The translations under genes and the position numbers were made by a program. From the NCBI GenBank assembly GCA_001414345.1, contig LLCB01000020.1, forward strand, positions 186,001 through 250,000: DNA of 64,000 bases, in the 5' to 3' direction. Every line of letters starts with the position of its first letter. The stretch's first letter is position 1. The stretch comes from Hymenoscyphus infarciens (Eukaryota; Ascomycota; Leotiomycetes; Helotiales; Helotiaceae). Positions 1 through 64,000 of this stretch are shown piece after piece. A model generated the notes under the pieces. It worked only from the letters and a program-made list of their open reading frames with translations, was not told the origin of the DNA and searched no databases.

Positions 1-1437
1 GAATACAGCGGTATCACCAGCGCTAAAATCGAAAGTTCTGGCATGTCCATTTCCTAGCCAGAGGGTAGCACGGGCATTTCCGTCGATGAAGTACAACCAT
101 TCGGCACCCTGGTACGAGATTGAGAGCTCAGCATTTTTGTGTTACGGTGTGAGATCTTGCAGAGAAGAGAAAGAGTTTGGGGATGGGAATGGGTTGAGAA
201 AACTTACGTTTGGATGCCAATGCATCTCTCTCATCGCTCCAGGTTTAACCTCCACAAGCTGCGCAGCAAGCGTTTTCGCAATAGGGAAAACAGTACTATC
301 AATCTTCTGCCACCGGCCACCCTCCGCTTCCGTCCAAGGCTTCTCGCTAGCTCGGTAATGGTAACTGCTCTCACCCTCCAACTTTCCATTAGGACTCAAA
401 ATACTCCCATCACTCACATTACCCTTCTGGATACTCCCTGCCGCTTTGGGGACTGTCTTAAAGGTGCTCTCAGGGACTCCAAAATTCTTAGCGAGAACGG
501 AAAGAGGAGTGTGGATCAACCAATCATCGACATTGAAGGTTCGTCCTTTGGCGTCGAAATCGCCGTTGTCGAAGACGAGGAGGTATTCTGCTCCTGGTGA
601 GGAGAGTCCTTGGATTACGTGGCCTTGACCCTTTGGGAAGAACCAGATGTCGCCTTTATTGGCGCGGAATACTTGGTTTTTTCCGGAGTCTGAGACGGCG
701 CCTATGAGGAGTGACCCAGCCGTTACGTAGCCCCATTCGTTCTGTAAACGTGTGTTAGAAGTTGCTTTGAATTCTGGAGTATATGGTGTGGGAGTGGAAG
801 CGGGAAGGGGAGAAAGCAGATGTGGGCTTGTAAAGTGTAACTTACGATATCGTGCCAATGCATTTGTCGGATAGCTCCTTGAGCAACATGGTTCTGAGCA
901 GCAGAAAAGTCTTTACTCACAGGGAGGTCGGTCACAACCTAGGAAAAATCATCAGCTCTTCACTCCACCACATGTCTCCAATCTGGATCGTCGAGCTCCA
1001 ACATTCCGGATCCGGAATCATTAGAAAACATACCTGCTCACGAACAAACCCCCCATCTTGAAGATTCATGCTCGAAAGTGAAAAACTCCACTTGAGATTC
1101 GTGACCAGCCCAGCATCCGTCGGATTTGTTTGTAAACCATCAGAGTTTTGAGAATCAATAAGATGGTTTTCGGGTACTGTTGCGATATTGGTTTCTGTCT
1201 CCTCTTCATTTCCGGCAGGAGGTACGTACTTAACAGTGGAGCACCCTTGCTTCCAACAACCGGCTGAAGTGGAGTTTCATCTCTCTTCTCAACGGTTGCT
1301 CTCTCAAGGACTGGACGAAGATGTTTGGTTCTTCTCTCTAGTGGTTTGGTGTCTGGATTTGGATAAGGTGGGCTCACTGGGTTGGCGGATACGAGGGTGA
1401 GAAGAAGAGCCGCGGATTGGATGGCCGAGAACCTCAT
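1..1437 (-). CDS. Secreted bicupin, oxalate decarboxylase-like (3' end cut by window edge)
   Basis: Predicted exons on the minus strand are 1230-1437, 1034-1194, 846-938, 208-741 and <1-108, and all phases agree. Residues 1-18 are a signal peptide ending VSA, followed by a propeptide-like stretch. Cupin 1 carries the metal ligands H150 and H152 in MHWHDI, E156 in NEWGY and H195 in GQGH. Cupin 2 starts with H328 and H330 in REMHWHPN and E335 in GAEW. This layout is that of fungal oxalate decarboxylases, extracellular manganese enzymes that convert oxalate to formate and CO2. Two oddities: the first intron must be only 35 nt (1195-1229) to keep frame, and the lid loop reads DAKGRT (residues 217-222) where decarboxylases have SENST with the catalytic Glu. 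The other introns have GTAAGT/GTATGT donors and YAG acceptors. The bicupin fold is secure; decarboxylase activity is doubtful. Another oxalate-type or unknown cupin activity is possible. Confidence 0.85.
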
Positions 1438-3294
1438 TTTGGCCGAGTCTGATAAGTTCAGCTTACAATGGTCTTATTGGAGTCGTGGAAAACTGCTGGG
1501 TGTTAAATTCCACTCTCAACTTCGAGGTGAGACAGCTCTCTTGGAAAAGGGAAGTTCCGCTTGAATAGATAACTAATAGTGCTAGTACTAGCGTGGAAGA
1601 AACCTTCAGGGTTTAGGGAGCTCACTTTCAGGGAAGAGCTAATACAAAAAAATATGGTAGTGGATAGTACTTGTAGGATGGCGTGGGAATGCTTACAAAG
1701 AAGATATTATCCAGTGAGTTCTCAAATCAACCCCCTAACACTCTTTTATACTCGAGAATGTTCGTAAGAGAGTAATACCCCCAAAAAATCGGTAGTCTAG
1801 CTTTCGGCTCGAATTTTTTGAAGGGGGATAAATCGAAGAATATCTGGATTTCAAAAAACAAGTGGTGGGATTTTGATATCAGTGAGGCCAACTTCAACGA
1901 AAAAGTAGCCAAATATCAATCGATCTTGTTCAACTCAACGGATTGCTTAGTGTGAGAATATTCGAACAAGAGCAAAAATATGGCGACATATCCCCCCTTT
2001 TATAACACCCTAAAAGCCTTGTGTTTCCCGAAACTCGGTCTCCCTTCCGCAGACCAACATTTTTCCTCACGTCCCACACTTTTAGTCCGGATCACACATG
2101 TACAGCTACCAAGAAGTAGCATTCCAGGAACACAGATACAGGCACATGAAGGGAAGGATACACAGCTATTCTGTACATACATGCTACCTTCCGCTTTCTG
2201 CTCAACGTCAGGGCTGAAGAGGAAGACACTTCAGGCAGTGGAGGTCGCGATAAGGGCTACACAGTAATTTTTGGGTATGCAGGTTGTTTCGGTATGTATC
2301 TAACCTAGGCAACAAATAAGAAATGAGTACCGGTACATGGAGCAATGCTATTCCGTGTACGTACCTCTCCCCATAAACTTTAAATCGCAAACAAACGAAG
2401 AAATTTGGGTGAGCACAACAGGCTATGACGCTCAGATTTTTTCCAGATTGAGGGTCTTACGATATCAGAAATCAAAACAAATCGGGTTATTAGAGAGATC
2501 TTGATCTTGATCTCCGGTCACTGCCGCGATGTGCGTGCATGCAAATCAAACTCCGCATGAGTTTGTATTTTTTTCATGCCAGCAGCTACTTTGCTTCACA
2601 AGAAAAGGGCGAGTTCCCCGGAGGACTATCAACCTTTTACTTGCACTTGCATTCTTATCGTGGACGATTCGTATGTCAATCAAACTATCGACGTCAATTT
2701 TCTTCATCAACGTGCCAACAACCAGCAGGCTGTACCCTCAAAACAACCAAACAAATGCTTCTTGTGAGGAAAGAAATGCTGAGGGATCGCTCTCGCATAA
2801 TTGAACAAGCATCCACGACCACCTCGAGAAATACAATACTCAAAGGATGAACAGAAGAAATGATGCAACCTTGGCTGCTTGTCTTTAGGCTTGGAAAGAA
2901 GAGTGAGCTGTTGGTGGCGGCTGGAGTGGCATGATCTGCTTGACAGGGCCGAACAAAGTGTGGTGACTAACAAGGGAAATCTTGTCTGAAGAATAATTGT
3001 CTTGTAGCAGTTACTTGGTGTTGTATCTAATTTGCGTCAGGTGACGTTTTTGAGACTTTCAGGGGTGGATAAATGTCACCTACCTCTTCAGGTCCCAAGA
3101 ACCCTTGATAGCGACATGGCCTGTAACGTGTCCTGTATTCCTATTCACCCAGACCAGTCTGGCGTTAAGTAGGCAAAAGATGGCCTGCATAGCGACTTTA
3201 AGATCGGGAACTTTTTTAGATGTATAGACACGTGATCATCATACCCCCTCTTACCTAGGTAATAAGGGTAGGGTGTTTAAAGACGTCAGACCCC

Positions 3295-3825
3295 CCTTCA
3301 GACGATACCAGGGAGATATGACAGATCCAAAATGCGACTTCCCCAAGAGGAAATAAGTTCTTCACGCTCGACGAATTCCACCACCGTAAAGCTCAACCAT
3401 CTAGCAACCAAATTACGTTCCCCTTCAGTCGAATAAATGACATTTCCAAAATGTCACTTCTCCCAAAAGAAATTGAGACCTCCACGTTTATCATCTACAC
3501 ACCTCTATAAAAGCTCCACCCCCAGTTCCTTGAAATGAGAGAATACCCAGCCAAACTGCGTTCGGTAGGTTCACTCCATACCAGGCAATATATGATGATG
3601 ATATCATAATTTAACTTCCCTGAGACGGAAAATCACATACGCCTACACAATCCACCTTCAATCGACCAGATAAGACTACTTCCTGGATAAGGAAATGAAA
3701 TCTTCGTTTTCATCACATCTCCTAAAAAATAGCCCTCGTCAATTAACCGAACAAAATGCCCAGCCCATACGCCATACTCTCAAAATACCACTTCCCATAA
3801 AAGGGAACCAAGATCTTCACACATC
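3295..3825. repeat. Diverged tandem-like repeats, period about 100-170 bp
   Basis: A motif of the form CAAAATRYCACTTCYC followed by AAAAGGAAAT and a CTTCAC/CTCCAC tail recurs near 3326, 3445 and 3780, with weaker versions near 3618 and 3680. Spacing is irregular. Copies are too diverged to tell whether they are remnants of a mobile element or a local expansion. Confidence 0.45.
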
Positions 3826-4027
3826 CCGAAAACTTCCAAATACAGCCTCCCCTCTCAGTCCTCCTCCCATCATCCATTCCAATCAATACACACAGCAATG
3901 CAGAAACGGCAAGCATAATTTACAAGCAGAATACTCGAGTGAGTCGACATAGCCTCACACGATTTGCTATTCATGACGCGGCGAGAACGCGAAGTGGAGA
4001 AGTGTTCTTTGACTTTCCACCGGACTC

Positions 4028-4219
4028 CTAGCATATATCTCTTGGCTTGACATGAAGCAATATGGGATGTGACAAAATTATAATACCGCAAGGGGTGAGT
4101 GAGTACCAGCACGACAGAACAAAAAGAAAGAACGAGAACAAACAAACGAAAGAAAGTATCCTCACCTTAAATTCCGCGAGCACTTGCACCAAAAAAATGG
4201 CTAGAGCAAATGATTTCAT
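4028..4219 (-). CDS. Possible small secreted protein (weak candidate)
   Basis: The ATG at 4219 is in AACAAAATATG, a good fungal start context. It opens an 18-residue hydrophobic segment (MKSFALAIFLVQVLAEFK) that looks like a signal peptide, followed directly by a GTGAGG splice donor. Downstream, in the same phase, an alternative frame contains SKSC and YACRFCIAVC (four cysteines), but reaching it needs a non-canonical CCAAG acceptor. The only canonical acceptor (TGCTAG) gives an 18-residue tail without cysteines. Unspliced, the frame simply runs hydrophobic to a stop. It may be a small secreted protein or no gene at all. Confidence 0.2.
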   Translation of the reverse strand: MKSFALAIFLVQVLAEFKVRILSFVCLFSFFLFVLSCWYSLTPCGIIILSHPILLHVKPRDIC

Positions 4220-4567
4220 ATTTTGTTGTTTGCCCTCATCATCTGGCCTTGCAAACCAAAACTTGGGGATCCATTCATCCGCAGGAAACCCTCCATCCTC
4301 CCTTCCTCCATCTCAAGATAAGCCCCATTTAAGCTATTGAAAATGCCACCCTTGATGCGAATTTCCCATTCCCCTGAAAAACTCCGAAAAAAGGCAGCTC
4401 CCAAAGTCTGCCGAAATGCAATAAAAGAAATGTTTGGGAGATATCTACATCATCTAAAAAAAACCCAGGCTCAGGGATATCAAAACGCCGTTGCTATGCT
4501 GTGTGTTGATGGTGGGGGAATAATAAGGGAATTACTGTGCAAACCAATTATGCACAATCCGACCTAG

Positions 4568-7500
4568 TTACATGCTCGCTATTTCTCCTTCGTCGGCATC
4601 CCATCTGGTATGCTTTCCGTAAGTATTCAAGCTTTGTTGTGAAAACGACCTGCCCGCCGTAGGACTAGGAGGGTTTTGTTGTGCCGAGGTTTCCTCATCT
4701 TCCTCCTCAATAACGAATTTGAAGGATGAGGTTGGTGATCTATCTCGAGGTGGCAAAGAACTTATTTGCCTCGCATTTTTCTCCATTGTAGATGAGTTGG
4801 CTTTTGGTGCTGAAGTTTCAGACACGCAAGCATTCGTGGCGTGGATCAACATTTCATCCTCGTCGTTTTGGTTCAGGCCAACCGGCGACTTGTTTCCATT
4901 CTTTTGCTCTGTTGTCGCTAAGGTTGGCTCAGAAGCTTGTCCAGCCATGTCACCTAAATCGGGATTGCGAAGGCCAGAAGAGGGAGGTTCGAGAACTTCA
5001 TCACAGCCCACATTTTCTTTCCCATATCTGGAGGAGGAGTCTCTGGGTTGGCCTGGCGGCGATTTCTTTCGGCTAGAGCGCGCCCGACTGGAAATCACCT
5101 CTACAGATTCAGAAGATTGGCGCCTGCTAGGGCGTTTTTGCTCGTAGTCGAAACCCCCACGAGCAGGCTTCGCTGGCGAGTCATCGATGGCTAGAGGATA
5201 CGACTCTGAGTTGCCCAAGCCTTTGCTCACGTCTCCCTTGTCAACCGCATCTTGGCCACGCCCCATGAAACCATTCACAGAATCTCCCATGGCCCTAAAA
5301 AGTTTGGTCATTTTAAATTCAGGTTCAGAATTCTTTGGGGTCAACGATTGAGGCACTACTTGCGACGACCCTGTCAGCTCTTGCAGCGTGCTTGAATTGT
5401 CCTCATCAGTTACATTTCGGTTGGAATTTGTTCGCCATTTCGAGTTTGAACTCTCGGAAACAATGAGTTTTTGGGTTGGAATCCTTTCAGAATCAGTTCC
5501 GTTTGCAACTACTACAACTTGCTGTGCAGCTGCTAGACTAGCCTCCCTGTGAGAGCGAGACACTGTTTGTTTTGGCGTTTTTGCGAGTGCTTCGGCTGGT
5601 GCCGCAGGGTTCAACAATCGAGGGGCACCACTTGTGGGATTATGCGTAGTGTTCTTAGATACATTCTTAGGGGCCAGAGCAACACCATTGGGGGCATTTT
5701 TCTTTTCTGATGGCTTCCTTGATGGTGGTGGGAAATGTTCCGTTTGATTCTGGGTACCCGCACGAGTAGCCCCTGATGCATCATGCGAGGCTGGCCTTGA
5801 AGGAACTGCCCTAGCATCATCAGAAGGTTTTGGGGGTCGCTTCTTCTTCTTCACAAACTGCGGTTGAAGATTGAATAAGTGATTTCGAATGTCCTCGCGC
5901 ATCTTCTTTGGTTGTATCCAGGATGGTTTACCCTCGTTTCCCAGTATACTGGATATGAAACTTTCGGGACTCTCGAGAAATTTTTGAATATAGCTAAGCA
6001 AGAAAAGGCCACAGTCGGAATAGTTCTGCTGGCCTTCAAGATTCTTAGCCGGAAAGTGCATTTGTCTAGGAGGGTTGATTTCTTTTCCGTGCTTGTCTTT
6101 CATTTCAGCAATCAAGTAATCTCTCAGATTTTTAGAAGTGACCGGGTGAGCACCCCCTAGAGAATCAAGAATGATGATACGAGGTGCATTTGGGTCAAGA
6201 CTTCGATCCATGGGCGCTTTCCTAGTCGGTTTAGCCTTGGCTGAATTTTCTGCTGTTCTTGGCTCCAGATCCGACACGATGTTGGCGATGGGATGGCTAT
6301 CGGGCGGATTTGTTTCGTGTTGGTCGTTGGATTGTTGAACAGTTCGACGAGACTCGGGAGATTCAACCGCAAGCTTTTCATGCTCCATGCATTCATCGAG
6401 GGAGTTTTGTAAAGATTCCATCTTCATCGGATCTCCATTGTCCTCCGGGTTGCCTGGGCTCGAATGAGATGCTGGGGCATCTTCTTTAAGATCTGTATTG
6501 GTTTTTGTCGGTGTCTTGGCCTCGACGGCGTCTTCCACAACATCTGGCTTGAGTAACTTTGGTGCATTACAAATGATTGCAACATACCAATGTATGTTCT
6601 CACATACAGGTACTATTATATAGTCCTTTGAGAAAAGATCAACGCCTTTAGTCCATCTTTGAACCGCTGCGTAGTCAATTCCTTTCTTGCCACCGGCGGC
6701 CGGTTTAGTCAATCTTTCGTAGAAGAAGGAATTTTGAAAATAAATTCTCTTCGCAACTTCCGGCCTTTTTTGCTCAAGATCGTGTTCCAAGTAGCGAAGA
6801 TAGAAATTGACCAGACTATCGTTCAAGAATTCTTCTTCGTCCAATCTTGGAATGTCCCCTCGATCCACAGTAGCCGTACGCTTGTGGCCGGGACCTGGAG
6901 GATATACAACAGTATCGAGCCAACAATCCTTCCAGTCAGGATGCAATTCTGTCCATTTGACTACCCGGATAGGGGTCGGTGAGCGGGGGCGTTCTTGGTA
7001 GACCGGTTCTTTTTTTTTTATTCGTGCTGAGGAACGTGTGGGGGGAGGTGGTGATGGGTCAGCACCACGGTCGGAGGACTGGTTGTAAAACTTGTTTGGC
7101 GCAATAGTGTCTCCAGTATCCGAGTTTGCCATTCTTCGGGCAAGGCCTTCAGATCTCTGTGACTGGACAGCACCATTCCGTGCTCGGCCATTTCCAGCAC
7201 GTGTGAGTTCTTCGGCTCGCTTCTGTATTTGTCGTGTCTCGGCATTTTTTTCTAGCAATTGAAGATCCTCCGGGGGGTTTTGTCGAGCCTGCTTCTGCTG
7301 GAAGAGTTTGCCTCGTTTGAATACGAAGACCCTGTTTAGTTGCACGTCGGTTGAAAAACGTAGCGTGAGTGTAGAATTTAGCTTACGCAACTGCTCTACC
7401 AGATCAGCACTCTCGTCATTGCTTCCCAGCTCCAGATAGGTTTCAGAGGCGCGTTTGATATTGCCGTCTGCGAGCCTATGGAGAACCATCTTTGCACTAT

Positions 7501-9833
7501 CTTCCGACGAATCGACGGTTCTAATCGACTTCGTGAGAACCTCATCTCTCAATTTGCCGTCGCTGTCAAATATACGACAAACTTCTTCATCGATGTTGCA
7601 AACAAACAGCCATCGATCGCCAGGGGTGGTCTTGAAGGTCGCGACGTTGGAAAATGCCTCTTTCACCTGCAATGTAATTTCACCAGGCTTCTTCGCGGGT
7701 TTTTTCGGCTTCTTCGATACGCTCGGGGTGATATCGCTCTTCTTCGCTTCTTTCTCGTCGTCTGTGTCATCCAAATCCACAAACTTTTCAGCAGCTTTCA
7801 AGAGCTCATCAGCTCGCGTTTTCTCCGGATTCTCCTTTTTAGTAGTCTTCTTCTTGCTGTCATGCCCTACTGCAAGTTCATCCATGCTCCCCGCCGACTC
7901 ATGCTTCCGTTTAGCTGAATTCGATGATGCTTTCTTCTCGGGGTCATCCAGGTGGCTAGGTAAGACTTTGGATTTTGACGAGTCCGAATGCGTTCCCAAC
8001 AAAGAGGGCCTCGGTCGAGAATCATCACGCCTTGCAGTTCCAGAATACGGCTTGTCCCGCAAGTAGGACTTTGGCGGTCCTTTTCCATTCGGTCGGTGTG
8101 AGGGCATATCAACATCTATGATTGGGTCTGTGTCGTCTTCGTGGGGGTTGGCAGACTGTTTGGGAGCCGGGAGGCGGAAATAATGGCTCACAGTGGACTC
8201 GCTTCTTCGTGAAGGGTTGATCTGATGCTCGACATTTGAGTACTCGGAAATGTTCCCACTATTGCTCTGGGTTTGTCTGTTCTGGCTCAAAATTGACTTC
8301 TTTGTGCTTGGTCGATGTTGCGGAGGCGGAGAATCCAAGTCAATAAGCTCATTCGAAGATGTGGTGCTTTCAGAAGCTCGGCCATTGGTCCGTTGTCGCT
8401 TGTTCTGAAGATTTGTACTCGGGTCGAATGGTTTTCGCTTTGAGAGAACAAAAGGCTTTGGTTGACCAAGATTATTCACGGGTTTTACACCACCATTTAT
8501 CACACCAACTCTAGGTCTGCCAAGTAAGCGACTCTGAAGAATGTCAGCATTTTCCAAAGTGGCAAATTCAAAGCAATAAAGAATCATACCATTGAATCTG
8601 CCGATTCTGGCTTTACCCTACCAGACGGGCTGTATGCGGAAGCGGATTTGGGAGAGTCAGAGACAAGTGGAAACCTATCAAGCCTAGTTAGCATAATGCA
8701 TGTGTGCAGTGTGCTTCTACTGAAAGCAACATACTGCGGATGTACTTTTCCCAATATTCGTGCCAAATGTTCACGCCCAGCTGGCCTACACAGAAGAGGT
8801 TATTTAGGGATCAAACACACCTGCTGCAAGAAGCATACCATGGTTCGGAGGTAGAGTTCGCGGATTCGTTGTACTCGTGGGCATTGGCATCAACTTCTCC
8901 ACCTTCAAAGCCAGACTTTCCTTTGTGCGATTTTGGCGGAGGTGTCTTTGGTGGTGAATTATGCTCCTCCAAGTCAACGACTTCAGGTTTCTTTTCTCGT
9001 TTTTCTCGTCGGGTCTTCTTCCGTTCGTTTTCGGCCGCCCAAATTCCCGTGAGCTCACCCTCCTCGCCGTCGTCCTCCCAGCTGGTTTTGTCTTTGGCAG
9101 GAATGGGAATCCCTTCGATCGTGGGATTGAGTCCCCGGTGGGGTGGTGTGTTCGTCGTTTCAATGCTGGGTAGAACCTTGCCTGTGGACTCGTGAAGAGA
9201 TTCGCTTTCGTCCTGAGGTCGAGGTTAGCGATTTGGTCAGAGCCCCACTAGGCCAATTGAGCTACAGCCTTGCGAGGGAAGAAATTATCTACTCACCTCC
9301 GCGTCGTTGTCTGAATCGAGGACTACGATTTTGATGGAAGTTGAACGCGACGAGGTGTGCGTGTCGGGGGATTCTGGGACTTCTTCGTGTGGAGATGGCT
9401 TGGATTTCGTTCGTCGAGGATGGCGCCGGTTTCTAGTCCCAGGCCTATCGCTCGGCATACTTTCAGGCTCATAATTCACCTGCAGACGCCTCTTCTTCGC
9501 GCATTGCGTGCACTCGGGCACTTCGGAATATCGCGAGTCTTTTTTTTTCTGGTCCTGTCCTTGCGCCGCGTCGAGGTCGAAACTTGGAAAGTTGAGGTTA
9601 TTGGAGTTGACGAGGTCCAAGGATCCCCAAAGGTCTCGCTTCGGATTGGCTAGTTTTGGTAGCCTTGTGGAAATCGCCTTGTCAAAGAGGTCGATATTCC
9701 AAAACGTCAAACGGAAATCGTCAAAATACTTCAACTTTTGGTTCCATGTCAATTGTTCTTGTTGTTCGCACAGAATTGTTTTCAGTCTTGAGAATGTTGT
9801 CTCTATGCTGTGGAGAGGATGGTCCGGATCCAT
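4568..9833 (-). CDS. Ulp2-type SUMO-specific protease (C48 family)
   Basis: Predicted exons are 9297-9833, 8839-9212, 8735-8785, 8590-8674 and 4568-8533, giving 1670 residues with consistent phases. The ATG at 9833 (MDPDHPLHSIE) was chosen because no upstream in-frame ATG exists. The C48 cysteine protease domain spans about residues 930-1250: a DIPRL/LNDSLVNFYLRYL substrate-binding part, catalytic His 997 (HWYVAI), then an acidic insertion of about 110 residues, Asp 1139 (IILDS), oxyanion Gln in GQQNYSDCG and nucleophile Cys 1190. The insertion between His and Asp and the very long disordered flanks are typical of Ulp2 rather than Ulp1. Ulp2 enzymes act in the nucleus and trim poly-SUMO chains. 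Intron 4 (8534-8589) has a TGCTGAC branch point, intron 3 (8675-8734) a GCTAAC. The N-terminal third has no recognised domain and is rich in S/K/D/E, so its first exons are less certain than the protease exon. Confidence 0.9.
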
Positions 9834-10642
9834 CCTCGCGATACGCGGTACAATAGTTCTTCGGTGCTGGTTTTGCCGTACAGGAAACGAGTAGTGGAAA
9901 ATCAAGTCAGGAGGATGAAGCGGGCAGCAGAAGGGGTGAAAGTTACACTGAGAGAAAGCTGAATTTCGCCGTGAACATTTGAGGAGAATAGTGAGTTAGC
10001 TTGTCGTCTGGCAGTCTTTAGTTGTGAAGTACCCCGCCTACTCTCCTGCAGTCATGTATCTACCCGTCTTGGAAAAATAAAGGACTTCGGTCCGCTTTTT
10101 GGGGTTCTTGCTATAGAAGGTTGGGAAATGTGGTTGGTAATAGGAAAGAGCGATTTGGCTAAGACATGATCTTAACACTATCCTGCGTCTCGGGCTTGAC
10201 CCCGAAAGTAATGTGATATTCTCCAAGTACCCTTTGAGCAACGTCAGTACAGTACCTAGGCGGTATTAGTTTGATCCAGGAGTAGGTAAATATACACAAG
10301 TAACACGCGAAAAAGGTGATAAAAGCGATAAACCTAACGGCATTCCATAACATTGCAAGTTTTCCTGGCGCAATCTCATTGTACCCAGTCCTGGTTTCCC
10401 TAGATCATTTAAATTGCCCCGCCAAAAGCAAAACCGCCTCCACCTTCTCACAGCATGCAACGCTAAATTAATCTTCGAAGATGAGATGGATGCATTGCAA
10501 TTCTTAATACAGCTGTACAGATAAGAAACCCCCGCAACACAGAGCCTCGAAATCTCCAACCACGCCACATCTATGTCCCCCAACTGCGTGGATATCCTTC
10601 AATAGTTTCCATCCCTCCCATAATACAGTCACACGAATGCCT
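9834..10642. other. Intergenic between ULP2-like promoter and COX6 3' end
   Basis: Holds the 5' region of the protease gene and the 3' untranslated region of COX6. I see no other coding content or structural signal. Confidence 0.6.
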
Positions 10643-11452
10643 CTACTTCTGCTCTGGGAACAAATCCTCCTTCAAGTTGACACCCAACTCTTCCCGTAGT
10701 GGCTTCAACTCCTCGAGGTATTGTTCGTATTGGCCCTTGTTCTCGACCTTTGCCTTGATTCCTAAATTCAATGTTTCGTCAGCCCGGGCTCCAATTCCAG
10801 TCTCCCTTTTGATATCCCCGCACTTCCTTTGCCATTTTGATGTAGGGGGTACTAACCCTCGAACACTCGCACAGCGGTTGGGTAGTCATTGACCCTTCTT
10901 GCTGCCTTCAAAGCAGCAGCGAGGACGGATGGAGAAGGGACGAGATCGTAGGCGAATGCGTTGTTGAGATTTCGCTGTCAGTCGTACGATAATTAGCAAA
11001 GGTCCTCGTCGATCCCAGCAAGCCGAAAATGGGTAGGCAAAGGTTCAAATATACCTGAAGTTCAAAGACATCTTGCACTTGGTCAAACTCCTTCTCGTAT
11101 CTGTGATTCCACACCCATATATTAGCAATTGGCCATCGTGACTGGTTGTCGTCGTGCGCGTTTTGCGTGTTTCGGCTCTGCAGGAACATGCTCAAAAGCT
11201 CTCTCGAACCGGGTCATTGGGTCGCGCGTACCTGGCAGTAAACTCCTCGAAGCTTTCCTCCCCGTGAGGATCACCAGAAAGGCGGGTGCTAGTAGTGCTA
11301 AAGCTGCTGACGGAGCCCGAGGTTGCAAGGAGAGCTGGGACGGCGTAGATGGCGTTGGAGCTGCGAGGAGTCAGGCTGCGGAGGCCATTGGATCGAAAGA
11401 AGGTGCAAGGCTGAGCGCGCGCAGCGATGCGCAGTAGTGAGGTCGACGACAT
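10643..11452 (-). CDS. cox6: Cytochrome c oxidase subunit Va/VI, mitochondrial
   Basis: Exons 11232-11452, 11055-11100, 10857-10974 and 10643-10761 give 167 residues with all phases correct. Residues 1 to about 55 are a mitochondrial presequence, rich in S/T/R and without acidic residues. The mature part carries family hallmarks in order: FEEFTARYEKEFDQVQD, VFELQRNLNNAFAYDLVPSPS, LKAARRVNDYPTAVRVFEG and a C-terminal YEQYLEELKPLREELG. This is nuclear-encoded subunit COX6 (mammalian COX5A) of respiratory complex IV, on the matrix side of the inner membrane. The three introns (131, 80 and 95 nt) have GTACGC, GTATAT and GTTAGT donors. Length matches fungal orthologues. The identification rests on dense motif agreement and is secure. 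Confidence 0.93.
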
Positions 11453-12590
11453 TAGGAAACGGGGGTTGTGAGAACGTAGTGTTGAGGATTTAGGAGGAGC
11501 TCTGAATTCGTTGTCTTATGATTTTCGATGTCTACAATTGACCAACGCAAGAAGGAGGTTTGATTGGTTCCGATTAGTCAGCCACGTCGAATCGCGCGAC
11601 CTCTATTACCGAAAAACATCGAACCACTTTCAGGAACACCATCAAACCATCTTATTTTACCAGCTGTGCCATGAAGATGCAGAATTATTTTCTTTTTTCA
11701 CGTAACTCGGATTCTTATTTGAGGAATTGAAGCAGGATGCAACGCCGAAGAGGGCTACCAACTCCAGCCACGAGCGATAAATCCCGGTTGCAAAAGAAAC
11801 CGGAGACCATCCAGCAGACGTGTTTTCGATCTCCCAGGAAGCCCACTTACAAGCTCTTAAGAGACATTTGGACGGGTCTTAAGGTGTAAAACACCATGGT
11901 TATTCTGTTGGTAGAGCTCCTTTCTCGCCAACGGACAATGGAGGTCTGGTAACTGAGCCTTCCCATGCACCTCTTACTGTTCAAATTAGGAGACTTCTCA
12001 TTTGTATTGCTAGAATATTATCAAGTTTCTTTCGTCGAAACACCAGTTGCCTTGTTAGCCTTGGATTTAAATTACAGTCCTTATTATTAAAGTCTCAAAA
12101 CGCAGCCCATCAGGCCAACAACCCCCTCATTCTGTCTTCCCCAAAATGCCAGCTTATACTCAAGTGGCAAATTGCACCAGATATTATTTGAATCTCCCTC
12201 TTTGCCTTTTCTTTCTACCAGCCTTAATCAAAGCAATGTCGTATATCTAATAGTATTTCTTCTTCGATTTGGCGTACATACACTCCATCAGCTCTGCCCT
12301 CTCTCAAGAGAGTCATATTCCCCTTACATCATTGCCGTGAAATCATTTATTTGAGCTCAAGTTATACCTTCAATTTTTTTCTTTTCTTTTTCTTCCTGTG
12401 CATTTCAACCAAAATTCTCTTCAACATTACACACTCCAAACTGCAATGCGAACTCTCAAAGGATCAGACTATCCCAACAGTCCTGTCTCTTATAGTTGGA
12501 ATCATTCATCTCCGTTGCCGGTCATTAAAATCGAGACCAAAACAAGCGAAATATAGATTCTTTCTTTGCTGAAGCAAAGCGTGTGAGAAT

Positions 12591-12696
12591 TGAGTCGAGT
12601 AGAGTAGAGTAGAGTAGAGTGGTAGCCACTAATCCACTCCACTGAAAGGATTTCAAGTACTACTCATACCCTACTCTACTCTACTCTACTCTACTT
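12591..12696. repeat. Inverted repeat built of AGAGT pentamers
   Basis: A run of AGAGT units (12591-12622) is followed, after about 45 bp, by a run of ACTCT units (12668-12696) on the same strand. The pair could fold into a hairpin of roughly 28 bp. Related TACTC/GAGTA words recur at 12940-13035. Confidence 0.7.
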
Positions 12697-15600
12697 AAAC
12701 TATCTAGGTAATACTTGAGTAGTCTCGGGGTGCTTAGACCGAGAAATATAATAAGCGGACCGAGTATTTGAACTCTGTCTCGCGATAAGTACCTCTATAC
12801 ACTAGTTCGCACCTGCTTTAGAGGGTAACTTAAATTCAAAGTAATTGTTCCAAACACCTAGAGCATTTTGAATATCAACCTAGGTGTCTTAGAACAGTTA
12901 AGATTCTAACTAAATTCCTCTTTTTTAGACGTAGCATTGCTTATAGACTACTACTTAGAGTACTACTTGAGTAGTTAAGAGTAGCTACTCTACTCTACTT
13001 ACGTAACTCTGAGTACTACTTACGTAGTTGTGTAGTTTGTTCTTATACTGTTTAGCATGATTGTTTCGGATTTGAAAAGAGCAAGACCCAATTCCCATAC
13101 GTGGAAATATGGAGATTCTGGTCGAAGTCACAGCCCAATTGGCGTTGGCTTATAGCTGTCGTCTTGGAATTTCCCATTCGACCCTAGGTACTAGTAGCAA
13201 CATCTTCATCCCTATGCATTTCTGATAGTCATGTAAAAAAGGCGTGTGCTATTTAACCGGAGGAAGCACTGAGAATAGTCGGGGAGAGGGAATGTTAGTT
13301 GAATAGTCGTCTCTTGGGTTCGTCTTTCGCGTTTATTCGTCAAAATTATATGAAATGATTATATGATTAGGGGGGATCTAAGTAGAAGGTCTCTCCCCCG
13401 GATCCACGAAACCGTGCCCCCACCTAAGTATCCTTAAATGGTTTTACAGGAGTAAATTAAAAAAAAACCATCAACCTTCGAGTGTCCAAAACCAAGAAAG
13501 AGATGCAGCTCGTGTTTTTCCGCTGAATCAAAAGTAACTTTTGCTTTTCTTTTGGTTAGGCAGAATGAGATCGCAATAACTTTGATTTGTGGCTCGGGTG
13601 CGATGATATTTAACAAATTACAAGATACTATCTTTAGTCTTAAGTTATGATTCAAAATCCAATTTAGTTATAATTTCTCTGGTTGTTACACTCTGAGAAC
13701 TGCTAGGGAATCTGACTTTAAAGGAAGAATCCTTCACTTATAGTTGCCCGTTTCGAGACCGACTTTGAGTGTATATGTTCAGAAGTTAGATATCAGATTG
13801 TAAAGTTATGCTCTAGAAACACTCTCTTGGAAATCACCGGAATTCCTCATAAATAAAATCTACATTGCGGTTAATAACTTAGTAATCTCATATTGTTTGT
13901 CTTAATATTAAGTCATGTTAAGGAAATTTCCGTCTAAAAGTAATTTCAAGACTAAAATAATCTCGGTTCGCTTACTTCTATTTACTTCCTAGTTCTTTTT
14001 TCCTTACTTGTTACTCTTGGAATAACAGTTTCACCCTCTTCTTAACTTCCACGAGCTGAAAGGATAAAAGCTCTTGGTTTCAAATAATGCTCTTTTCAAA
14101 AGAAAGAAAAACTCTCGAAAGATAATAGCTTTGTTTCTAGTTTTAACTTGGAAGAGTTACGGAGGGAAAGCAAGTATATTAATAAGAAATTACTCTCAAA
14201 GAATTATACACTGAAACCTCGGAAATCTTAATCACTCTTAAAATATGACAATAAGCAAAGTCAACTCTTTTTTCTCTCTTTTCAGTTTCCATTCCTGCGC
14301 TTATTTCTACATTAGAAAACAACCGCTCTGCAAGTCTCTTGATCTCTATTCTTGTGGCCAGGTAGACTCCGAAGACTAAAGAGGAGAAGGAAAATTAACT
14401 GATAGTGATAGGATAGTTCCGATATGAAATTGAGTTCATTTACAACGGTCAAAAATCGCAAACAAAGAAAATTCAGTTACAAACAATTCTAATATTATCA
14501 CCCATCCACTGTTCCTGCTTGTGAAATAAAACCATAGTATCTCAATTCAATCCATAAGATGAGTGGAGCCCTCCTACTTCTCTCTCTCTCTCTCTCTGTA
14601 CTTTTTATAAATTCAGCCCCATCATCTCATGAGATCCGCCAAAAGACCGAAATAAGAAGAACAGCTCCTACCTCCTTGAAGCGTCCTCTTCTGAAGTATG
14701 TTTCTCGTCTGTCGGAAGTTTACAAGTATCAACACGACCTTCTTTTACTCAAACGAGTCCGAAGTATTCCAAGTCTATATGAGGAAGTATAGGTACCTTC
14801 TGTATTAAGTACATCTTTATAAGAAGAAAGTCAACAAGAGCTTTATCAACTCCTAATTAAATTTCTCCTCCCCCAAAACAGAGAAAAGAATTTCCTCAAC
14901 ACGAACCTACCTAATTGGTCAATCATTCAGCCAACAAGAATCTCTCAATTACGATGCAAAAGCCCTCAAATGCCTACCTCGGAGATCCACTTCTACAGAG
15001 CCGATTACGGTACCCACGAATGCACCGAAGAATACCGAATATCACCGATCCCGATGACGGAGAGAAAGAACCCCACTGTAAGTACTTACAAGTACAAAAC
15101 TGGATAGCAGTAATTTTTACCTTTTGAATTTTAGGTTGATTCATTAAATATTTCGTGGGATCTGAATTAAGGTTAGCGCGTAACCCATTTTAGTTTCCAT
15201 GTGAGGGTTGGGTGCGGGTCAACCTGGAAGTGGAAGTATTTAGGTGAGAGTGTACCTAGCATCCCGTCGAAGTCTTTCCCGATACTTACCCTACTTACCC
15301 AAGAAAGCATAGAATAATAACTTAAAACTTACTAACCTAATTTACCTTACCAACCAACCTAATTTCCTGTTTCTAGTTTCTACCAAAAAAAGGTACAACT
15401 CTAACAAGTCTTGGTAAGATACGTACGGACTTGGAACGGATTTTGATGGACCGATAGTATTATGCGACATAAGACGACACAACTCTCAAATACCAACCTC
15501 ACCAGAGCTGCCTCCTACCCACTACCTACTACCCACACCGTCGAACCACGGGCAGATTCCCTAAACCACCGAACCCACCAAACCCTTCAAAACTCCCGTC

Positions 15601-15810
15601 ACCCCAAAATAAAAAATTCCCGTAATAGAAAATCCAAGGCAACCAACCCACACCTACATACCACACCACACTCTACACACTATACACACCACCACACCTA
15701 GACACACAAAACCATACACACATCTCATCTACATCCCCATCTGCATCAATCAATCGGCATCATCAATCGACATCGACGATAGCGTAGAAAGAAAAGATAA
15801 CTCTATAAAT

Positions 15811-15950
15811 ACCATTCCAAACCATATAATACAATACTATACCATAACATACTACAACATACCATACCATGCCCTATAACGCTATACCGTATAATATCAG
15901 GAAAAAAGTCCACGCTATATATTTCTATACTATACTATACTATACTTACT
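15811..15950. repeat. Low-complexity CCATA/TATAC repeats
   Basis: Imperfect pentamers (ACCAT, ATACC, ACTAT) fill the stretch and end in perfect TATAC units near 15935-15950. Confidence 0.6.
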
Positions 15951-18515
15951 ACTAGTACTCTTTAAACATGCCTTAAAACCGAGGCGTAAGTTTAGTAATA
16001 GTATAAACAACTAAGAACTAACTCTCTAGTAAGTCGACTGTAAATTCCAACCACTTACCCGGGAGAAAAACAAAACTTGAGAAATCAACTACTAACGGAA
16101 AACTTCGGAATTGAGAAAGGAAGTTATCATAGAAAAAATTAAAATTTCAAAAAGAAAAAAGAAAAAGGAGAGGGGGGGGGCGCGTCGTAATTTACAACCC
16201 TAAAACCGTTCGTTCTTCCTGCGATGCAAGCTGCACTTATCCAGTAGTGCCAACCACCCAACCAGCAGCACGCGAATTCCAGTGCAGGTGCGTAACTACT
16301 GCCCAATATAATCCAGGTACACTCTCCCTCCCCCACTATATCCTGCACTATCCTGCACCCGCATAAAAGCCAGTCCAGTTCCATCCAGCTTGCATAAAAC
16401 ACTTTGGAAACTAGGGATAAAAAGGGGGCAAATGGGCGGGCGGGCAAATTTTTCTTTTTCAACTCACTTTAGGGGTCTCAACCCCGAAAGATAAATAATT
16501 TAAGGGGCAAAAAGTGGAAGGAGAGAGAAGCAGGCTATTCCTGCCCTGCCTACCTCCACCACCTCACTCGTCATCGGGGTGAGACGACCAACACCACACC
16601 ACACCACACCACACTACACCACCCCATCACAATATAAAGTAATGATCCAACCCCAATCCCAACTCTCCTGTTGGTCATCTCACCAAACTCGTGGTCACTG
16701 CTGAGAATATAATTGCTGGGAAACGGAGATCAGGAAGGGGAGCCTGGCGATCCGTGATCACTTGAGCCCAGACTGACATCGACTGGCGAGACGAGGTTTG
16801 CGTTACAAAGATGGGGTGTTGCTGCGCGGCGCCTGGAGCGGCGGAGCTTGTTCTCCAGCGGTGCAGCAGCACTAACTGAAAATATGCACTTGATGGCATG
16901 ACCTGTTTTCTTTTTTTCTTCTTTTTTTCCCGTGGGGAATTGTTCGACGGGTTTTGGTTATGCAGTCTGTGGTCACTGTACATGATCGAATTGCCGCAAC
17001 TGTTGTCCGGGTTTCTGGTAATCCCGAGTATGAAGGGATCCCCGACACTTGTGAACGGGGGAATGAAACTCATGACACCTTCTGGAAACCGATTTTAAAA
17101 GTGGTGACGATTCTAGCGTTGAAATAAATCTATTTATTGGTCAATAGGGGGCGACGTCGTGATGGCAACCACATGAGGTAATCTCCCTTTGCTGGCACAT
17201 TCCAAGATGGTGAAATTGGAGGAGATTTGTGTTTGGGTGATTTTATTACGGCGGGTGTTGTCTAAATTGAGTGTGCTCACTGCTCACAGATGGTTGCGAA
17301 TGGGGTAGGCTCAAAAGTACGGAGTAGAGGAGGTTCTTCCCACTCGTAGCCACTAGCCACACCCCTCTCCCAAACCCCTGGTTGCGAATGGGTGGTGAGT
17401 CGTGACGAAAGCATCATCCGAAAGTTGACGAGGTGGGTGTGTGGGCGTCCAGAACAAGTCTGCCTAGAAAAAGTTCGTATCGTACTCCGTAGTGGAGGTT
17501 GAATACTAAGTGTAGGCTGTTACCGGTAGGTAGTCTGAGTCTGACAAACTGTTGGTGTTGTGTCGTCAGTTTGTGGGTTTGCCACCACGATGATTCGTTG
17601 GGATGCTCGATGCTCGGTGCTCGATGCTACTTGTAGAAGCAGAGGCAGGAATCAGGATGCGTCCGGTCAACCATGCTGATCACTATTTGAGATTCCCCAG
17701 TGTAACGAGAGGAGTTGTCAATAATAAGCTAATAAGGTAACGGCAGGTTGAGGGGAGTAACCAACCAGTCAGAACACAATCAGGGAGGCAAGTTTCTTGT
17801 CCTTCGTGGGAGGTGGGATGGGATGGGATGGATGTCCGATGGAGGGTAATGAAGTAAGTTCCTCCTCGTCTGCACCAATGAGGGAGTCGTTTGGAGGGCT
17901 GCCCACCGCCTTTCTGATGAAGGATGACTGTCGACGCACATCTGCACATTTATCTGCGCGTGGACGGGAGGACCTGTAATAAGCTCTCACGAGTCACCAG
18001 TGCTCAGTGCTCACCACTGGTTCCTGCGGCATCGAGTGGGTAAGATTTGGAGGGATTCGGGGAGTTGGGGAAACGATTCAGAGACAGGTCTTGTGCATCC
18101 CTCCGTGGTAATCCGTGATCCGCCGCTCCGAGAGGCCATAGCCATAACCATAGCCATAGCCATAACCGCCATATGAATTTGACGAAAGCTGGACAGGCTG
18201 GACGGGTTAGAGGAGGAGAGAACCGAGTTGACCCCTGGCCCGGCCTGGCTTGGGGATGGAAGCGATAATCACAATCAGCAGCGGTTGGCGCAAGCAAGAG
18301 GCCGAGGGGCGACGCATTAATGGCAAGAGGCTGTGACGCTGCGAGCTTTGTGTGAGTGGATGTGTATGTGTAAGTGTGAGTGTGAGTGTGAGTGTGGTGT
18401 TGTCTAGTAACCAGTAATACGTACGAGTATTATTTACGTATCAGGGTGGTAAGTATGGCAGACGACGGCTGACCCAGGGAGGCAAATAGAAAGGCTATCA
18501 AACCACCACCTCATC

Positions 18516-18571
<56 letters not shown>

Positions 18572-18590
18572 ACAGTAGACAGTAGACAGA
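18516..18590. repeat. 7-bp minisatellite, unit AGACAGT
   Basis: About ten head-to-tail copies of AGACAGT, one interrupted by a shortened AGAC unit. The run is otherwise perfect, so recent slippage is likely. Confidence 0.85.
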
Positions 18591-19319
18591 ATTAATTCAC
18601 ATGTGCCCTGCCAACGTTAACTTCCTTTGCTCTCCTCTCCTCTGCTACGAGTCGTAACCATCGCCAGCGGGCATTGTTGACATGTGAGGAAGAGGAAGAC
18701 TGCGCCATCTGAGCCCTCCCCTCTGGTAGAGAGTCTGGCTCAATACGAAGCAGCAACGGTCTCCGAGAGGTCATATTGAAACTCGCGATCCGAGGAGTCG
18801 GGAGAGCTCGAGCCAGAAGAAAGACCTGCCTCTGGGTAACTGGTTGATGTGTAATAAAGGCGCGGGGGTGACTCCGTACTGTTACTACTGTAGTCGTCGA
18901 TGATGCAGCGGCTGTCGTGAGTGTGGAGACTAGACACACTGAACACTGCACTTTGGTGACTCGGCAACACTCGAATCATACTTCCAGTTGACCACCACCC
19001 AGGGCTTGAGGGGAGGGGAGAGGGGAGAGGGGAGGGTTTCCAAGACCCGGCAAGGTTCCATCACCAGTCTCGAATTACCCGGTGTGTTTCTAGAAGGAAC
19101 CGCTCTAAATTCACCCCCCATCCCCTCCCAGATCCACGGCCAGGCTAAGAAAAGCTGTCACGGTTCACCCCGTGTCTGGGCCGGTGCTGAGCCGTTGCTG
19201 ACCCGTTGCTTTCCACTGGGCCAACCATCAACATTCTGCCTGTGAAGCCCTCACGCGAACCCTGAAATCCTCCCAACCCCGGAAACTGGACCGTGGCATT
19301 CACGCTTCAGGGAACATCC

Positions 19320-19720
19320 GGCGCTATTCACACTACCCCCGTGCCCCTATCCTCCTTCCCTTCCACCTTCCACACCTCCTTCTCTCTTCTCGGCTTCTCC
19401 CCCTAGCGTCCTCCTTTCGCCTCTCTCTCTCTCTTGCCTGCCCAGTGCCCACTACCCACATCCCTGTACACCCAAATCTCTTCTCTCTTCTCTTCGGCCT
19501 GATCGCTCCTGTCGTTCGCTACTACGCTACTACCTACTCTCTCTCGCCCTCACCCTGCAAAAGTCGTCGCTTTCCTCCTCCACACACAAATCCCTCCTCC
19601 TCATCCTCGACTCTCCTTTCTTGTTTCTGGAGTGAGATCAATACTATACAACTCCCCATCTCTCTCCAAATCTCCTCCTCGACTCTCCTTCTCCCACCGA
19701 CCATACGATAAACGACACTT
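19320..19720 (+). promoter_or_regulatory. Pyrimidine-rich promoter/leader of the cyclin gene
   Basis: C and T dominate this strand (CTCTCTCTCT, CTCCTCCT, CCCTCACCC). Such tracts commonly lie just upstream of or at transcription starts in filamentous fungi. The distance to the cyclin ATG (about 0.9 kb) implies a long 5' leader, possibly with small upstream open frames or a leader intron. No TATA element stands out. Confidence 0.4.
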
Positions 19721-20615
19721 TGCACGGCAGACAGCAACTTGCTGTTCTACTGTCAGGTTCACCTTCCGACTTCCGCCAAAACATTGGGCAAAGAGCTGCG
19801 ATCCGATCTGCACAACAGAACAAATTCAAAGACGCAGGTTGGTACTCCTTTATTTCTACACCCCACACAGAGCGCGCCCTTCTCTACCCCATCCTCAAAT
19901 TCTCAACTGGAAGCAACTGGGTCGGTTTGGTCGGTCTCGTTGAAATTTGTCAACACAACAAAAGCCGCGGGTGGTGCGTCGACATTCCTCAGCCAAGGGC
20001 ACCAAAACACCACTTTTCCACATTCACTACCCACATACCTCAACCTCAATATATCTAGTGGCTTCCTGCACTTTCTGACCTGCTTCGGTCGCATCATTGT
20101 CGCATCACCTAGAGTCTGAGTGTGGTGTATCAGAATTCAGCCCTGGTCGTGTCTTGTCTTTGTGCCACAGACCAGCAGCTTTGTTTTTAGGACCATCGCT
20201 AATACTCTCCAGGTTCCTTTTAGAACATCAATCCAGACTCGAATTTTTCCTCCCCGCCGCATGGTCGAGTCGCTTTGAACCAGTCTAGTGTATTTTGCCC
20301 TGGCTCCGCTCGCCTCGACGAATCGTCAACGTTCACTCAACCTTCGGGACCCGACAAGTCAACACTCGAGGACCACCCCCAACTGATGGCGGAAGCACGA
20401 AACTAGTTCTCCAGAAAATTTTGCTCCTTCGTGCGAGTCGCCTTCACCTTCGCACTTCCTATACCGGTACCATAATTCGATTCGCCAGCTTTGAAATAAG
20501 CTAGCATCTCGCTCAAGACTTTCGCATACCAAGCACAGTAGTAGCAAGAAGGTTCTCTTCTTGCCTCCGACGAGATTCTTCCGGATCTCTGTCGGTTTTA
20601 CCTTAGTTGCCCATT

Positions 20616-21599
20616 ATGCTTCCCGGTGGTGTGTGTGCGGTGTTGGACTATGAGGTTTCGCAAATGACCGACTACGTTGCGGAAATGACCCAGCGACTGT
20701 GTAACCCTAACTCGCCAGTCTCGCCAGCTTTCCGCAAGTTCGTCTCCGGAATACTCTCGTCAACCCGACTACCAAAAGCGACAATCCTCCTCGGCTTGAA
20801 CTATCTCGCTCGCAGATTGCACGTCCTCAACTCGGTAGGTCCCTTCAAGGCCAGTGATGGTCAAGTTTGGCGCATGATGACCATTGGCCTTCTTCTCGGA
20901 AGCAAGTTTCTGGACGACAACACTTTCCAAAATCGATCGTGGTCCGAGGTTAGCGGCATCCCCGTTGCCGAGTTGAACACATTGGAACATGAGTGGTTGG
21001 AATCAATTCAATGGAGCCTCTTTGTCAATCTCGAGCAGAGCAAGGACTACAAGGCTTGGATCCAGAGCTGGGATGATTGGTGTGAGGTCAAGAACGTCGA
21101 GCGTACTGCAACCCTCGAACGTCTCGCTCCTTTGGCTCCAATCGACACCAACGTGCAAAGAGTTCGCCCATATTCGCAAAACTACAGTGGCTACACCAAG
21201 ACTCCCTCATCAAGAGAGCATTCTGGCTTCCGCTCGGCTTACGATCAAACTTCCTGGGCGACCAACTCTTATCCTACGCCTCATCTCACACCTCCCTCGG
21301 CTCCCGATTCTGGTGTCAACACTCCGGAGTATTTGAGCGCGACTGGTGGAGGTCCTCGATACAACGATTGGGCCTTGTTCAATCAATACTCGAGAGGATA
21401 TCAGGCGACCAACCATGTTGCATACGTTCCTCAACCTCGTGTTGCTGCCTACCACACCCCATACACCAACCATTACGGTCATTACAACAACATTTGGGAC
21501 CACGCTGCGGCAGAGTGCAACTGCGGCGGCTGTAACCCACATGCCAAGCAGCAGCAATACTTCATGGGTCACGGCTACGGACAACAGGTGGTTGCATAA
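20616..21599 (+). CDS. Cyclin, Clg1/mug80-like (Pho85-type cyclin family)
   Basis: A single exon of 327 residues. The first ATG is 20616 (MLPGGVCAVLDYEVS); the frame reads back through a TTG but no earlier ATG. The cyclin box spans about residues 25-155: RKFVSGILSSTRLPKATILLGLNYLARRL, then VWRMMTIGLLLGSKFLDD, NRSWSEVSGIPVAELNTLEHEWLESIQWSLF. The GSKFLDD...W..VSGI...ELN.LE pattern is that of Pcl/Clg1 cyclins, which activate Pho85-type CDKs, and of the fission yeast mug80 group. The C-terminal half is disordered and rich in S, P, Y, H, ending in an unusual Cys/His patch (AECNCGGCNPHAK) and a YGQQVVA tail. Isolated gene, no operon-like neighbours. Partner kinase and biological role cannot be read from sequence. 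Confidence 0.88.
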   Translation: MLPGGVCAVLDYEVSQMTDYVAEMTQRLCNPNSPVSPAFRKFVSGILSSTRLPKATILLGLNYLARRLHVLNSVGPFKASDGQVWRMMTIGLLLGSKFLDDNTFQNRSWSEVSGIPVAELNTLEHEWLESIQWSLFVNLEQSKDYKAWIQSWDDWCEVKNVERTATLERLAPLAPIDTNVQRVRPYSQNYSGYTKTPSSREHSGFRSAYDQTSWATNSYPTPHLTPPSAPDSGVNTPEYLSATGGGPRYNDWALFNQYSRGYQATNHVAYVPQPRVAAYHTPYTNHYGHYNNIWDHAAAECNCGGCNPHAKQQQYFMGHGYGQQVVA

Positions 21600-23242
21600 T
21601 AATCAGAAACTAGTTGCCTTGACGGTCTGGAACTCCCGGAATACAGCACATGAATCCTTTGATGGACCCATCACAGCTCGGCGACATCGCGAGCAAAATT
21701 TCCGATTTCCAACTTTTCTTCGTACGAAACAAAATACCCTCGGTGCCTAGAGCAGCGCAATAAAAGTTTGCTTTTCATTTCTTTCCGCGTCATCTAGCGC
21801 GCATTACGTTCACGGGTGTCGTTTATCCGCCGGTCTCGAAAAGAAGGGGTCTCCTTGATAATACTCATACATTCGGTTGCCTGTTCTCTCATGCTCTTGG
21901 AGGGAAAAATTCCAAACATGGCCGCCAAAACGGATACGCATACAATTACGATCTCGAGCTGCGTTGCGCTCTTAATTTGGGTGGCTGCCTCGATCTTTAC
22001 GACTTTTTCTTTACACATTTTCACATCGGCGTTGGCATCAGCGAATATCTAGACCTTTCTTTTTTCTTCTTCACACAGGGTGGCATGGTCTGAATGGCTA
22101 TTCAGTCAGGTGTTATTGGGTTTGAGGGAGGCACTCTTGCTTGCGTGCGTGGAAGTAATCTTTGCGTTGCTACTTTTTTCTTCTTTTCTTTGCACATTTC
22201 ATGGTCTCCTTTTTTAGACTTTTTCGACGCGAATGGTTCGGGTCATAAAAACATATTGGGCGGTCGTTTTCCACGGCTTGCCACCAGAAAATTTGTAATT
22301 AGTCGGCTTTTTTCTTTCTTTCAGTCTTGTTTCGCGCCGGACAATGGGGTTTCTTCTTTGCCTTTCTTGTAACATGAATTTTCTGATCATTGGATTTTTT
22401 GCTGGTTTTCCTCGGCATGGGAGGGACCCAGTATTGCACAAAAATGGATGGAGACTTGGGATGGATTTCTTTTATTACTCGACACCAAAAAATTCCCTCT
22501 TTCGGCGAACTTCTCGACGGACTCGAACGGTGTCGGGCATTTGATTGCTTATTCATCAATTGTGTTCAGAAAAGAATCTTCAAGTTTGGGGCGCGCCGCG
22601 ATTTTTCTTCTCGTTACAGCATGGAAGGGGACGGCATGAAAGACAAGGAGTAGTTTGGGGGAACGGGGGGGTCTTTGGGACATTGCGCAAAATCGTTGTT
22701 TGTTTGTTCACTGGAATTTTATGCTCGGATATGCGGCTTTTTTTCTTTGGCTTTTGCTTGCCTGACTGCATTAAAGGGATGGATGGGGGGTTTTTAGTTG
22801 TGTTGCTTCGTTGGTTTGGTTCATCTTTCTCATGAAGAAAGCTGAGAAAGCAGGGCATATGACGTTATGATGGATCGACAAGACCATTTGTTTTCTCTCC
22901 CCCCTGCAACTGCCCTTGGGTTTTGGGGGATCGCACAAACAAAGCAATATTTTTCGCAGCAGACAGAACAGAAAAAAATACAAAAAATCCTTCGACCAAA
23001 TTCTCCCCCCTCTCTACTTTTCGACGAACCACTGAATGGGACGAGCGAGGCAACTTACTAGATGGGTAATATTTTGATGCTGCTGGTGGGACTTGGACTC
23101 AGTGGAGAGAGAGAGCTTGGGGTACCCCCGTTGGTGGAATCTCTAGATTAATATATGGCTCTCTTGTCACTGGGTAATTTTTTTGAAAATTGAATGTGAG
23201 ATTTTTGAATTGCGATAATAGAAATACGAACGAGTACCTACC
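21600..23242. other. Intergenic, cyclin 3' side
   Basis: Likely cyclin 3' UTR and then T-rich unique sequence (21.8-23.0 kb). Short open frames there have runs of F/S/K typical of T-rich noise. No gene recognised. Confidence 0.5.
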
Positions 23243-24637
23243 TAATCGCTCGGACCTGCCTCACCCAATCCGCTTCGCGTATTAGGTAAGGGAATCGATT
23301 CTAGTAATAGGTCGACTTTTTATAATCGACTTTTATAACTTACCTCTTTTTTTATCAATAGTATTCTAATTAGTTTTCTACTAGAAGTTTACATAAGAAA
23401 TTCAGGTTCTAGCCTAAAATTATCCGAATATCTCTACTATTCTAGAGTTTATTAAAAAGTTTTAAGATTTTAATTAAAAGCGTTTCTAATAACTACAACT
23501 CTAATTCTATAAATCCTTTATATAAGTATATATTATTTCGCTTTAGAAAAGTCGTTTATAAGTACTTAATATTAAGATAGTACGTACGTAGTCTTTATAT
23601 TACGTATTTATAAAGTATTATTGTTTTTCTCTATTATTATTTTTAATATTAGAGAGTTTAGATATTATTATATTAAGAGAAAAAGAAAATTTTTTCTATG
23701 TTTTGCTAGGATCGACGTATTTATCTTAGTTTCTTAGTCGCTCTTTTTAGCTAACTCTATAAGATAAGTAAGAGTAGACGGAGTTTAGCTAGAGCGTCTT
23801 AGAGCTTATAGTAATAGCTTTAGTATTAAGTCTAAATATAGAATATATTAGACTCTCTTTTATATCAGCTATATTATAGCTGATTTAATAGCTATTAAAA
23901 AAAGAAGTTTATATCTAAATAGCTCTAATTCTACTTTATATTTCCTATATAAAAGAGACTAGATTTAAAGCGTTATTCTCTAGTAAAATAGAATAGAGCG
24001 AAACGTAAGCTTCTTTCTTATATAGTAAGAATTTCTAAAAATAATAATAATAAGAGTATAAGTAATTTAAGAGCTATTAAAAATAAAATAAAAGTTTTAT
24101 AAAGAGATAGCTCTTACTAAACTCTAACTTTTATTAGAGTTAGATTTTTTAAAAGAAGACTCTATTCTTAAGATATACTAAAAAAAACCTCTAAAGAAAA
24201 AGTCTAAAAACTAAATTCGGTTTTAAGCTTTTTAAAAAGTTTACGTAGTTTAAGATATCTTAAGAAGAAAGCTAATAAGTATTAAAAGAAGTACTCTTAT
24301 AAGTGAATTAGATATTTATCTACTACTTCCTAGAAGTTGATTTTTATATAAGAGAGTGGTTATTAAGATATTAAGAGTTTAAAGTAATATATTAAAACTA
24401 AATTTACGTTTAGTACTAAAGCTCTTACTATTAGTTCTTAGACTCTTATAGATAAGGCGTGTTTCTTACTAATTATATACTACATAGATACTAAGCTAGA
24501 CTTAATAAAGACTGTTTTTAGCTTACTTTCTATAAATGTTAAAGTAGCTCGTTATATAAGAGGCTGAGGAACTAAGATAACGACGTATTACGTTCTAAGA
24601 CACGTGCCTTATAAGTGAGTCTGGAGCCGAACGATTA
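23243..24637. mobile_element. RIP-degraded DNA transposon with ~22-bp TIRs
   Basis: The borders are TAATCGCTCGG at 23243 and its near complement CCGAACGATTA ending 24637; the similarity runs about 22 bp with one indel. TA at both ends could be the target duplication, as in Tc1/mariner elements. The body is very rich in TA, nearly lacks CA and TG, and has stops in all frames. Its 1.4-kb size fits a single-gene transposon, but no transposase motif survives. Confidence 0.55.
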
Positions 24638-26180
24638 ATTCACACTTTGCTTAAGTCTTGAAAGCTTCTTTTGACTTGTTTGCGTTGTGTTATATATAGC
24701 TAGACGGTGGTACTTGTTGTTAGAGTGAAATTTGAAGTACGGACGGAATGGCGGGGGGGGGGGGTGCCACTTATTTTTCGTCTACCAGCTGGGAGCGCGG
24801 AGTCCGTCAGTCAGTCAGTCATTCAGTCGGTCAGTGAGTGTGTAGCTTCTCACGAGAGCGCCAATAGAACACGCGTCTCTCTTTAACCTGCCACGATGAA
24901 TGAACTTGAAGAAGCAACTCAGGGACAGGCTGATTGTACAGAATAGCCAAAATTTCTGCGTGCGGCAAAGGGTCTAGGTATTCGCCGTTAGGTTACATTA
25001 GCTTTCATTATTCATCCCGGCGTCAAACCACTTCGGATGACAGCAAAACTTACTAGAAAGGCGGTAGCTTCAGGGTATGAAGTGAGAGTCTGGAATCAGG
25101 AGTTTTGAACTAAGCAACGTGACGGGAGGTGGATGTGGTAGGAGCTACTTGGGTCTTGAGGAGAGGTCGGGGTTTTGGGAGACTGGGATGTCGAAGGAAG
25201 GTACTCGTACGACGAGCGTGTGAAGAGTTAATTTTAGATCTGAGCTTGTGTCGATGATTTTGCGGAGGGGGGTTGTGGATATAGGGTGCTCTATTTCAAA
25301 GCTTTTTTTTATTTTAATAGAGCTTGATGATGATTCTTCACCTGGTGAGGCGATTATGATGGTTACTTTTTTGTTTCGAGGGGGGAGAAAGAGGAGGGCT
25401 TGTATGCTTGGGAGATTTGAGAAGTGGACTGTGGGAGGTGGGATGCGGGCTGGAAGGAGTTAAGTAGCTCTATTTTTTTCTCTTTTCGAGTTTTTGTCTG
25501 TTAATTTCTTTTGATGAGAATTTGTTACAGTTAGAGGGAGACATGGTATGCTGTGGAGAAAGCTGTGAGAGTGTGATGAGCGACGAGGAAGGTCAACGTA
25601 TCGATGTGAATTTTGGTAAGATCCTACCTTTTATTTTTATTTTAGGGAACAACGAAGGATCTAGGTGCTTATTGCAATGGAGTTTGATTTTTTCCCTACT
25701 CATATGTAGTTGTATATCAACTTAAGAGCGCGAATATACTCAAGGGTTTGCTGAAGATTCCAAACTTGAGTTGGTAGAGTGAGAAGCAAATGATCAGGTG
25801 GATAGGGAGTTTATCAAGTGATTTTGATGTTTTGGGTAGTTGAGATGTGGAAGTCGGTTCTTCGATCTTGTCTTTACTTGGAAAATTATGTCAAGTCAAA
25901 ACGCTCTTAGAAAATTATCTATGCTTTTCCTTCTGCATTTTTTTTTTTCAGTTCCACTTCAAGATTTCAACTTCTCACTTCCTACTTTCTAGCTAGCAGT
26001 AACTAGGAAAAAACAGACATCAGAACAAACCATTGAAATATGTGCAGCTAAAAACAAACCCCCCTCCTCGTCTGAAACAGCCGCAAAATAAAAAGCACAA
26101 GTACACTTTAGTCTCCCCTCTCTCCGTTTCCTATTCCCTATCTCACTATACCTACAAACCTAGATACACCAACCGCAAAA
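24638..26180. other. Intergenic left of the zinc-ribbon cluster
   Basis: Contains a G run at 24750-24762, CAGT units near 24806-24838 and otherwise unremarkable sequence. Small open frames at 25.2-25.7 kb show no family signature. Confidence 0.5.
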
Positions 26181-26402
26181 ATGCCATCCCTCAAAGATTA
26201 TGTCAAGAACTTCCTCTGGAAACGTCGGGCAAGAAAGGGGGAGAGCAGAGAGCCCTTCAAAGACGCTTCAAAGTTCGACGACTTGTTCGTACGAAATTCG
26301 AGTCCTTATAGACGCGACATTAGTCCACCACCTTCGCCTAGGAGTAAGCCGAGAGGTAGGAGGGAGGATTTTGACAATTTGCTTAATGCGAGGTATTGTT
26401 AA
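26181..26402 (+). CDS. Zinc-ribbon cluster member, ribbon-less short form 1
   Basis: 73 residues from the ATG in CGCAAAAATGCC. The basic start MPSLKDYVKNFLWKRRARKG aligns with the first 20 residues of the ribbon-bearing paralogues, but the cysteines are absent. Instead it has PFKDASKFDDLF, shared almost word for word with the next gene, then an SPPPSPRSKPRGRR proline/arginine tail. The last residue is its only Cys. The leader (AGATACACCAACCGC) resembles that of the copies at 30237 and 31516. Function unknown; a positively charged peptide that binds membrane, nucleic acid or another protein is possible. It could also be a decayed copy. Confidence 0.55.
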   Translation: MPSLKDYVKNFLWKRRARKGESREPFKDASKFDDLFVRNSSPYRRDISPPPSPRSKPRGRREDFDNLLNARYC

Positions 26403-26751
26403 ATCTGTGTCATATACGACGACCCCTTCAGTTGTAACCGGGAATTCCATAACGGGAACTTTGATAAATTACATAATACTTTTTTATAAAGGTTTAAATA
26501 AGCCAAAGAAAACCCGAGAAAAAGTGATAGAAGCTGATAAAGAAGAGAAGGAAATTCAAAGTCAAGCCTTCCGAGTAAAAGTCAGCTAAAAGCACTCCTT
26601 TTACAGCCACAAAGAAAAATCAAAACAAAGCCTTTTATTTATAAACAATGCAAACAATCCCATTCTCCAAGAACAGTGACAAAGACAAAACCATACTTAT
26701 AAAGCCATGGCTTCAATATTCCAGTACTGGATTTTTCTGTGAAATATCAAG

Positions 26752-26937
26752 ATGCCATCCTCATATTACAAAAAGCTCCTAGAACGCCGAAAGGCAGAGT
26801 CTCCCCAAGTTGCTTGTACCGGACCCTTTAAAGACGCCTCAAAGTTTGAGGATCTTTTTCAACGAACTAGTACTAAGGTACGTGAAATCATTACCCCTAT
26901 TTCTCCTAGAAGTCAGATACCCGAGGGAGACCTATAA
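26752..26937 (+). CDS. Zinc-ribbon cluster member, ribbon-less short form 2
   Basis: 61 residues beginning MPSSYYKKLLERRKAE. It shares GPFKDASKFEDLFQR and a later ISPRS with the gene 350 bp upstream, so the two are tandem duplicates that have diverged outside this core. One cysteine, no ribbon. The frame ends shortly after the shared part, so this may be a truncated copy. No known domain. Confidence 0.45.
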   Translation: MPSSYYKKLLERRKAESPQVACTGPFKDASKFEDLFQRTSTKVREIITPISPRSQIPEGDL

Positions 26938-27338
26938 AAAGAGACTTCGGGAAGTGTAAAATGAAGCTACGATGTAGTTAAACGTCATGTTAGGAGATAA
27001 GTGGCTGAATACCCTGATCAAGGGGTTTGATTGTTAAGCACGATCATCGGTCTATAACACAAAAATTAATAACACTAGAGTATACTCGATATCCTACTAC
27101 CGGTGTGATAATTTTTGAATTGACCTAAGAAAGGTGACCTAAGGAAATAAGTAATAGAAGTAGACGAGACTTAACCCTTCTATGGGCCACGAACCACGCA
27201 TATGACAGTGGGTAAAACTGGGTAAATTTGGAGGCTCAATTGATTGAATCAACCTCAAGGCAGGATATTGACATACCCATTGTCTTCTCGTGTGCTTTTT
27301 CTGGCTTCAAAATATCCAATATGGGAGCTGTTGTTTTA

Positions 27339-27773
27339 GGGCCTGTTTGGCATGCATATATTTTATTATAAATATATCTGATTTATGCACGAGTACATGG
27401 CCCAAAAGTGCTCGTATATTTTAAATTATATTATAGATTTTTCATAAATATATTACCTTACTGTTTTGCTCGTCATACACATATCAGCATAAACACTCGT
27501 AGAAGGCCCCGACTTAGTGGAGTTTCAAGAATATATACATACATATAAAAGTTAAAGGTCAAGAGGTCAAAAGAGTATATTATTTAATTTTAATAGTACA
27601 CATCTTTATACATATATATTTAAAGGAAGTACGAGCAAAAGTACGTACTATAAAATTTACTAGTTAAAAGCTCGTACTTATCATACTCTACACGCATATA
27701 CTATATATTACTTTGTTATTTTTAGTAGTACACATCTTAAAAAAGTAGGAAAACGTGCGAGCCAAACAGGCCC
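27339..27773. mobile_element. 435-bp MITE, PIF/Harbinger (Tourist) type
   Basis: Terminal inverted repeat GGGCCTGTTTGGC at 27339 and GCCAAACAGGCCC ending 27773, flanked by a TTA direct repeat (27336-27338 and 27774-27776). A 3-bp TWA duplication with a GGGCCTGTTTGG-like end is characteristic of PIF/Harbinger-derived MITEs. The inside is AT-rich with no coding capacity. Confidence 0.85.
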
Positions 27774-28036
27774 TTAAGCGAGCATCACACCTCTGGATGC
27801 GATAACTTCTGCCTCAACACTTCTCTACATTTACTGTTCCACTGCATTCGGCACTTCCTGCCCTAATGGAAACAAGTATCAAGACAAACCGATCCACTCA
27901 CACTAAAACCAGAACATCTGAAACAAAAACTTTGTGGTCCCAGAAACAACCCAAAACAGTCATAGAAAAAGAAACATAATTACCCTTCAAACCCCCCTCT
28001 CCTTCCTCCATCAATCTTGCAACATCAATAACCAAG

Positions 28037-28609
28037 ATGTCTTCCTTCAGATCTTTCGTTAGGAAAATTTTAGGCTTACGGCGAGCTGCTCCTACTCAGA
28101 GGCCATCCTGTCCCAGTTGCGGGGAGCCTAGAGGGGGGTCCGATACATGTAGCCGCTGCGGTGCACGCTATATTATTGTTAGCAACCCTGTTCCTGTATC
28201 GATTCCGAACCTGGGGTCACGCCTAGTCCCAATTTCGGAACTAAATGGAGTTGCGCCACGTCGAGCTCCTCCAGCACGATGTCCAACTCCAACACCCGAG
28301 AATCCCTCCAACCCCAGACCTCCACCCGATGCAGTTTCCCCCGCAGTATCAGCCCCAGATGCCCATTTGGTTCGACTAGCCATCGAAAGATGGGAGACTG
28401 AAGCTGCTGAGGAGGCGGAGGGGAAGGAAGATCCTCATGAGGGCGCATTTGAGAAGACGCAGAAGGCGAAAGAGGGTGAAGTGGAACGAGGAACAGATGA
28501 GCATAAGCGCTTAGGGTTAATAGTGCCTTTGGAGTTCATGGAAGAAGATTACAAGTCAGGTAAGTTCTGTTATCCACCCATCCGTACACACCCAGTCACT
28601 GAGAGGTGA
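28037..28609 (+). CDS. Zinc-ribbon cluster member, 190 aa
   Basis: Starts MSSFRSFVRKILGLRRAAP, the reference version of the family's basic N-terminus. The ribbon at residues 25-41 is C-P-S-C-G-E-P-R, nine residues between the cysteine pairs, then C-S-R-C-G-A. A proline-rich linker (residues 55-115) and an acidic, coiled-coil-prone segment (IERWETEAAEEAEGKED onward) follow. A C4 ribbon of this size binds one zinc in known families, usually as a structural or interaction module. Near the end, TCAGGTAAGT at about 28558 is an excellent splice donor, so the last ~16 residues may be intron and a further exon may exist. Function unknown. The paralogue 500 bp downstream has lost its ATG. Confidence 0.7.
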   Translation: MSSFRSFVRKILGLRRAAPTQRPSCPSCGEPRGGSDTCSRCGARYIIVSNPVPVSIPNLGSRLVPISELNGVAPRRAPPARCPTPTPENPSNPRPPPDAVSPAVSAPDAHLVRLAIERWETEAAEEAEGKEDPHEGAFEKTQKAKEGEVERGTDEHKRLGLIVPLEFMEEDYKSGKFCYPPIRTHPVTER

Positions 28610-29134
28610 AATCCACAGACCCCCAACCCCTATTTTAAAAGGAAAACTAATACATGGAATAGATAATGATTACGTTTAAGGAGAAAGTGATTGAAATGAC
28701 AAGGACTACAAGTAGCTGAGAGAGGTTGTGTTGGTAATCAAAAAGTAGAAATGAAAGATCGCTTCTGCATAACAAGTACATACATATATGCCCCAAAAAT
28801 AGTGTATATTCAAAGAGCAGCTCAATCATTTAGAAGTAGGCTGCAACGGAAAGTACTGAAGTTATTTGTTCTCTTTTTCTGAGCTTTTCCTCAAACTCGT
28901 CATATTAGCATAGCCAAATAATCAAATCAAATACGGAATGAACATAAGTAGAAATTGTTACTTTCAAATATGTAGGTTGTGATCCTCAATCCTTGGTGCC
29001 ACGAAAACAAAACAACACCAAATCCTCTTTATCAAAGGAAAAAAAACAAGCTCAACAATCTCAAAGAAAGAAGCATAACTAAGTGATAAGTTCCAAGCGT
29101 GTTCACACCACACCAGACCATATCATCATTCAAA
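28610..29134. other. Intergenic
   Basis: AT-rich sequence between two paralogues. It may include a 3' exon of the upstream gene if the donor near 28560 is used; no other signal. Confidence 0.5.
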
Positions 29135-29458
29135 AGGCCATCCTTCAGGAATTTTGTAAGAAGGCTTCTGGCCTCACGCCGCGCGGCAAGAGGCACGCAA
29201 ACCCGGCCCATCTGTCCAAACTGTTTACAGCCTAGAGGGAACGCTGATGTATGTAGCAAATGTGACGCCCGCTTTATGTTGCCATATGATCAAACTGGTA
29301 CCCCCACTCCACCTCAAACTGATTTTCGAATCCCACGTAAGCCAGTACCAACTCAAACACCTCTAGTCCCTCTGACAGAGGAGCAAGAGAAACAACGGGA
29401 GGGCTTTGATGTCGCTAGGAAGGAAGCATGGTGGAAGGTGGGTAAGAAAGGTGAGTGA
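29135..29458 (+). pseudogene. Zinc-ribbon paralogue lacking its start codon
   Basis: The frame reads PSFRNFVRRLLASRRAARG, then a ribbon C-P-N-C-L-Q-P-R, nine residues between pairs, C-S-K-C-D, and a proline-rich tail ending WWKVGKKGE. It is clearly the sister of the gene at 28037. At the place where all sisters have ATG before CCATCC, this copy has AGG (29135-29137). Upstream the frame stays open to a stop at 29087 without any ATG, though a GTG occurs at 29099. Either the gene is silenced by this single change, starts at a non-AUG codon, or takes its start from an upstream exon. GTGAGT near its end is a good donor with CATAG about 30 bp on. The body is otherwise intact, which argues for recent loss or hidden use. 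Confidence 0.65.
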
Positions 29459-30236
29459 GTACCCCCACCCCCTGTCATAGCTATGGAAATATCAAGTTGA
29501 CAAGTCCCAAACTCAAATAAAACAATAATCAGACAATGATGTAGAATATAGGACGATGAGATGTAATTGTGATCATGAGGAAGTGTCGACAAGGCAATGA
29601 AACTTGAAATTGGAAGGCTTCGATTGTAAAAAAAGATGAACAATGCGGTTGTGAAGAGACGACAAAGAGTCCAAACTAGCCACAGCAAACAATCCTTGAA
29701 ATGAAGGGAGAGAAAATTAAAAGTTCAAACAAGCAACAACGAATAATCCCTGAAAACGAGACTTTTCTTGATAGAACATTTGTTCCGGTTATCAGAGGAA
29801 GGAAAGTCATGTCTGAATTCAATCCAGATCTCGAAATCCCGACCACGTCACCGCAGAATGTCAAGAATTGAATACGCGTCAAGAGAAAATTGCCCTCATT
29901 TTGCGGCATTTTTATAGACTTAAAAGTGCCGGAAGGAAGAAGAAAAAAAGAGCTATCCATCTCTTCACCATTCAACTTCGATATTTCTCGACGGTTGAAC
30001 GCGCTAAAGGATCTCGAAACAGCTACAAAAAGAAGATAACATAGCAACGCTAAAACCAGAACAGGGGAGAACAAAGCCCCTGTCCCAACCCTAGTCTTCG
30101 GGACAGGAAACAAATCCCAGATAAATATAAACACAAAGTGATAAGGGCACCCGAAAATCCCGCTTCCCCTAAAACCATCAACCGCGATACCAGACACCAA
30201 CATACAACCTCGATACACCACTCATACACCACCACG
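29459..30236. other. Intergenic
   Basis: No coding content. The last 60 bp (ATACCAGACACCAACATAC and following) resemble the leader of the gene at 31516 and mark a shared promoter-proximal duplication. Confidence 0.5.
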
Positions 30237-30713
30237 ATGTATGACAAAAACAACCCCCCCTTTTACCTCGCCAAAACCCCTTCGAACACAAGAGGAGAAC
30301 CAAAAGAAAGGGAGGAGAGCCCCTTCCTCACAAGAGCCAAGAGCACCTATAAACGGGCAAACGACGCTCTCAACAGGAGAGCAGAACCAGGAGACACCGC
30401 GCATCTCCTTACTAAATTCAAAAGCGCTTATAACCGGGGAAATGACGCTCTTAACAGAATACAACCACTCAAGCCAGAACACGAGCCCCAGGTCCTCCTC
30501 GCAAGAGCCAAGAGCGGTTTGAAAGGAGCAGCCTCCTCCGCTCTCAACCGGAGAGGAGATAAACCAGCAACGAAGAACCCTCTTCCACCGTCTGAAGATC
30601 CGACCCCACCTGCAGGGCCTGCTCCAGCTTCGAGATTGGAAGATGAGGGCTCCTCGTACTCTAGACGCGAATCTGAGGGGTTTGACGAGGACAGAGGGAG
30701 TTTTGACACATAG
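30237..30713 (+). CDS. Cluster member with three ALNRR repeats, no ribbon
   Basis: 158 residues from ATG 30237 (MYDKNNPPFYLAK). Three consecutive units follow the pattern LLxxxKSxxxxxxxALNRR at about residues 30-50, 53-73 and 82-103: FLTRAKSTYKRANDALNRR, LLTKFKSAYNRGNDALNR and LLARAKSGLKGAASSALNRR. Each would form a basic amphipathic helix. A proline-rich, then acidic C-terminus ends with ESEGFDEDRGSFDT. The ALNRR-type unit (SLLNRRAE) and the EGFDE motif both recur in the gene at 31516, which also has the ribbon, so the two genes are related although this one lacks cysteines entirely. Basic helical repeats suggest lipid, nucleic-acid or protein binding, but no function is assigned. Confidence 0.65.
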   Translation: MYDKNNPPFYLAKTPSNTRGEPKEREESPFLTRAKSTYKRANDALNRRAEPGDTAHLLTKFKSAYNRGNDALNRIQPLKPEHEPQVLLARAKSGLKGAASSALNRRGDKPATKNPLPPSEDPTPPAGPAPASRLEDEGSSYSRRESEGFDEDRGSFDT

Positions 30714-30977
30714 AACAAACTCTCAAAAAATACCTACCGGTGAGTAGTTGTACCTCCTAGAAGCGAGTCAGAACTTGATGACCCCCACTCACACCCCTAG
30801 TAAAAACACCAATCGAACAATAATTTGGGATAGAAAAGAAGATATAATATACTGCAATTGTGGTAAAGTAGTAACCACCAGGTGACAATATCTAAACAAC
30901 GGCGAGGTCAAAAGTTGGTTAAAAAGATAGCGACAAAGAGACAAAACAACCCGTGGAGGAAGAAGGGACAAACAGAA

Positions 30978-31163
30978 ATGCCAATGATAATACCACTAAC
31001 CAATCATAAAGAGTTAAGAGAGTTACTTGTCATCCTTTTGCTCCCGAGTTCATCAACGGAAAAGTTGAACCCAGAATTCGGAGCCCCAAGTCCCCCTAGA
31101 TCGCCAAAAAACATCTTCGAGAAATCAGGAGATAAACCAGCTAGCCAGCCTACGGTATATTAG
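30978..31163 (+). pseudogene. Probable decayed fragment of an ALNRR-type paralogue
   Basis: The frame contains APSPPRSPKNIFEKSGDKPASQP. GATAAACCAGC and its translation GDKPA recur from the gene at 30237 (RRGDKPATK), and SPPRSP echoes the ribbon-less copies. Nothing else aligns and the start region (MPMIIPLTNHKE) is unlike the family. Best read as a remnant. Confidence 0.3.
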
Positions 31164-31515
31164 CGTCGAAGAACAAACAGAGCCGAACCGGAAAAAAAAA
31201 AGAAAGATCTCCGAGAGCCACAAACTCAAAACTGCATCTATAAATTTCTCACTCTAAGACTACTAGTAAGTACTCACCAGAACAGGTATAAAAAAAAAAC
31301 AAAAAAACAAGGGTAATATACTAATCTAAACCACGAGCACCAGAACACCAACAAAACAAAACTTCACGAGTTTAACTTAGTCTTTAGACAATCGGAAACA
31401 CGTCAGAGACAGGAATAATCAAGTGCCATAACATCCACAAGCATTCCCAAACTTCCCGCTCCCATCTCCCGTGATATCAGACACCCACTACATACTATTT
31501 AGATACGCCATCAAA

Positions 31516-32325
31516 ATGCCATCCTTCAAAGCCCACTCTACGTTCGTCACCAAAGCAAAAGCTACAGCGCGGCACGCAAGAACCAACAGTCTCGACGACT
31601 CGGCCACAACACCTTCTTCCCCCGAAACCCCATCAACAAGAGCGACATGCACAGCAAGCAAAGCAAACTCCCTTCTCAACCGAAGAGCAGAAGACCAGCC
31701 AGCAGAAAACCCACCCTCCCCCAAATGTCCTATTTGCTCCAAAATATTGCCCGGAAAAGGAAACCAGTGTAAGGACTGTGGGGATATCGCTCCTCCAGAT
31801 GTCCACAAGGAACTTCCTCAAGTTCCAAGGAAAGCACTTCCACCGCCGGGAAGGAAATCGGCATCTTCTCCGACGGGAACTGATACACCCCCGCCCCCAT
31901 CTCGTCCGAGTCCTCTGAGGAGAGTGGCGATTACGGGGGGAGAAGTTCATGCTGCAAGGGAGTCTTTGGGGGAGGAAGACTTGGAGGGGGATAGAAGACA
32001 CAGGACGAGCTCTCGGAGAATGGGGTCGACTCCGTCACTACCATCGACTCCTCGTGTTCATCGCCATGCCGCAAATAAGATTACCCCAGCTGGAATAGAT
32101 TGGGAAGTTGAAAGGGAGTATGTAGAGAGGAAATATCCACGAGGAGAAAGAAGACGCAGAAGGGATTTCCAGGGGGTTGTAGGTGGGATGTTGGAGGGTG
32201 CTACAACTAGACCAGTGAGAGAGGAGGATGAGGGTTTTGATGAGATTGGACCGTTCGTCTCGCGCGGGACTTCGAAGCGTGGTCCTACTTATGAGGTGGG
32301 AGCTTGGGTTTATGAGCGGGGGTGA
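31516..32325 (+). CDS. Zinc-ribbon cluster member, long form (269 aa)
   Basis: The ATG at 31516 follows a leader similar to that at 30237; an in-frame codon upstream is not an ATG in good context. The N-terminus MPSFKAHSTFVTKAKATARHARTN is basic; SLLNRRAE links it to the ALNRR gene. The ribbon at about residues 73-91 is C-P-I-C, ten residues including LPGKG, then C-K-D-C-G-D. A long proline/serine-rich and arginine-rich disordered region follows, with RGERRRRRDF near the end and a REEDEGFDEIGPF motif shared with the 30237 product. It is the longest member and combines both subfamily signatures, so it may be closest to the ancestral form. No enzymatic motif. Stop at 32325 is followed by AT-rich sequence. 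Confidence 0.7.
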   Translation: MPSFKAHSTFVTKAKATARHARTNSLDDSATTPSSPETPSTRATCTASKANSLLNRRAEDQPAENPPSPKCPICSKILPGKGNQCKDCGDIAPPDVHKELPQVPRKALPPPGRKSASSPTGTDTPPPPSRPSPLRRVAITGGEVHAARESLGEEDLEGDRRHRTSSRRMGSTPSLPSTPRVHRHAANKITPAGIDWEVEREYVERKYPRGERRRRRDFQGVVGGMLEGATTRPVREEDEGFDEIGPFVSRGTSKRGPTYEVGAWVYERG

Positions 32326-33149
32326 ACTACTACTCGTGAGTTGATTTGCCAGTTACGGGTGTGTTGGAAATTGGAAAATGGAAAGCAAACACCTTACGTA
32401 ATAAAAGATAAGTTAAACGTTGATTGCGTTTACTATGGAGGAATAGTGTAGAACATGAAAGGTAATGTACATGTGACTGAAAGCGTTAAAAAATAGGGAT
32501 TCGTGAAGAAGAAAGCAGTGGGCATCAATTTCATCTCTTCTGTGTCCTTCGCCGTGAGACTCTTCCTCAAAAGGCAAAAAACAAAAATTATCTACGAGAA
32601 ACAACCAAGGAAACGATTGTTTGTTCGGTTCACCTTGAACCGAACAAACAATTCCGCTTGAAAGTTCTCTCTTCTTCCATAACCACACTATAGCCACCCA
32701 CAACATGAGGAGACTCCAGTATCTGAGACCCAAGAGGAAATGCCTCATTGCACTTTGCTAAGTTTGGCGTGCGTGTTTCCAGGTAGAATTTTGTTAGTGC
32801 AACTTCTCATTTTGCTGTAGCAATAAGATACTAGCTTGCTTCGTCTTCTTTCATCTAGTTTTGGAATGGTCGAAGAAACTCCAGTGTGTCTGAGTGAGTA
32901 GGTGAAAATCTGCTACATATCTGACTCACCTCATAGAAGCAGCGAGATACAGCGGAGAAGAAGGAAAGAGAAACGAGAAGAACTGGCACCGAGGAATATA
33001 AGAAAGGGCAATCCGGGCCTTTAATCTTCTCCAAGCCAGTTCTTGACAAAAGGTGACTCGAGTTCAAGTTGTTCATACCCAAGCCAGCATTAAAGCTCTC
33101 AACCTCCTCACCATTTCGCCATCCACAAATCCCATACACGCACTCAAAA
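32326..33149. other. Intergenic
   Basis: No recognised gene. A perfect inverted repeat GTTTGTTCGGTTCA/TGAACCGAACAAAC near 32619-32652 could form a hairpin or terminator. Confidence 0.5.
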
Positions 33150-33587
33150 ATGTCTTCTGAATCCCGCGACGGTTCGACCCTAGCGACCAACAAAAATCCC
33201 AACCAAGACGTAGGGAAAGTCACCCGCCAGTGCCGCCACGCTATCTGGATAATAGCACAGGATCTCCCCGACGACTGGGATCAAAATTGGAATAGCACTC
33301 TAAAAATGGCATTCCGGGACTGCAGTCGTCGTAATATTGAGTTTAAAATGCGGTCGGGCACGCCTCTTGGGCGGACGGTGGAGTATTGGGATGCCAGCTT
33401 GACGACGGACCAATGGTGGGAGGCGATTATTAATGAGCTTCTGGAGGGTAGGGAAACCAACAAAAAGGCCGTGGAAGAGCTCAAGGAAAAGTTGGGTGAG
33501 TTGATTGATGCTGGCGTTAAGAAGATCCTTGATTTGCAGATCAGAGAACTGGATATGGATAAAAAGTGCCCATCGTGGCCGCGATGA
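33150..33587 (+). CDS. Hypothetical protein, 145 aa
   Basis: ATG at 33150 in ACTCAAAAATGTCT. Residues 25-95 are tryptophan-rich and may be folded (CRHAIWIIAQDLPDDWDQNW, VEYWDASLTTDQWWEAI). Residues 97-130 form a likely coiled coil (ELLEGRETNKKAVEELKEKLGELID). No ribbon and no similarity to the cluster family that I can see, although it lies between the arms. Codon use and a CT-rich leader look normal. I do not recognise the family. Confidence 0.6.
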   Translation: MSSESRDGSTLATNKNPNQDVGKVTRQCRHAIWIIAQDLPDDWDQNWNSTLKMAFRDCSRRNIEFKMRSGTPLGRTVEYWDASLTTDQWWEAIINELLEGRETNKKAVEELKEKLGELIDAGVKKILDLQIRELDMDKKCPSWPR

Positions 33588-34987
33588 GGATTCTCCAGAC
33601 GCGATGCCTGGGAAAGAAAGAAGGTCAAAGTAGAGAAATGAAATCCCCTGCTTCCTTCAAAGAAAAGAAATGCAGATTCCAAAGAAACACTGCCCATCGA
33701 GAGGTAGATGTCACGTGATACAATCGAATTTGATATTTGCCCATGGCCAAGCAATATAAACTGAAAACCAGGAGTCAATCTTCTCTTTTTGATGAGCCAT
33801 TGAGTGAAATTGCTCTGGGTAGCGGTTAGTTCAAGGGAGCATTTCACGCAACCAAAAAGGAATGCCATCAAGTGACCTCCGCCTAAAACTGCTCTTCCAC
33901 TGTGAGCAAGTCTCTGACACGATCGATGATCTTGTTGCGGGGAAATCTCCAGATGCTCCAGATGCTCCAGATGCTCCAGAGTGAGAGAAAGGTGGGAGGA
34001 AGGTGAGGTGGAGGAAGAGAAGAGGAGAATCTGAACTCTATTTTCCTCCTCCACCATGATTGGTTGAAGCTATCCAAGCTCTCGCAACCCTGCATTTCAC
34101 GATCCTAGATCCATCCGGGGTTGACAGAAGAAACGGGAGGAAAACAAAACAACTCGCTTGAAACTTGGCGAGATGACAATCGGAAAATAGATGACTGAGA
34201 ACCTTCAATTCTAGGCGAGAGTGGTGTTGTGTTGCTGTTGTTGGAGGTGTTCTGGTGGTATTGTTTGTGTTGTAGAAAAAACAGGTGATGGACAATGAGA
34301 CGTCATTGCCACCAGTTCGCACCAGGATTTCGGAGCGGAGCGTGAGCGAAAGCGAGAGAGGAAGAGAGCAGCCACCCCACCCCACCCCACCCCTATTATT
34401 CCATCCAACCAGAGATCGGAAGCAGCTGTGCAGCTTGACCACGCTAGTGTATGATCCCTGCCCTGCCCTACCCTGCCCACCTCACCTGGTTACGGCGAAA
34501 GCGTGTGTGGAGAGCTGGAGAGCAACAGAGTCCAAACTCTTCCCTCATTTGCTTTCTCCTTCATAAACACGAGAAGAGAAGCATCGTCTTCTGCCATCCA
34601 CCAGTCATTAGTCCTTTGTGCACCTGCACCTGCACCATCCATACATTCCTGTATCCTGTTGCTGCGACTCAATTGCACGTAAGTTCCTTCTCCTCTTCCT
34701 TTCATTGCCTGGCAGAAGCGGAAGCGCGCCCATCAACGCCGACTTGACCTGATCATCTGAGGGCACAGCTTCAGCAAGAGACAATTGGAAGCTGACTGAA
34801 TATGCGTGCAAAGACTTAGGTCTGAGACCTTAGGAAGCTAGATCCAAGACCCAAACGGCTGAGCCAGAGCCAGGATTAAAGAGGCAAGACCCAGACCAGC
34901 CGACGCCATCTTTACCCTCTCCCACACTTGATCCTCAACAACAACCAAAGTTGCGAGGTCGCATCGACTGCACCGCGACCCCAAATC
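33588..34987 (+). promoter_or_regulatory. Intergenic and promoter region of glycogen synthase
   Basis: Holds four AGATGCTCC units near 33945-33980, a CACCCC run at 34372-34394 that includes a CCCCT word, and pyrimidine-rich sequence before the ATG. CCCCT is the stress-response element bound by Msn2/4-type factors in yeast, where it drives glycogen synthase genes; the transfer to this fungus is inference. Confidence 0.4.
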
Positions 34988-37395
34988 ATGTCTACCACTA
35001 CTGGTGCCACCACTGGAATCCACAATGCCAACAGAGACATTCGGAACCACTATCTCTTTGAAATAGCCACAGAGGTCGCCAACCGAGGTATGTCGCACCA
35101 GAACCGTTGAGACTGGCGCCTGCACAATGAGACAATGTACTGACCAACATGACCTGGCAAAGTGGGCGGAATCTACTCAGTCATCAAATCCAAAGCTCCA
35201 GTGACCACTGCTGAATATGGCGATCGATACTGTCTTATTGGGCCCCTAAACAAACAATCCGTAAGTTGCTCTTGCTTATGCTCATGCACCAAGTCACAGG
35301 CCATGGGCTAACCCACCCTCGTAGGCCGCGGTCGAGGTAGAAGCTCTCACGCCCACCAACCCCCACCTTGCCAAGACGATCGAGTCGATGGAAGAGAGAG
35401 GAATTGGCATTGTATATGGTCGATGGCTGATTGAGGGTGCTCCCCGCGTTCTGTTAATTGATACCAAGACTGCCTACAGATTCTTGGACGAATGGAAGGC
35501 CGATTTATGGAACACAGCAGGAATCCCATCTCCTCCTGGGGATGACGAGACTAATGAAGCCGTGGTGTTTGGTTATCTCGTTGCATGGTTCTTGGGAGAG
35601 GTAATTGCCCAAAATTTAATGAAATCTCAGCAGCGGCTAACTGTTATAGTTTGTCTATCACGAAAAGGAACACGCCGTTATTGCCCACTTCCACGAATGG
35701 CTCTCCGGTGTAGCATTACCTCTATGCAAGAAGCGAAGAATCGATGTTACCACCATCTTCACTACCCACGCAACTCTTCTCGGAAGATACCTCTGCGCTG
35801 GTTCGGTCGATTTCTACAATAACCTACAATACTTTGATGTGGACTCGGAAGCTGGAAAGCGTGGTATCTACCACCGATATTGCATTGAGCGTGCTTCGGC
35901 ACATTCTTGTGATGTCTTCACGACAGTATCCCATATCACTGCGTACGAGAGTGAACATCTCTTGAAGCGCAAACCAGATGGTGTCCTTCCAAACGGTCTA
36001 AATGTTACAAAATTCTCCGCCATGCACGAGTTCCAGAATCTGCACCAGCAATCGAAAGAGAAGATCCACGATTTCGTTCGAGGTCATTTCTATGGCCACA
36101 ACGACTTTGATCCTGAAAACACCCTCTACTTCTTCACTGCCGGTAGATATGAATACAGAAATAAGGGTGTCGACATGTTTATAGAATCTTTGGCACGGCT
36201 GAACCACCGATTAAAGTCTGCCGGCTCCAAGATCACCATTGTTGCCTTCATCATCATGCCAGCTCAAACACAATCGCTGACCGTGGAAGCATTGAAGGGA
36301 CAGGCAGTCATCAAATCTCTGCGGGATACAGTTGATGTAATTGAGCGTGGCGTTGGAAAGCGGATTTTCGAGCGTGCTTTGAAGTGGCATGATGGAGATG
36401 CTATGCCAGATGAGAAAGACCTCATTACCAGCCAGGACCGAATTCTTCTCCGAAGAAGACTGTTTGCAATGAAGAGACATGGACTTCCTCCTATTGTCAC
36501 TCACAACATGGCCAATGATTCGGAAGATCCAATTCTCAACCAAATCCGACGAGTCCAACTTTTCAACCACCCCTCAGATCGAGTCAAGATTGTCTTCCAC
36601 CCAGAATTCTTAAACTCCGCCAACCCAGTTCTACCAATGGATTACGACGACTTCGTTCGAGGAACTCATCTCGGTGTTTTCTCCTCTTACTATGAACCTT
36701 GGGGATACACGCCAGCAGAGTGTACAGTTATGGGTGTTCCAAGTATCACAACCAATCTTTCTGGATTTGGTTGTTATATGGAGGAGCTTATTGAAAACTC
36801 TACTGACTACGGTATCTACATTGTCGATCGTCGTATGAAGGGTGTCGATGATTCCGTCAACCAGCTCACTTCATACATGTTCGATTTCGCCAACAAGTCA
36901 AGACGTCAACGTATCAACCAAAGAAATCGTACCGAGCGACTGAGCGATCTATTGGATTGGAAGCGAATGGGCATGGAGTATGTCAAGGCACGCCAACTCG
37001 CCCTCCGAAGAGCATACCCAGCATCATTCGAGGGAGAGGAGGACGACGATTTCATCCCTGGTGTGGAACAAAAGATCTCGAGACCATTCTCTGTTCCTGG
37101 TTCTCCCAGAGACCGAAGTGGCATGATGACACCAGGAGATTTCGCCAGTCTGCAAGAAGGCCGGGAAGGATTGAGCACGGAGGATTATGTTGCATGGAAG
37201 TTGCCGTAAGTTTTCTTTTTCCTGGACGAGAATTGATTAGGGCATTACTAATCATTTCTCGTTTTCTTGTTATTTAGTGAGGAGGAAGACCCTGATGAGT
37301 ACCCATTTCCGCTTACTTTGAGATCGAAGAAGGCTACGGGCCCGACTAGTCCTGCTGAGCCTATCACCAACGGTGATAGGAACGGTGGATCATAA
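34988..37395 (+). CDS. gsy1: Glycogen [starch] synthase
   Basis: Exons 34988-35087, 35163-35260, 35325-35600, 35650-37205 and 37278-37395 give 715 residues, close to the fungal norm of about 700. Introns have GTATGT/GTAAGT/GTAATT donors; intron 2 has a GGGCTAACCC branch site. The N-terminal [12 protein letters not shown] is the sugar-nucleotide loop of GT3 synthases. The E-x7-E catalytic signature is E507 to E515 (EPWGYTPAE). The arginine cluster ([16 protein letters not shown]) is the glucose-6-phosphate sensor. The C-terminal tail has Ser/Thr-Pro sites ([16 protein letters not shown]) like those phosphorylated to inhibit yeast Gsy2. It adds glucose from UDP-glucose to glycogen in the cytosol. 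It sits exactly between the two arms of the zinc-ribbon cluster, with no evident functional link. Confidence 0.96.
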
Positions 37396-39182
37396 AAGCG
37401 GATACGGAGATTGAAGAGTTGTGGTGGGTGAGACGCGGTGGGATGTGTGAAGGCACAGGGCAGATATGGCTTTCAGTGGGTTCGATACTAATTATTGGTT
37501 TGGTTTGCGCTCCGCGATTGTAAATTTGAAAAGGGAGCGGAGCGAGATGGATGGGGGATGGGATGGTGGAAGTGCGATTCAGTAAAATCATGTACCAAGA
37601 TTTGTGTTTTTTGTCCACGCTTTCATTGCTGAATGGTTTGGGTGCTTTTGGACTCACAAGGGCTTGTAAGATTTTACCCCCCTATGCGACAACATTGCCT
37701 ATGCTGCCGATGCGACAGCTTTTTGGGGGCGGAAGAAGTTTGATGTGGGATATGCGACAAGCGGATAGACAGGAAGGAAAAGAAGAGTTTATTCAATTGG
37801 AACTTATGAACTCCTGTCCCCCTCCTCCGTCTAGCCGCTGTGAGGAATGCGAAGTGATGTTCTTTTTGCACTCTTTTGTCCTCCGATATTTTTTCTGTTT
37901 ACATACTAGGTATGCTTTTCGGGGTTACAGACCTTTACCCTATGATGCGAACTTTTTTAATTTTTTTTGTTGATTTTTTTGATCCCTGCTTCTTTCTCTC
38001 TTTTCCTTTTCCTTTTCCTTTCTAAAAGGGTTAGTCTTGCTTTGTTGGTGGGGGGTTCTTGCGTTTTGGGAGGGGGGTTTGTTACTTGTTACTTTTACAT
38101 ACATTTTGTGGTTGTGGTTGTGGTTGTGGTTTTTTTTTGGAGATGGATGCGGATGGATGGGGATGGTTTTTGGAGATGGATGGAGATGGATGGGGGGCTT
38201 TGGGGGAGCTTTGTATTTTTATTCCTAAACCAGACCAGCAAGTTAGAGGGAAAAGTTTGATTGGGCTTGCTCGTGAGTGCTTTTTTTTTTTTTTTTTTGG
38301 CCTTTAAACTTCATAGATATGCTTGCTTACTCGTTGTTTGCTGGCTTGGTTGTGCTGGGTTATACTAGTACACGTAGAGCACTCGATAATTGATAGCTTC
38401 CTTGGAACTTTGTTTTTTGGCTTTCAAACTCGATGTTTTGGGATTTGGGGGTGGGGTTGATTTTGATAGATTCGGTGGGGGTTAGGTTTGGGGAGAGGTT
38501 TGGGGGGAGGTTTGGGGGTGAGTGGGTGTTGTTTTTAACGGCTTGTTAGAGGTTTGTGGTCGGTGATACTTGTACTTGGCTGTGGAGGCTTTATGTGTTG
38601 TAACGAGTAACGAGTAATGCGGTGTAAGTACCCGAGACGTTGATATCTCGAAGAAAATAGGGTGAGTGAGCCTGTGGGCCATGGAGTGCAGGGGGGATGG
38701 GGACGGGCTCACTGACGAAATACAGGGCTTGCGTCAGATTTCTTCCAGGCACGTTACAGGGGATTACATGCCGGTCTGATACTTTTTATTTGGTGTTCTC
38801 GAGTTGTACTTTGGAGCTTTTGAGTTTCAAACTTTTGCCTTTATCATAATTACTTTTTTCTTCGCTCGACAATTTTGTATTGGGGGTTGTTTGGATTTTG
38901 TGTCGTAATACAGACTTTGACTTGGTTTACTTCCCAGCGAGAGGAGCACTGAGCACTCTTCTCAGAATCCACATAAACCTCCAACCTATCTATCATCTCA
39001 CGACCTAGAAGAATCCCTTCATTTGTATGATTAGATTTGGATCTTGAGTTTGTCTTCTAGCTTCAAGGCTTCCGGGTGGGAGATGAGCGATTATTCCTAG
39101 CTTGTTTGCTGGGGTGGATTGAGGTTGGAGGAGCTTTGTTGAGCTCTAGGGGGGAAATAGTACTTGGTACTTGATCTTAATC
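37396..39182. other. Intergenic, 1.8 kb, G/T-rich
   Basis: 3' flank of glycogen synthase and the start of the right arm. Simple repeats: GTGGTT units near 38106-38132, GATGGATG units 38140-38190, a T run at 38281-38298 and GGTTTGGGG units near 38480-38515. No gene seen. Confidence 0.5.
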
Positions 39183-39584
39183 TTAACCCCCAGGAGTTTT
39201 TCGCGCACGAAAACTTTTATTATCCCTTCCTTGGTCCGTAGCAGCCTCCCATGCGAAGAGCGTTGGAGGAGGTGCTTTCAGATCCAGCGATGTAACTCCT
39301 CTCACTTCTCTCACTTCATTCCCATCTTCCCACACTTCCTCCTCTCTCCATCCTTTCTCACTCCTCTCTTCACTTGCAACCTTCGATAGAAAACTTGGAG
39401 AAGATGGTGTATGCGGAAGTGGTTTATTCAGATCTTTGGCTGTTATCATAAAGTGAACGCCGCATCTCGCACAGGGGTTTCTTGTGCGGGGTGTGTGGCA
39501 GATGGGACAGAGATTGGGGTTTGAGTTTGGGTATGCCTTACGTTGGGAGATGAGTTTTTTGATGCGGACTTTTAGGGTTGGCAT
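39183..39584 (-). CDS. Zinc-ribbon cluster member, right arm (133 aa)
   Basis: First copy of the right arm, on the minus strand. MPTLKVRIKKLISQRKAYPN is the basic start. The ribbon C-P-I-C-H-T-P-R, eight residues between pairs, C-A-R-C-G is followed by VHFMITAKDLNKPLP, matching ADFMITAEELHRLLP of the gene at 41843, so these two form a subfamily. The rest is acidic (GWREEEVWEDGNEVREV) and low in complexity. The CT-rich leader ends CCCCCAGAATG. Zinc binding is inferred from the four cysteines; function unknown. Confidence 0.65.
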   Translation of the reverse strand: MPTLKVRIKKLISQRKAYPNSNPNLCPICHTPRTRNPCARCGVHFMITAKDLNKPLPHTPSSPSFLSKVASEERSEKGWREEEVWEDGNEVREVRGVTSLDLKAPPPTLFAWEAATDQGRDNKSFRARKTPGG

Positions 39585-40396
39585 TCTGGGGGTAGTGGTT
39601 GGGTGGTTGTGATGATATGGCGAAGAAGAGAGGAGAATGAGAGGGCGGAGAGGGGAGTTATGTTTTTGTTTTGTTTTGTTTTGTTGTCTGAAACGAGTGA
39701 AAAGAGGGGGTTAGAATTCGAGTCTTGTTTTAATACTTGTCTCGTGGTGGGGTATAGTAGTATAGAAAAGTAGCGAAGAAAAATTAAAAGAGAGATTTAA
39801 GTCGAGTAATTCCTTTTATCTAAAGCTATTAATATATACAGCTGAGAACACTTCCACTTTCACAGAATACCCTGATAACCGCTAATCTCCTCCATCTAAC
39901 TCTTATTTAAACCCTTCATCAATATCTAGTTGCATAGACATCCATCTTTCATATACTAATAAAGTATATGTCGATGTGGAAACTAGAGAGAAAAATAGAA
40001 AACGTTTCGCGAACGAGTGCCATTTTCATATTTCTTGAGATTTCTGCTCGTTCCTTTTCTTTCCATGTGGGTTCTCTGGGAGTCATACTGGTAGTATATT
40101 TGAAATCTGATTCTTACCTCAACCCTCGGGATAATGAAAGCGGGATAATGAAAGGGGAATGATTATTGTTTTTTGAGTCACAGAATAGCCGAGAGAATTG
40201 AATTCTGAAACTTTGTGAGATAACTCACAAAAGGTAAGCATGAACGGGCACGGGCCCATCAGCACCTTTAGTACCTTATTTTTAACTCACCAGCTTATCG
40301 CTATCTTCTATGGACAAATTCAACTATTTTAAACTATAATTACATTTATTTTTAGGGGTGGGGTGTTCGACGCCTTTCTCCACAGTCGACTGACTC
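39585..40396. other. Intergenic
   Basis: TTTTG units at 39663-39684 then AT-rich unique sequence. No coding signal that I trust. Confidence 0.5.
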
Positions 40397-40663
40397 TCAT
40401 CCTCTCTTCTCTTTTCCACTTGGGTCCCCAATAATAAAGCAATTAGTCCCTAGATGAGGACCCGCCATCGGTGGACCTGGAGGAGGAGTAATGTACGAAC
40501 CGCAGTGCGGACAAACTCTACTCTTGCCACAGATGATAGGTCCGCATTTTGGACAGAAAGCTCTCTGCTCTCCTTCGGTTAGAGCAATTAGCGATTCTCT
40601 AGCCTTTCGGGCTAGAGACCTCACTTTGATTACTAGTTTTGCTGTTAGTGAGAATGAATGCAT
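40397..40663 (-). CDS. Zinc-ribbon cluster member, small form (88 aa)
   Basis: The N-terminal 30 residues are basic and amphipathic (AKLVIKVRSLARKARESL). The ribbon is C-P-K-C-G, ten residues between pairs with an extra Cys (IICGK), then C-P-H-C-G-S. The short tail is glycine/proline-rich (TPPPGPPMAGPHLG). RSLARKARE matches ILARRAREA of the gene at 46198, placing both in one subfamily. Good ATG context (CCCACAATGC). No function assigned. Confidence 0.65.
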   Translation of the reverse strand: MHSFSLTAKLVIKVRSLARKARESLIALTEGEQRAFCPKCGPIICGKSRVCPHCGSYITPPPGPPMAGPHLGTNCFIIGDPSGKEKRG

Positions 40664-41842
40664 TGTGGGCTATGTAAACTTGGTTTGTGTGATTTGGGTT
40701 GTTTGGTTGGGTGTGGTGTTGGCTGTTGTTAAGGTTTATGGAGGGAAGAATTAAAGAGGGATTTTTGAGAGTTTTGTATAAATAGGGATCGGCAGCTGTT
40801 CAGCAGGGTGTTAATTGTGTTATATCAAAGTTTGTTTTTAATCTTCAATTGCTATTATTAACTTCGCATTGGTTGTTTGTAGGAACAGAAAATGAGAGGG
40901 TAATGAGAACAAAGGTCTTGTTGAAAAGGAATGATACGAACACTCTTCTGTACCCGTGATTACGAGTTCATCCAGAATGGCCTTGGAAGCATCTTATTTA
41001 TCTCTTCTCCAGGACTAACTATATATTTCTTTCCGAATTATCTCTTATTTTCACAAGTTCTTTTAACATTGGTATTCTAGAAAACTTATCAAGAAATGTA
41101 CATTATTATGCGCCCATGCTCTGGCCTTTTTACATTGATCCTGTAACTCCTCAAGTTCTTGATGCACTTCTAGCTGAAAGTTCGAGCAGAGTAACCTCCA
41201 ATTCGTGACGGGAAGTCGAAAGTTCTTGGGTATCTTCAAGCTCTCTTTTTGTATTATTGAGTTGTTGACCGACAGCCTCCTTCTTGTGTGAAAAGGGCGT
41301 TTTGTTTGGCTGTTTGTTTTAAGTATTAGGCTCGTAATGTTCTGTGTTTGCCTGGCGGCATGAGCCCTTGGAGAAGGGGCGAGAAGGGGGGAGGTCATTC
41401 GATGTAGTGAGGAGGTCTTCGAAAACACTGGTTGTGGGAAATCGGGGGATTAGGAGGATAAAGATGAGAGGGGTGAGAGCTCTATTTGGCTCTATCGTTC
41501 TTCATTATCTGAACCCAGAGCTAGTGTTCTTGGATGATGTTTAGAATTTTGAGTTCGTATGTTGGGTGGTTGTTGCGGGAACGACACGTGACCACACTAG
41601 TGGACCTGTATATATTCCTGGCTTCTGCCAGCCTTTACTCTTCAGACGTTTATTACCACACCACATAAGTGATTACTTTCACGTATTTCACCGGGCCCAG
41701 CCATAAGCTCCTGATCTGTGATCTATCACTTATGCTACAGTGGTTTTGAGACCGGTGATTTGACATTTAGTTTCAGCTGGACTCGCATCTAAGAAAGCAT
41801 GGAAGTATAGGGAATTGTTTCAAAGGGTCGGTCGTCTGGAGT
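40664..41842. other. Intergenic
   Basis: Includes an open frame on the minus strand (ATG 41398 to 41063, 111 codons) with a short coiled-coil-like end (HQELEELQDQCKKARAW) but no family signature. It is more likely chance than gene. Confidence 0.45.
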
Positions 41843-42340
41843 TTATTCTCCCATATTACCTCCCCTTTTATCATTCTCCTTCTCCAGAGCAAGAGCCGCC
41901 TCATAAGAATCCAACTTATGAGGCGCAACCTCCTTGATCGTCGCTCGAACAGCATCTTCAAAGGCACCCTGTCCTGCTTGAAAACGAACAGCTGATTGTT
42001 CAATTTCAACGGCACGATCGGAGGAACCTTGATCTCGATCTGTCCCCCAATTAATCTCTCTCCATTGAATTTCAACATGTCCAGATGGGTGTTGGGGAAG
42101 GGGCTTATTGAGATTTGGAGCTTGCTTACTTCTCGGGTCTTTTGGAGGTGGAGTAGGGGCGGAAGTGTTCCTAAGTGGGAGCAATCTATGTAGCTCTTCG
42201 GCCGTGATCATAAAGTCTGCGCCGCATTTTGAACATGGGTTTGTCAACCTGGGCTCGTGACAGAAGGGACATTGACCTGGTCCTTTTGCCTCGCTGCCAA
42301 AGGTTAGGGCTTTTTTGAAGAACGAATTTAGTGACGGCAT
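41843..42340 (-). CDS. Zinc-ribbon cluster member, right arm (165 aa)
   Basis: MPSLNSFFKKALTFGSEAKG, then ribbon C-P-F-C-H-E-P-R, eight residues between pairs, C-S-K-C-G-A, then DFMITAEELHRLLP. Sister of the gene at 39183. The middle is proline/lysine-rich (PTPPPKDPRSKQAPNLNKPLPQHP) and the C-terminal third looks helical (AFEDAVRATIKEVAPHKLDSYEAALALEKEN). The leader (AACACACCAAGAATG) fits the family. Acidic C-terminal helices also occur in the 28037 product. Function unknown; gene reality is well supported by the family comparison. Confidence 0.7.
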   Translation of the reverse strand: MPSLNSFFKKALTFGSEAKGPGQCPFCHEPRLTNPCSKCGADFMITAEELHRLLPLRNTSAPTPPPKDPRSKQAPNLNKPLPQHPSGHVEIQWREINWGTDRDQGSSDRAVEIEQSAVRFQAGQGAFEDAVRATIKEVAPHKLDSYEAALALEKENDKRGGNMGE

Positions 42341-42450
42341 TCTTGGTGTGTTCAGGTTAAGGTGGAAAAGTGGGCGAGTGGAGAGATTTAGTGTCTTTGT
42401 TAATAGGTTTGTTTAGGTTGTTGTTTTAGTTGTTTACCAATTATCTTGTT

Positions 42451-42666
42451 TCATACGCGGGTGTGGAAACTTGTGGAAGTAGTGAAAGCACAAAACAAGA
42501 ACTTCAAGGGTTCGAAAATGAGCATGTAAGTGTCAACCGTCACTCTCTGAAGAGTTTGTAAGTGTTGATCAATTTTTAATATCTGTTGAAGAGACACTGT
42601 TTCGCCTATTTCTAGTCCATACCCCGTAACCCCGATGCCTTTTTTGTGGTACCTATAACTTGCCAT
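42451..42666 (-). CDS. Possible small protein, 71 aa (weak)
   Basis: ATG at 42666 after AGGAGAAAT. The sequence MASYRYHKKGIGVTGYGLEIG leads into a helix and a hydrophobic end (MLIFEPLKFLFCAF). No ribbon, no family match. Open-frame length is near what chance allows. Confidence 0.25.
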   Translation of the reverse strand: MASYRYHKKGIGVTGYGLEIGETVSLQQILKIDQHLQTLQRVTVDTYMLIFEPLKFLFCAFTTSTSFHTRV

Positions 42667-43051
42667 ATTTCTCCTTTGGTTAATTAGAGATTGTTGAAGC
42701 TGCTTTGAAGTTTGGAGTTATATAGTATACTACATCTGAAGCGAGGAGATTACGAGAAAGGCGGTAAATGATGAATGTTGATTAAATGGAATGGCTGTTG
42801 AAAGAACAGGGTATTGTAAACTCGTTTAATCGTATCAGCTTTCAAGTTACTTTGTTTCAAGTTTTAAACAGGAGTCAAAGACTCGGGGGAATAAACCTTC
42901 TTTATCTAATTTTTATTACATCGCACTGAATTCATTGCTCTCGGTCACTTTAGATATAAAATAGCTCATACTACTGTTGTTTTGGGGGTTTGATATTGGG
43001 CTTTTGCGAAAAAAGGTTGGCGGCCAAATTTTTTTTAGAAGTCAAGCAATA

Positions 43052-43486
43052 CAGCGAGTTGCGAGTTAAGCTTCCCTTTTGACGATTTTTTTTAAACCGT
43101 ACGTTTTTAGAAAAATTCTTATTTCCTAGACACTCTTTCCCTCTTTACATAATAACAACGTATGTTATTATATCTTTAAGAATAACTAATAAGAGCTCTA
43201 TACCTCCTTTTATACTCTATAAGCCTTTTAGGAAGAAAACAAATACTTTTATATATATTTAAATTTATAAGAATATGAAAATTTTTCTTATTAATTTCTA
43301 AGAATTAACTATTATTAAGTTTATTCTTATTATAAGGAGGTATAAGAAGATATAGCGGTTCTTCTAGCTAGGTCTTATAACTTAAAGAGTACTTTAGTTT
43401 TCTGCTTTCAAGGAGAAAAGAAAATTTCTAAAAACGCACGGTTTATAAAATATCGTCAAAAGGGAAGCTTAACTCGCAGCTCACTA
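43052..43486. mobile_element. 435-bp MITE with ~70-bp TIRs, TA duplication
   Basis: The left end is CAGCGAGTTGCGAGTTAAGC, continuing CTTCCCTTTTGACGAT. The right end is its complement down to CTCACTA, flanked by TA at 43050-43051 and 43487-43488. The arms agree for about 70 bp, including an AAACCGTRCGTTTTTAGAAA stretch. The inside is AT-rich without coding frames. The TA target and terminal motif are shared with the element at 47939 but the subterminal sequence differs. Confidence 0.85.
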
Positions 43487-43711
43487 TATAACAATTTCTA
43501 ACTTCACTAGGTGAATCTCTCTATCTTTTGTAAAGTGTATGAAATTAAGCTTATGGTACGGTGTCCCAAATTAGATCCTAAAAAAAGAAAACCAATGGTA
43601 AGAATCTGGAATCGCTGGGGCTTAAGAAGAGATATTAATGATATTACAACTTTAGAAGACGAGTCAATCTTTATTAATTGTCCTTTCTAGAAAAGGAAAT
43701 ACACAGCTTTA

Positions 43712-44533
43712 CTACGCGGAGCACAGAGACCACCCATATACGTCAAAAATACCACCCTCATGAGGAACAGTGTCAGATACACCGTCTGCGATATTTTTCT
43801 GCTCCTTCTGCGGATCTTCCGCTATCACCTCCTTCCATTTCTCCTTCTCCTCAGTGGTAAGTCTTCTCTCTTCCTCTTCAGAAATCTCCTCGTTAACCAC
43901 TTCCCCACCATCAAGAACCGGTACAGAGTCATAATCTCCTCTCTTCATCTGAAGTAGAGGATCAAAAACCCCACCCATATGAGGAAAAATGTCTGACACG
44001 AGATCTACAAAGTTTTCCAACTCCTTCTGCTGATCTTCAACTATCACCTCCTTCCATTTCCCCTTCTCTTCAGCTGTAAACCTTCTCTCTTCTTTAGGGT
44101 TCCCCTCATCAACCGCCTCTCCATCATAAAGAACCGGATGAAGTTCAACAGCCACCTCATCCTCTTGTTCCATAGCCACCAAGACCTCCTGCATCATCTC
44201 CATACCCCGCTCCCTGCAAATCCTCTCACTTGTCTCCTTAGCTTTTTCCGTAGCGGCGAAAGAGTCATACTGACCAAATACAGCTTCAAATTCCTCAGAA
44301 TTTTCCATGGGCTCAGGATCTGTTGGTGGCAGTTCTACCATGATTCTTGGGGAGAAGTAGGGGATGTTAGAAGCCCATTTGTAAGAAACTCGATCTTTTT
44401 TGTTAAAACCTGGGAGGGTGGAGAGGGCTGCTTGGGTCAGTTGGTCGGTTGGGTGATTATCGAGGGAGTCTGAACTGGGGGTGGTGATGTTTGTGGAAGG
44501 CATTTCTTGCTCTGAATAGTTAAGGGTGGACAT
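43712..44533 (-). CDS. Acidic protein with a tandem internal duplication (273 aa)
   Basis: ATG 44533, alternative ATG 44503 (MPSTNITT), the latter resembling the family start. No cysteine ribbon. About 60 residues are duplicated in tandem: VDEGNPKEERRFTAEEKGKW and VNEEISEEEERRLTTEEKEK, each followed by KEVIxEDxQKE, VSDxxPHxGG and FD. At DNA level the units lie near 43745-43930 and 43955-44140, so the duplication is recent. Strongly acidic and probably disordered with helical patches. It lies on the same strand as the right arm, between two ribbon genes, and may be an unrelated passenger. Function unknown. Confidence 0.6.
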   Translation of the reverse strand: MSTLNYSEQEMPSTNITTPSSDSLDNHPTDQLTQAALSTLPGFNKKDRVSYKWASNIPYFSPRIMVELPPTDPEPMENSEEFEAVFGQYDSFAATEKAKETSERICRERGMEMMQEVLVAMEQEDEVAVELHPVLYDGEAVDEGNPKEERRFTAEEKGKWKEVIVEDQQKELENFVDLVSDIFPHMGGVFDPLLQMKRGDYDSVPVLDGGEVVNEEISEEEERRLTTEEKEKWKEVIAEDPQKEQKNIADGVSDTVPHEGGIFDVYGWSLCSA

Positions 44534-45384
44534 TTCGATGGTGAATTTTCCGGTCGTGGGTGCTAGATTTAGTTAGGAGTTAGTGATCTCGACTGGCATT
44601 AAGCTTGGAGAGGGGAAACGGGGTTTGTATAAACGAGGATTGTTATTGTTTTTCTCTTTCTTAATAAAGAGTAGAATTATAGAATAAAGGGTTAAAATTA
44701 CAATAGTATTATACTTCCTTTGTCGGGTTGTTCAACATCTTGGCTCTGACGTGAGTTTACCAAGGGATGTTGGTATTCATGGGTTACCTAGAAAGAGACG
44801 CCCTAGAATTCGTGCTATTTGTAGGTTAGCTGTAGAGATGTAACAACATAAAAGATATGTGTGATATTTGTATGCTAGTTAGAAATAACTACGTGGAATA
44901 GTGTATACCATTTGTAGGTAGCCCAAAAAAAAGAGATGTTTACCAATCCCCTTGTTTTATGAGTCTTCTTAAAGGGAACTCATGGAAGCACACGGTGGTG
45001 GTGGGGTAACATTGAGAAATGCAAGCACTTGAAAAACAGCACGAAGATAAGGGTGACAGCCGTTCTTTCTCTTTTCTTTTTTGAACCCAGTGTTTATTGA
45101 TTCCTAGAATAGAATGGTGGCCCTTCGCGCTAGGTCCCAACCCATACCTTGTCGTTTCCCTAGTACATGTTGGTTGCTAACTTCTCCTTGACATTTTTAC
45201 ACGGTATAATATTAGCTTATGTATTATATGGACTCATAACATGACATATTTTAAAATAAAAGATTTTAGGAAAAACGAAAAAAAGGTATTTATTGATGCT
45301 TACGAGAGAAAAGTTGGGGGGGGGGGCTTGATTAAGTAAATGGTATTGTTTCAGGAATACAAAGAGAACAGCAGCTCATATGCA
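44534..45384. other. Intergenic
   Basis: AT-rich; a G run lies at 45317-45327. No gene supported. Confidence 0.5.
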
Positions 45385-45594
45385 CTATCGTTTCTTTGTC
45401 TTTTTGCGCTTCTTTTTAACCTTGATCCAAAGTGGTTTTGGCTGAGTTGCTGTATAACCGCAAAAGCCACACGATTTACTGCCAGCTACCCAAGGGTCTC
45501 CACAGGTTGGACAAAGTGGTTTCCGTCCTGCCAGAGCAGCTTTCGTCTTTCGGACACGTTCTTTGAAACGAACGGTGATATTCGGGCTGTTCAT
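45385..45594 (-). CDS. Zinc-ribbon cluster member, small form (69 aa)
   Basis: MNSPNITVRFKERVRKTKAA, then ribbon C-P-T-C-G-D-P-W, ten residues between pairs, C-G-F-C-G-Y, then a lysine tail (KKKRKKTKKR). The PW variant of the motif is shared with the gene at 46198. Almost the whole protein is the basic helix plus ribbon, showing the minimal unit of the family. The terminal lysine cluster would serve as a nuclear or nucleolar signal or bind nucleic acid; this is inference. Confidence 0.65.
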   Translation of the reverse strand: MNSPNITVRFKERVRKTKAALAGRKPLCPTCGDPWVAGSKSCGFCGYTATQPKPLWIKVKKKRKKTKKR

Positions 45595-46197
45595 TCTGCT
45601 TGCAGGTTATGGTTTGCGATTATTAATGAGTAAGTGCATTTCAAAGAGTGAATTGAAGGGGTATTTATGTTTTCCTCTTAATTCTGTTTTTGGATGTTTA
45701 GGCGGACGGTTTTCAGGTTTCGAGGGTCCACGATGGGGAATTGTTTTTGGTAGTGTTTAGGTTTAGTGTTAATTACCTGATTTGGCTAATTAATAGTCGA
45801 AGTCGAAGTTTATTTAAGAACACGGTGATAATGACTATGAACAATACATTCTAGTTTAATAGGGAAAAGAAAAATAATAGTTTGATGAAAGACAGCACTT
45901 CAGAGAATACAATTGTCTTTTTGATTCTCAATTTTCTTTGTCTTTGTTCCGGTTTAGTAGTCAAAGACTCGTCTAAAACAGTCACGCATCTGTCACTTTG
46001 TCACTTCATCACAATAACGCTCCTTTTCTTCTAGGAAATTTTTGAATGTGTTATACAATTATATTGATAGGGGGGTTTGGGGTTTAGAATGTCACGACTC
46101 ATCGAGTCATCTCAAGCTCACGTTCCCAAGCTTTCGAGTAGACTAACCCTCCCCGAGCTTTCAATCATCATCGAGTCTCTCGTCTATTTATCTTGGC
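45595..46197. other. Intergenic
   Basis: No recognisable content. Confidence 0.5.
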
Positions 46198-46440
46198 TTA
46201 CCGGTGTTTGTCCACTCCCCAAACATCAGGATCACCAGGCTTGCGAGGCGGATCGATCATGATCGGTCGTGGGTGGAGCTCTGTTCGTCCACAGATGGGG
46301 CAAACAGAACTTCCAAGGGGCCACGGCTCTCCGCAGGTTTGGCAGCATGGCCGCCTCCCTGTTCGAGATGCTACTGCTTCTCGGGCTCTTCGGGCTAGAA
46401 TCCTTAAGTGGATGTGGAACTTTAAAAGTGCAATCGTCAT
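46198..46440 (-). CDS. Zinc-ribbon cluster member, small form (80 aa)
   Basis: Basic start HIHLRILARRAREAVASRTG, then ribbon C-Q-T-C-G-E-P-W, ten residues between pairs, C-P-I-C-G-R, and a proline-rich tail (HPRPIMIDPPRKPGDPD). Closest to the copies at 45385 (PW motif) and 40397 (helix and CPxCG second knuckle). The leader reads CAACCTACACCATG. No function assigned. Confidence 0.65.
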   Translation of the reverse strand: MTIALLKFHIHLRILARRAREAVASRTGRRPCCQTCGEPWPLGSSVCPICGRTELHPRPIMIDPPRKPGDPDVWGVDKHR

Positions 46441-47051
46441 GGTGTAGGTTGGTGTTGGGTCTCGGGTTTGAAGGGGAGAGGAACTTGGAGGGTAGATTGG
46501 GGAGTACTATGGTGGTGATTTAGAACTGTTTATTGCTGTTGAGAAGTTTTTTTGAACAAAAAAATGGTTCTGTTTTTTCTGGGAGGAATGTTGTTTAGTA
46601 TTTGGGGCACACCATCTCTGTTTTATTGTTGACAGCTAACAAGTCTGGAAACCTTGTCCAAAACTAAAAATCTGTGAATAATAACACCTAGAGAGGGACT
46701 CGGGGTTTTAGTCAAAAAGATCCAGTCATGGACTCGATCACGTATTCCTTTATTTAAAACAGTCCAGTCTCTAGGCCCAAATATGCATCTATCCTAGGGT
46801 AATTTTAATACTGCTCTGCTTCAAATTCACTATACTAAATCATACATGTTTCTCGCAGACCGATCAGACTTAAATTTTTTCAATCACTCTTTCACAATTT
46901 CACTACTAGTCTATGGCAATTTTAAATATTCAATATTACGATTGTACTTTAAGGGAAAGGGGGCCCGGGGTTTACCTCTCATTTTTTGCCTCTCCTCTTC
47001 TTCTTCTATACCTAGTCTACTGTCACTCTAGTATGTAGTTTTATCTACTAA
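46441..47051. other. Intergenic
   Basis: No gene recognised; moderately AT-rich. Confidence 0.5.
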
Positions 47052-47495
47052 CTAGTGTTCAAGTTTGCCACAAAACCTCAAGATCCAGAGGAATTTGAGG
47101 TGGTGGAAGAGGAGAAATAGAACAAACATAAGCGCTATCGTTTTTCCGCTGGAAAAGAAGCCCAAAGAAGGACGGGTATCTCTCTCTCTCCGACGCGCTT
47201 TATTTTCGATAGGCGGTCTGAGAGTTAGGGCCAGCGGACGAGGAGTAGTAACGTCTCTCAAAGCAGGACTCTTGGGAGGCAGAGGCATCGAAAGTACCTC
47301 TGAGATAGCAGTGTCACTCATGGATATCGGCTCCTTCAAATCGCACTTTGCGCATATGTTGTTAGTCATTGGTTGCTCACCATTCTGACACAGAGGTCTC
47401 TTGGACTTGAGTGTCTTCCTTACTACGGCCCTGACTCTTCGAGTTCGTGCTCGGGCTCTGGTGACTAGATTCGTGGTGTTCGTAAAGGGTGTCAT
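47052..47495 (-). CDS. Diverged cluster member, broken ribbon plus C-terminal hydrophobic segment
   Basis: I place the start at ATG 47495 (MTPFTNTTNLVTRARARTRR) because it aligns with the family start; the frame also opens at 47576. The basic helix is intact, but the ribbon reads C-Q-N-G-E-Q-P with the second cysteine missing (a one-codon loss against C-Q-T-C-G-E-P), followed by an intact C-A-K-C-D. After a proline-rich middle the end contains TIALMFVLFLLFHH, long and hydrophobic enough for a membrane segment, found in no other member. With one knuckle lost, ordinary zinc binding is unlikely. It is either a tail-anchored derivative or a decaying gene. Confidence 0.5.
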   Translation of the reverse strand: MTPFTNTTNLVTRARARTRRVRAVVRKTLKSKRPLCQNGEQPMTNNICAKCDLKEPISMSDTAISEVLSMPLPPKSPALRDVTTPRPLALTLRPPIENKARRRERDTRPSLGFFSSGKTIALMFVLFLLFHHLKFLWILRFCGKLEH

Positions 47496-47938
47496 GGTAA
47501 TAGCTTGTAATAGTATCACTTTGGAGGAAGAATACTTCTCTTGGGGGGAATTTTGAGACATATTTACGCTTTTCACTTACAATTGTCCAGGAAAGGTGTT
47601 TAGTTGTTCCTTGAGTTTAACAAGCTGTTTAACTCTTGGCGTCAATATTTACCTTGTCTGTAGTTGTATTTAGCTAAGTTGTCTTTCAGTGGCCTTCGAA
47701 ACTTGAAAAAGAGAAGTATGACTTTGTTTAGCGTCACAAAATTGTTTACACTGTTACTAATTAAATACTTCTCAAAACTTATTTTTTCCCCACAGGAAAC
47801 TTGATTGAAATCTTTTATACACCAATCACGTAATTTCGAATAGTCTTCACTTTAATTACCACTGTTTACTTCATATAACTTCTAGAATTTCATTCCAGAC
47901 AAATCGAAACCTAGATTGTTTCCGAACTCTTCAGAATA
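47496..47938. other. Intergenic
   Basis: AT-rich spacer between the diverged paralogue and the MITE at 47939. Nothing else seen. Confidence 0.5.
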
Positions 47939-48471
47939 CAGTGAGTTACGAGTTAAGCTTGAATTTGCCCACTTTTTTTATAATCCGAGCTTTTTTTTTC
48001 AAAGCTTTGTCCCTCTTTTCTTTAGAAGACAGAAAATAAAAGTACTCTAAAAGAGACGAGGCTAGCTAGAAAGAAGCGCTATATCTAATTATCTCTCTTC
48101 TATATTACTTATTAATTTAAAGTAAGTATAATAAATATAAACTAAAAAATAGATAATTCTTAAAAAAAAAAACCCTTTTTTTGAAAATTTTTCACTAACT
48201 CTATAAGGTTAATAAGGTCGATAAGGTACGCCAAGACCTTATAAAATTAAGACAGATATAAAATTGTCTGTTTTTGTTATATAAAGTTTATAGAGTAATA
48301 GAGGATATATAGAGCTCTCGTTTTCTGTTATCTAGAGTATACTAATATATATTATTATTAATAAATAGGCGAAAGAGTGCCTAAAAAAGGGGGAAATCAA
48401 GGACTTTTTCAAAAAGCTCAGATCATAAAAAAAGTGGGCAAATTCAAGCTTAACTCGCAACGATAACACTA
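47939..48471. mobile_element. ~530-bp MITE sharing its tip with the 43052 element
   Basis: The left end is TA then CAGTGAGTTACGAGTTAAGC; the right arm (about 48394-48460) is complementary through GAATTTGCCCACTTTTTTTA. The tip CAGYGAGTTRCGAGTTAAGC matches the 43052 element while the rest differs, so both were probably moved by one transposase. The right tip has a few extra bases before CACTA, so that border is uncertain by about 10 bp. Confidence 0.75.
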
Positions 48472-48651
48472 ACGGTTAAGCTCTAAACCTATAGAGTTAA
48501 CCATAACTCTATCACATTTCTTTCAACAATCACATATAGCAAATGATGTCAACTATCCAAAGTTCATCTATTTGATCATTAATATTTATTTACTCTAAGT
48601 GCGCAAAAAAAAAAGGCTGGAGTACTTGGTTAGTCCACAGTGATCCAAGAA

Positions 48652-48864
48652 CTACTCGTGCCTACCTTTAACAGCATCTATTGGATTCTTTCTATAGTGT
48701 CCCATAAGTTCGCGATACTTCTTTTCTACCTCCTCATTGCAGGAAAGACAACAAGTGGGATTAAAAGCCGGTGCTTCCCTCCCACAAAATCGACAAGTGG
48801 GTTTTTTCTTACGGCCCAAGCGCGTCAAAAGTCTGCTGATGTTTCCTAGGGTATGGAATTTCAT
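48652..48864 (-). CDS. Zinc-ribbon cluster member, rightmost copy (70 aa)
   Basis: MKFHTLGNISRLLTRLGRKKK then a ribbon C-R-F-C-G-R-E-A-P, ten to eleven residues between pairs, C-C-L-S-C-N (five cysteines in all), then a short charged helix (EEVEKKYRELMGHYRK). It lacks the proline-rich tail. It ends the right arm; beyond lies the transposon block. The helix after the ribbon is unlike other members. Confidence 0.6.
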   Translation of the reverse strand: MKFHTLGNISRLLTRLGRKKKPTCRFCGREAPAFNPTCCLSCNEEVEKKYRELMGHYRKNPIDAVKGRHE

Positions 48865-50339
48865 CGTTGCGGTTACTATGTGCGTGTAGATGTGGAATTA
48901 AGAATTTTTCTATGAGAGAAGGAAGAAGGCCCATATCTATCGCTCTTGAAATTCGATTGTTTACGCGGGGAGGAAATTGAGGAATTGACTCTTTCCCTTT
49001 GTTTTGTTTGAGTTAGCATTGTTTCAGAGGTGTTCGTAGTAGAGAGTCTTTCTTGTGGAACAGACGTTTATAGATGGCGGATTGCTTTTTTGTTTTTGTT
49101 TTTGTTTTTGTTTTCCGAGGAGCGAGCTACAGGCGGGAGAATATGGAAGAAGTTTCAATGGCGCGTAAGAGTCTGGTGAGATCGTTTAAAATATGGGTCG
49201 TCTAAGGAGTGACGAAAACCACAGCTGCAACAATTAAGAGAGAGCTAGGATGGGATATCCATCTGTTAAGAATCGCTGTTTTCAAGGAAGCTCTTTGATA
49301 ACTAATCCCTTTCAGTTTCAGTTTTAGGGTTATGATGTTGGTTAGACCGTTGGGTACGTACACGTTGGCTACGGAAGTATATCCCAGCTAGTAAACGAAT
49401 GATAGCTCATCATTCGTTAGGTGTTGACTTGTCGCGATGAAGAATTAGGTGTGTACATGTTCCACTCATGTTAGCTTTCTTCTCGCGTAAGATAAACTTC
49501 CTGGAGACCCAGGCTTCAGTAACTAGCACCCTGTTTCCAGGACATCACTGAAATGTTCACAGTACCAAGCTTTTATTCTATAAGCCTAGAGCCTGCTTGT
49601 TTAGAGTCGGTTGGACCATGTTAGTATAAAGGCATATGTTAGTTGGCTATGGTACCTTTATCATAACACGAGACTTTAAAAATTCCAACTTTGCGGCGTT
49701 TCCATATCAAGTATTTACAAGAGTTTCACCTCCTTATTTTCCTCATAAAATCTTCGAACAAAGACCTTCTCCCTACCCTTCCTACTAGACACCAAAAAAC
49801 TCGAACTCTTATAAAAAACTTAAACCTCTAAGATAGCAGAAACCTATAAGAGACTCAGATGCTACAAAAGTTTAGAATAAGACTAGCTAGCGTTATCTAA
49901 ATAAGTGCGATAGAGGGAACTACTATTATACTACTATAGATAGCATAAGTTTTTACAAACCAGTCTAGTCCCTTTAAAAAGTCTCTGAAAATACCTAATA
50001 CTCTTATACTTCGTCTAGTATTACAAAGACATAGAGAGAGAAGTGTCCTATTCTAATCAAGTAGATATAACAAGTACTCCTGCTTACGTCAATAGTATAC
50101 TCTATTCTAAGGAAGCTTTCCTAGTCACTCCTTCTAAGAGCTCTAAAAAGAGAAAAAAAAAAGCAATAATAAGTGTAGAAAGAGCAACGAAAGTTCTTCA
50201 CTCGGGTCAAATAAGCTAGCTAGCTGTCTAAGCTAGGTAATAATATTATAGGAGTCGTAACTTACTATAAAGGTGCCTGAAAAACAGATAGTAGGCTCGA
50301 GAAAAGGTATACGACTATCTAATCTATATATATATAGTA
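48865..50339. other. Intergenic grading into RIP-affected DNA
   Basis: TTTTTG units at 49086-49114. From about 49740 CA and TG become scarcer, marking the edge of the degraded block. No gene. Confidence 0.5.
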
Positions 50340-51565
50340 CTAGTAAGTTATAAGTTAAGCTTCTCTAGTTTTAAAAAGCGAGGAAAAGCTAAGAAAAAGT
50401 TTTAAAAAGTCTATATTTTAGAAAACAATAGTAGTATTACTAGTAGTATCTAGAGTAATATTATACTACTATAATATATTCTTGAAAATAGAGTTTAATA
50501 TATACTATTTACACTATATAATTCTAATAATATTTAATTATATTACTATTAATATTAGATAATACTATAGTGTTACTAAGCCTGTCAGTTTTAAGCCTTT
50601 TAGTACTTTTTACTCTAATTTAGATTTAGATTTTAATCTTACTTATATTTAGTCTTCTACTTTGGAATTATATAATATAACGTATAAAGTAAAAAGTATA
50701 TATCTAAATAACTAGATTTATAGATCTAATTAAATAGTATACTTTAAAAAAATTATTATATTAATAGCTTCTAATATAGTCTTAAAATTTTTATATATAG
50801 CTTATCTTAATAAAAGTGAGAATAGCTTTATTTTTAGAGTTTAGTATACGAGTTATTAAATAGTATACGATTAGTACTATTATAATATTAAATAAGTAGT
50901 ATAGTATAGTAAAAATATTAGATTTAAGAATAAATATATACTATTTAAATATCGGTAATTAATATAAATACTACTTTTTTAATTAGTAAAGATAGAGATA
51001 CTATCTAATTAATTTATTTCTAATTAAAATTACTACTTTTATACTATTTACTTATTTTATATACTTCTAGTACGTTTTTTAGTATATTTGTTATTTATTT
51101 AATCTAAGTAAATAGTAGTATTTATATCTAAAATAGATAGTCTTTATATTAGTATAAGATAACTCTTAAACTTCTAACTAATCTTAAGATCTACTACTAT
51201 ATACTCTTTCAAATCGTAATAGCGCGAGGTATTAGTTTTTAGTAGTATATTCTATATATATTAAGAGTATTAATATACTTGTTTTAGTATTGTTTTTAGA
51301 AATATCTTTACTTAGAGAAGGTCTTTAATTCTATATATACTTAGTTACTATTTACTATTTTTAGACGAGAATTTACCTAAAAAGAGTAAAGAGTAACTAA
51401 TAGATATACTAGTATTTTACTAATATAAATACTACTATTTTATTTCTAATAGAAATACTACTATTTCTAATTTATTATTTTAGTAGTATTTCTATTCGAA
51501 ATAAATTAATTAGATAGTATTTCTATCTTTAATAATTAGAGCGTCCTAGTAGAGCGTCCTATATA
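50340..51565. mobile_element. RIP-degraded repeat with a third copy of the MITE-type tip
   Basis: AGTAAGTTATAAGTTAAGC near 50342 is the CAGTGAGTTACGAGTTAAGC tip after C-to-T changes. The right end is not recognisable. The stretch nearly lacks CA/TG and has stops in all frames. Confidence 0.4.
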
Positions 51566-51848
51566 TACTAAAAGTCAGAAACGACGACTAAATCGCAAAT
51601 CGTAAATCGTAAATCGTAAATTATAAATCGTAAATTATAAAAGTTATATAATTAATAAATAATTATAAAAGGTATTAAATATTAAATTAAAACATATTAG
51701 AGTAAAAGATATATATATATAATATAAAAAGACTATATAAATCGACTTTTATTACTATAATAAGTTCCTAAATTATGTCTTAAAACTAGGCCTTTTTTAA
51801 ACTAATTACTCTAGATTACTTAATATTAAAGTAATTAGCTTACTTTAA

Positions 51849-51956
51849 AAGCTTAAATAATCTTAATTTAAGATTATTTAAGCACTTTTAACTACTTTTC
51901 TCAATTATATACTAATTTCCTAATTAAAGTTAGTACTATTTATTTTATAAGCTAAA
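51849..51956. repeat. Direct repeat copy 1 with palindromic core
   Basis: CTTAAATAATCTTAA and its complement TTAAGATTATTTAAG are adjacent, followed by AATTATATACTAATT and CCTAATTA. The same block, same orientation, recurs at 57670-57768. The pair may mark the ends of an element nested in the 6.7-kb transposon. Confidence 0.6.
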
Positions 51957-51987
51957 AAGTATACTTACCTTATATACTAACTCTCTT

Positions 51988-52380
51988 ATATCGCTCCTTT
52001 CTTTAAATACTATATACTACTCTCTATTATTCCTTCTTTTAAAAGTACTATCCTACTATTATATATACTCTCTCTTTCTTCTTAAATTTAAGTACTAACG
52101 ACAATAGGAGAAAGAAGAGAATAATCTCTAGTAGTAGCCTTAGACATCTATTAAAGTACGATATCCTTAGTAGTAGAACCTCTTAAGATAAATTAAATTA
52201 GTCGCTCCTTTCTTTAAATACTACTCTATATTATTCCTTCCTTTAAAAGTACTATTCTACTACTATATATACTCTCTCTTCTCTCTTAAATTTAAGTACT
52301 AATAATAATAGGAGAAAGAAGAGGATAATCTCTAGTAGTAGCTCTAAATATCTATTAAAGTATAATATTCTTAGTAGTAG
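51988..52380. repeat. Tandem duplication, unit about 210 bp
   Basis: Two units begin at 'TCGCTCCTTTCTTTAAATAC' (about 51988 and 52202) and share ACTACTCT, TTAAATTTAAGTACTAA and TCTCTAGTAGTAG in order. They differ mostly by transitions, as expected when a duplication is hit by RIP. Confidence 0.7.
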
Positions 52381-55300
52381 TATTATAGTATAATAATCCT
52401 AGAATTTCAAGTATAGTAGAAAGTATAAAAAGAGCGATTTTGAGCATATAATAGAAGCTTAAATATACTACGTTAGTTTATCGATTTAGAGCTATATAAG
52501 GTGTTTATAGAGGAGTTATACTAAAAGGAAGTTCTTACTTAAGAGATATATAATATCCTTAAAAGTAAGTATAATATCAACGTCTCTAATACTACTCTTA
52601 AGCTCTAAATTAATATAGAGTAGAACCTTTACTAGTATAAAAAAAGTAAGACTACTTTTACCTTATATATATAAGTAGTATATCTCTTTAAAGATATAGA
52701 ATTGTCTAATTCAAGTATAGTATATATATTAAATTATAAGAGCTTTATAATTAAGCCTTAGAGGCTCTAAAGATTATAATTCAAGATAGACCTTCGACGT
52801 TAAAAGTTTCTTATATAGAAAGAGTATAAAGAGCTAAAGGCTATTCTTTAGTATAAGATCTACGAATATAGCTACTTTAGTATTATAAGGAGCTTTAGCC
52901 TTAGGTTTCTCTATATATACCTTAATACTTATAGTGTTAATAGAGATAGAGATAAAAGATAAGGCTAGAATAAGATTTAAAAGGTACTATTAAAGGTTAA
53001 TAAGAAGAGGTATAATCGTAGGTTATAAGAGATTAAGAATACTTATAGTAAATATATTATACTAGAGCCTAATTTTATATAGAGTATCGACAGATATTAT
53101 AAATTAAGGTTCGTTAGTATTGAGATATATACTAGTATTAATATCTACGCTCGATTTCTCTCTTAGAGCTATTATAGTATCTTGAATAATATAGTAGTAT
53201 CTACTTTATAGTAATATAGCGATACTATAAGTAGCCTTAGAAAGATACTATACTATATATAATCGGATTAAGGATTAGAATCTCTAATAATAGTAGACGC
53301 TTACTATATACTTCGTTAATAATAAGCTATAGAAAGTAGTAAGAAGCTATACTAATTTTCAGACCTATATTAGTTTAGTACTTCTATAACTAACTAATGT
53401 ATTAAGGCTTAGTAAGGACAGCTTATAAAAGAGTCTCTAAATAAGTAGAAGATATACTTCTAGAGTATTTATAAAAAGAGGTTATTTTCTAAAAAGAGCC
53501 TCTCTAATATAATCGCTATATTATATATATATATTCTAATTATTTAAAAGGAGCTTTAAACGTTTATATATATATAGAATCGCTATTATATTCATACTAA
53601 TACTAATTAAGAGTATAAGATACTAAGAGTGTTATAAACTAACTTTTACTATCTTAGAAGTAAAGAGTATCTAGTAGAGGATTATAGTATTAAGATGCTT
53701 ACTAAGAAGTTTACTAAGCTTTAGGAATTATATAAGAATTAAGATATTAATATATATTTGCTTTAGATAACTCTAGAGTAGTATAAAATAAAATTATTAG
53801 TATATAGATATATACTACTAATTAATAAGATAATATATACTAAAGAGAGGGAAACTTATACTATAGTATACTTAGATTTAAGAGTAGAATTATTAGCGTA
53901 TATCTAAGAAAGTAATTTAGTAGGATTAGGCCTTTTAAGTAAGCTAGAGAGAGTATATAAGTAGAAGCTATACTCTAAGGTAGCTTAAGGATTAAAGGAA
54001 GCTAGAGAGGCTAATTAAGATAAATTTAGTATATACTTTAGTAATAAAGGTAGAAGCGATTAAGCAACGAACATAGTACTAGATTATCTATATAATAGCG
54101 ACTTCTTAGACAAGGAATTAGAGGAGTTAGATAACGAATTAGATAAGGATTTAAAGAAGTATATAACTAATAGATATACCTCGTTAGTTGAAGATAATTT
54201 AGAAGGAGATTTAGAAACAGATATTAGTAGATAAATTTATATTTAATTAATCTATTTTAAAGGCTATTAATTTATTCTTAGGATTAAGCCTCCTTCTTTA
54301 TAGAGCCCTTCTACTAATAGATAGTATTAAACGTCGTTATTATAGTAGAGAGCTTTAATAATTCTAATCCTAGGTTGTTTACTAAAAGATAGTCTTTTAA
54401 GTCTATTTAAAGAGTAAGGTTTTAAATTCTTAATCCTCTCTCTCTCTATTAGTAACCTTATACTTAATATATATTCTTAGCTATATTAGTAACTCTAGGA
54501 TTATAGTATTATAATCTACTAACTAATTATAGACTCTATAACGGTTTATAATTATAATTACCTATTAGCTAGAGTAAATAGAACGTTGATAAAGAGTAAT
54601 ATAACGAAGGAAGTATATATTACTATCTATAAAAGACGTAGAGAGTTAGCTAGTAGCGTTGCTTTTACTATCTATAATTAATAAGTAAATAAATATATTA
54701 AACTAGAAATAAACCTATACTAAATATAGACTAAGCTCTAAATCTAAAATTTATATATTTCAAGTATAAAAAAAGGCTTAACATAACTCTAAAAAAGAAT
54801 AGATATGTTTATTAACTTTTGATTAAAATTAGAAGTGATTTATATAAGGTTATAGATATAGTTATAGATATATAATTCTCTAAGTACTTAGAAAGAGGGG
54901 ATTTTAGTAGAGTAAACCTACGAACTATAACTGTTAATACTAAGCTTAATTTATAAATTACTTACTACTATTAATAAAAGTTAGTAATCTTAGACTTTTA
55001 AATCTTTAAAAAATCGTAATATTATAGGTTCTACGTCTATTAAGTTCTAGTTAGCTTTATAGATATAAATAATACTATTCTATACCTAAATTAAAAGTAA
55101 AAGAATTAATTCAGAATATTATGTTTTTAAGCTATTTTAAGTATATAGATTACTAACTTTTATTAGTAGTAGTAAATAATTTACAAATTAGGCTTAGCGT
55201 TAATCGCTTACTTTTAGAACCTCCTTAGTCTCTAGAAGAGGTTTCTGAGCTAGCCTCTAAGTAGTTGCTTAAATTAGAATATTCTTTAATTTAGCCTTAT

Positions 55301-57669
55301 TTATATCTACTCTTATAAATACTTATAAAATAGTAAATAAAGTCTTAGCCTTTATAGAGGATAATATACTATATAACTAGTAATTATTTAATATATGCTA
55401 GAATAGTGTATTAGAGCCTTATAAATAGTACTAAAAGTAAGAAGTAAGGTGTAAAAGGTTATATAGTTTAAGTAGAATAGTTCTCTGATTTTCTTACTTT
55501 TATTCTATTACTTTTACTTATATTTTTAGAAGCTCTATATCTACTACTCTATAATACTAAAAACACGCTAGAATACTTTAATATTAGTCTTTTAAATACT
55601 TAGAAGTCTAAGCTCCTTATTCTAAGGGTTTAAAGCTTAAAGTATACCTTTATTACTTCTTAGTAAACCTAGTAAGTACTCTAGAAAATCACATATCTAC
55701 GCTTTCTTAGAAGCTCTCTAATAATAAGATTAAGAACTATCTATAAAAAGTAAAGAACTACTCTATAAAAGCTATAATATAAAGCTCTAATAGTTAAGAG
55801 AAGAAATAATAGTTAATTATAGAGTTTAGAAGGAAGTAAGAGACTACTATAGAACGTTCTACTACTAACTACTCTACTCTTATTATTAAGTAAAAGAAGG
55901 ATAAATTAGCTATAGCTAGAGAGCGAGCTATCTAGAAAGAAAAGACTAGAGCTAGATAATCCTTTTTTATAAAAGCTCTTAGTAAGACTAAAACAATTAG
56001 AGCAAAAGTACGTAAGAAGGGATTTATCTCTAATAAGAAAAAGACTAAAAGTAAGTAATACTCTTAAATTTAATATATACTACTAATTAGTATAGGCTCC
56101 TTAGCTCCTTCTTCTCTAATCTATAAGGCGCTAAAGCCTGTCTCTGTTACTAAAATCTATATTTAAGTAGCTCTATATATCTATATATATATAACAAGTA
56201 CTAAGGACTTCTCTACTACTAAGAGTATCTTTACAATTATATATACTTCTATAGTATAACGTAATAAGATAGTTAGAGTATAAATTAATAACGACTTTCT
56301 ATTTTAGATATCTTACTTATCTACTAGTAACTCTAAGAATCTATTTAACTTTAAATTAGTACTCTAGAATATATAGGTTAAAAGGTTCGTTATTAAGCTC
56401 TTAGAGAATATCTACTATATAATCTCTACTTTTAGTAGGTAGGATTCTATTAATATACTACTTCTTATTAATAAGATAGAAGACGTCTTTCTAGCTATAA
56501 ACGTTACTATTAGGAAGAGGAAAGCTAAGTAATTAAGTACTATAGATTATAAGAAGGTAGATAATATATAAGCTCTTATATAATACTTTAATTTATTAAA
56601 AGGTTCTACTAATAAAAAGTACTATAAAGTATACGTAGTATTTAATAGCTATACTAATAATAAGCTCTAATCTTCTAAAAAGAGGTAATCTATTATACTC
56701 TTATAAGATACTTAAGAACTACTAATTCTACTTTAACTCTTAGCGTCTATTAAGGTATCTAACAACGAGCCTATTATACTTAAAGATAATACTTAGAATA
56801 GAGAAAGAGATACTAGGCCTATACTATTACTAGGGGATAGTACTAGTACTAGAGTAAGTATAATATTAGTAGACGATTTAGAATTAGACAATCTTCTAGA
56901 GATATTTATAATTATTACTACTTACTTAGAAGACTACTTTATAATTATTACTACTTATTTAAAAGAGGAAGACAATAGAGATAATAATTCTAGAGAGGGT
57001 TTTAAGAGTAATATAGGAAGTAAGAATATAGATATAGATATAGATATAGAGAAGGATACTAATAGTAAAGGAGTATTAACCTCGAGCTTATACTTATTAT
57101 TACCTCTTATAGAAGATAAGAAGAAGAAGAGCTTAATAATACCTACTAAGTTAAATATGCTAGAAAAAGTAGATAAGGTAGTATAATAATAGGTAGATAT
57201 AGACGAGTAAATTATAAGAGATCTTAATACTTAATTATATATAGATATTAATACTACTATCGTTAAAAGTAGGCTTAAATTAATTAATAAGAAAGAGTAA
57301 TTAAAACTTAATTAAGAGCTTAATAAGAGAGTCTCTAATTTACTCTTACTTACTCCTCTTATACCTACGAATATACTAGTAAGTAAAATAATATCTACTA
57401 CTATAATTACTTCTATAAATAGTCTTAATTTAAAGAAAAAGAGAAGAGATACTCTCTCTTAAATAACTCTTACTAATTAACTCTCTTATACTACTAAAAA
57501 GGTTAGAATTATATATAGTAAGTATAATAAGAAGAGAGATAAGAAGTAAGAATATATAGTAGTAGATACTTTAAATATAGATACTAGGAGGATTATCTAT
57601 AATATCTTAATTTTATTACTACTTTTTAGTTACTTTTTACTACCTTTACTCTCCTTTTACTCTCTTTAC

Positions 57670-57768
57670 TAAAGTGCTTAAATAATTATAATTTAAGATT
57701 ATTTAAGTACTTTAAATACTACTTTACTAATTATATACTAATTACCTAATTAGACTTAGTATCTCTTA
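57670..57768. repeat. Direct repeat copy 2 with palindromic core
   Basis: Matches 51849-51956 in the same orientation: GCTTAAATAATTATAATT, AAGATTATTTAAG, AATTATATACTAATT and CCTAATTA in order. Confidence 0.6.
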
Positions 57769-58321
57769 CTCTTAGGTTAAATTATATTAGTACTTATAAT
57801 ATTAAAAGTCTTAATTATCTCTTTTCCTCTCTTGTTTATTAAGTACTTATATAACGTTATTATTTATACTAAGTATATATATTACTTTTAATAATTTATA
57901 ATATTTTTAATAATAGATTTAAAGTTATATTACACTTATATTTAATATAGTACTAAGTAGTATATATTAATAAAGAGTAAGTAGTAAGCAATTATAATAT
58001 ATATACTATATTACCTTCTACTTTCTACTCTCGCTTATACTTAAATTTTATGATTTAAGCTTTACGATTTAAGTATTACAAATTATAAATACTCTTACTT
58101 TAAGCTTTAAGATTACTAATTTAAGTATTTCAATTTACGTCTAAATAGCCTCTAAAAAATCTACGTTTATCGATTTATGATTTACGATTTACGATTTAGC
58201 TCTAAAAGGCTATATACTTAGAAATCTAAGCTTTACAATTTACGATTTACAATTTACGATTTGCGATTTACGATTTAGTCGATTCCAACTTTTAGTACGT
58301 ACGGGATACCGTACCTAGATA

Positions 58322-58498
58322 TACTAAAAAGTCGGAATCGACTAAATCGCAAATCGTAAATCGTAAAGTCGAGCTAAAGTAGAACTTAATAATTATATTA
58401 TCTAAGCCCTTTATTAAAAAGGGGGTAGGAGAGCATTTTACTACTTCTTCTCTAGCTGCTCTTTCCTTCTTTAGTATATTATATAAATATAAAAGTAT

Positions 58499-58597
<99 letters not shown>

Positions 58598-58695
58598 AGA
58601 GAGGGCGAGGGAGCGAGCAAACATTTCAGTGGAAAGTTTTTCCTAGCGTAGGTAAGAGGAGTTTAGCAAAAGTAGTAAACAATCCCCTCCCCCTC

Positions 58696-58700
<5 letters not shown>
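58322..58700. mobile_element. Second ATCGTAA-type terminus, head to head with the 6.7-kb element
   Basis: TACTAAAAAGTCGGAATCG then ACTAAATCGC and ATCGTAAATCG start 24 bp right of the previous element's end, in inverted orientation. Its far end is not found, so it is a fragment or its other end has been erased. Confidence 0.55.
58502..58594. repeat. (GA)n microsatellite, about 46 units
   Basis: Perfect GA dinucleotides for about 93 bp. On the other strand this gives a long Ser-Leu open frame, which is an artefact. A (TC)n tract follows at 58699-58727. Confidence 0.95.
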
Positions 58701-58730
<30 letters not shown>

Positions 58731-58803
58731 TATAAATCCCTTCTTATTATTTAACTAACAAATTCCTATACTTTTAACTTTATAAATACTTACTACTAAT
58801 ACT

Positions 58804-58912
58804 AAAGCAGATCTAACGCTAAAGCAGATCTAATAAAAGCAGATCTAACAAAAGCAGATCTAACAAAAGCAGATCTAATAAAAGCAGATCTAACAAAAGC
58901 AGCTCTAATAAT
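58804..58912. repeat. Tandem array, unit AAAGCAGATCTAACA
   Basis: About seven copies of a 15-16 bp unit with AACA/AATA variants and one CAGCTC copy at the right end. This GC-normal array lies inside RIP-degraded sequence. Confidence 0.85.
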
Positions 58913-59262
58913 ACTTTTCACTATATAAGCTTATATAAGCTTATATAGACTTATATTATAATAAGTATAGAAAAACGCTTTTCATAGAGTAACGAGTTAA
59001 GATTAAGAAGAGGAAAAGAAGATATCTAGTAATAAATAGATTTAACTTTTAAGTGTTTATATCGACGGGAGGTATATTAGATCTTATGTGTTTTTTCTAT
59101 ATAGATATAGATTTGGATTTAGATATAGGTATAGATATAGATAAGAATAAGAACGAGAAAGGAATATCCCCACTTCTCGTATCCTCTAAATTTTCTAGAT
59201 TTTCATATTTCCCGTAACGAATTTTAAGAGTTAGAAATTAGAGTTTAGACAGAAGTTAGATA
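58913..59262. other. AT-rich edge of the transposon block
   Basis: GATATA/GATTTA hexamers lie near 59098-59150. No coding content. AGTAACGAGTTAAG at about 58990 weakly resembles the MITE tip. Confidence 0.4.
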
Positions 59263-59528
59263 TAGTCACATTCTAGTCTATCCCCGCGGGTAGCACGTGT
59301 ACTGATTTTTACTATCCTTCTTACTACGTAACAACTACTTAAGATTATTAAAAGCTATTAGAGAGATAGATACCTTGCTACTATATAGCTTCGAGGTTAT
59401 TAGATATCTTATTTAATAAGGGAGTTATACTATAAGTCTAGCTATATACTCCTCGACGCTCGTTATTACGACTACCTAGTAAGAAGTAATACACGTGCCA
59501 TCTACGAGGATGGACTAGAATGTAACTA
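59263..59528. mobile_element. 266-bp MITE with ~42-bp TIRs, TA duplication
   Basis: The left end is TAGTCACATTCTAGTCTATC, then CCGCGGGTAGCACGTGTA. The right end is the complement, ending GACTAGAATGTAACTA, with TA on both sides. Arms differ mainly by C/T and G/A transitions. No coding capacity. Confidence 0.85.
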
Positions 59529-59727
59529 TAAGAAGGCTAGTTTATATTTTTTCTTTTTCTTTTTGCGAGTGTTGTGATTAAGATGGTTTAGTGAGGATAG
59601 AAAGAGAAGCATAGTCAAAAACTATAAACTATAAACTAACTCCCCTCTACAAGTACCAATCCCCCTCGACCCTTGTCTCCTTCAATTTCCCCTACTTGAC
59701 AGCCCCTCCCATCCTGCAAATCCCCTC

Positions 59728-61246
59728 TCACTTTTCCATCCCCCGCTTCAGCAAGAGGACCTCATGCTTTGTAACAAACACCCCCCGATTAACACTCTCC
59801 ACTCCCCCTCCACTTTCCTCCCCCCCACCCCCTTCAAGAGCATCCACCAAATCTCTCACCTTAGCCCCCTCCCAGGTGCCGTCGGTGGTGGTCCAGAAGA
59901 CGCGTTTGATTCCCACGGCATGCATGGAGGTCACGCAGCGGTAGCAAGGATGGGAGGCTCGGATTTGTGGGATTTTATCGGAGGGGGACGAGGATGGAGA
60001 TTGTGGGGACGTGTAGTGGGAGGTTGATGAGGGGGAACGGGAGAGGGGGGAGAGCTCGTCGTGGAGGGAAGCTGGGGTTGTGGGTTTTGAGGGGGTCGGC
60101 GATGGTAAAGGGTCCCTAGGATTTGGTGGAGGGGAAGTTGAGGATTTTGGTTTTTGTTTTTGGATGTTGCAGAATCCTAGGCGGGCGACGTAGAGGTCTG
60201 AACCTTTGAGACGGGAGTCTTTGGTTCGGGATGCTACGGATGGTTTGCTGGATAAAGTTGGCTTTTTGGTGATGAGGACATGTTCTGTTTTTGGAAGGTT
60301 TGGTGAAATCTGCTTATTGTGAGTCTGTTTCTTGTTAGTGTATTGATAAAAGGGCGGGAAGGAAATTCTGACCTTATTTTTGTATTTTTGTTTGCTTATA
60401 AAATTACTACTTGAGCTAGTCTGGCTCGAGGACTCCGAGCTGGATGAGGTTGTGGTATTTAATCCAAGATCTCCTGATACTGAAGTATCTGAACTCTCTT
60501 TATACTGAGAGTAGTAGTCCCCCTTCGTTTCGTGATAGGAGTGACCATCCTCGTACTTCTCGTTCTCGTTCTTCTTCTGTCGGTGTTTCTTCTTCTGTTT
60601 CTCCTTCTCCTTCAGATAGAACCCACTGTCTTTCTCCCTGTCGTTGGACACGTTGGACGTGAACTTGGAAACCTGGTTGACATGCACCCGGTTCAAAACG
60701 CGACTTTTGAACGGAACCCTCGCCACCGCACTCCTCAAAGACCGCCTCGGCGTATTTTTTAAGCACGTCGGCTCGTAATTTCCGTTTTTTAGAATCACCC
60801 GATAAGGAGAAGCACGGTTTTTCGAAGCACTTGGCGCCCCGGGCAGAGGTTTGAGCAGACTGGGCACCAGAAGACAAGGAGAGAGCGGATTGGATGGCCA
60901 TCATTTCAGAATGAAGAGAGAGCGCGATATTGGCGTTGTGGCCATTGCCGATTGTCTCGAAGGGGGTGAAACTGGAATTTTGCAAGTTATCCGGCTCCAG
61001 CTTAGACTTGGGCTTCGGCTTGGACTTCAGACGTTGCTTGAGCTCTGCGATGGCAGGGGCGTTGGCGCTGGATGCGAGGACACCCGTCTTGAGAGCGCCG
61101 CCGTCGAAACCAGGACGATGAGTGTTGAAGCCTTGACCGATGATCTTGCCACCGCGAACGATGATTGCACCGTGACGATAGTGGAGGGGTGACAACTCGG
61201 CTTGAGCGAGGCACATGGACAAGTAGGTATCGTTGCGGGGAGACAT
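59728..61246 (-). CDS. CMP/dCMP deaminase-fold protein, fungal type (488 aa)
   Basis: Exons 60557-61246 and 59728-60504, joined across a 52-nt intron (GTACGA...CTCAG) that resolves a change of reading frame. The start is MSPRNDTYLSMCLAQAELSP; upstream in-frame codons are unlike a coding sequence. Residues 7-60 form the core strand/helix start (HYRHGAIIVRGGKIIGQGFN). H112-x-E114 (LHSEMMA) and C417/C420 (SHPCYRC) are the zinc ligands and proton shuttle of the cytidine deaminase superfamily. VGIKRVFWTT and VFVTKHEVLLLKR close the fold. Between the two metal motifs lie about 300 mostly disordered residues. I recall fungal proteins with this layout annotated only as deaminase-like; substrate unknown (free nucleotide, RNA or none). 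Confidence 0.8.
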
Positions 61247-61714
61247 TTTGAGTTTGGTTTGGGGGTAGAGATTTAGGAGTTTCTTAAATTGAGTGTTGTT
61301 GGTTTTGGATGGAGAGTTGGATGTTTGGCTACAGTTGTACAGTGGTAGGATCGAAAAAACGTCCAATAGTCAGAATTCTTGAAATTGTGAATGGTGGTTG
61401 TACAAGAGTTGATGTCTTGAGTCACTTGGGTTTGTAGCTTGCAGATTCGCCTGTTGCGCTAAAATAGAACGCTTGGCTGGGGACAAGACAAATTCTCATC
61501 ACAAAACACCGTGATAGACTGCTTTTCATGCCACTCCATACTACTGTCTATACTATAGCTACCTCATAGCATCCCTTCATTGATATTTCTCCGCAAAAAA
61601 GTCTTCTTTCCCGACTACGAGGCTGATAAATTTCGTGCTAAAACGCCGCCCGCACACCTAACGCCGTATTATTCATACAAAACCGTACGTCCAGGAAACC
61701 CAACTCGGGGATCA
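61247..61714. other. Intergenic between RSC7 and the deaminase-like gene
   Basis: 3' side of RSC7 and promoter of the deaminase-like gene, both transcribed leftward. No further feature seen. Confidence 0.6.
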
Positions 61715-63383
61715 TTAGACAATCATTGGACCCTTGTCAATCTTAGGTGCCTTTCTGTGACCATCTACAGCCTCTGAGGCCCATTTTGCTTTCCATTCAC
61801 TTTCCTTGGTCAGAGCCGCATCAAAAGCCTCACGACATTCCGGCGGAAGTAAATCCTTCATCTCATCAGACACAGCTTCAAGGCCATTGAATGAGAGATC
61901 AACGCCATGGCCGTCTGGGCCCGGAATACCGAGATGGAATGATGGGGGAGTTTCATAGACTGTGTCGATGATAATGTGATTTCGTGATATGGCGGGGTTG
62001 ACGGGTGGAAACATGGTTTTAGGTGCTTCTGCGTCCTGACCATCCACGAGGATTTTAGCTGCCACGGCGGAGTCGTTGATTTGTTCCCATCTTGCGTGAG
62101 TTGGCTGCATGATTGCTGGGTATTGCATGATATTTGTGTGGACATCGTAGACTCCATTCATGTTCTGTTTGCGCATCTCGGTAAGTCTGGCGTTGAAGCC
62201 GCTATAGAAATTGTTAGCGGGGTTTTTTGTCTTGTACATGGCTGTTTGGCTACATACCTTGCCGCTCTGCAATGTTCTAGCTGCCAATTGACATCGTCAA
62301 CCTTGACTCGACCCTTTTTACCATCTGCCACTTTGCCAGTTTGCAGTGGGACAGTTGGGGCACCTGAATGGTATACAGAGCTTGCTCCATGCCAAGCAAC
62401 GTACTGATTCTGGTTGTAGGCCTCACCCTCTTTGAAAACATCGTTTGGATCAGCCAATTCTCCTTCGGTGATCCCATCTGCTTTGGCCTTGGCGACTTCG
62501 TAATCGTCGCTAATTCTCTTTCCACCTACGATTATCTGGGCTCCAAATTCGCGGAAGACTGACCTGGCCGTGACAATGCCAATCGCGCGACCCTTGTAGG
62601 AATGGGGGATGAGTTCTCGCTCTATCAAGTCGCGCTTCTCGTCGTCGTCGATAATGATTTTGAAGAGGCGTTTATGCTTGGTGAAGAATAGGTAACTATC
62701 CCGGAAACCCACGCATCGTGCTGGCTCCGTGGATAACATATATAATCGATTGCCTCTGCCCAGTACAGTAAAGGTTCTGCATCGATATTCTCGTCCATCC
62801 TGCAGGTGTCCCATCTTGTCGACTTTCTTCTCGCCCTCCGGATCCTCTGGCATATCGACCTCATCGTTGATTACATCCATCATGTTTCCTTCCTTGTCGA
62901 TAGGTTGTTGCGTGACGTGGGATGGTCCTCCTTTGCGCGCCCAACGCCCTCCTCCACGCCCAAAGCCACCTCCTCTACCGCGTCCCCGTTTACCTGGCGT
63001 GCCAGCCTCTGAACCTTCGCGATCTGGCAAGTCCCAATCCGGAGGCTTATTCTTGGGCGGCCGTCCTAGGCGTCGCTTGCGAACAACCGGCTCAGCAACA
63101 GGCTCTGGAGTCGCTGGCGCAGATGCAGCATCCGAGTCCCCAGCCTGCGAACCTTCTTCTTCTTCATCGCCATTTTCCCCCTCTGCATCGTCCCGAGGGC
63201 TACTCGCATTGGGCGAGGGTGCATCGACCATTTGCTCGTCTTCCGCTTCGTCGTATTGAGGGGTGTTTTCTGAGGCCATCGCGATTAGTTGTTGTTAGAT
63301 GCGCCGGGGCTTGTGTTTGTTATTTACTCACTGAGCGCTGCAGCTGCATTTTTAGCAGCTGCTCTGCCTGGTCTTCTGCCCAT
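61715..63383 (-). CDS. rsc7: Chromatin-remodelling complex subunit RSC7/Npl6 (CRC subunit family)
   Basis: Exons 63332-63383, 62258-63269 and 61715-62201 give 516 residues with consistent phases. Exon 1 encodes MGRRPGRAAKNAAAAL; an ATG in exon 2 (63279, MASENTPQ) lies in the intron's last bases and could serve as an alternative start. The N-terminal 130 residues are acidic and disordered with an AT-hook-like KRRLGRPPKNKP and an RGRGGGFGRGGGRW patch. The conserved domain spans about residues 150-400: LQDGREYRCRTFTVLGRGNR, LYMLSTEPARCVGFRDSYLFF, SYKGRAIGIVTARSVFREFG. The C-terminal part (SGFNARLTEMRKQNMNGVYD, DSVYETPP) is also conserved. The product belongs to RSC (and fungal SWI/SNF, via Swp82) complexes and acts in the nucleus on nucleosomes. 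Both introns have canonical donors; the second has CGCTAACAA before its acceptor. Confidence 0.9.
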
Positions 63384-64000
63384 CTTGTATGTCTTGATGG
63401 AATTCACCCAAGCGGGTTGTTTGATGCGATAGCAGAGCACATCAATTGTCAAATTTGGGGAAGCTAGAAAGACGCGCCTGATTGGAAGTTCGGAAGTTCC
63501 AGGTTACCGCCAAAGATCCCTGTTGCTTGATTGGTTCGGTTGTTAGTGTGGGAATGTTTCTGCCTTTTCCGAAGTTCTCATATCTAAGGTTGCAATATCT
63601 TAACTCCGAAGACCTCTGTGTTCAGTTTCTTGATCCTGTCTGTTGCTTGCTCCCGTCCTTTTCAAAACATCTTACATTGTAGTAGTTCTCATCCTGACTG
63701 TGCTTTGTGTACAGAGCTCAGCTCCACCACTGCTCAGCTTTGCTCTTGCCTTCATCAGCTCCATCTCCTTCCGAGTCCGAGTACTTCAAACGGCAAGAAC
63801 ATCCCAGGGTGGAAATACAAACACAAGGAGATTCAAGTTTCCGCTTGAGCGCTGCGATATCCCACCAGTCCCATCCCATATCCCCCATATCCCCTATATT
63901 CCCATGCCTCTGGCGCCGGAAGGCTGTTGGGCAACCGCCCCTTAATCAGGACCCAGACCCAGACCCAGACCCAGACCCAGACCTCGAGTGGCCAGCGTCG
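63384..64000. other. Promoter side of RSC7 and right window edge
   Basis: Pyrimidine-rich stretches on the plus strand near 63640-63790 could be the leader of a divergent gene starting beyond the window. No coding region can be supported here. Confidence 0.45.
63950..63983. repeat. CCCAGA hexamer repeat
   Basis: Five to six perfect ACCCAG units. The unit differs from the fungal telomere repeat TTAGGG and the site is internal. Confidence 0.9.

Follow-up and report, generated by a model that had tools for sequence, protein, structure and literature searches.

A family of small, putative zinc-ribbon proteins on both sides of glycogen synthase in Hymenoscyphus infarciens

Micro-proteins with a single zinc ribbon are little studied, as a report on the archaeon Haloferax volcanii notes (PMC6562870). 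C(P)xCG knuckles occur in numerous small proteins of this organism (PMC11241148, PMC6562870), in-frame deletion altered a trait in at least one tested condition for 12 of 16 of the genes (PMC6562870), and of 14 C(P)XCG proteins that were purified, five were zinc-free (PMC11241148). Thus, zinc binding is not shown by the motif alone. The family that we describe resembles this set in having many such small proteins in one genome, but it is fungal, has a common basic N-terminal segment and often carries longer tails, whereas the Haloferax proteins are archaeal and shorter than 70 aa.

Two ribbons of RNA-protein machines are also similar to our family. In bL32 (Ribosomal_L32p, PF01783), a basic segment precedes a four-cysteine ribbon of similar spacing, and the match to our family profile spans both; nonetheless, the family stays below the Pfam gathering cut-off (17.5 vs 21.3 bits for member 40397), with L32 matches at E<=0.1 in 2/14 members (best E 0.0049). 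The bL32 protein is ribosomal and is not known to form tandem families or to have variable tails. In Nop10, a proline-containing stretch comes after a four-cysteine ribbon of similar spacing, but this ribbon lies at the start of the chain (matches from residues 4-8), with no preceding basic helix. The double and zinc-ribbon domains PF12773, PF18912, PF13240 and PF13248 share the knuckles CPxCG...CxxCG with our proteins; their best E-values among 14 members are 0.001 to 0.01, below the cut-off where one was given. DZR (4/14 members, best E 0.001) and DZR_2 (3/14, best E 0.0018) call for two ribbons and a score above cut-off, whereas our family scores lower where a cut-off was given and has one ribbon and a common N-terminus. 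NCBIfam HVO_2753 matched 1/14 members (E 0.087), and no profile of a described family matched above its curated cut-off wherever a cut-off was given. Lineage-restricted fungal effector families are small, clustered, repeat-flanked and orphan. Our family is likewise all of these, but it has no signal peptide by eye, its core is constrained, and its cysteines are set in a ribbon pattern. In the accessible part of the open-access literature, we found no fungal family of this layout, in agreement with a preliminary description of the locus.

The two arms and their surroundings

The window, i.e., the whole stretch of DNA that was analysed, comprises 64,000 nucleotides (assembly GCA_001414345.1, contig LLCB01000020.1, positions 186,001 to 250,000). 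Members are named by their first position in it.

26181..26402, plus strand: ribbon-less, 73 aa, paralogue of 26752; weak tie to the ribbon family
26752..26937, plus strand: ribbon-less, 61 aa, paralogue of 26181 only
27335-27777: third terminal-inverted-repeat element
28037..28609, plus strand: ribbon protein, 190-aa frame; possible splice donor near the end (by eye)
29135..29458, plus strand: ribbon frame, AGG at the start-codon place; probable decayed copy
30237..30713, plus strand: ribbon-less, 158 aa, three internal repeats, related to 31516
31516..32325, plus strand: ribbon protein, 269 aa, family-like N-terminus, long tail
35388..37209, plus strand: glycogen synthase, two exon frames, PF05693; between the arms
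39183..39584, minus strand: ribbon protein, 133 aa
40397..40663, minus strand: ribbon protein, 88 aa; as a query it finds members on other contigs
41843..42340, minus strand: ribbon protein, 165 aa; 80% identical counterpart (P0001) in a relative
43049-43489 and 47945-48461: two mutually related terminal-inverted-repeat elements
45385..45594, minus strand: ribbon protein, 69 aa, Lys/Arg-rich tail
46198..46440, minus strand: ribbon protein, 80 aa
47052..47495, minus strand: 147 aa, hydrophobic stretch near the C-terminus (by eye), one of four ribbon cysteines missing
48652..48864, minus strand: ribbon protein, 70 aa, most divergent

The preliminary description had placed all members of the left arm on the plus strand and all those of the right arm on the minus strand, with glycogen synthase in between, and this arrangement holds. 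Its ten ribbon copies stand with one exception: four cysteines are present in nine, and 47052 has Gly at the second-cysteine place. A pattern scan of the whole window for C-x2-C-x6-20-C-x2-C found nine frames, every one of them within 28.1-48.8 kb (plus strand at 28109, 29213 and 31726; minus strand at 48795, 46344, 45513, 42271, 40555 and 39509), and the spacing C-x2-C-x8-11-C-x2-C occurs in nine frames of the pocket at 26-49 kb. With x6-14 spacing, positions 26001-49000 hold nine matches; in 200 dinucleotide shuffles, the number averaged 0.115 and never exceeded 3. The GxP(R/W) signature that had been proposed is not general; by eye, P(R/W) is present in 6/10 copies and the leading G in 3/10 (28037, 45385, 46198). 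The ALNRR-type unit is found in 30237 (ALNRR) and 31516 (LLNRR).

The pocket does contain the mobile-element remains expected from the earlier reading, namely the terminal-inverted-repeat elements, a repeat that is dispersed over at least 41 places and, at 50-58 kb, an AT-rich block that looks RIP-like. Rfam gave no match in the whole window at gathering cut-offs.

Four further members of the same layout lie on other contigs (two on C1, one each on C731 and C338). With 40397 as the query, they were found at E 3.5e-10 to 1.2e-6, in alignments that begin at query residue 1 (three) or 2 (C731). The two-knuckle spacing is kept in 9/10 window members and 4/4 members elsewhere. The frame set comprises 17 frames, 14 with a ribbon and three without. 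This copy number is a lower bound; 10 of the 17 served as own-genome queries (26181, 28037, 31516, 40397, 41843, 45385, 46198, both C1 members and the C338 member, but not 26752, 29135, 30237, 39183, 47052, 48652 or the C731 member). A nine-member profile, which covered 204 kb of C114 (window included), 60 kb of C140 and small loci, gave seven more matches, with E between 0.084 and 0.86, and still weaker ones up to E 9.9, all set aside as noise. One noise-class match, a 32-aa frame on C140 (E 1.8), carries a CxxC-CxxC pattern. Two genome matches, on C140 (E 0.02) and C151 (E 0.6), were rejected for want of a ribbon. The pattern scan outside the window gave six other CxxC-x6-14-CxxC matches, two of them MYND-finger-like by eye.

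In a protein collection, a 14-member profile gave 19 matches, among them P0001 and P0003 of a relative; the other 17 were not accepted as members, seven for a different layout and ten by their listed ribbon domains. A five-member profile gave a single match there (E 0.32). The supposed lineage restriction is borne out as far as this one collection shows. Compared as proteins, not as DNA, P0001 is 80% identical to 41843 over 164 aa with four gapped positions, and P0003 is 79% identical to 47052 over 147 aa without a gap. Unlike 47052, P0003 has all four ribbon cysteines.

Kinship, age and constraint

Similar ribbons on unrelated N-termini, the outcome that had been named as speaking against a family, were looked for and are not what we found: compared without the ribbon, N-termini are alike in 31 of 91 pairs at p<=0.01, with about one expected. 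The kinship claimed for the ribbon-less frames is uneven. Of these, 30237 pairs with 31516 (score reached by 0/300 shuffles) and also aligns with 41843 (1/300). By comparison, 26181 and 26752 are weakly tied at most. They pair with each other; 26181 has short alignments to 29135 (0/300 shuffles) and 41843 (3/300), and 26752 pairs with nothing but 26181 in shuffle-tested alignments among family frames. Arm-specific subfamilies were likewise upheld only in part. The sole starred fork in the tree (63 columns, 31516 omitted, with a builder's warning of long branches meeting) has support of 98/93, unites 28037, 29135, 39183, 41843 and P0001, and spans both arms; members also lie on other contigs.

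The preliminary description had called the family rapidly duplicating, which the substitution rates do not support. In the aligned cores, dN is below dS in 14/14 computable paralogue pairs of 16 tried, by NG86 alone (YN00 was without values for 16/16 pairs) and for aligned parts only; one of the 14, 26181-28037, is not a significant alignment. Core dS ranges from 0.93 to 3.8 and exceeds 1 in 13/14 pairs. Judged from these sequences, the copies are therefore old and under constraint, with no recent burst.

Losses are probable in three of the 14 ribbon frames, which affect the start codon of 29135 and of the C731 member and a cysteine of 47052; part of the family may therefore be decaying. Where its paralogues have ATG, 29135 has AGG, and it is probably not translated as such, because no in-frame ATG lies ahead of the ribbon. 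By eye only, 28037 and 29135 have a candidate shared splice donor and last exon, to which we give no weight.

Could these frames be functionless products of chance or of mobile elements? The shuffle control, dN below dS and long frames 79-80% identical in a relative make this highly improbable, despite the flanking repeats, the three lossy copies and a codon usage that does not set family frames apart within their own genome. The reading can also draw on weak, single-member matches to transposase types (Zn_ribbon_ISL3, E 0.008; Cas12f1-like_TNB, E 0.0058), but these are confined to the ribbons, and more members match generic ribbon families. We conclude that this is very probably a real, constrained gene family.

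Possible place of action and partners

The segment ahead of the ribbon is basic, with a net charge of +2 to +11 and 0 to 3 acidic residues in 14 frames. The preliminary description spoke of a basic helix; the N-terminal hydrophobic moment exceeds that of the frame's own shuffles at p<=0.05 in just 3/14 ribbon frames. Structure models of modest confidence (mean pLDDT 67 for 40397 and 61 for 41843) have a predicted helix at 3-30 and then a ribbon hairpin in 40397, and predicted tail helices at 109-138 and 140-160 in 41843. Foldseek returned no match to the 40397 model at E<=0.001.

An effector, conflict or regulatory role had been suggested, and there is little evidence either way. If the fungus is plant-associated, the frames might encode effectors, secreted or delivered into the host, in a compartment flanked by repeats; this would account for proteins that are small, clustered, apparently lineage-restricted and adjacent to the RIP-like block and mobile-element remains. 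The basic pre-ribbon part, with no signal-like hydrophobic stretch by eye, makes such a role unlikely, as do the cores with dN below dS. Further, free CxxC ribbons typically occur inside the cell. Diversifying selection, frequent although not obligatory in secreted effectors, is not seen (dN<dS in 14/14 pairs); the constrained cores count mildly against an arms race. They also argue against selfish or conflict genes of the spore-killer or incompatibility type, kept by antagonism. Clustering, apparent lineage restriction, some broken copies and one member with a hydrophobic stretch would fit such genes, but no NLR or HET domain was found in the eight window frames scanned (E<=0.01), and we consider this reading very unlikely.

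Among the matches listed for the family profile against the PDB, the solved chains that come nearest are Nop10 (E 3e-6), matched in the ribbon part, and bL32 (E 4e-5), matched over helix and ribbon; L37Ae and L37 are further ribbons of RNA-protein machines there. These matches, with the scarcity of acidic residues ahead of the ribbon, raise the prospect of mitochondrial or nucleolar RNA-protein factors, in which the basic helix would act as a presequence for import or as an RNA-binding arm, and the ribbon would be a clip of the bL32 or Nop10 kind. This prospect is doubtful: unrelated ribbons make up many of the 200 PDB sequences at E<=10, none of the best 60 of the 200 is named as a mitochondrial chain, and the L32 scores given above are low. 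Rubrerythrin, polymerase and TRIM21 chains match the profile as well, and the ribbon is therefore uninformative on a specific partner.

We favor a reading that we hold at about even strength, in which these are old, apparently lineage-restricted genes for small intracellular adaptors, in two arms here and at least three other genomic places. The adaptor role, taken by itself, is a guess that may well be wrong. In such adaptors, the basic N-terminal helix would dock on an acidic partner, which could be RNA, the face of a membrane or a receptor for organelle import. The ribbon would bind zinc and form a small, rigid clip for one partner. The variable tail, which has a hydrophobic stretch in 47052 and a predicted pair of helices in 41843 and is rich in Lys/Arg in 45385 and in proline in others, would decide the place of action and the partner.

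A C-rich tract downstream of family frames

A sense-strand C-rich tract lies 3' of 9/17 family frames and 0/69 controls, for a pattern defined after the flanks were viewed and controls that are frames of >=150 aa, not annotated genes. In the window, the tracts are:

28620..28630, plus strand: 3' of 28037
29462..29472, plus strand: 3' of 29135
30782..30797, plus strand: 3' of 30237
40355..40363, minus strand: 3' of 40397
45316..45326, minus strand: 3' of 45385
46070..46082, minus strand: 3' of 46198
46959..46970, minus strand: 3' of 47052

Looser C-rich patterns separate family from controls more poorly; within 150 bases, CCCC occurs in 12/17 family frames vs 16/69 controls, and CCCCC in 9/17 vs 7/69. 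Family members may share this tract as a 3'-end element or as one for the control of mRNA. In an extended form of the adaptor reading, which we consider decidedly unlikely, this would be a fungal family new to description whose clustered and dispersed copies are regulated together. All would have the ribbon and a basic helix for targeting in common, the tails would be exchangeable between a membrane anchor, a helical pair and a basic end, and the C-rich 3' element would be specific to the family.

Small genes are easily overlooked in annotation, and here one fungus has kept over ten related frames that agree in layout and are constrained in their core. If this is just another restricted family, it is of modest interest. 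If they are a co-regulated set, one switch at the level of mRNA would govern many adaptors that go to different places in the cell. If the proteins are functional, they lend themselves as a set to the study of small zinc ribbons and their role in fungi, with the C-rich downstream tract as a concrete regulatory handle.

Ribbon copies and their surroundings

In the window (C114:186001-250000, from a 65.6-Mb genome of 742 contigs), the two arms of the cluster lie on either side of a glycogen synthase frame (PF05693, E 2e-206). The other adjoining frames, a Ulp1-type protease, a cyclin and an Rsc7/Swp82 subunit, are like it of ordinary fungal type. In a six-frame search of the window, C-x2-C-x6-20-C-x2-C occurs at nine places (plus 3, minus 6), every one in 28.1-48.8 kb. 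At x6-14 spacing this pocket has nine matches, against a mean of 0.115 and a maximum of 3 in 200 dinucleotide shuffles. The preliminary description had counted ten ribbon copies; nine are full four-cysteine places, but the tenth, 47052 (frames are named by their start in the window), has three of the four cysteines.

Three short inverted-repeat elements in the arms are MITE-like:

43049-43489, right arm: terminal-inverted-repeat element, related to that at 47945-48461
47945-48461, right arm: terminal-inverted-repeat element, related to that at 43049-43489
27335-27777, left arm: terminal-inverted-repeat element of a different type (22-nt repeats, 86%)

The right-arm pair has long terminal inverted repeats, of 82 nt at 87% and 51 nt at 94%. 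Behind 41843 (41555-41765, minus) lies a dispersed repeat of ~170 bp, SINE-like in size, that is found at at least 41 genomic places with 82-100% identity and has no Rfam match in the window. One copy separates a pair of family genes on contig C1, and a similar stretch, judged by eye, follows the second of these. Beside the right arm, the block at 50001-58000 is AT-rich (GC 22-25%, composite RIP index 1.4-1.7) and probably consists of RIP-mutated repeats. The right arm also holds a 273-aa frame (43712-44533, minus) that contains a 131-nt repeat (79% identity) and has no Pfam match at E<=0.01.

Kinship of the copies

Ten single-protein searches of the organism's own genome yielded four extra members, a tandem pair at C1:812.3 kb and C1:813.4 kb and single copies at C731:11.7 kb and C338:11.0 kb (E 3.5e-10, 3.6e-10, 9.8e-8 and 1.2e-6). 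All four have the layout of the window family. The C731 member begins with ATA, and 29135 with AGG, at the place where others have ATG. A profile scan that covered 60 kb of contig C140 and 204 kb of C114, a span that takes in the window, gave no further match with E < 0.08.

Unrelated N-termini behind similar ribbons would have spoken against a single family. Instead, when only the residues preceding the first cysteine were compared among the 14 ribbon frames, 31 of 91 pairs were alike at p<=0.01, with about one expected; the N-termini are thus alike independently of the ribbon. Tails compared likewise gave 8 of 78 pairs. Frame 31516 resembles 28037, 39183, 40397, 41843 and the C731 member (each 0/300 shuffles), and is, by this sequence likeness to five others, a family member. 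The ribbon-less 30237 groups with 31516; within its frame, three 35-nt repeats stand beside ALNRR-type units (30325-30530, plus). The placement of 48652 is weak (top partner 46198, 1/300 shuffles), and 26181 and 26752 form a separate pair, tied at most loosely to the ribbon family.

A C-rich tract (sense-strand CCCC(N0-12)CCCC, <=200 bases past the stop) follows nine of the 17 family frames, two of the four other-contig members among them; it occurs in 3.7% of random 200-base stretches and downstream of 0/69 control frames (other frames, >=150 aa). Its p-value, 5e-8, is too generous, since the pattern was picked post hoc. Upstream, the tract is found at 0/17 family and 3/69 control frames, and within 150 bases there is no excess of G-tracts (0/17 family vs 8/69 control frames). 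The tract, as the N-terminus does, connects the dispersed copies with the cluster, and its presence in both suggests that whole genes, including the 3' end, were duplicated. By eye, splice-donor-like GTAAGT/GTGAGT sites are seen at the ends of frames 28037 and 29135 (28560-28700 and 29450-29560), and perhaps mark a common last intron.

Age and constraint

The family had been proposed to be rapidly duplicating, which the substitution rates did not bear out. For 16 aligned paralogue pairs, NG86 gave both rates for 14 (two were saturated) and YN00 gave values for none; dN was below dS in all 14, including 26181-28037, a non-significant alignment. Example values (dN/dS 0.44/1.6, 0.50/3.8, 0.60/2.1, 0.38/1.3 and 0.42/0.93) are rough, the stretches being short. 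Judged by these rates, the copies are old and under constraint. In the tree, the single starred fork (98/93) unites 28037, 29135, 39183 and 41843, members of both arms, with P0001, a counterpart of 41843 in a relative. Eight of 12 inner forks are open, and 48652 is a very long branch; the tree builder issued a long-branch warning. With these corrections the original observation holds, and its interpretation proved half right.

Counterparts, structure and meaning

The 41843 product, compared with a collection of 5.8 billion predicted proteins, matched P0001 (80% identity over 164 aligned positions with four gaps, 282 bits) and P0002, a protein of 118 aa that starts within the stretch corresponding to 41843. 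A 14-member profile additionally found P0003, the 47052 counterpart (147 residues aligned without a gap, 79%). P0001 and P0003 are both listed with a 35,966-bp contig; going by this shared length alone, they presumably lie on the same contig as a conserved pair of neighbours. The other 17 profile matches score lower and carry generic ribbon domains or, in those inspected, have a different layout. Provisionally, and as far as this collection covers fungal genes, the family appears lineage-restricted.

None of ten window proteins had a Pfam match that passed its cut-off, and P0001 and P0003 had no match at E<=0.01; for the other members, ranked by E value only, the best Pfam value was 0.00075 (one member, to Peptidase_C74) and the best NCBIfam value 0.00011. 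By sequence profile the closest solved chains are Nop10 (3e-6), bL32 (4e-5), L37Ae and L37; rubrerythrin and further ribbons rank below them. Direct tests placed the family in neither bL32 nor the double zinc ribbons. AlphaFold2 models the 40397 product (mean pLDDT 67) as a helix at 3-30 and a short hairpin at the ribbon, and Foldseek found no match for this model at E<=0.001. The model of the 41843 product (mean pLDDT 61) adds tail helices at 109-138 and 140-160, where the resemblance to P0001 and P0002 is, by eye, strongest; pLDDT is 72-87 across residues 121-160 and lower before them.

Beyond the layout, constraint and kinship established here, the proteins may bind zinc, and the favoured, if tentative, reading is that they would act as small intracellular adaptors. 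No description of a family of this kind was found in the databases and literature searched. The haloarchaeal C(P)XCG micro-proteins (PMC6562870, PMC11241148) are the closest functional kind found in print; their deletion often altered a trait (PMC6562870), and their motif is no guarantee of zinc (PMC11241148). Zinc ribbons being common, the significance of the family is moderate; it is a real and old family of small fungal proteins.
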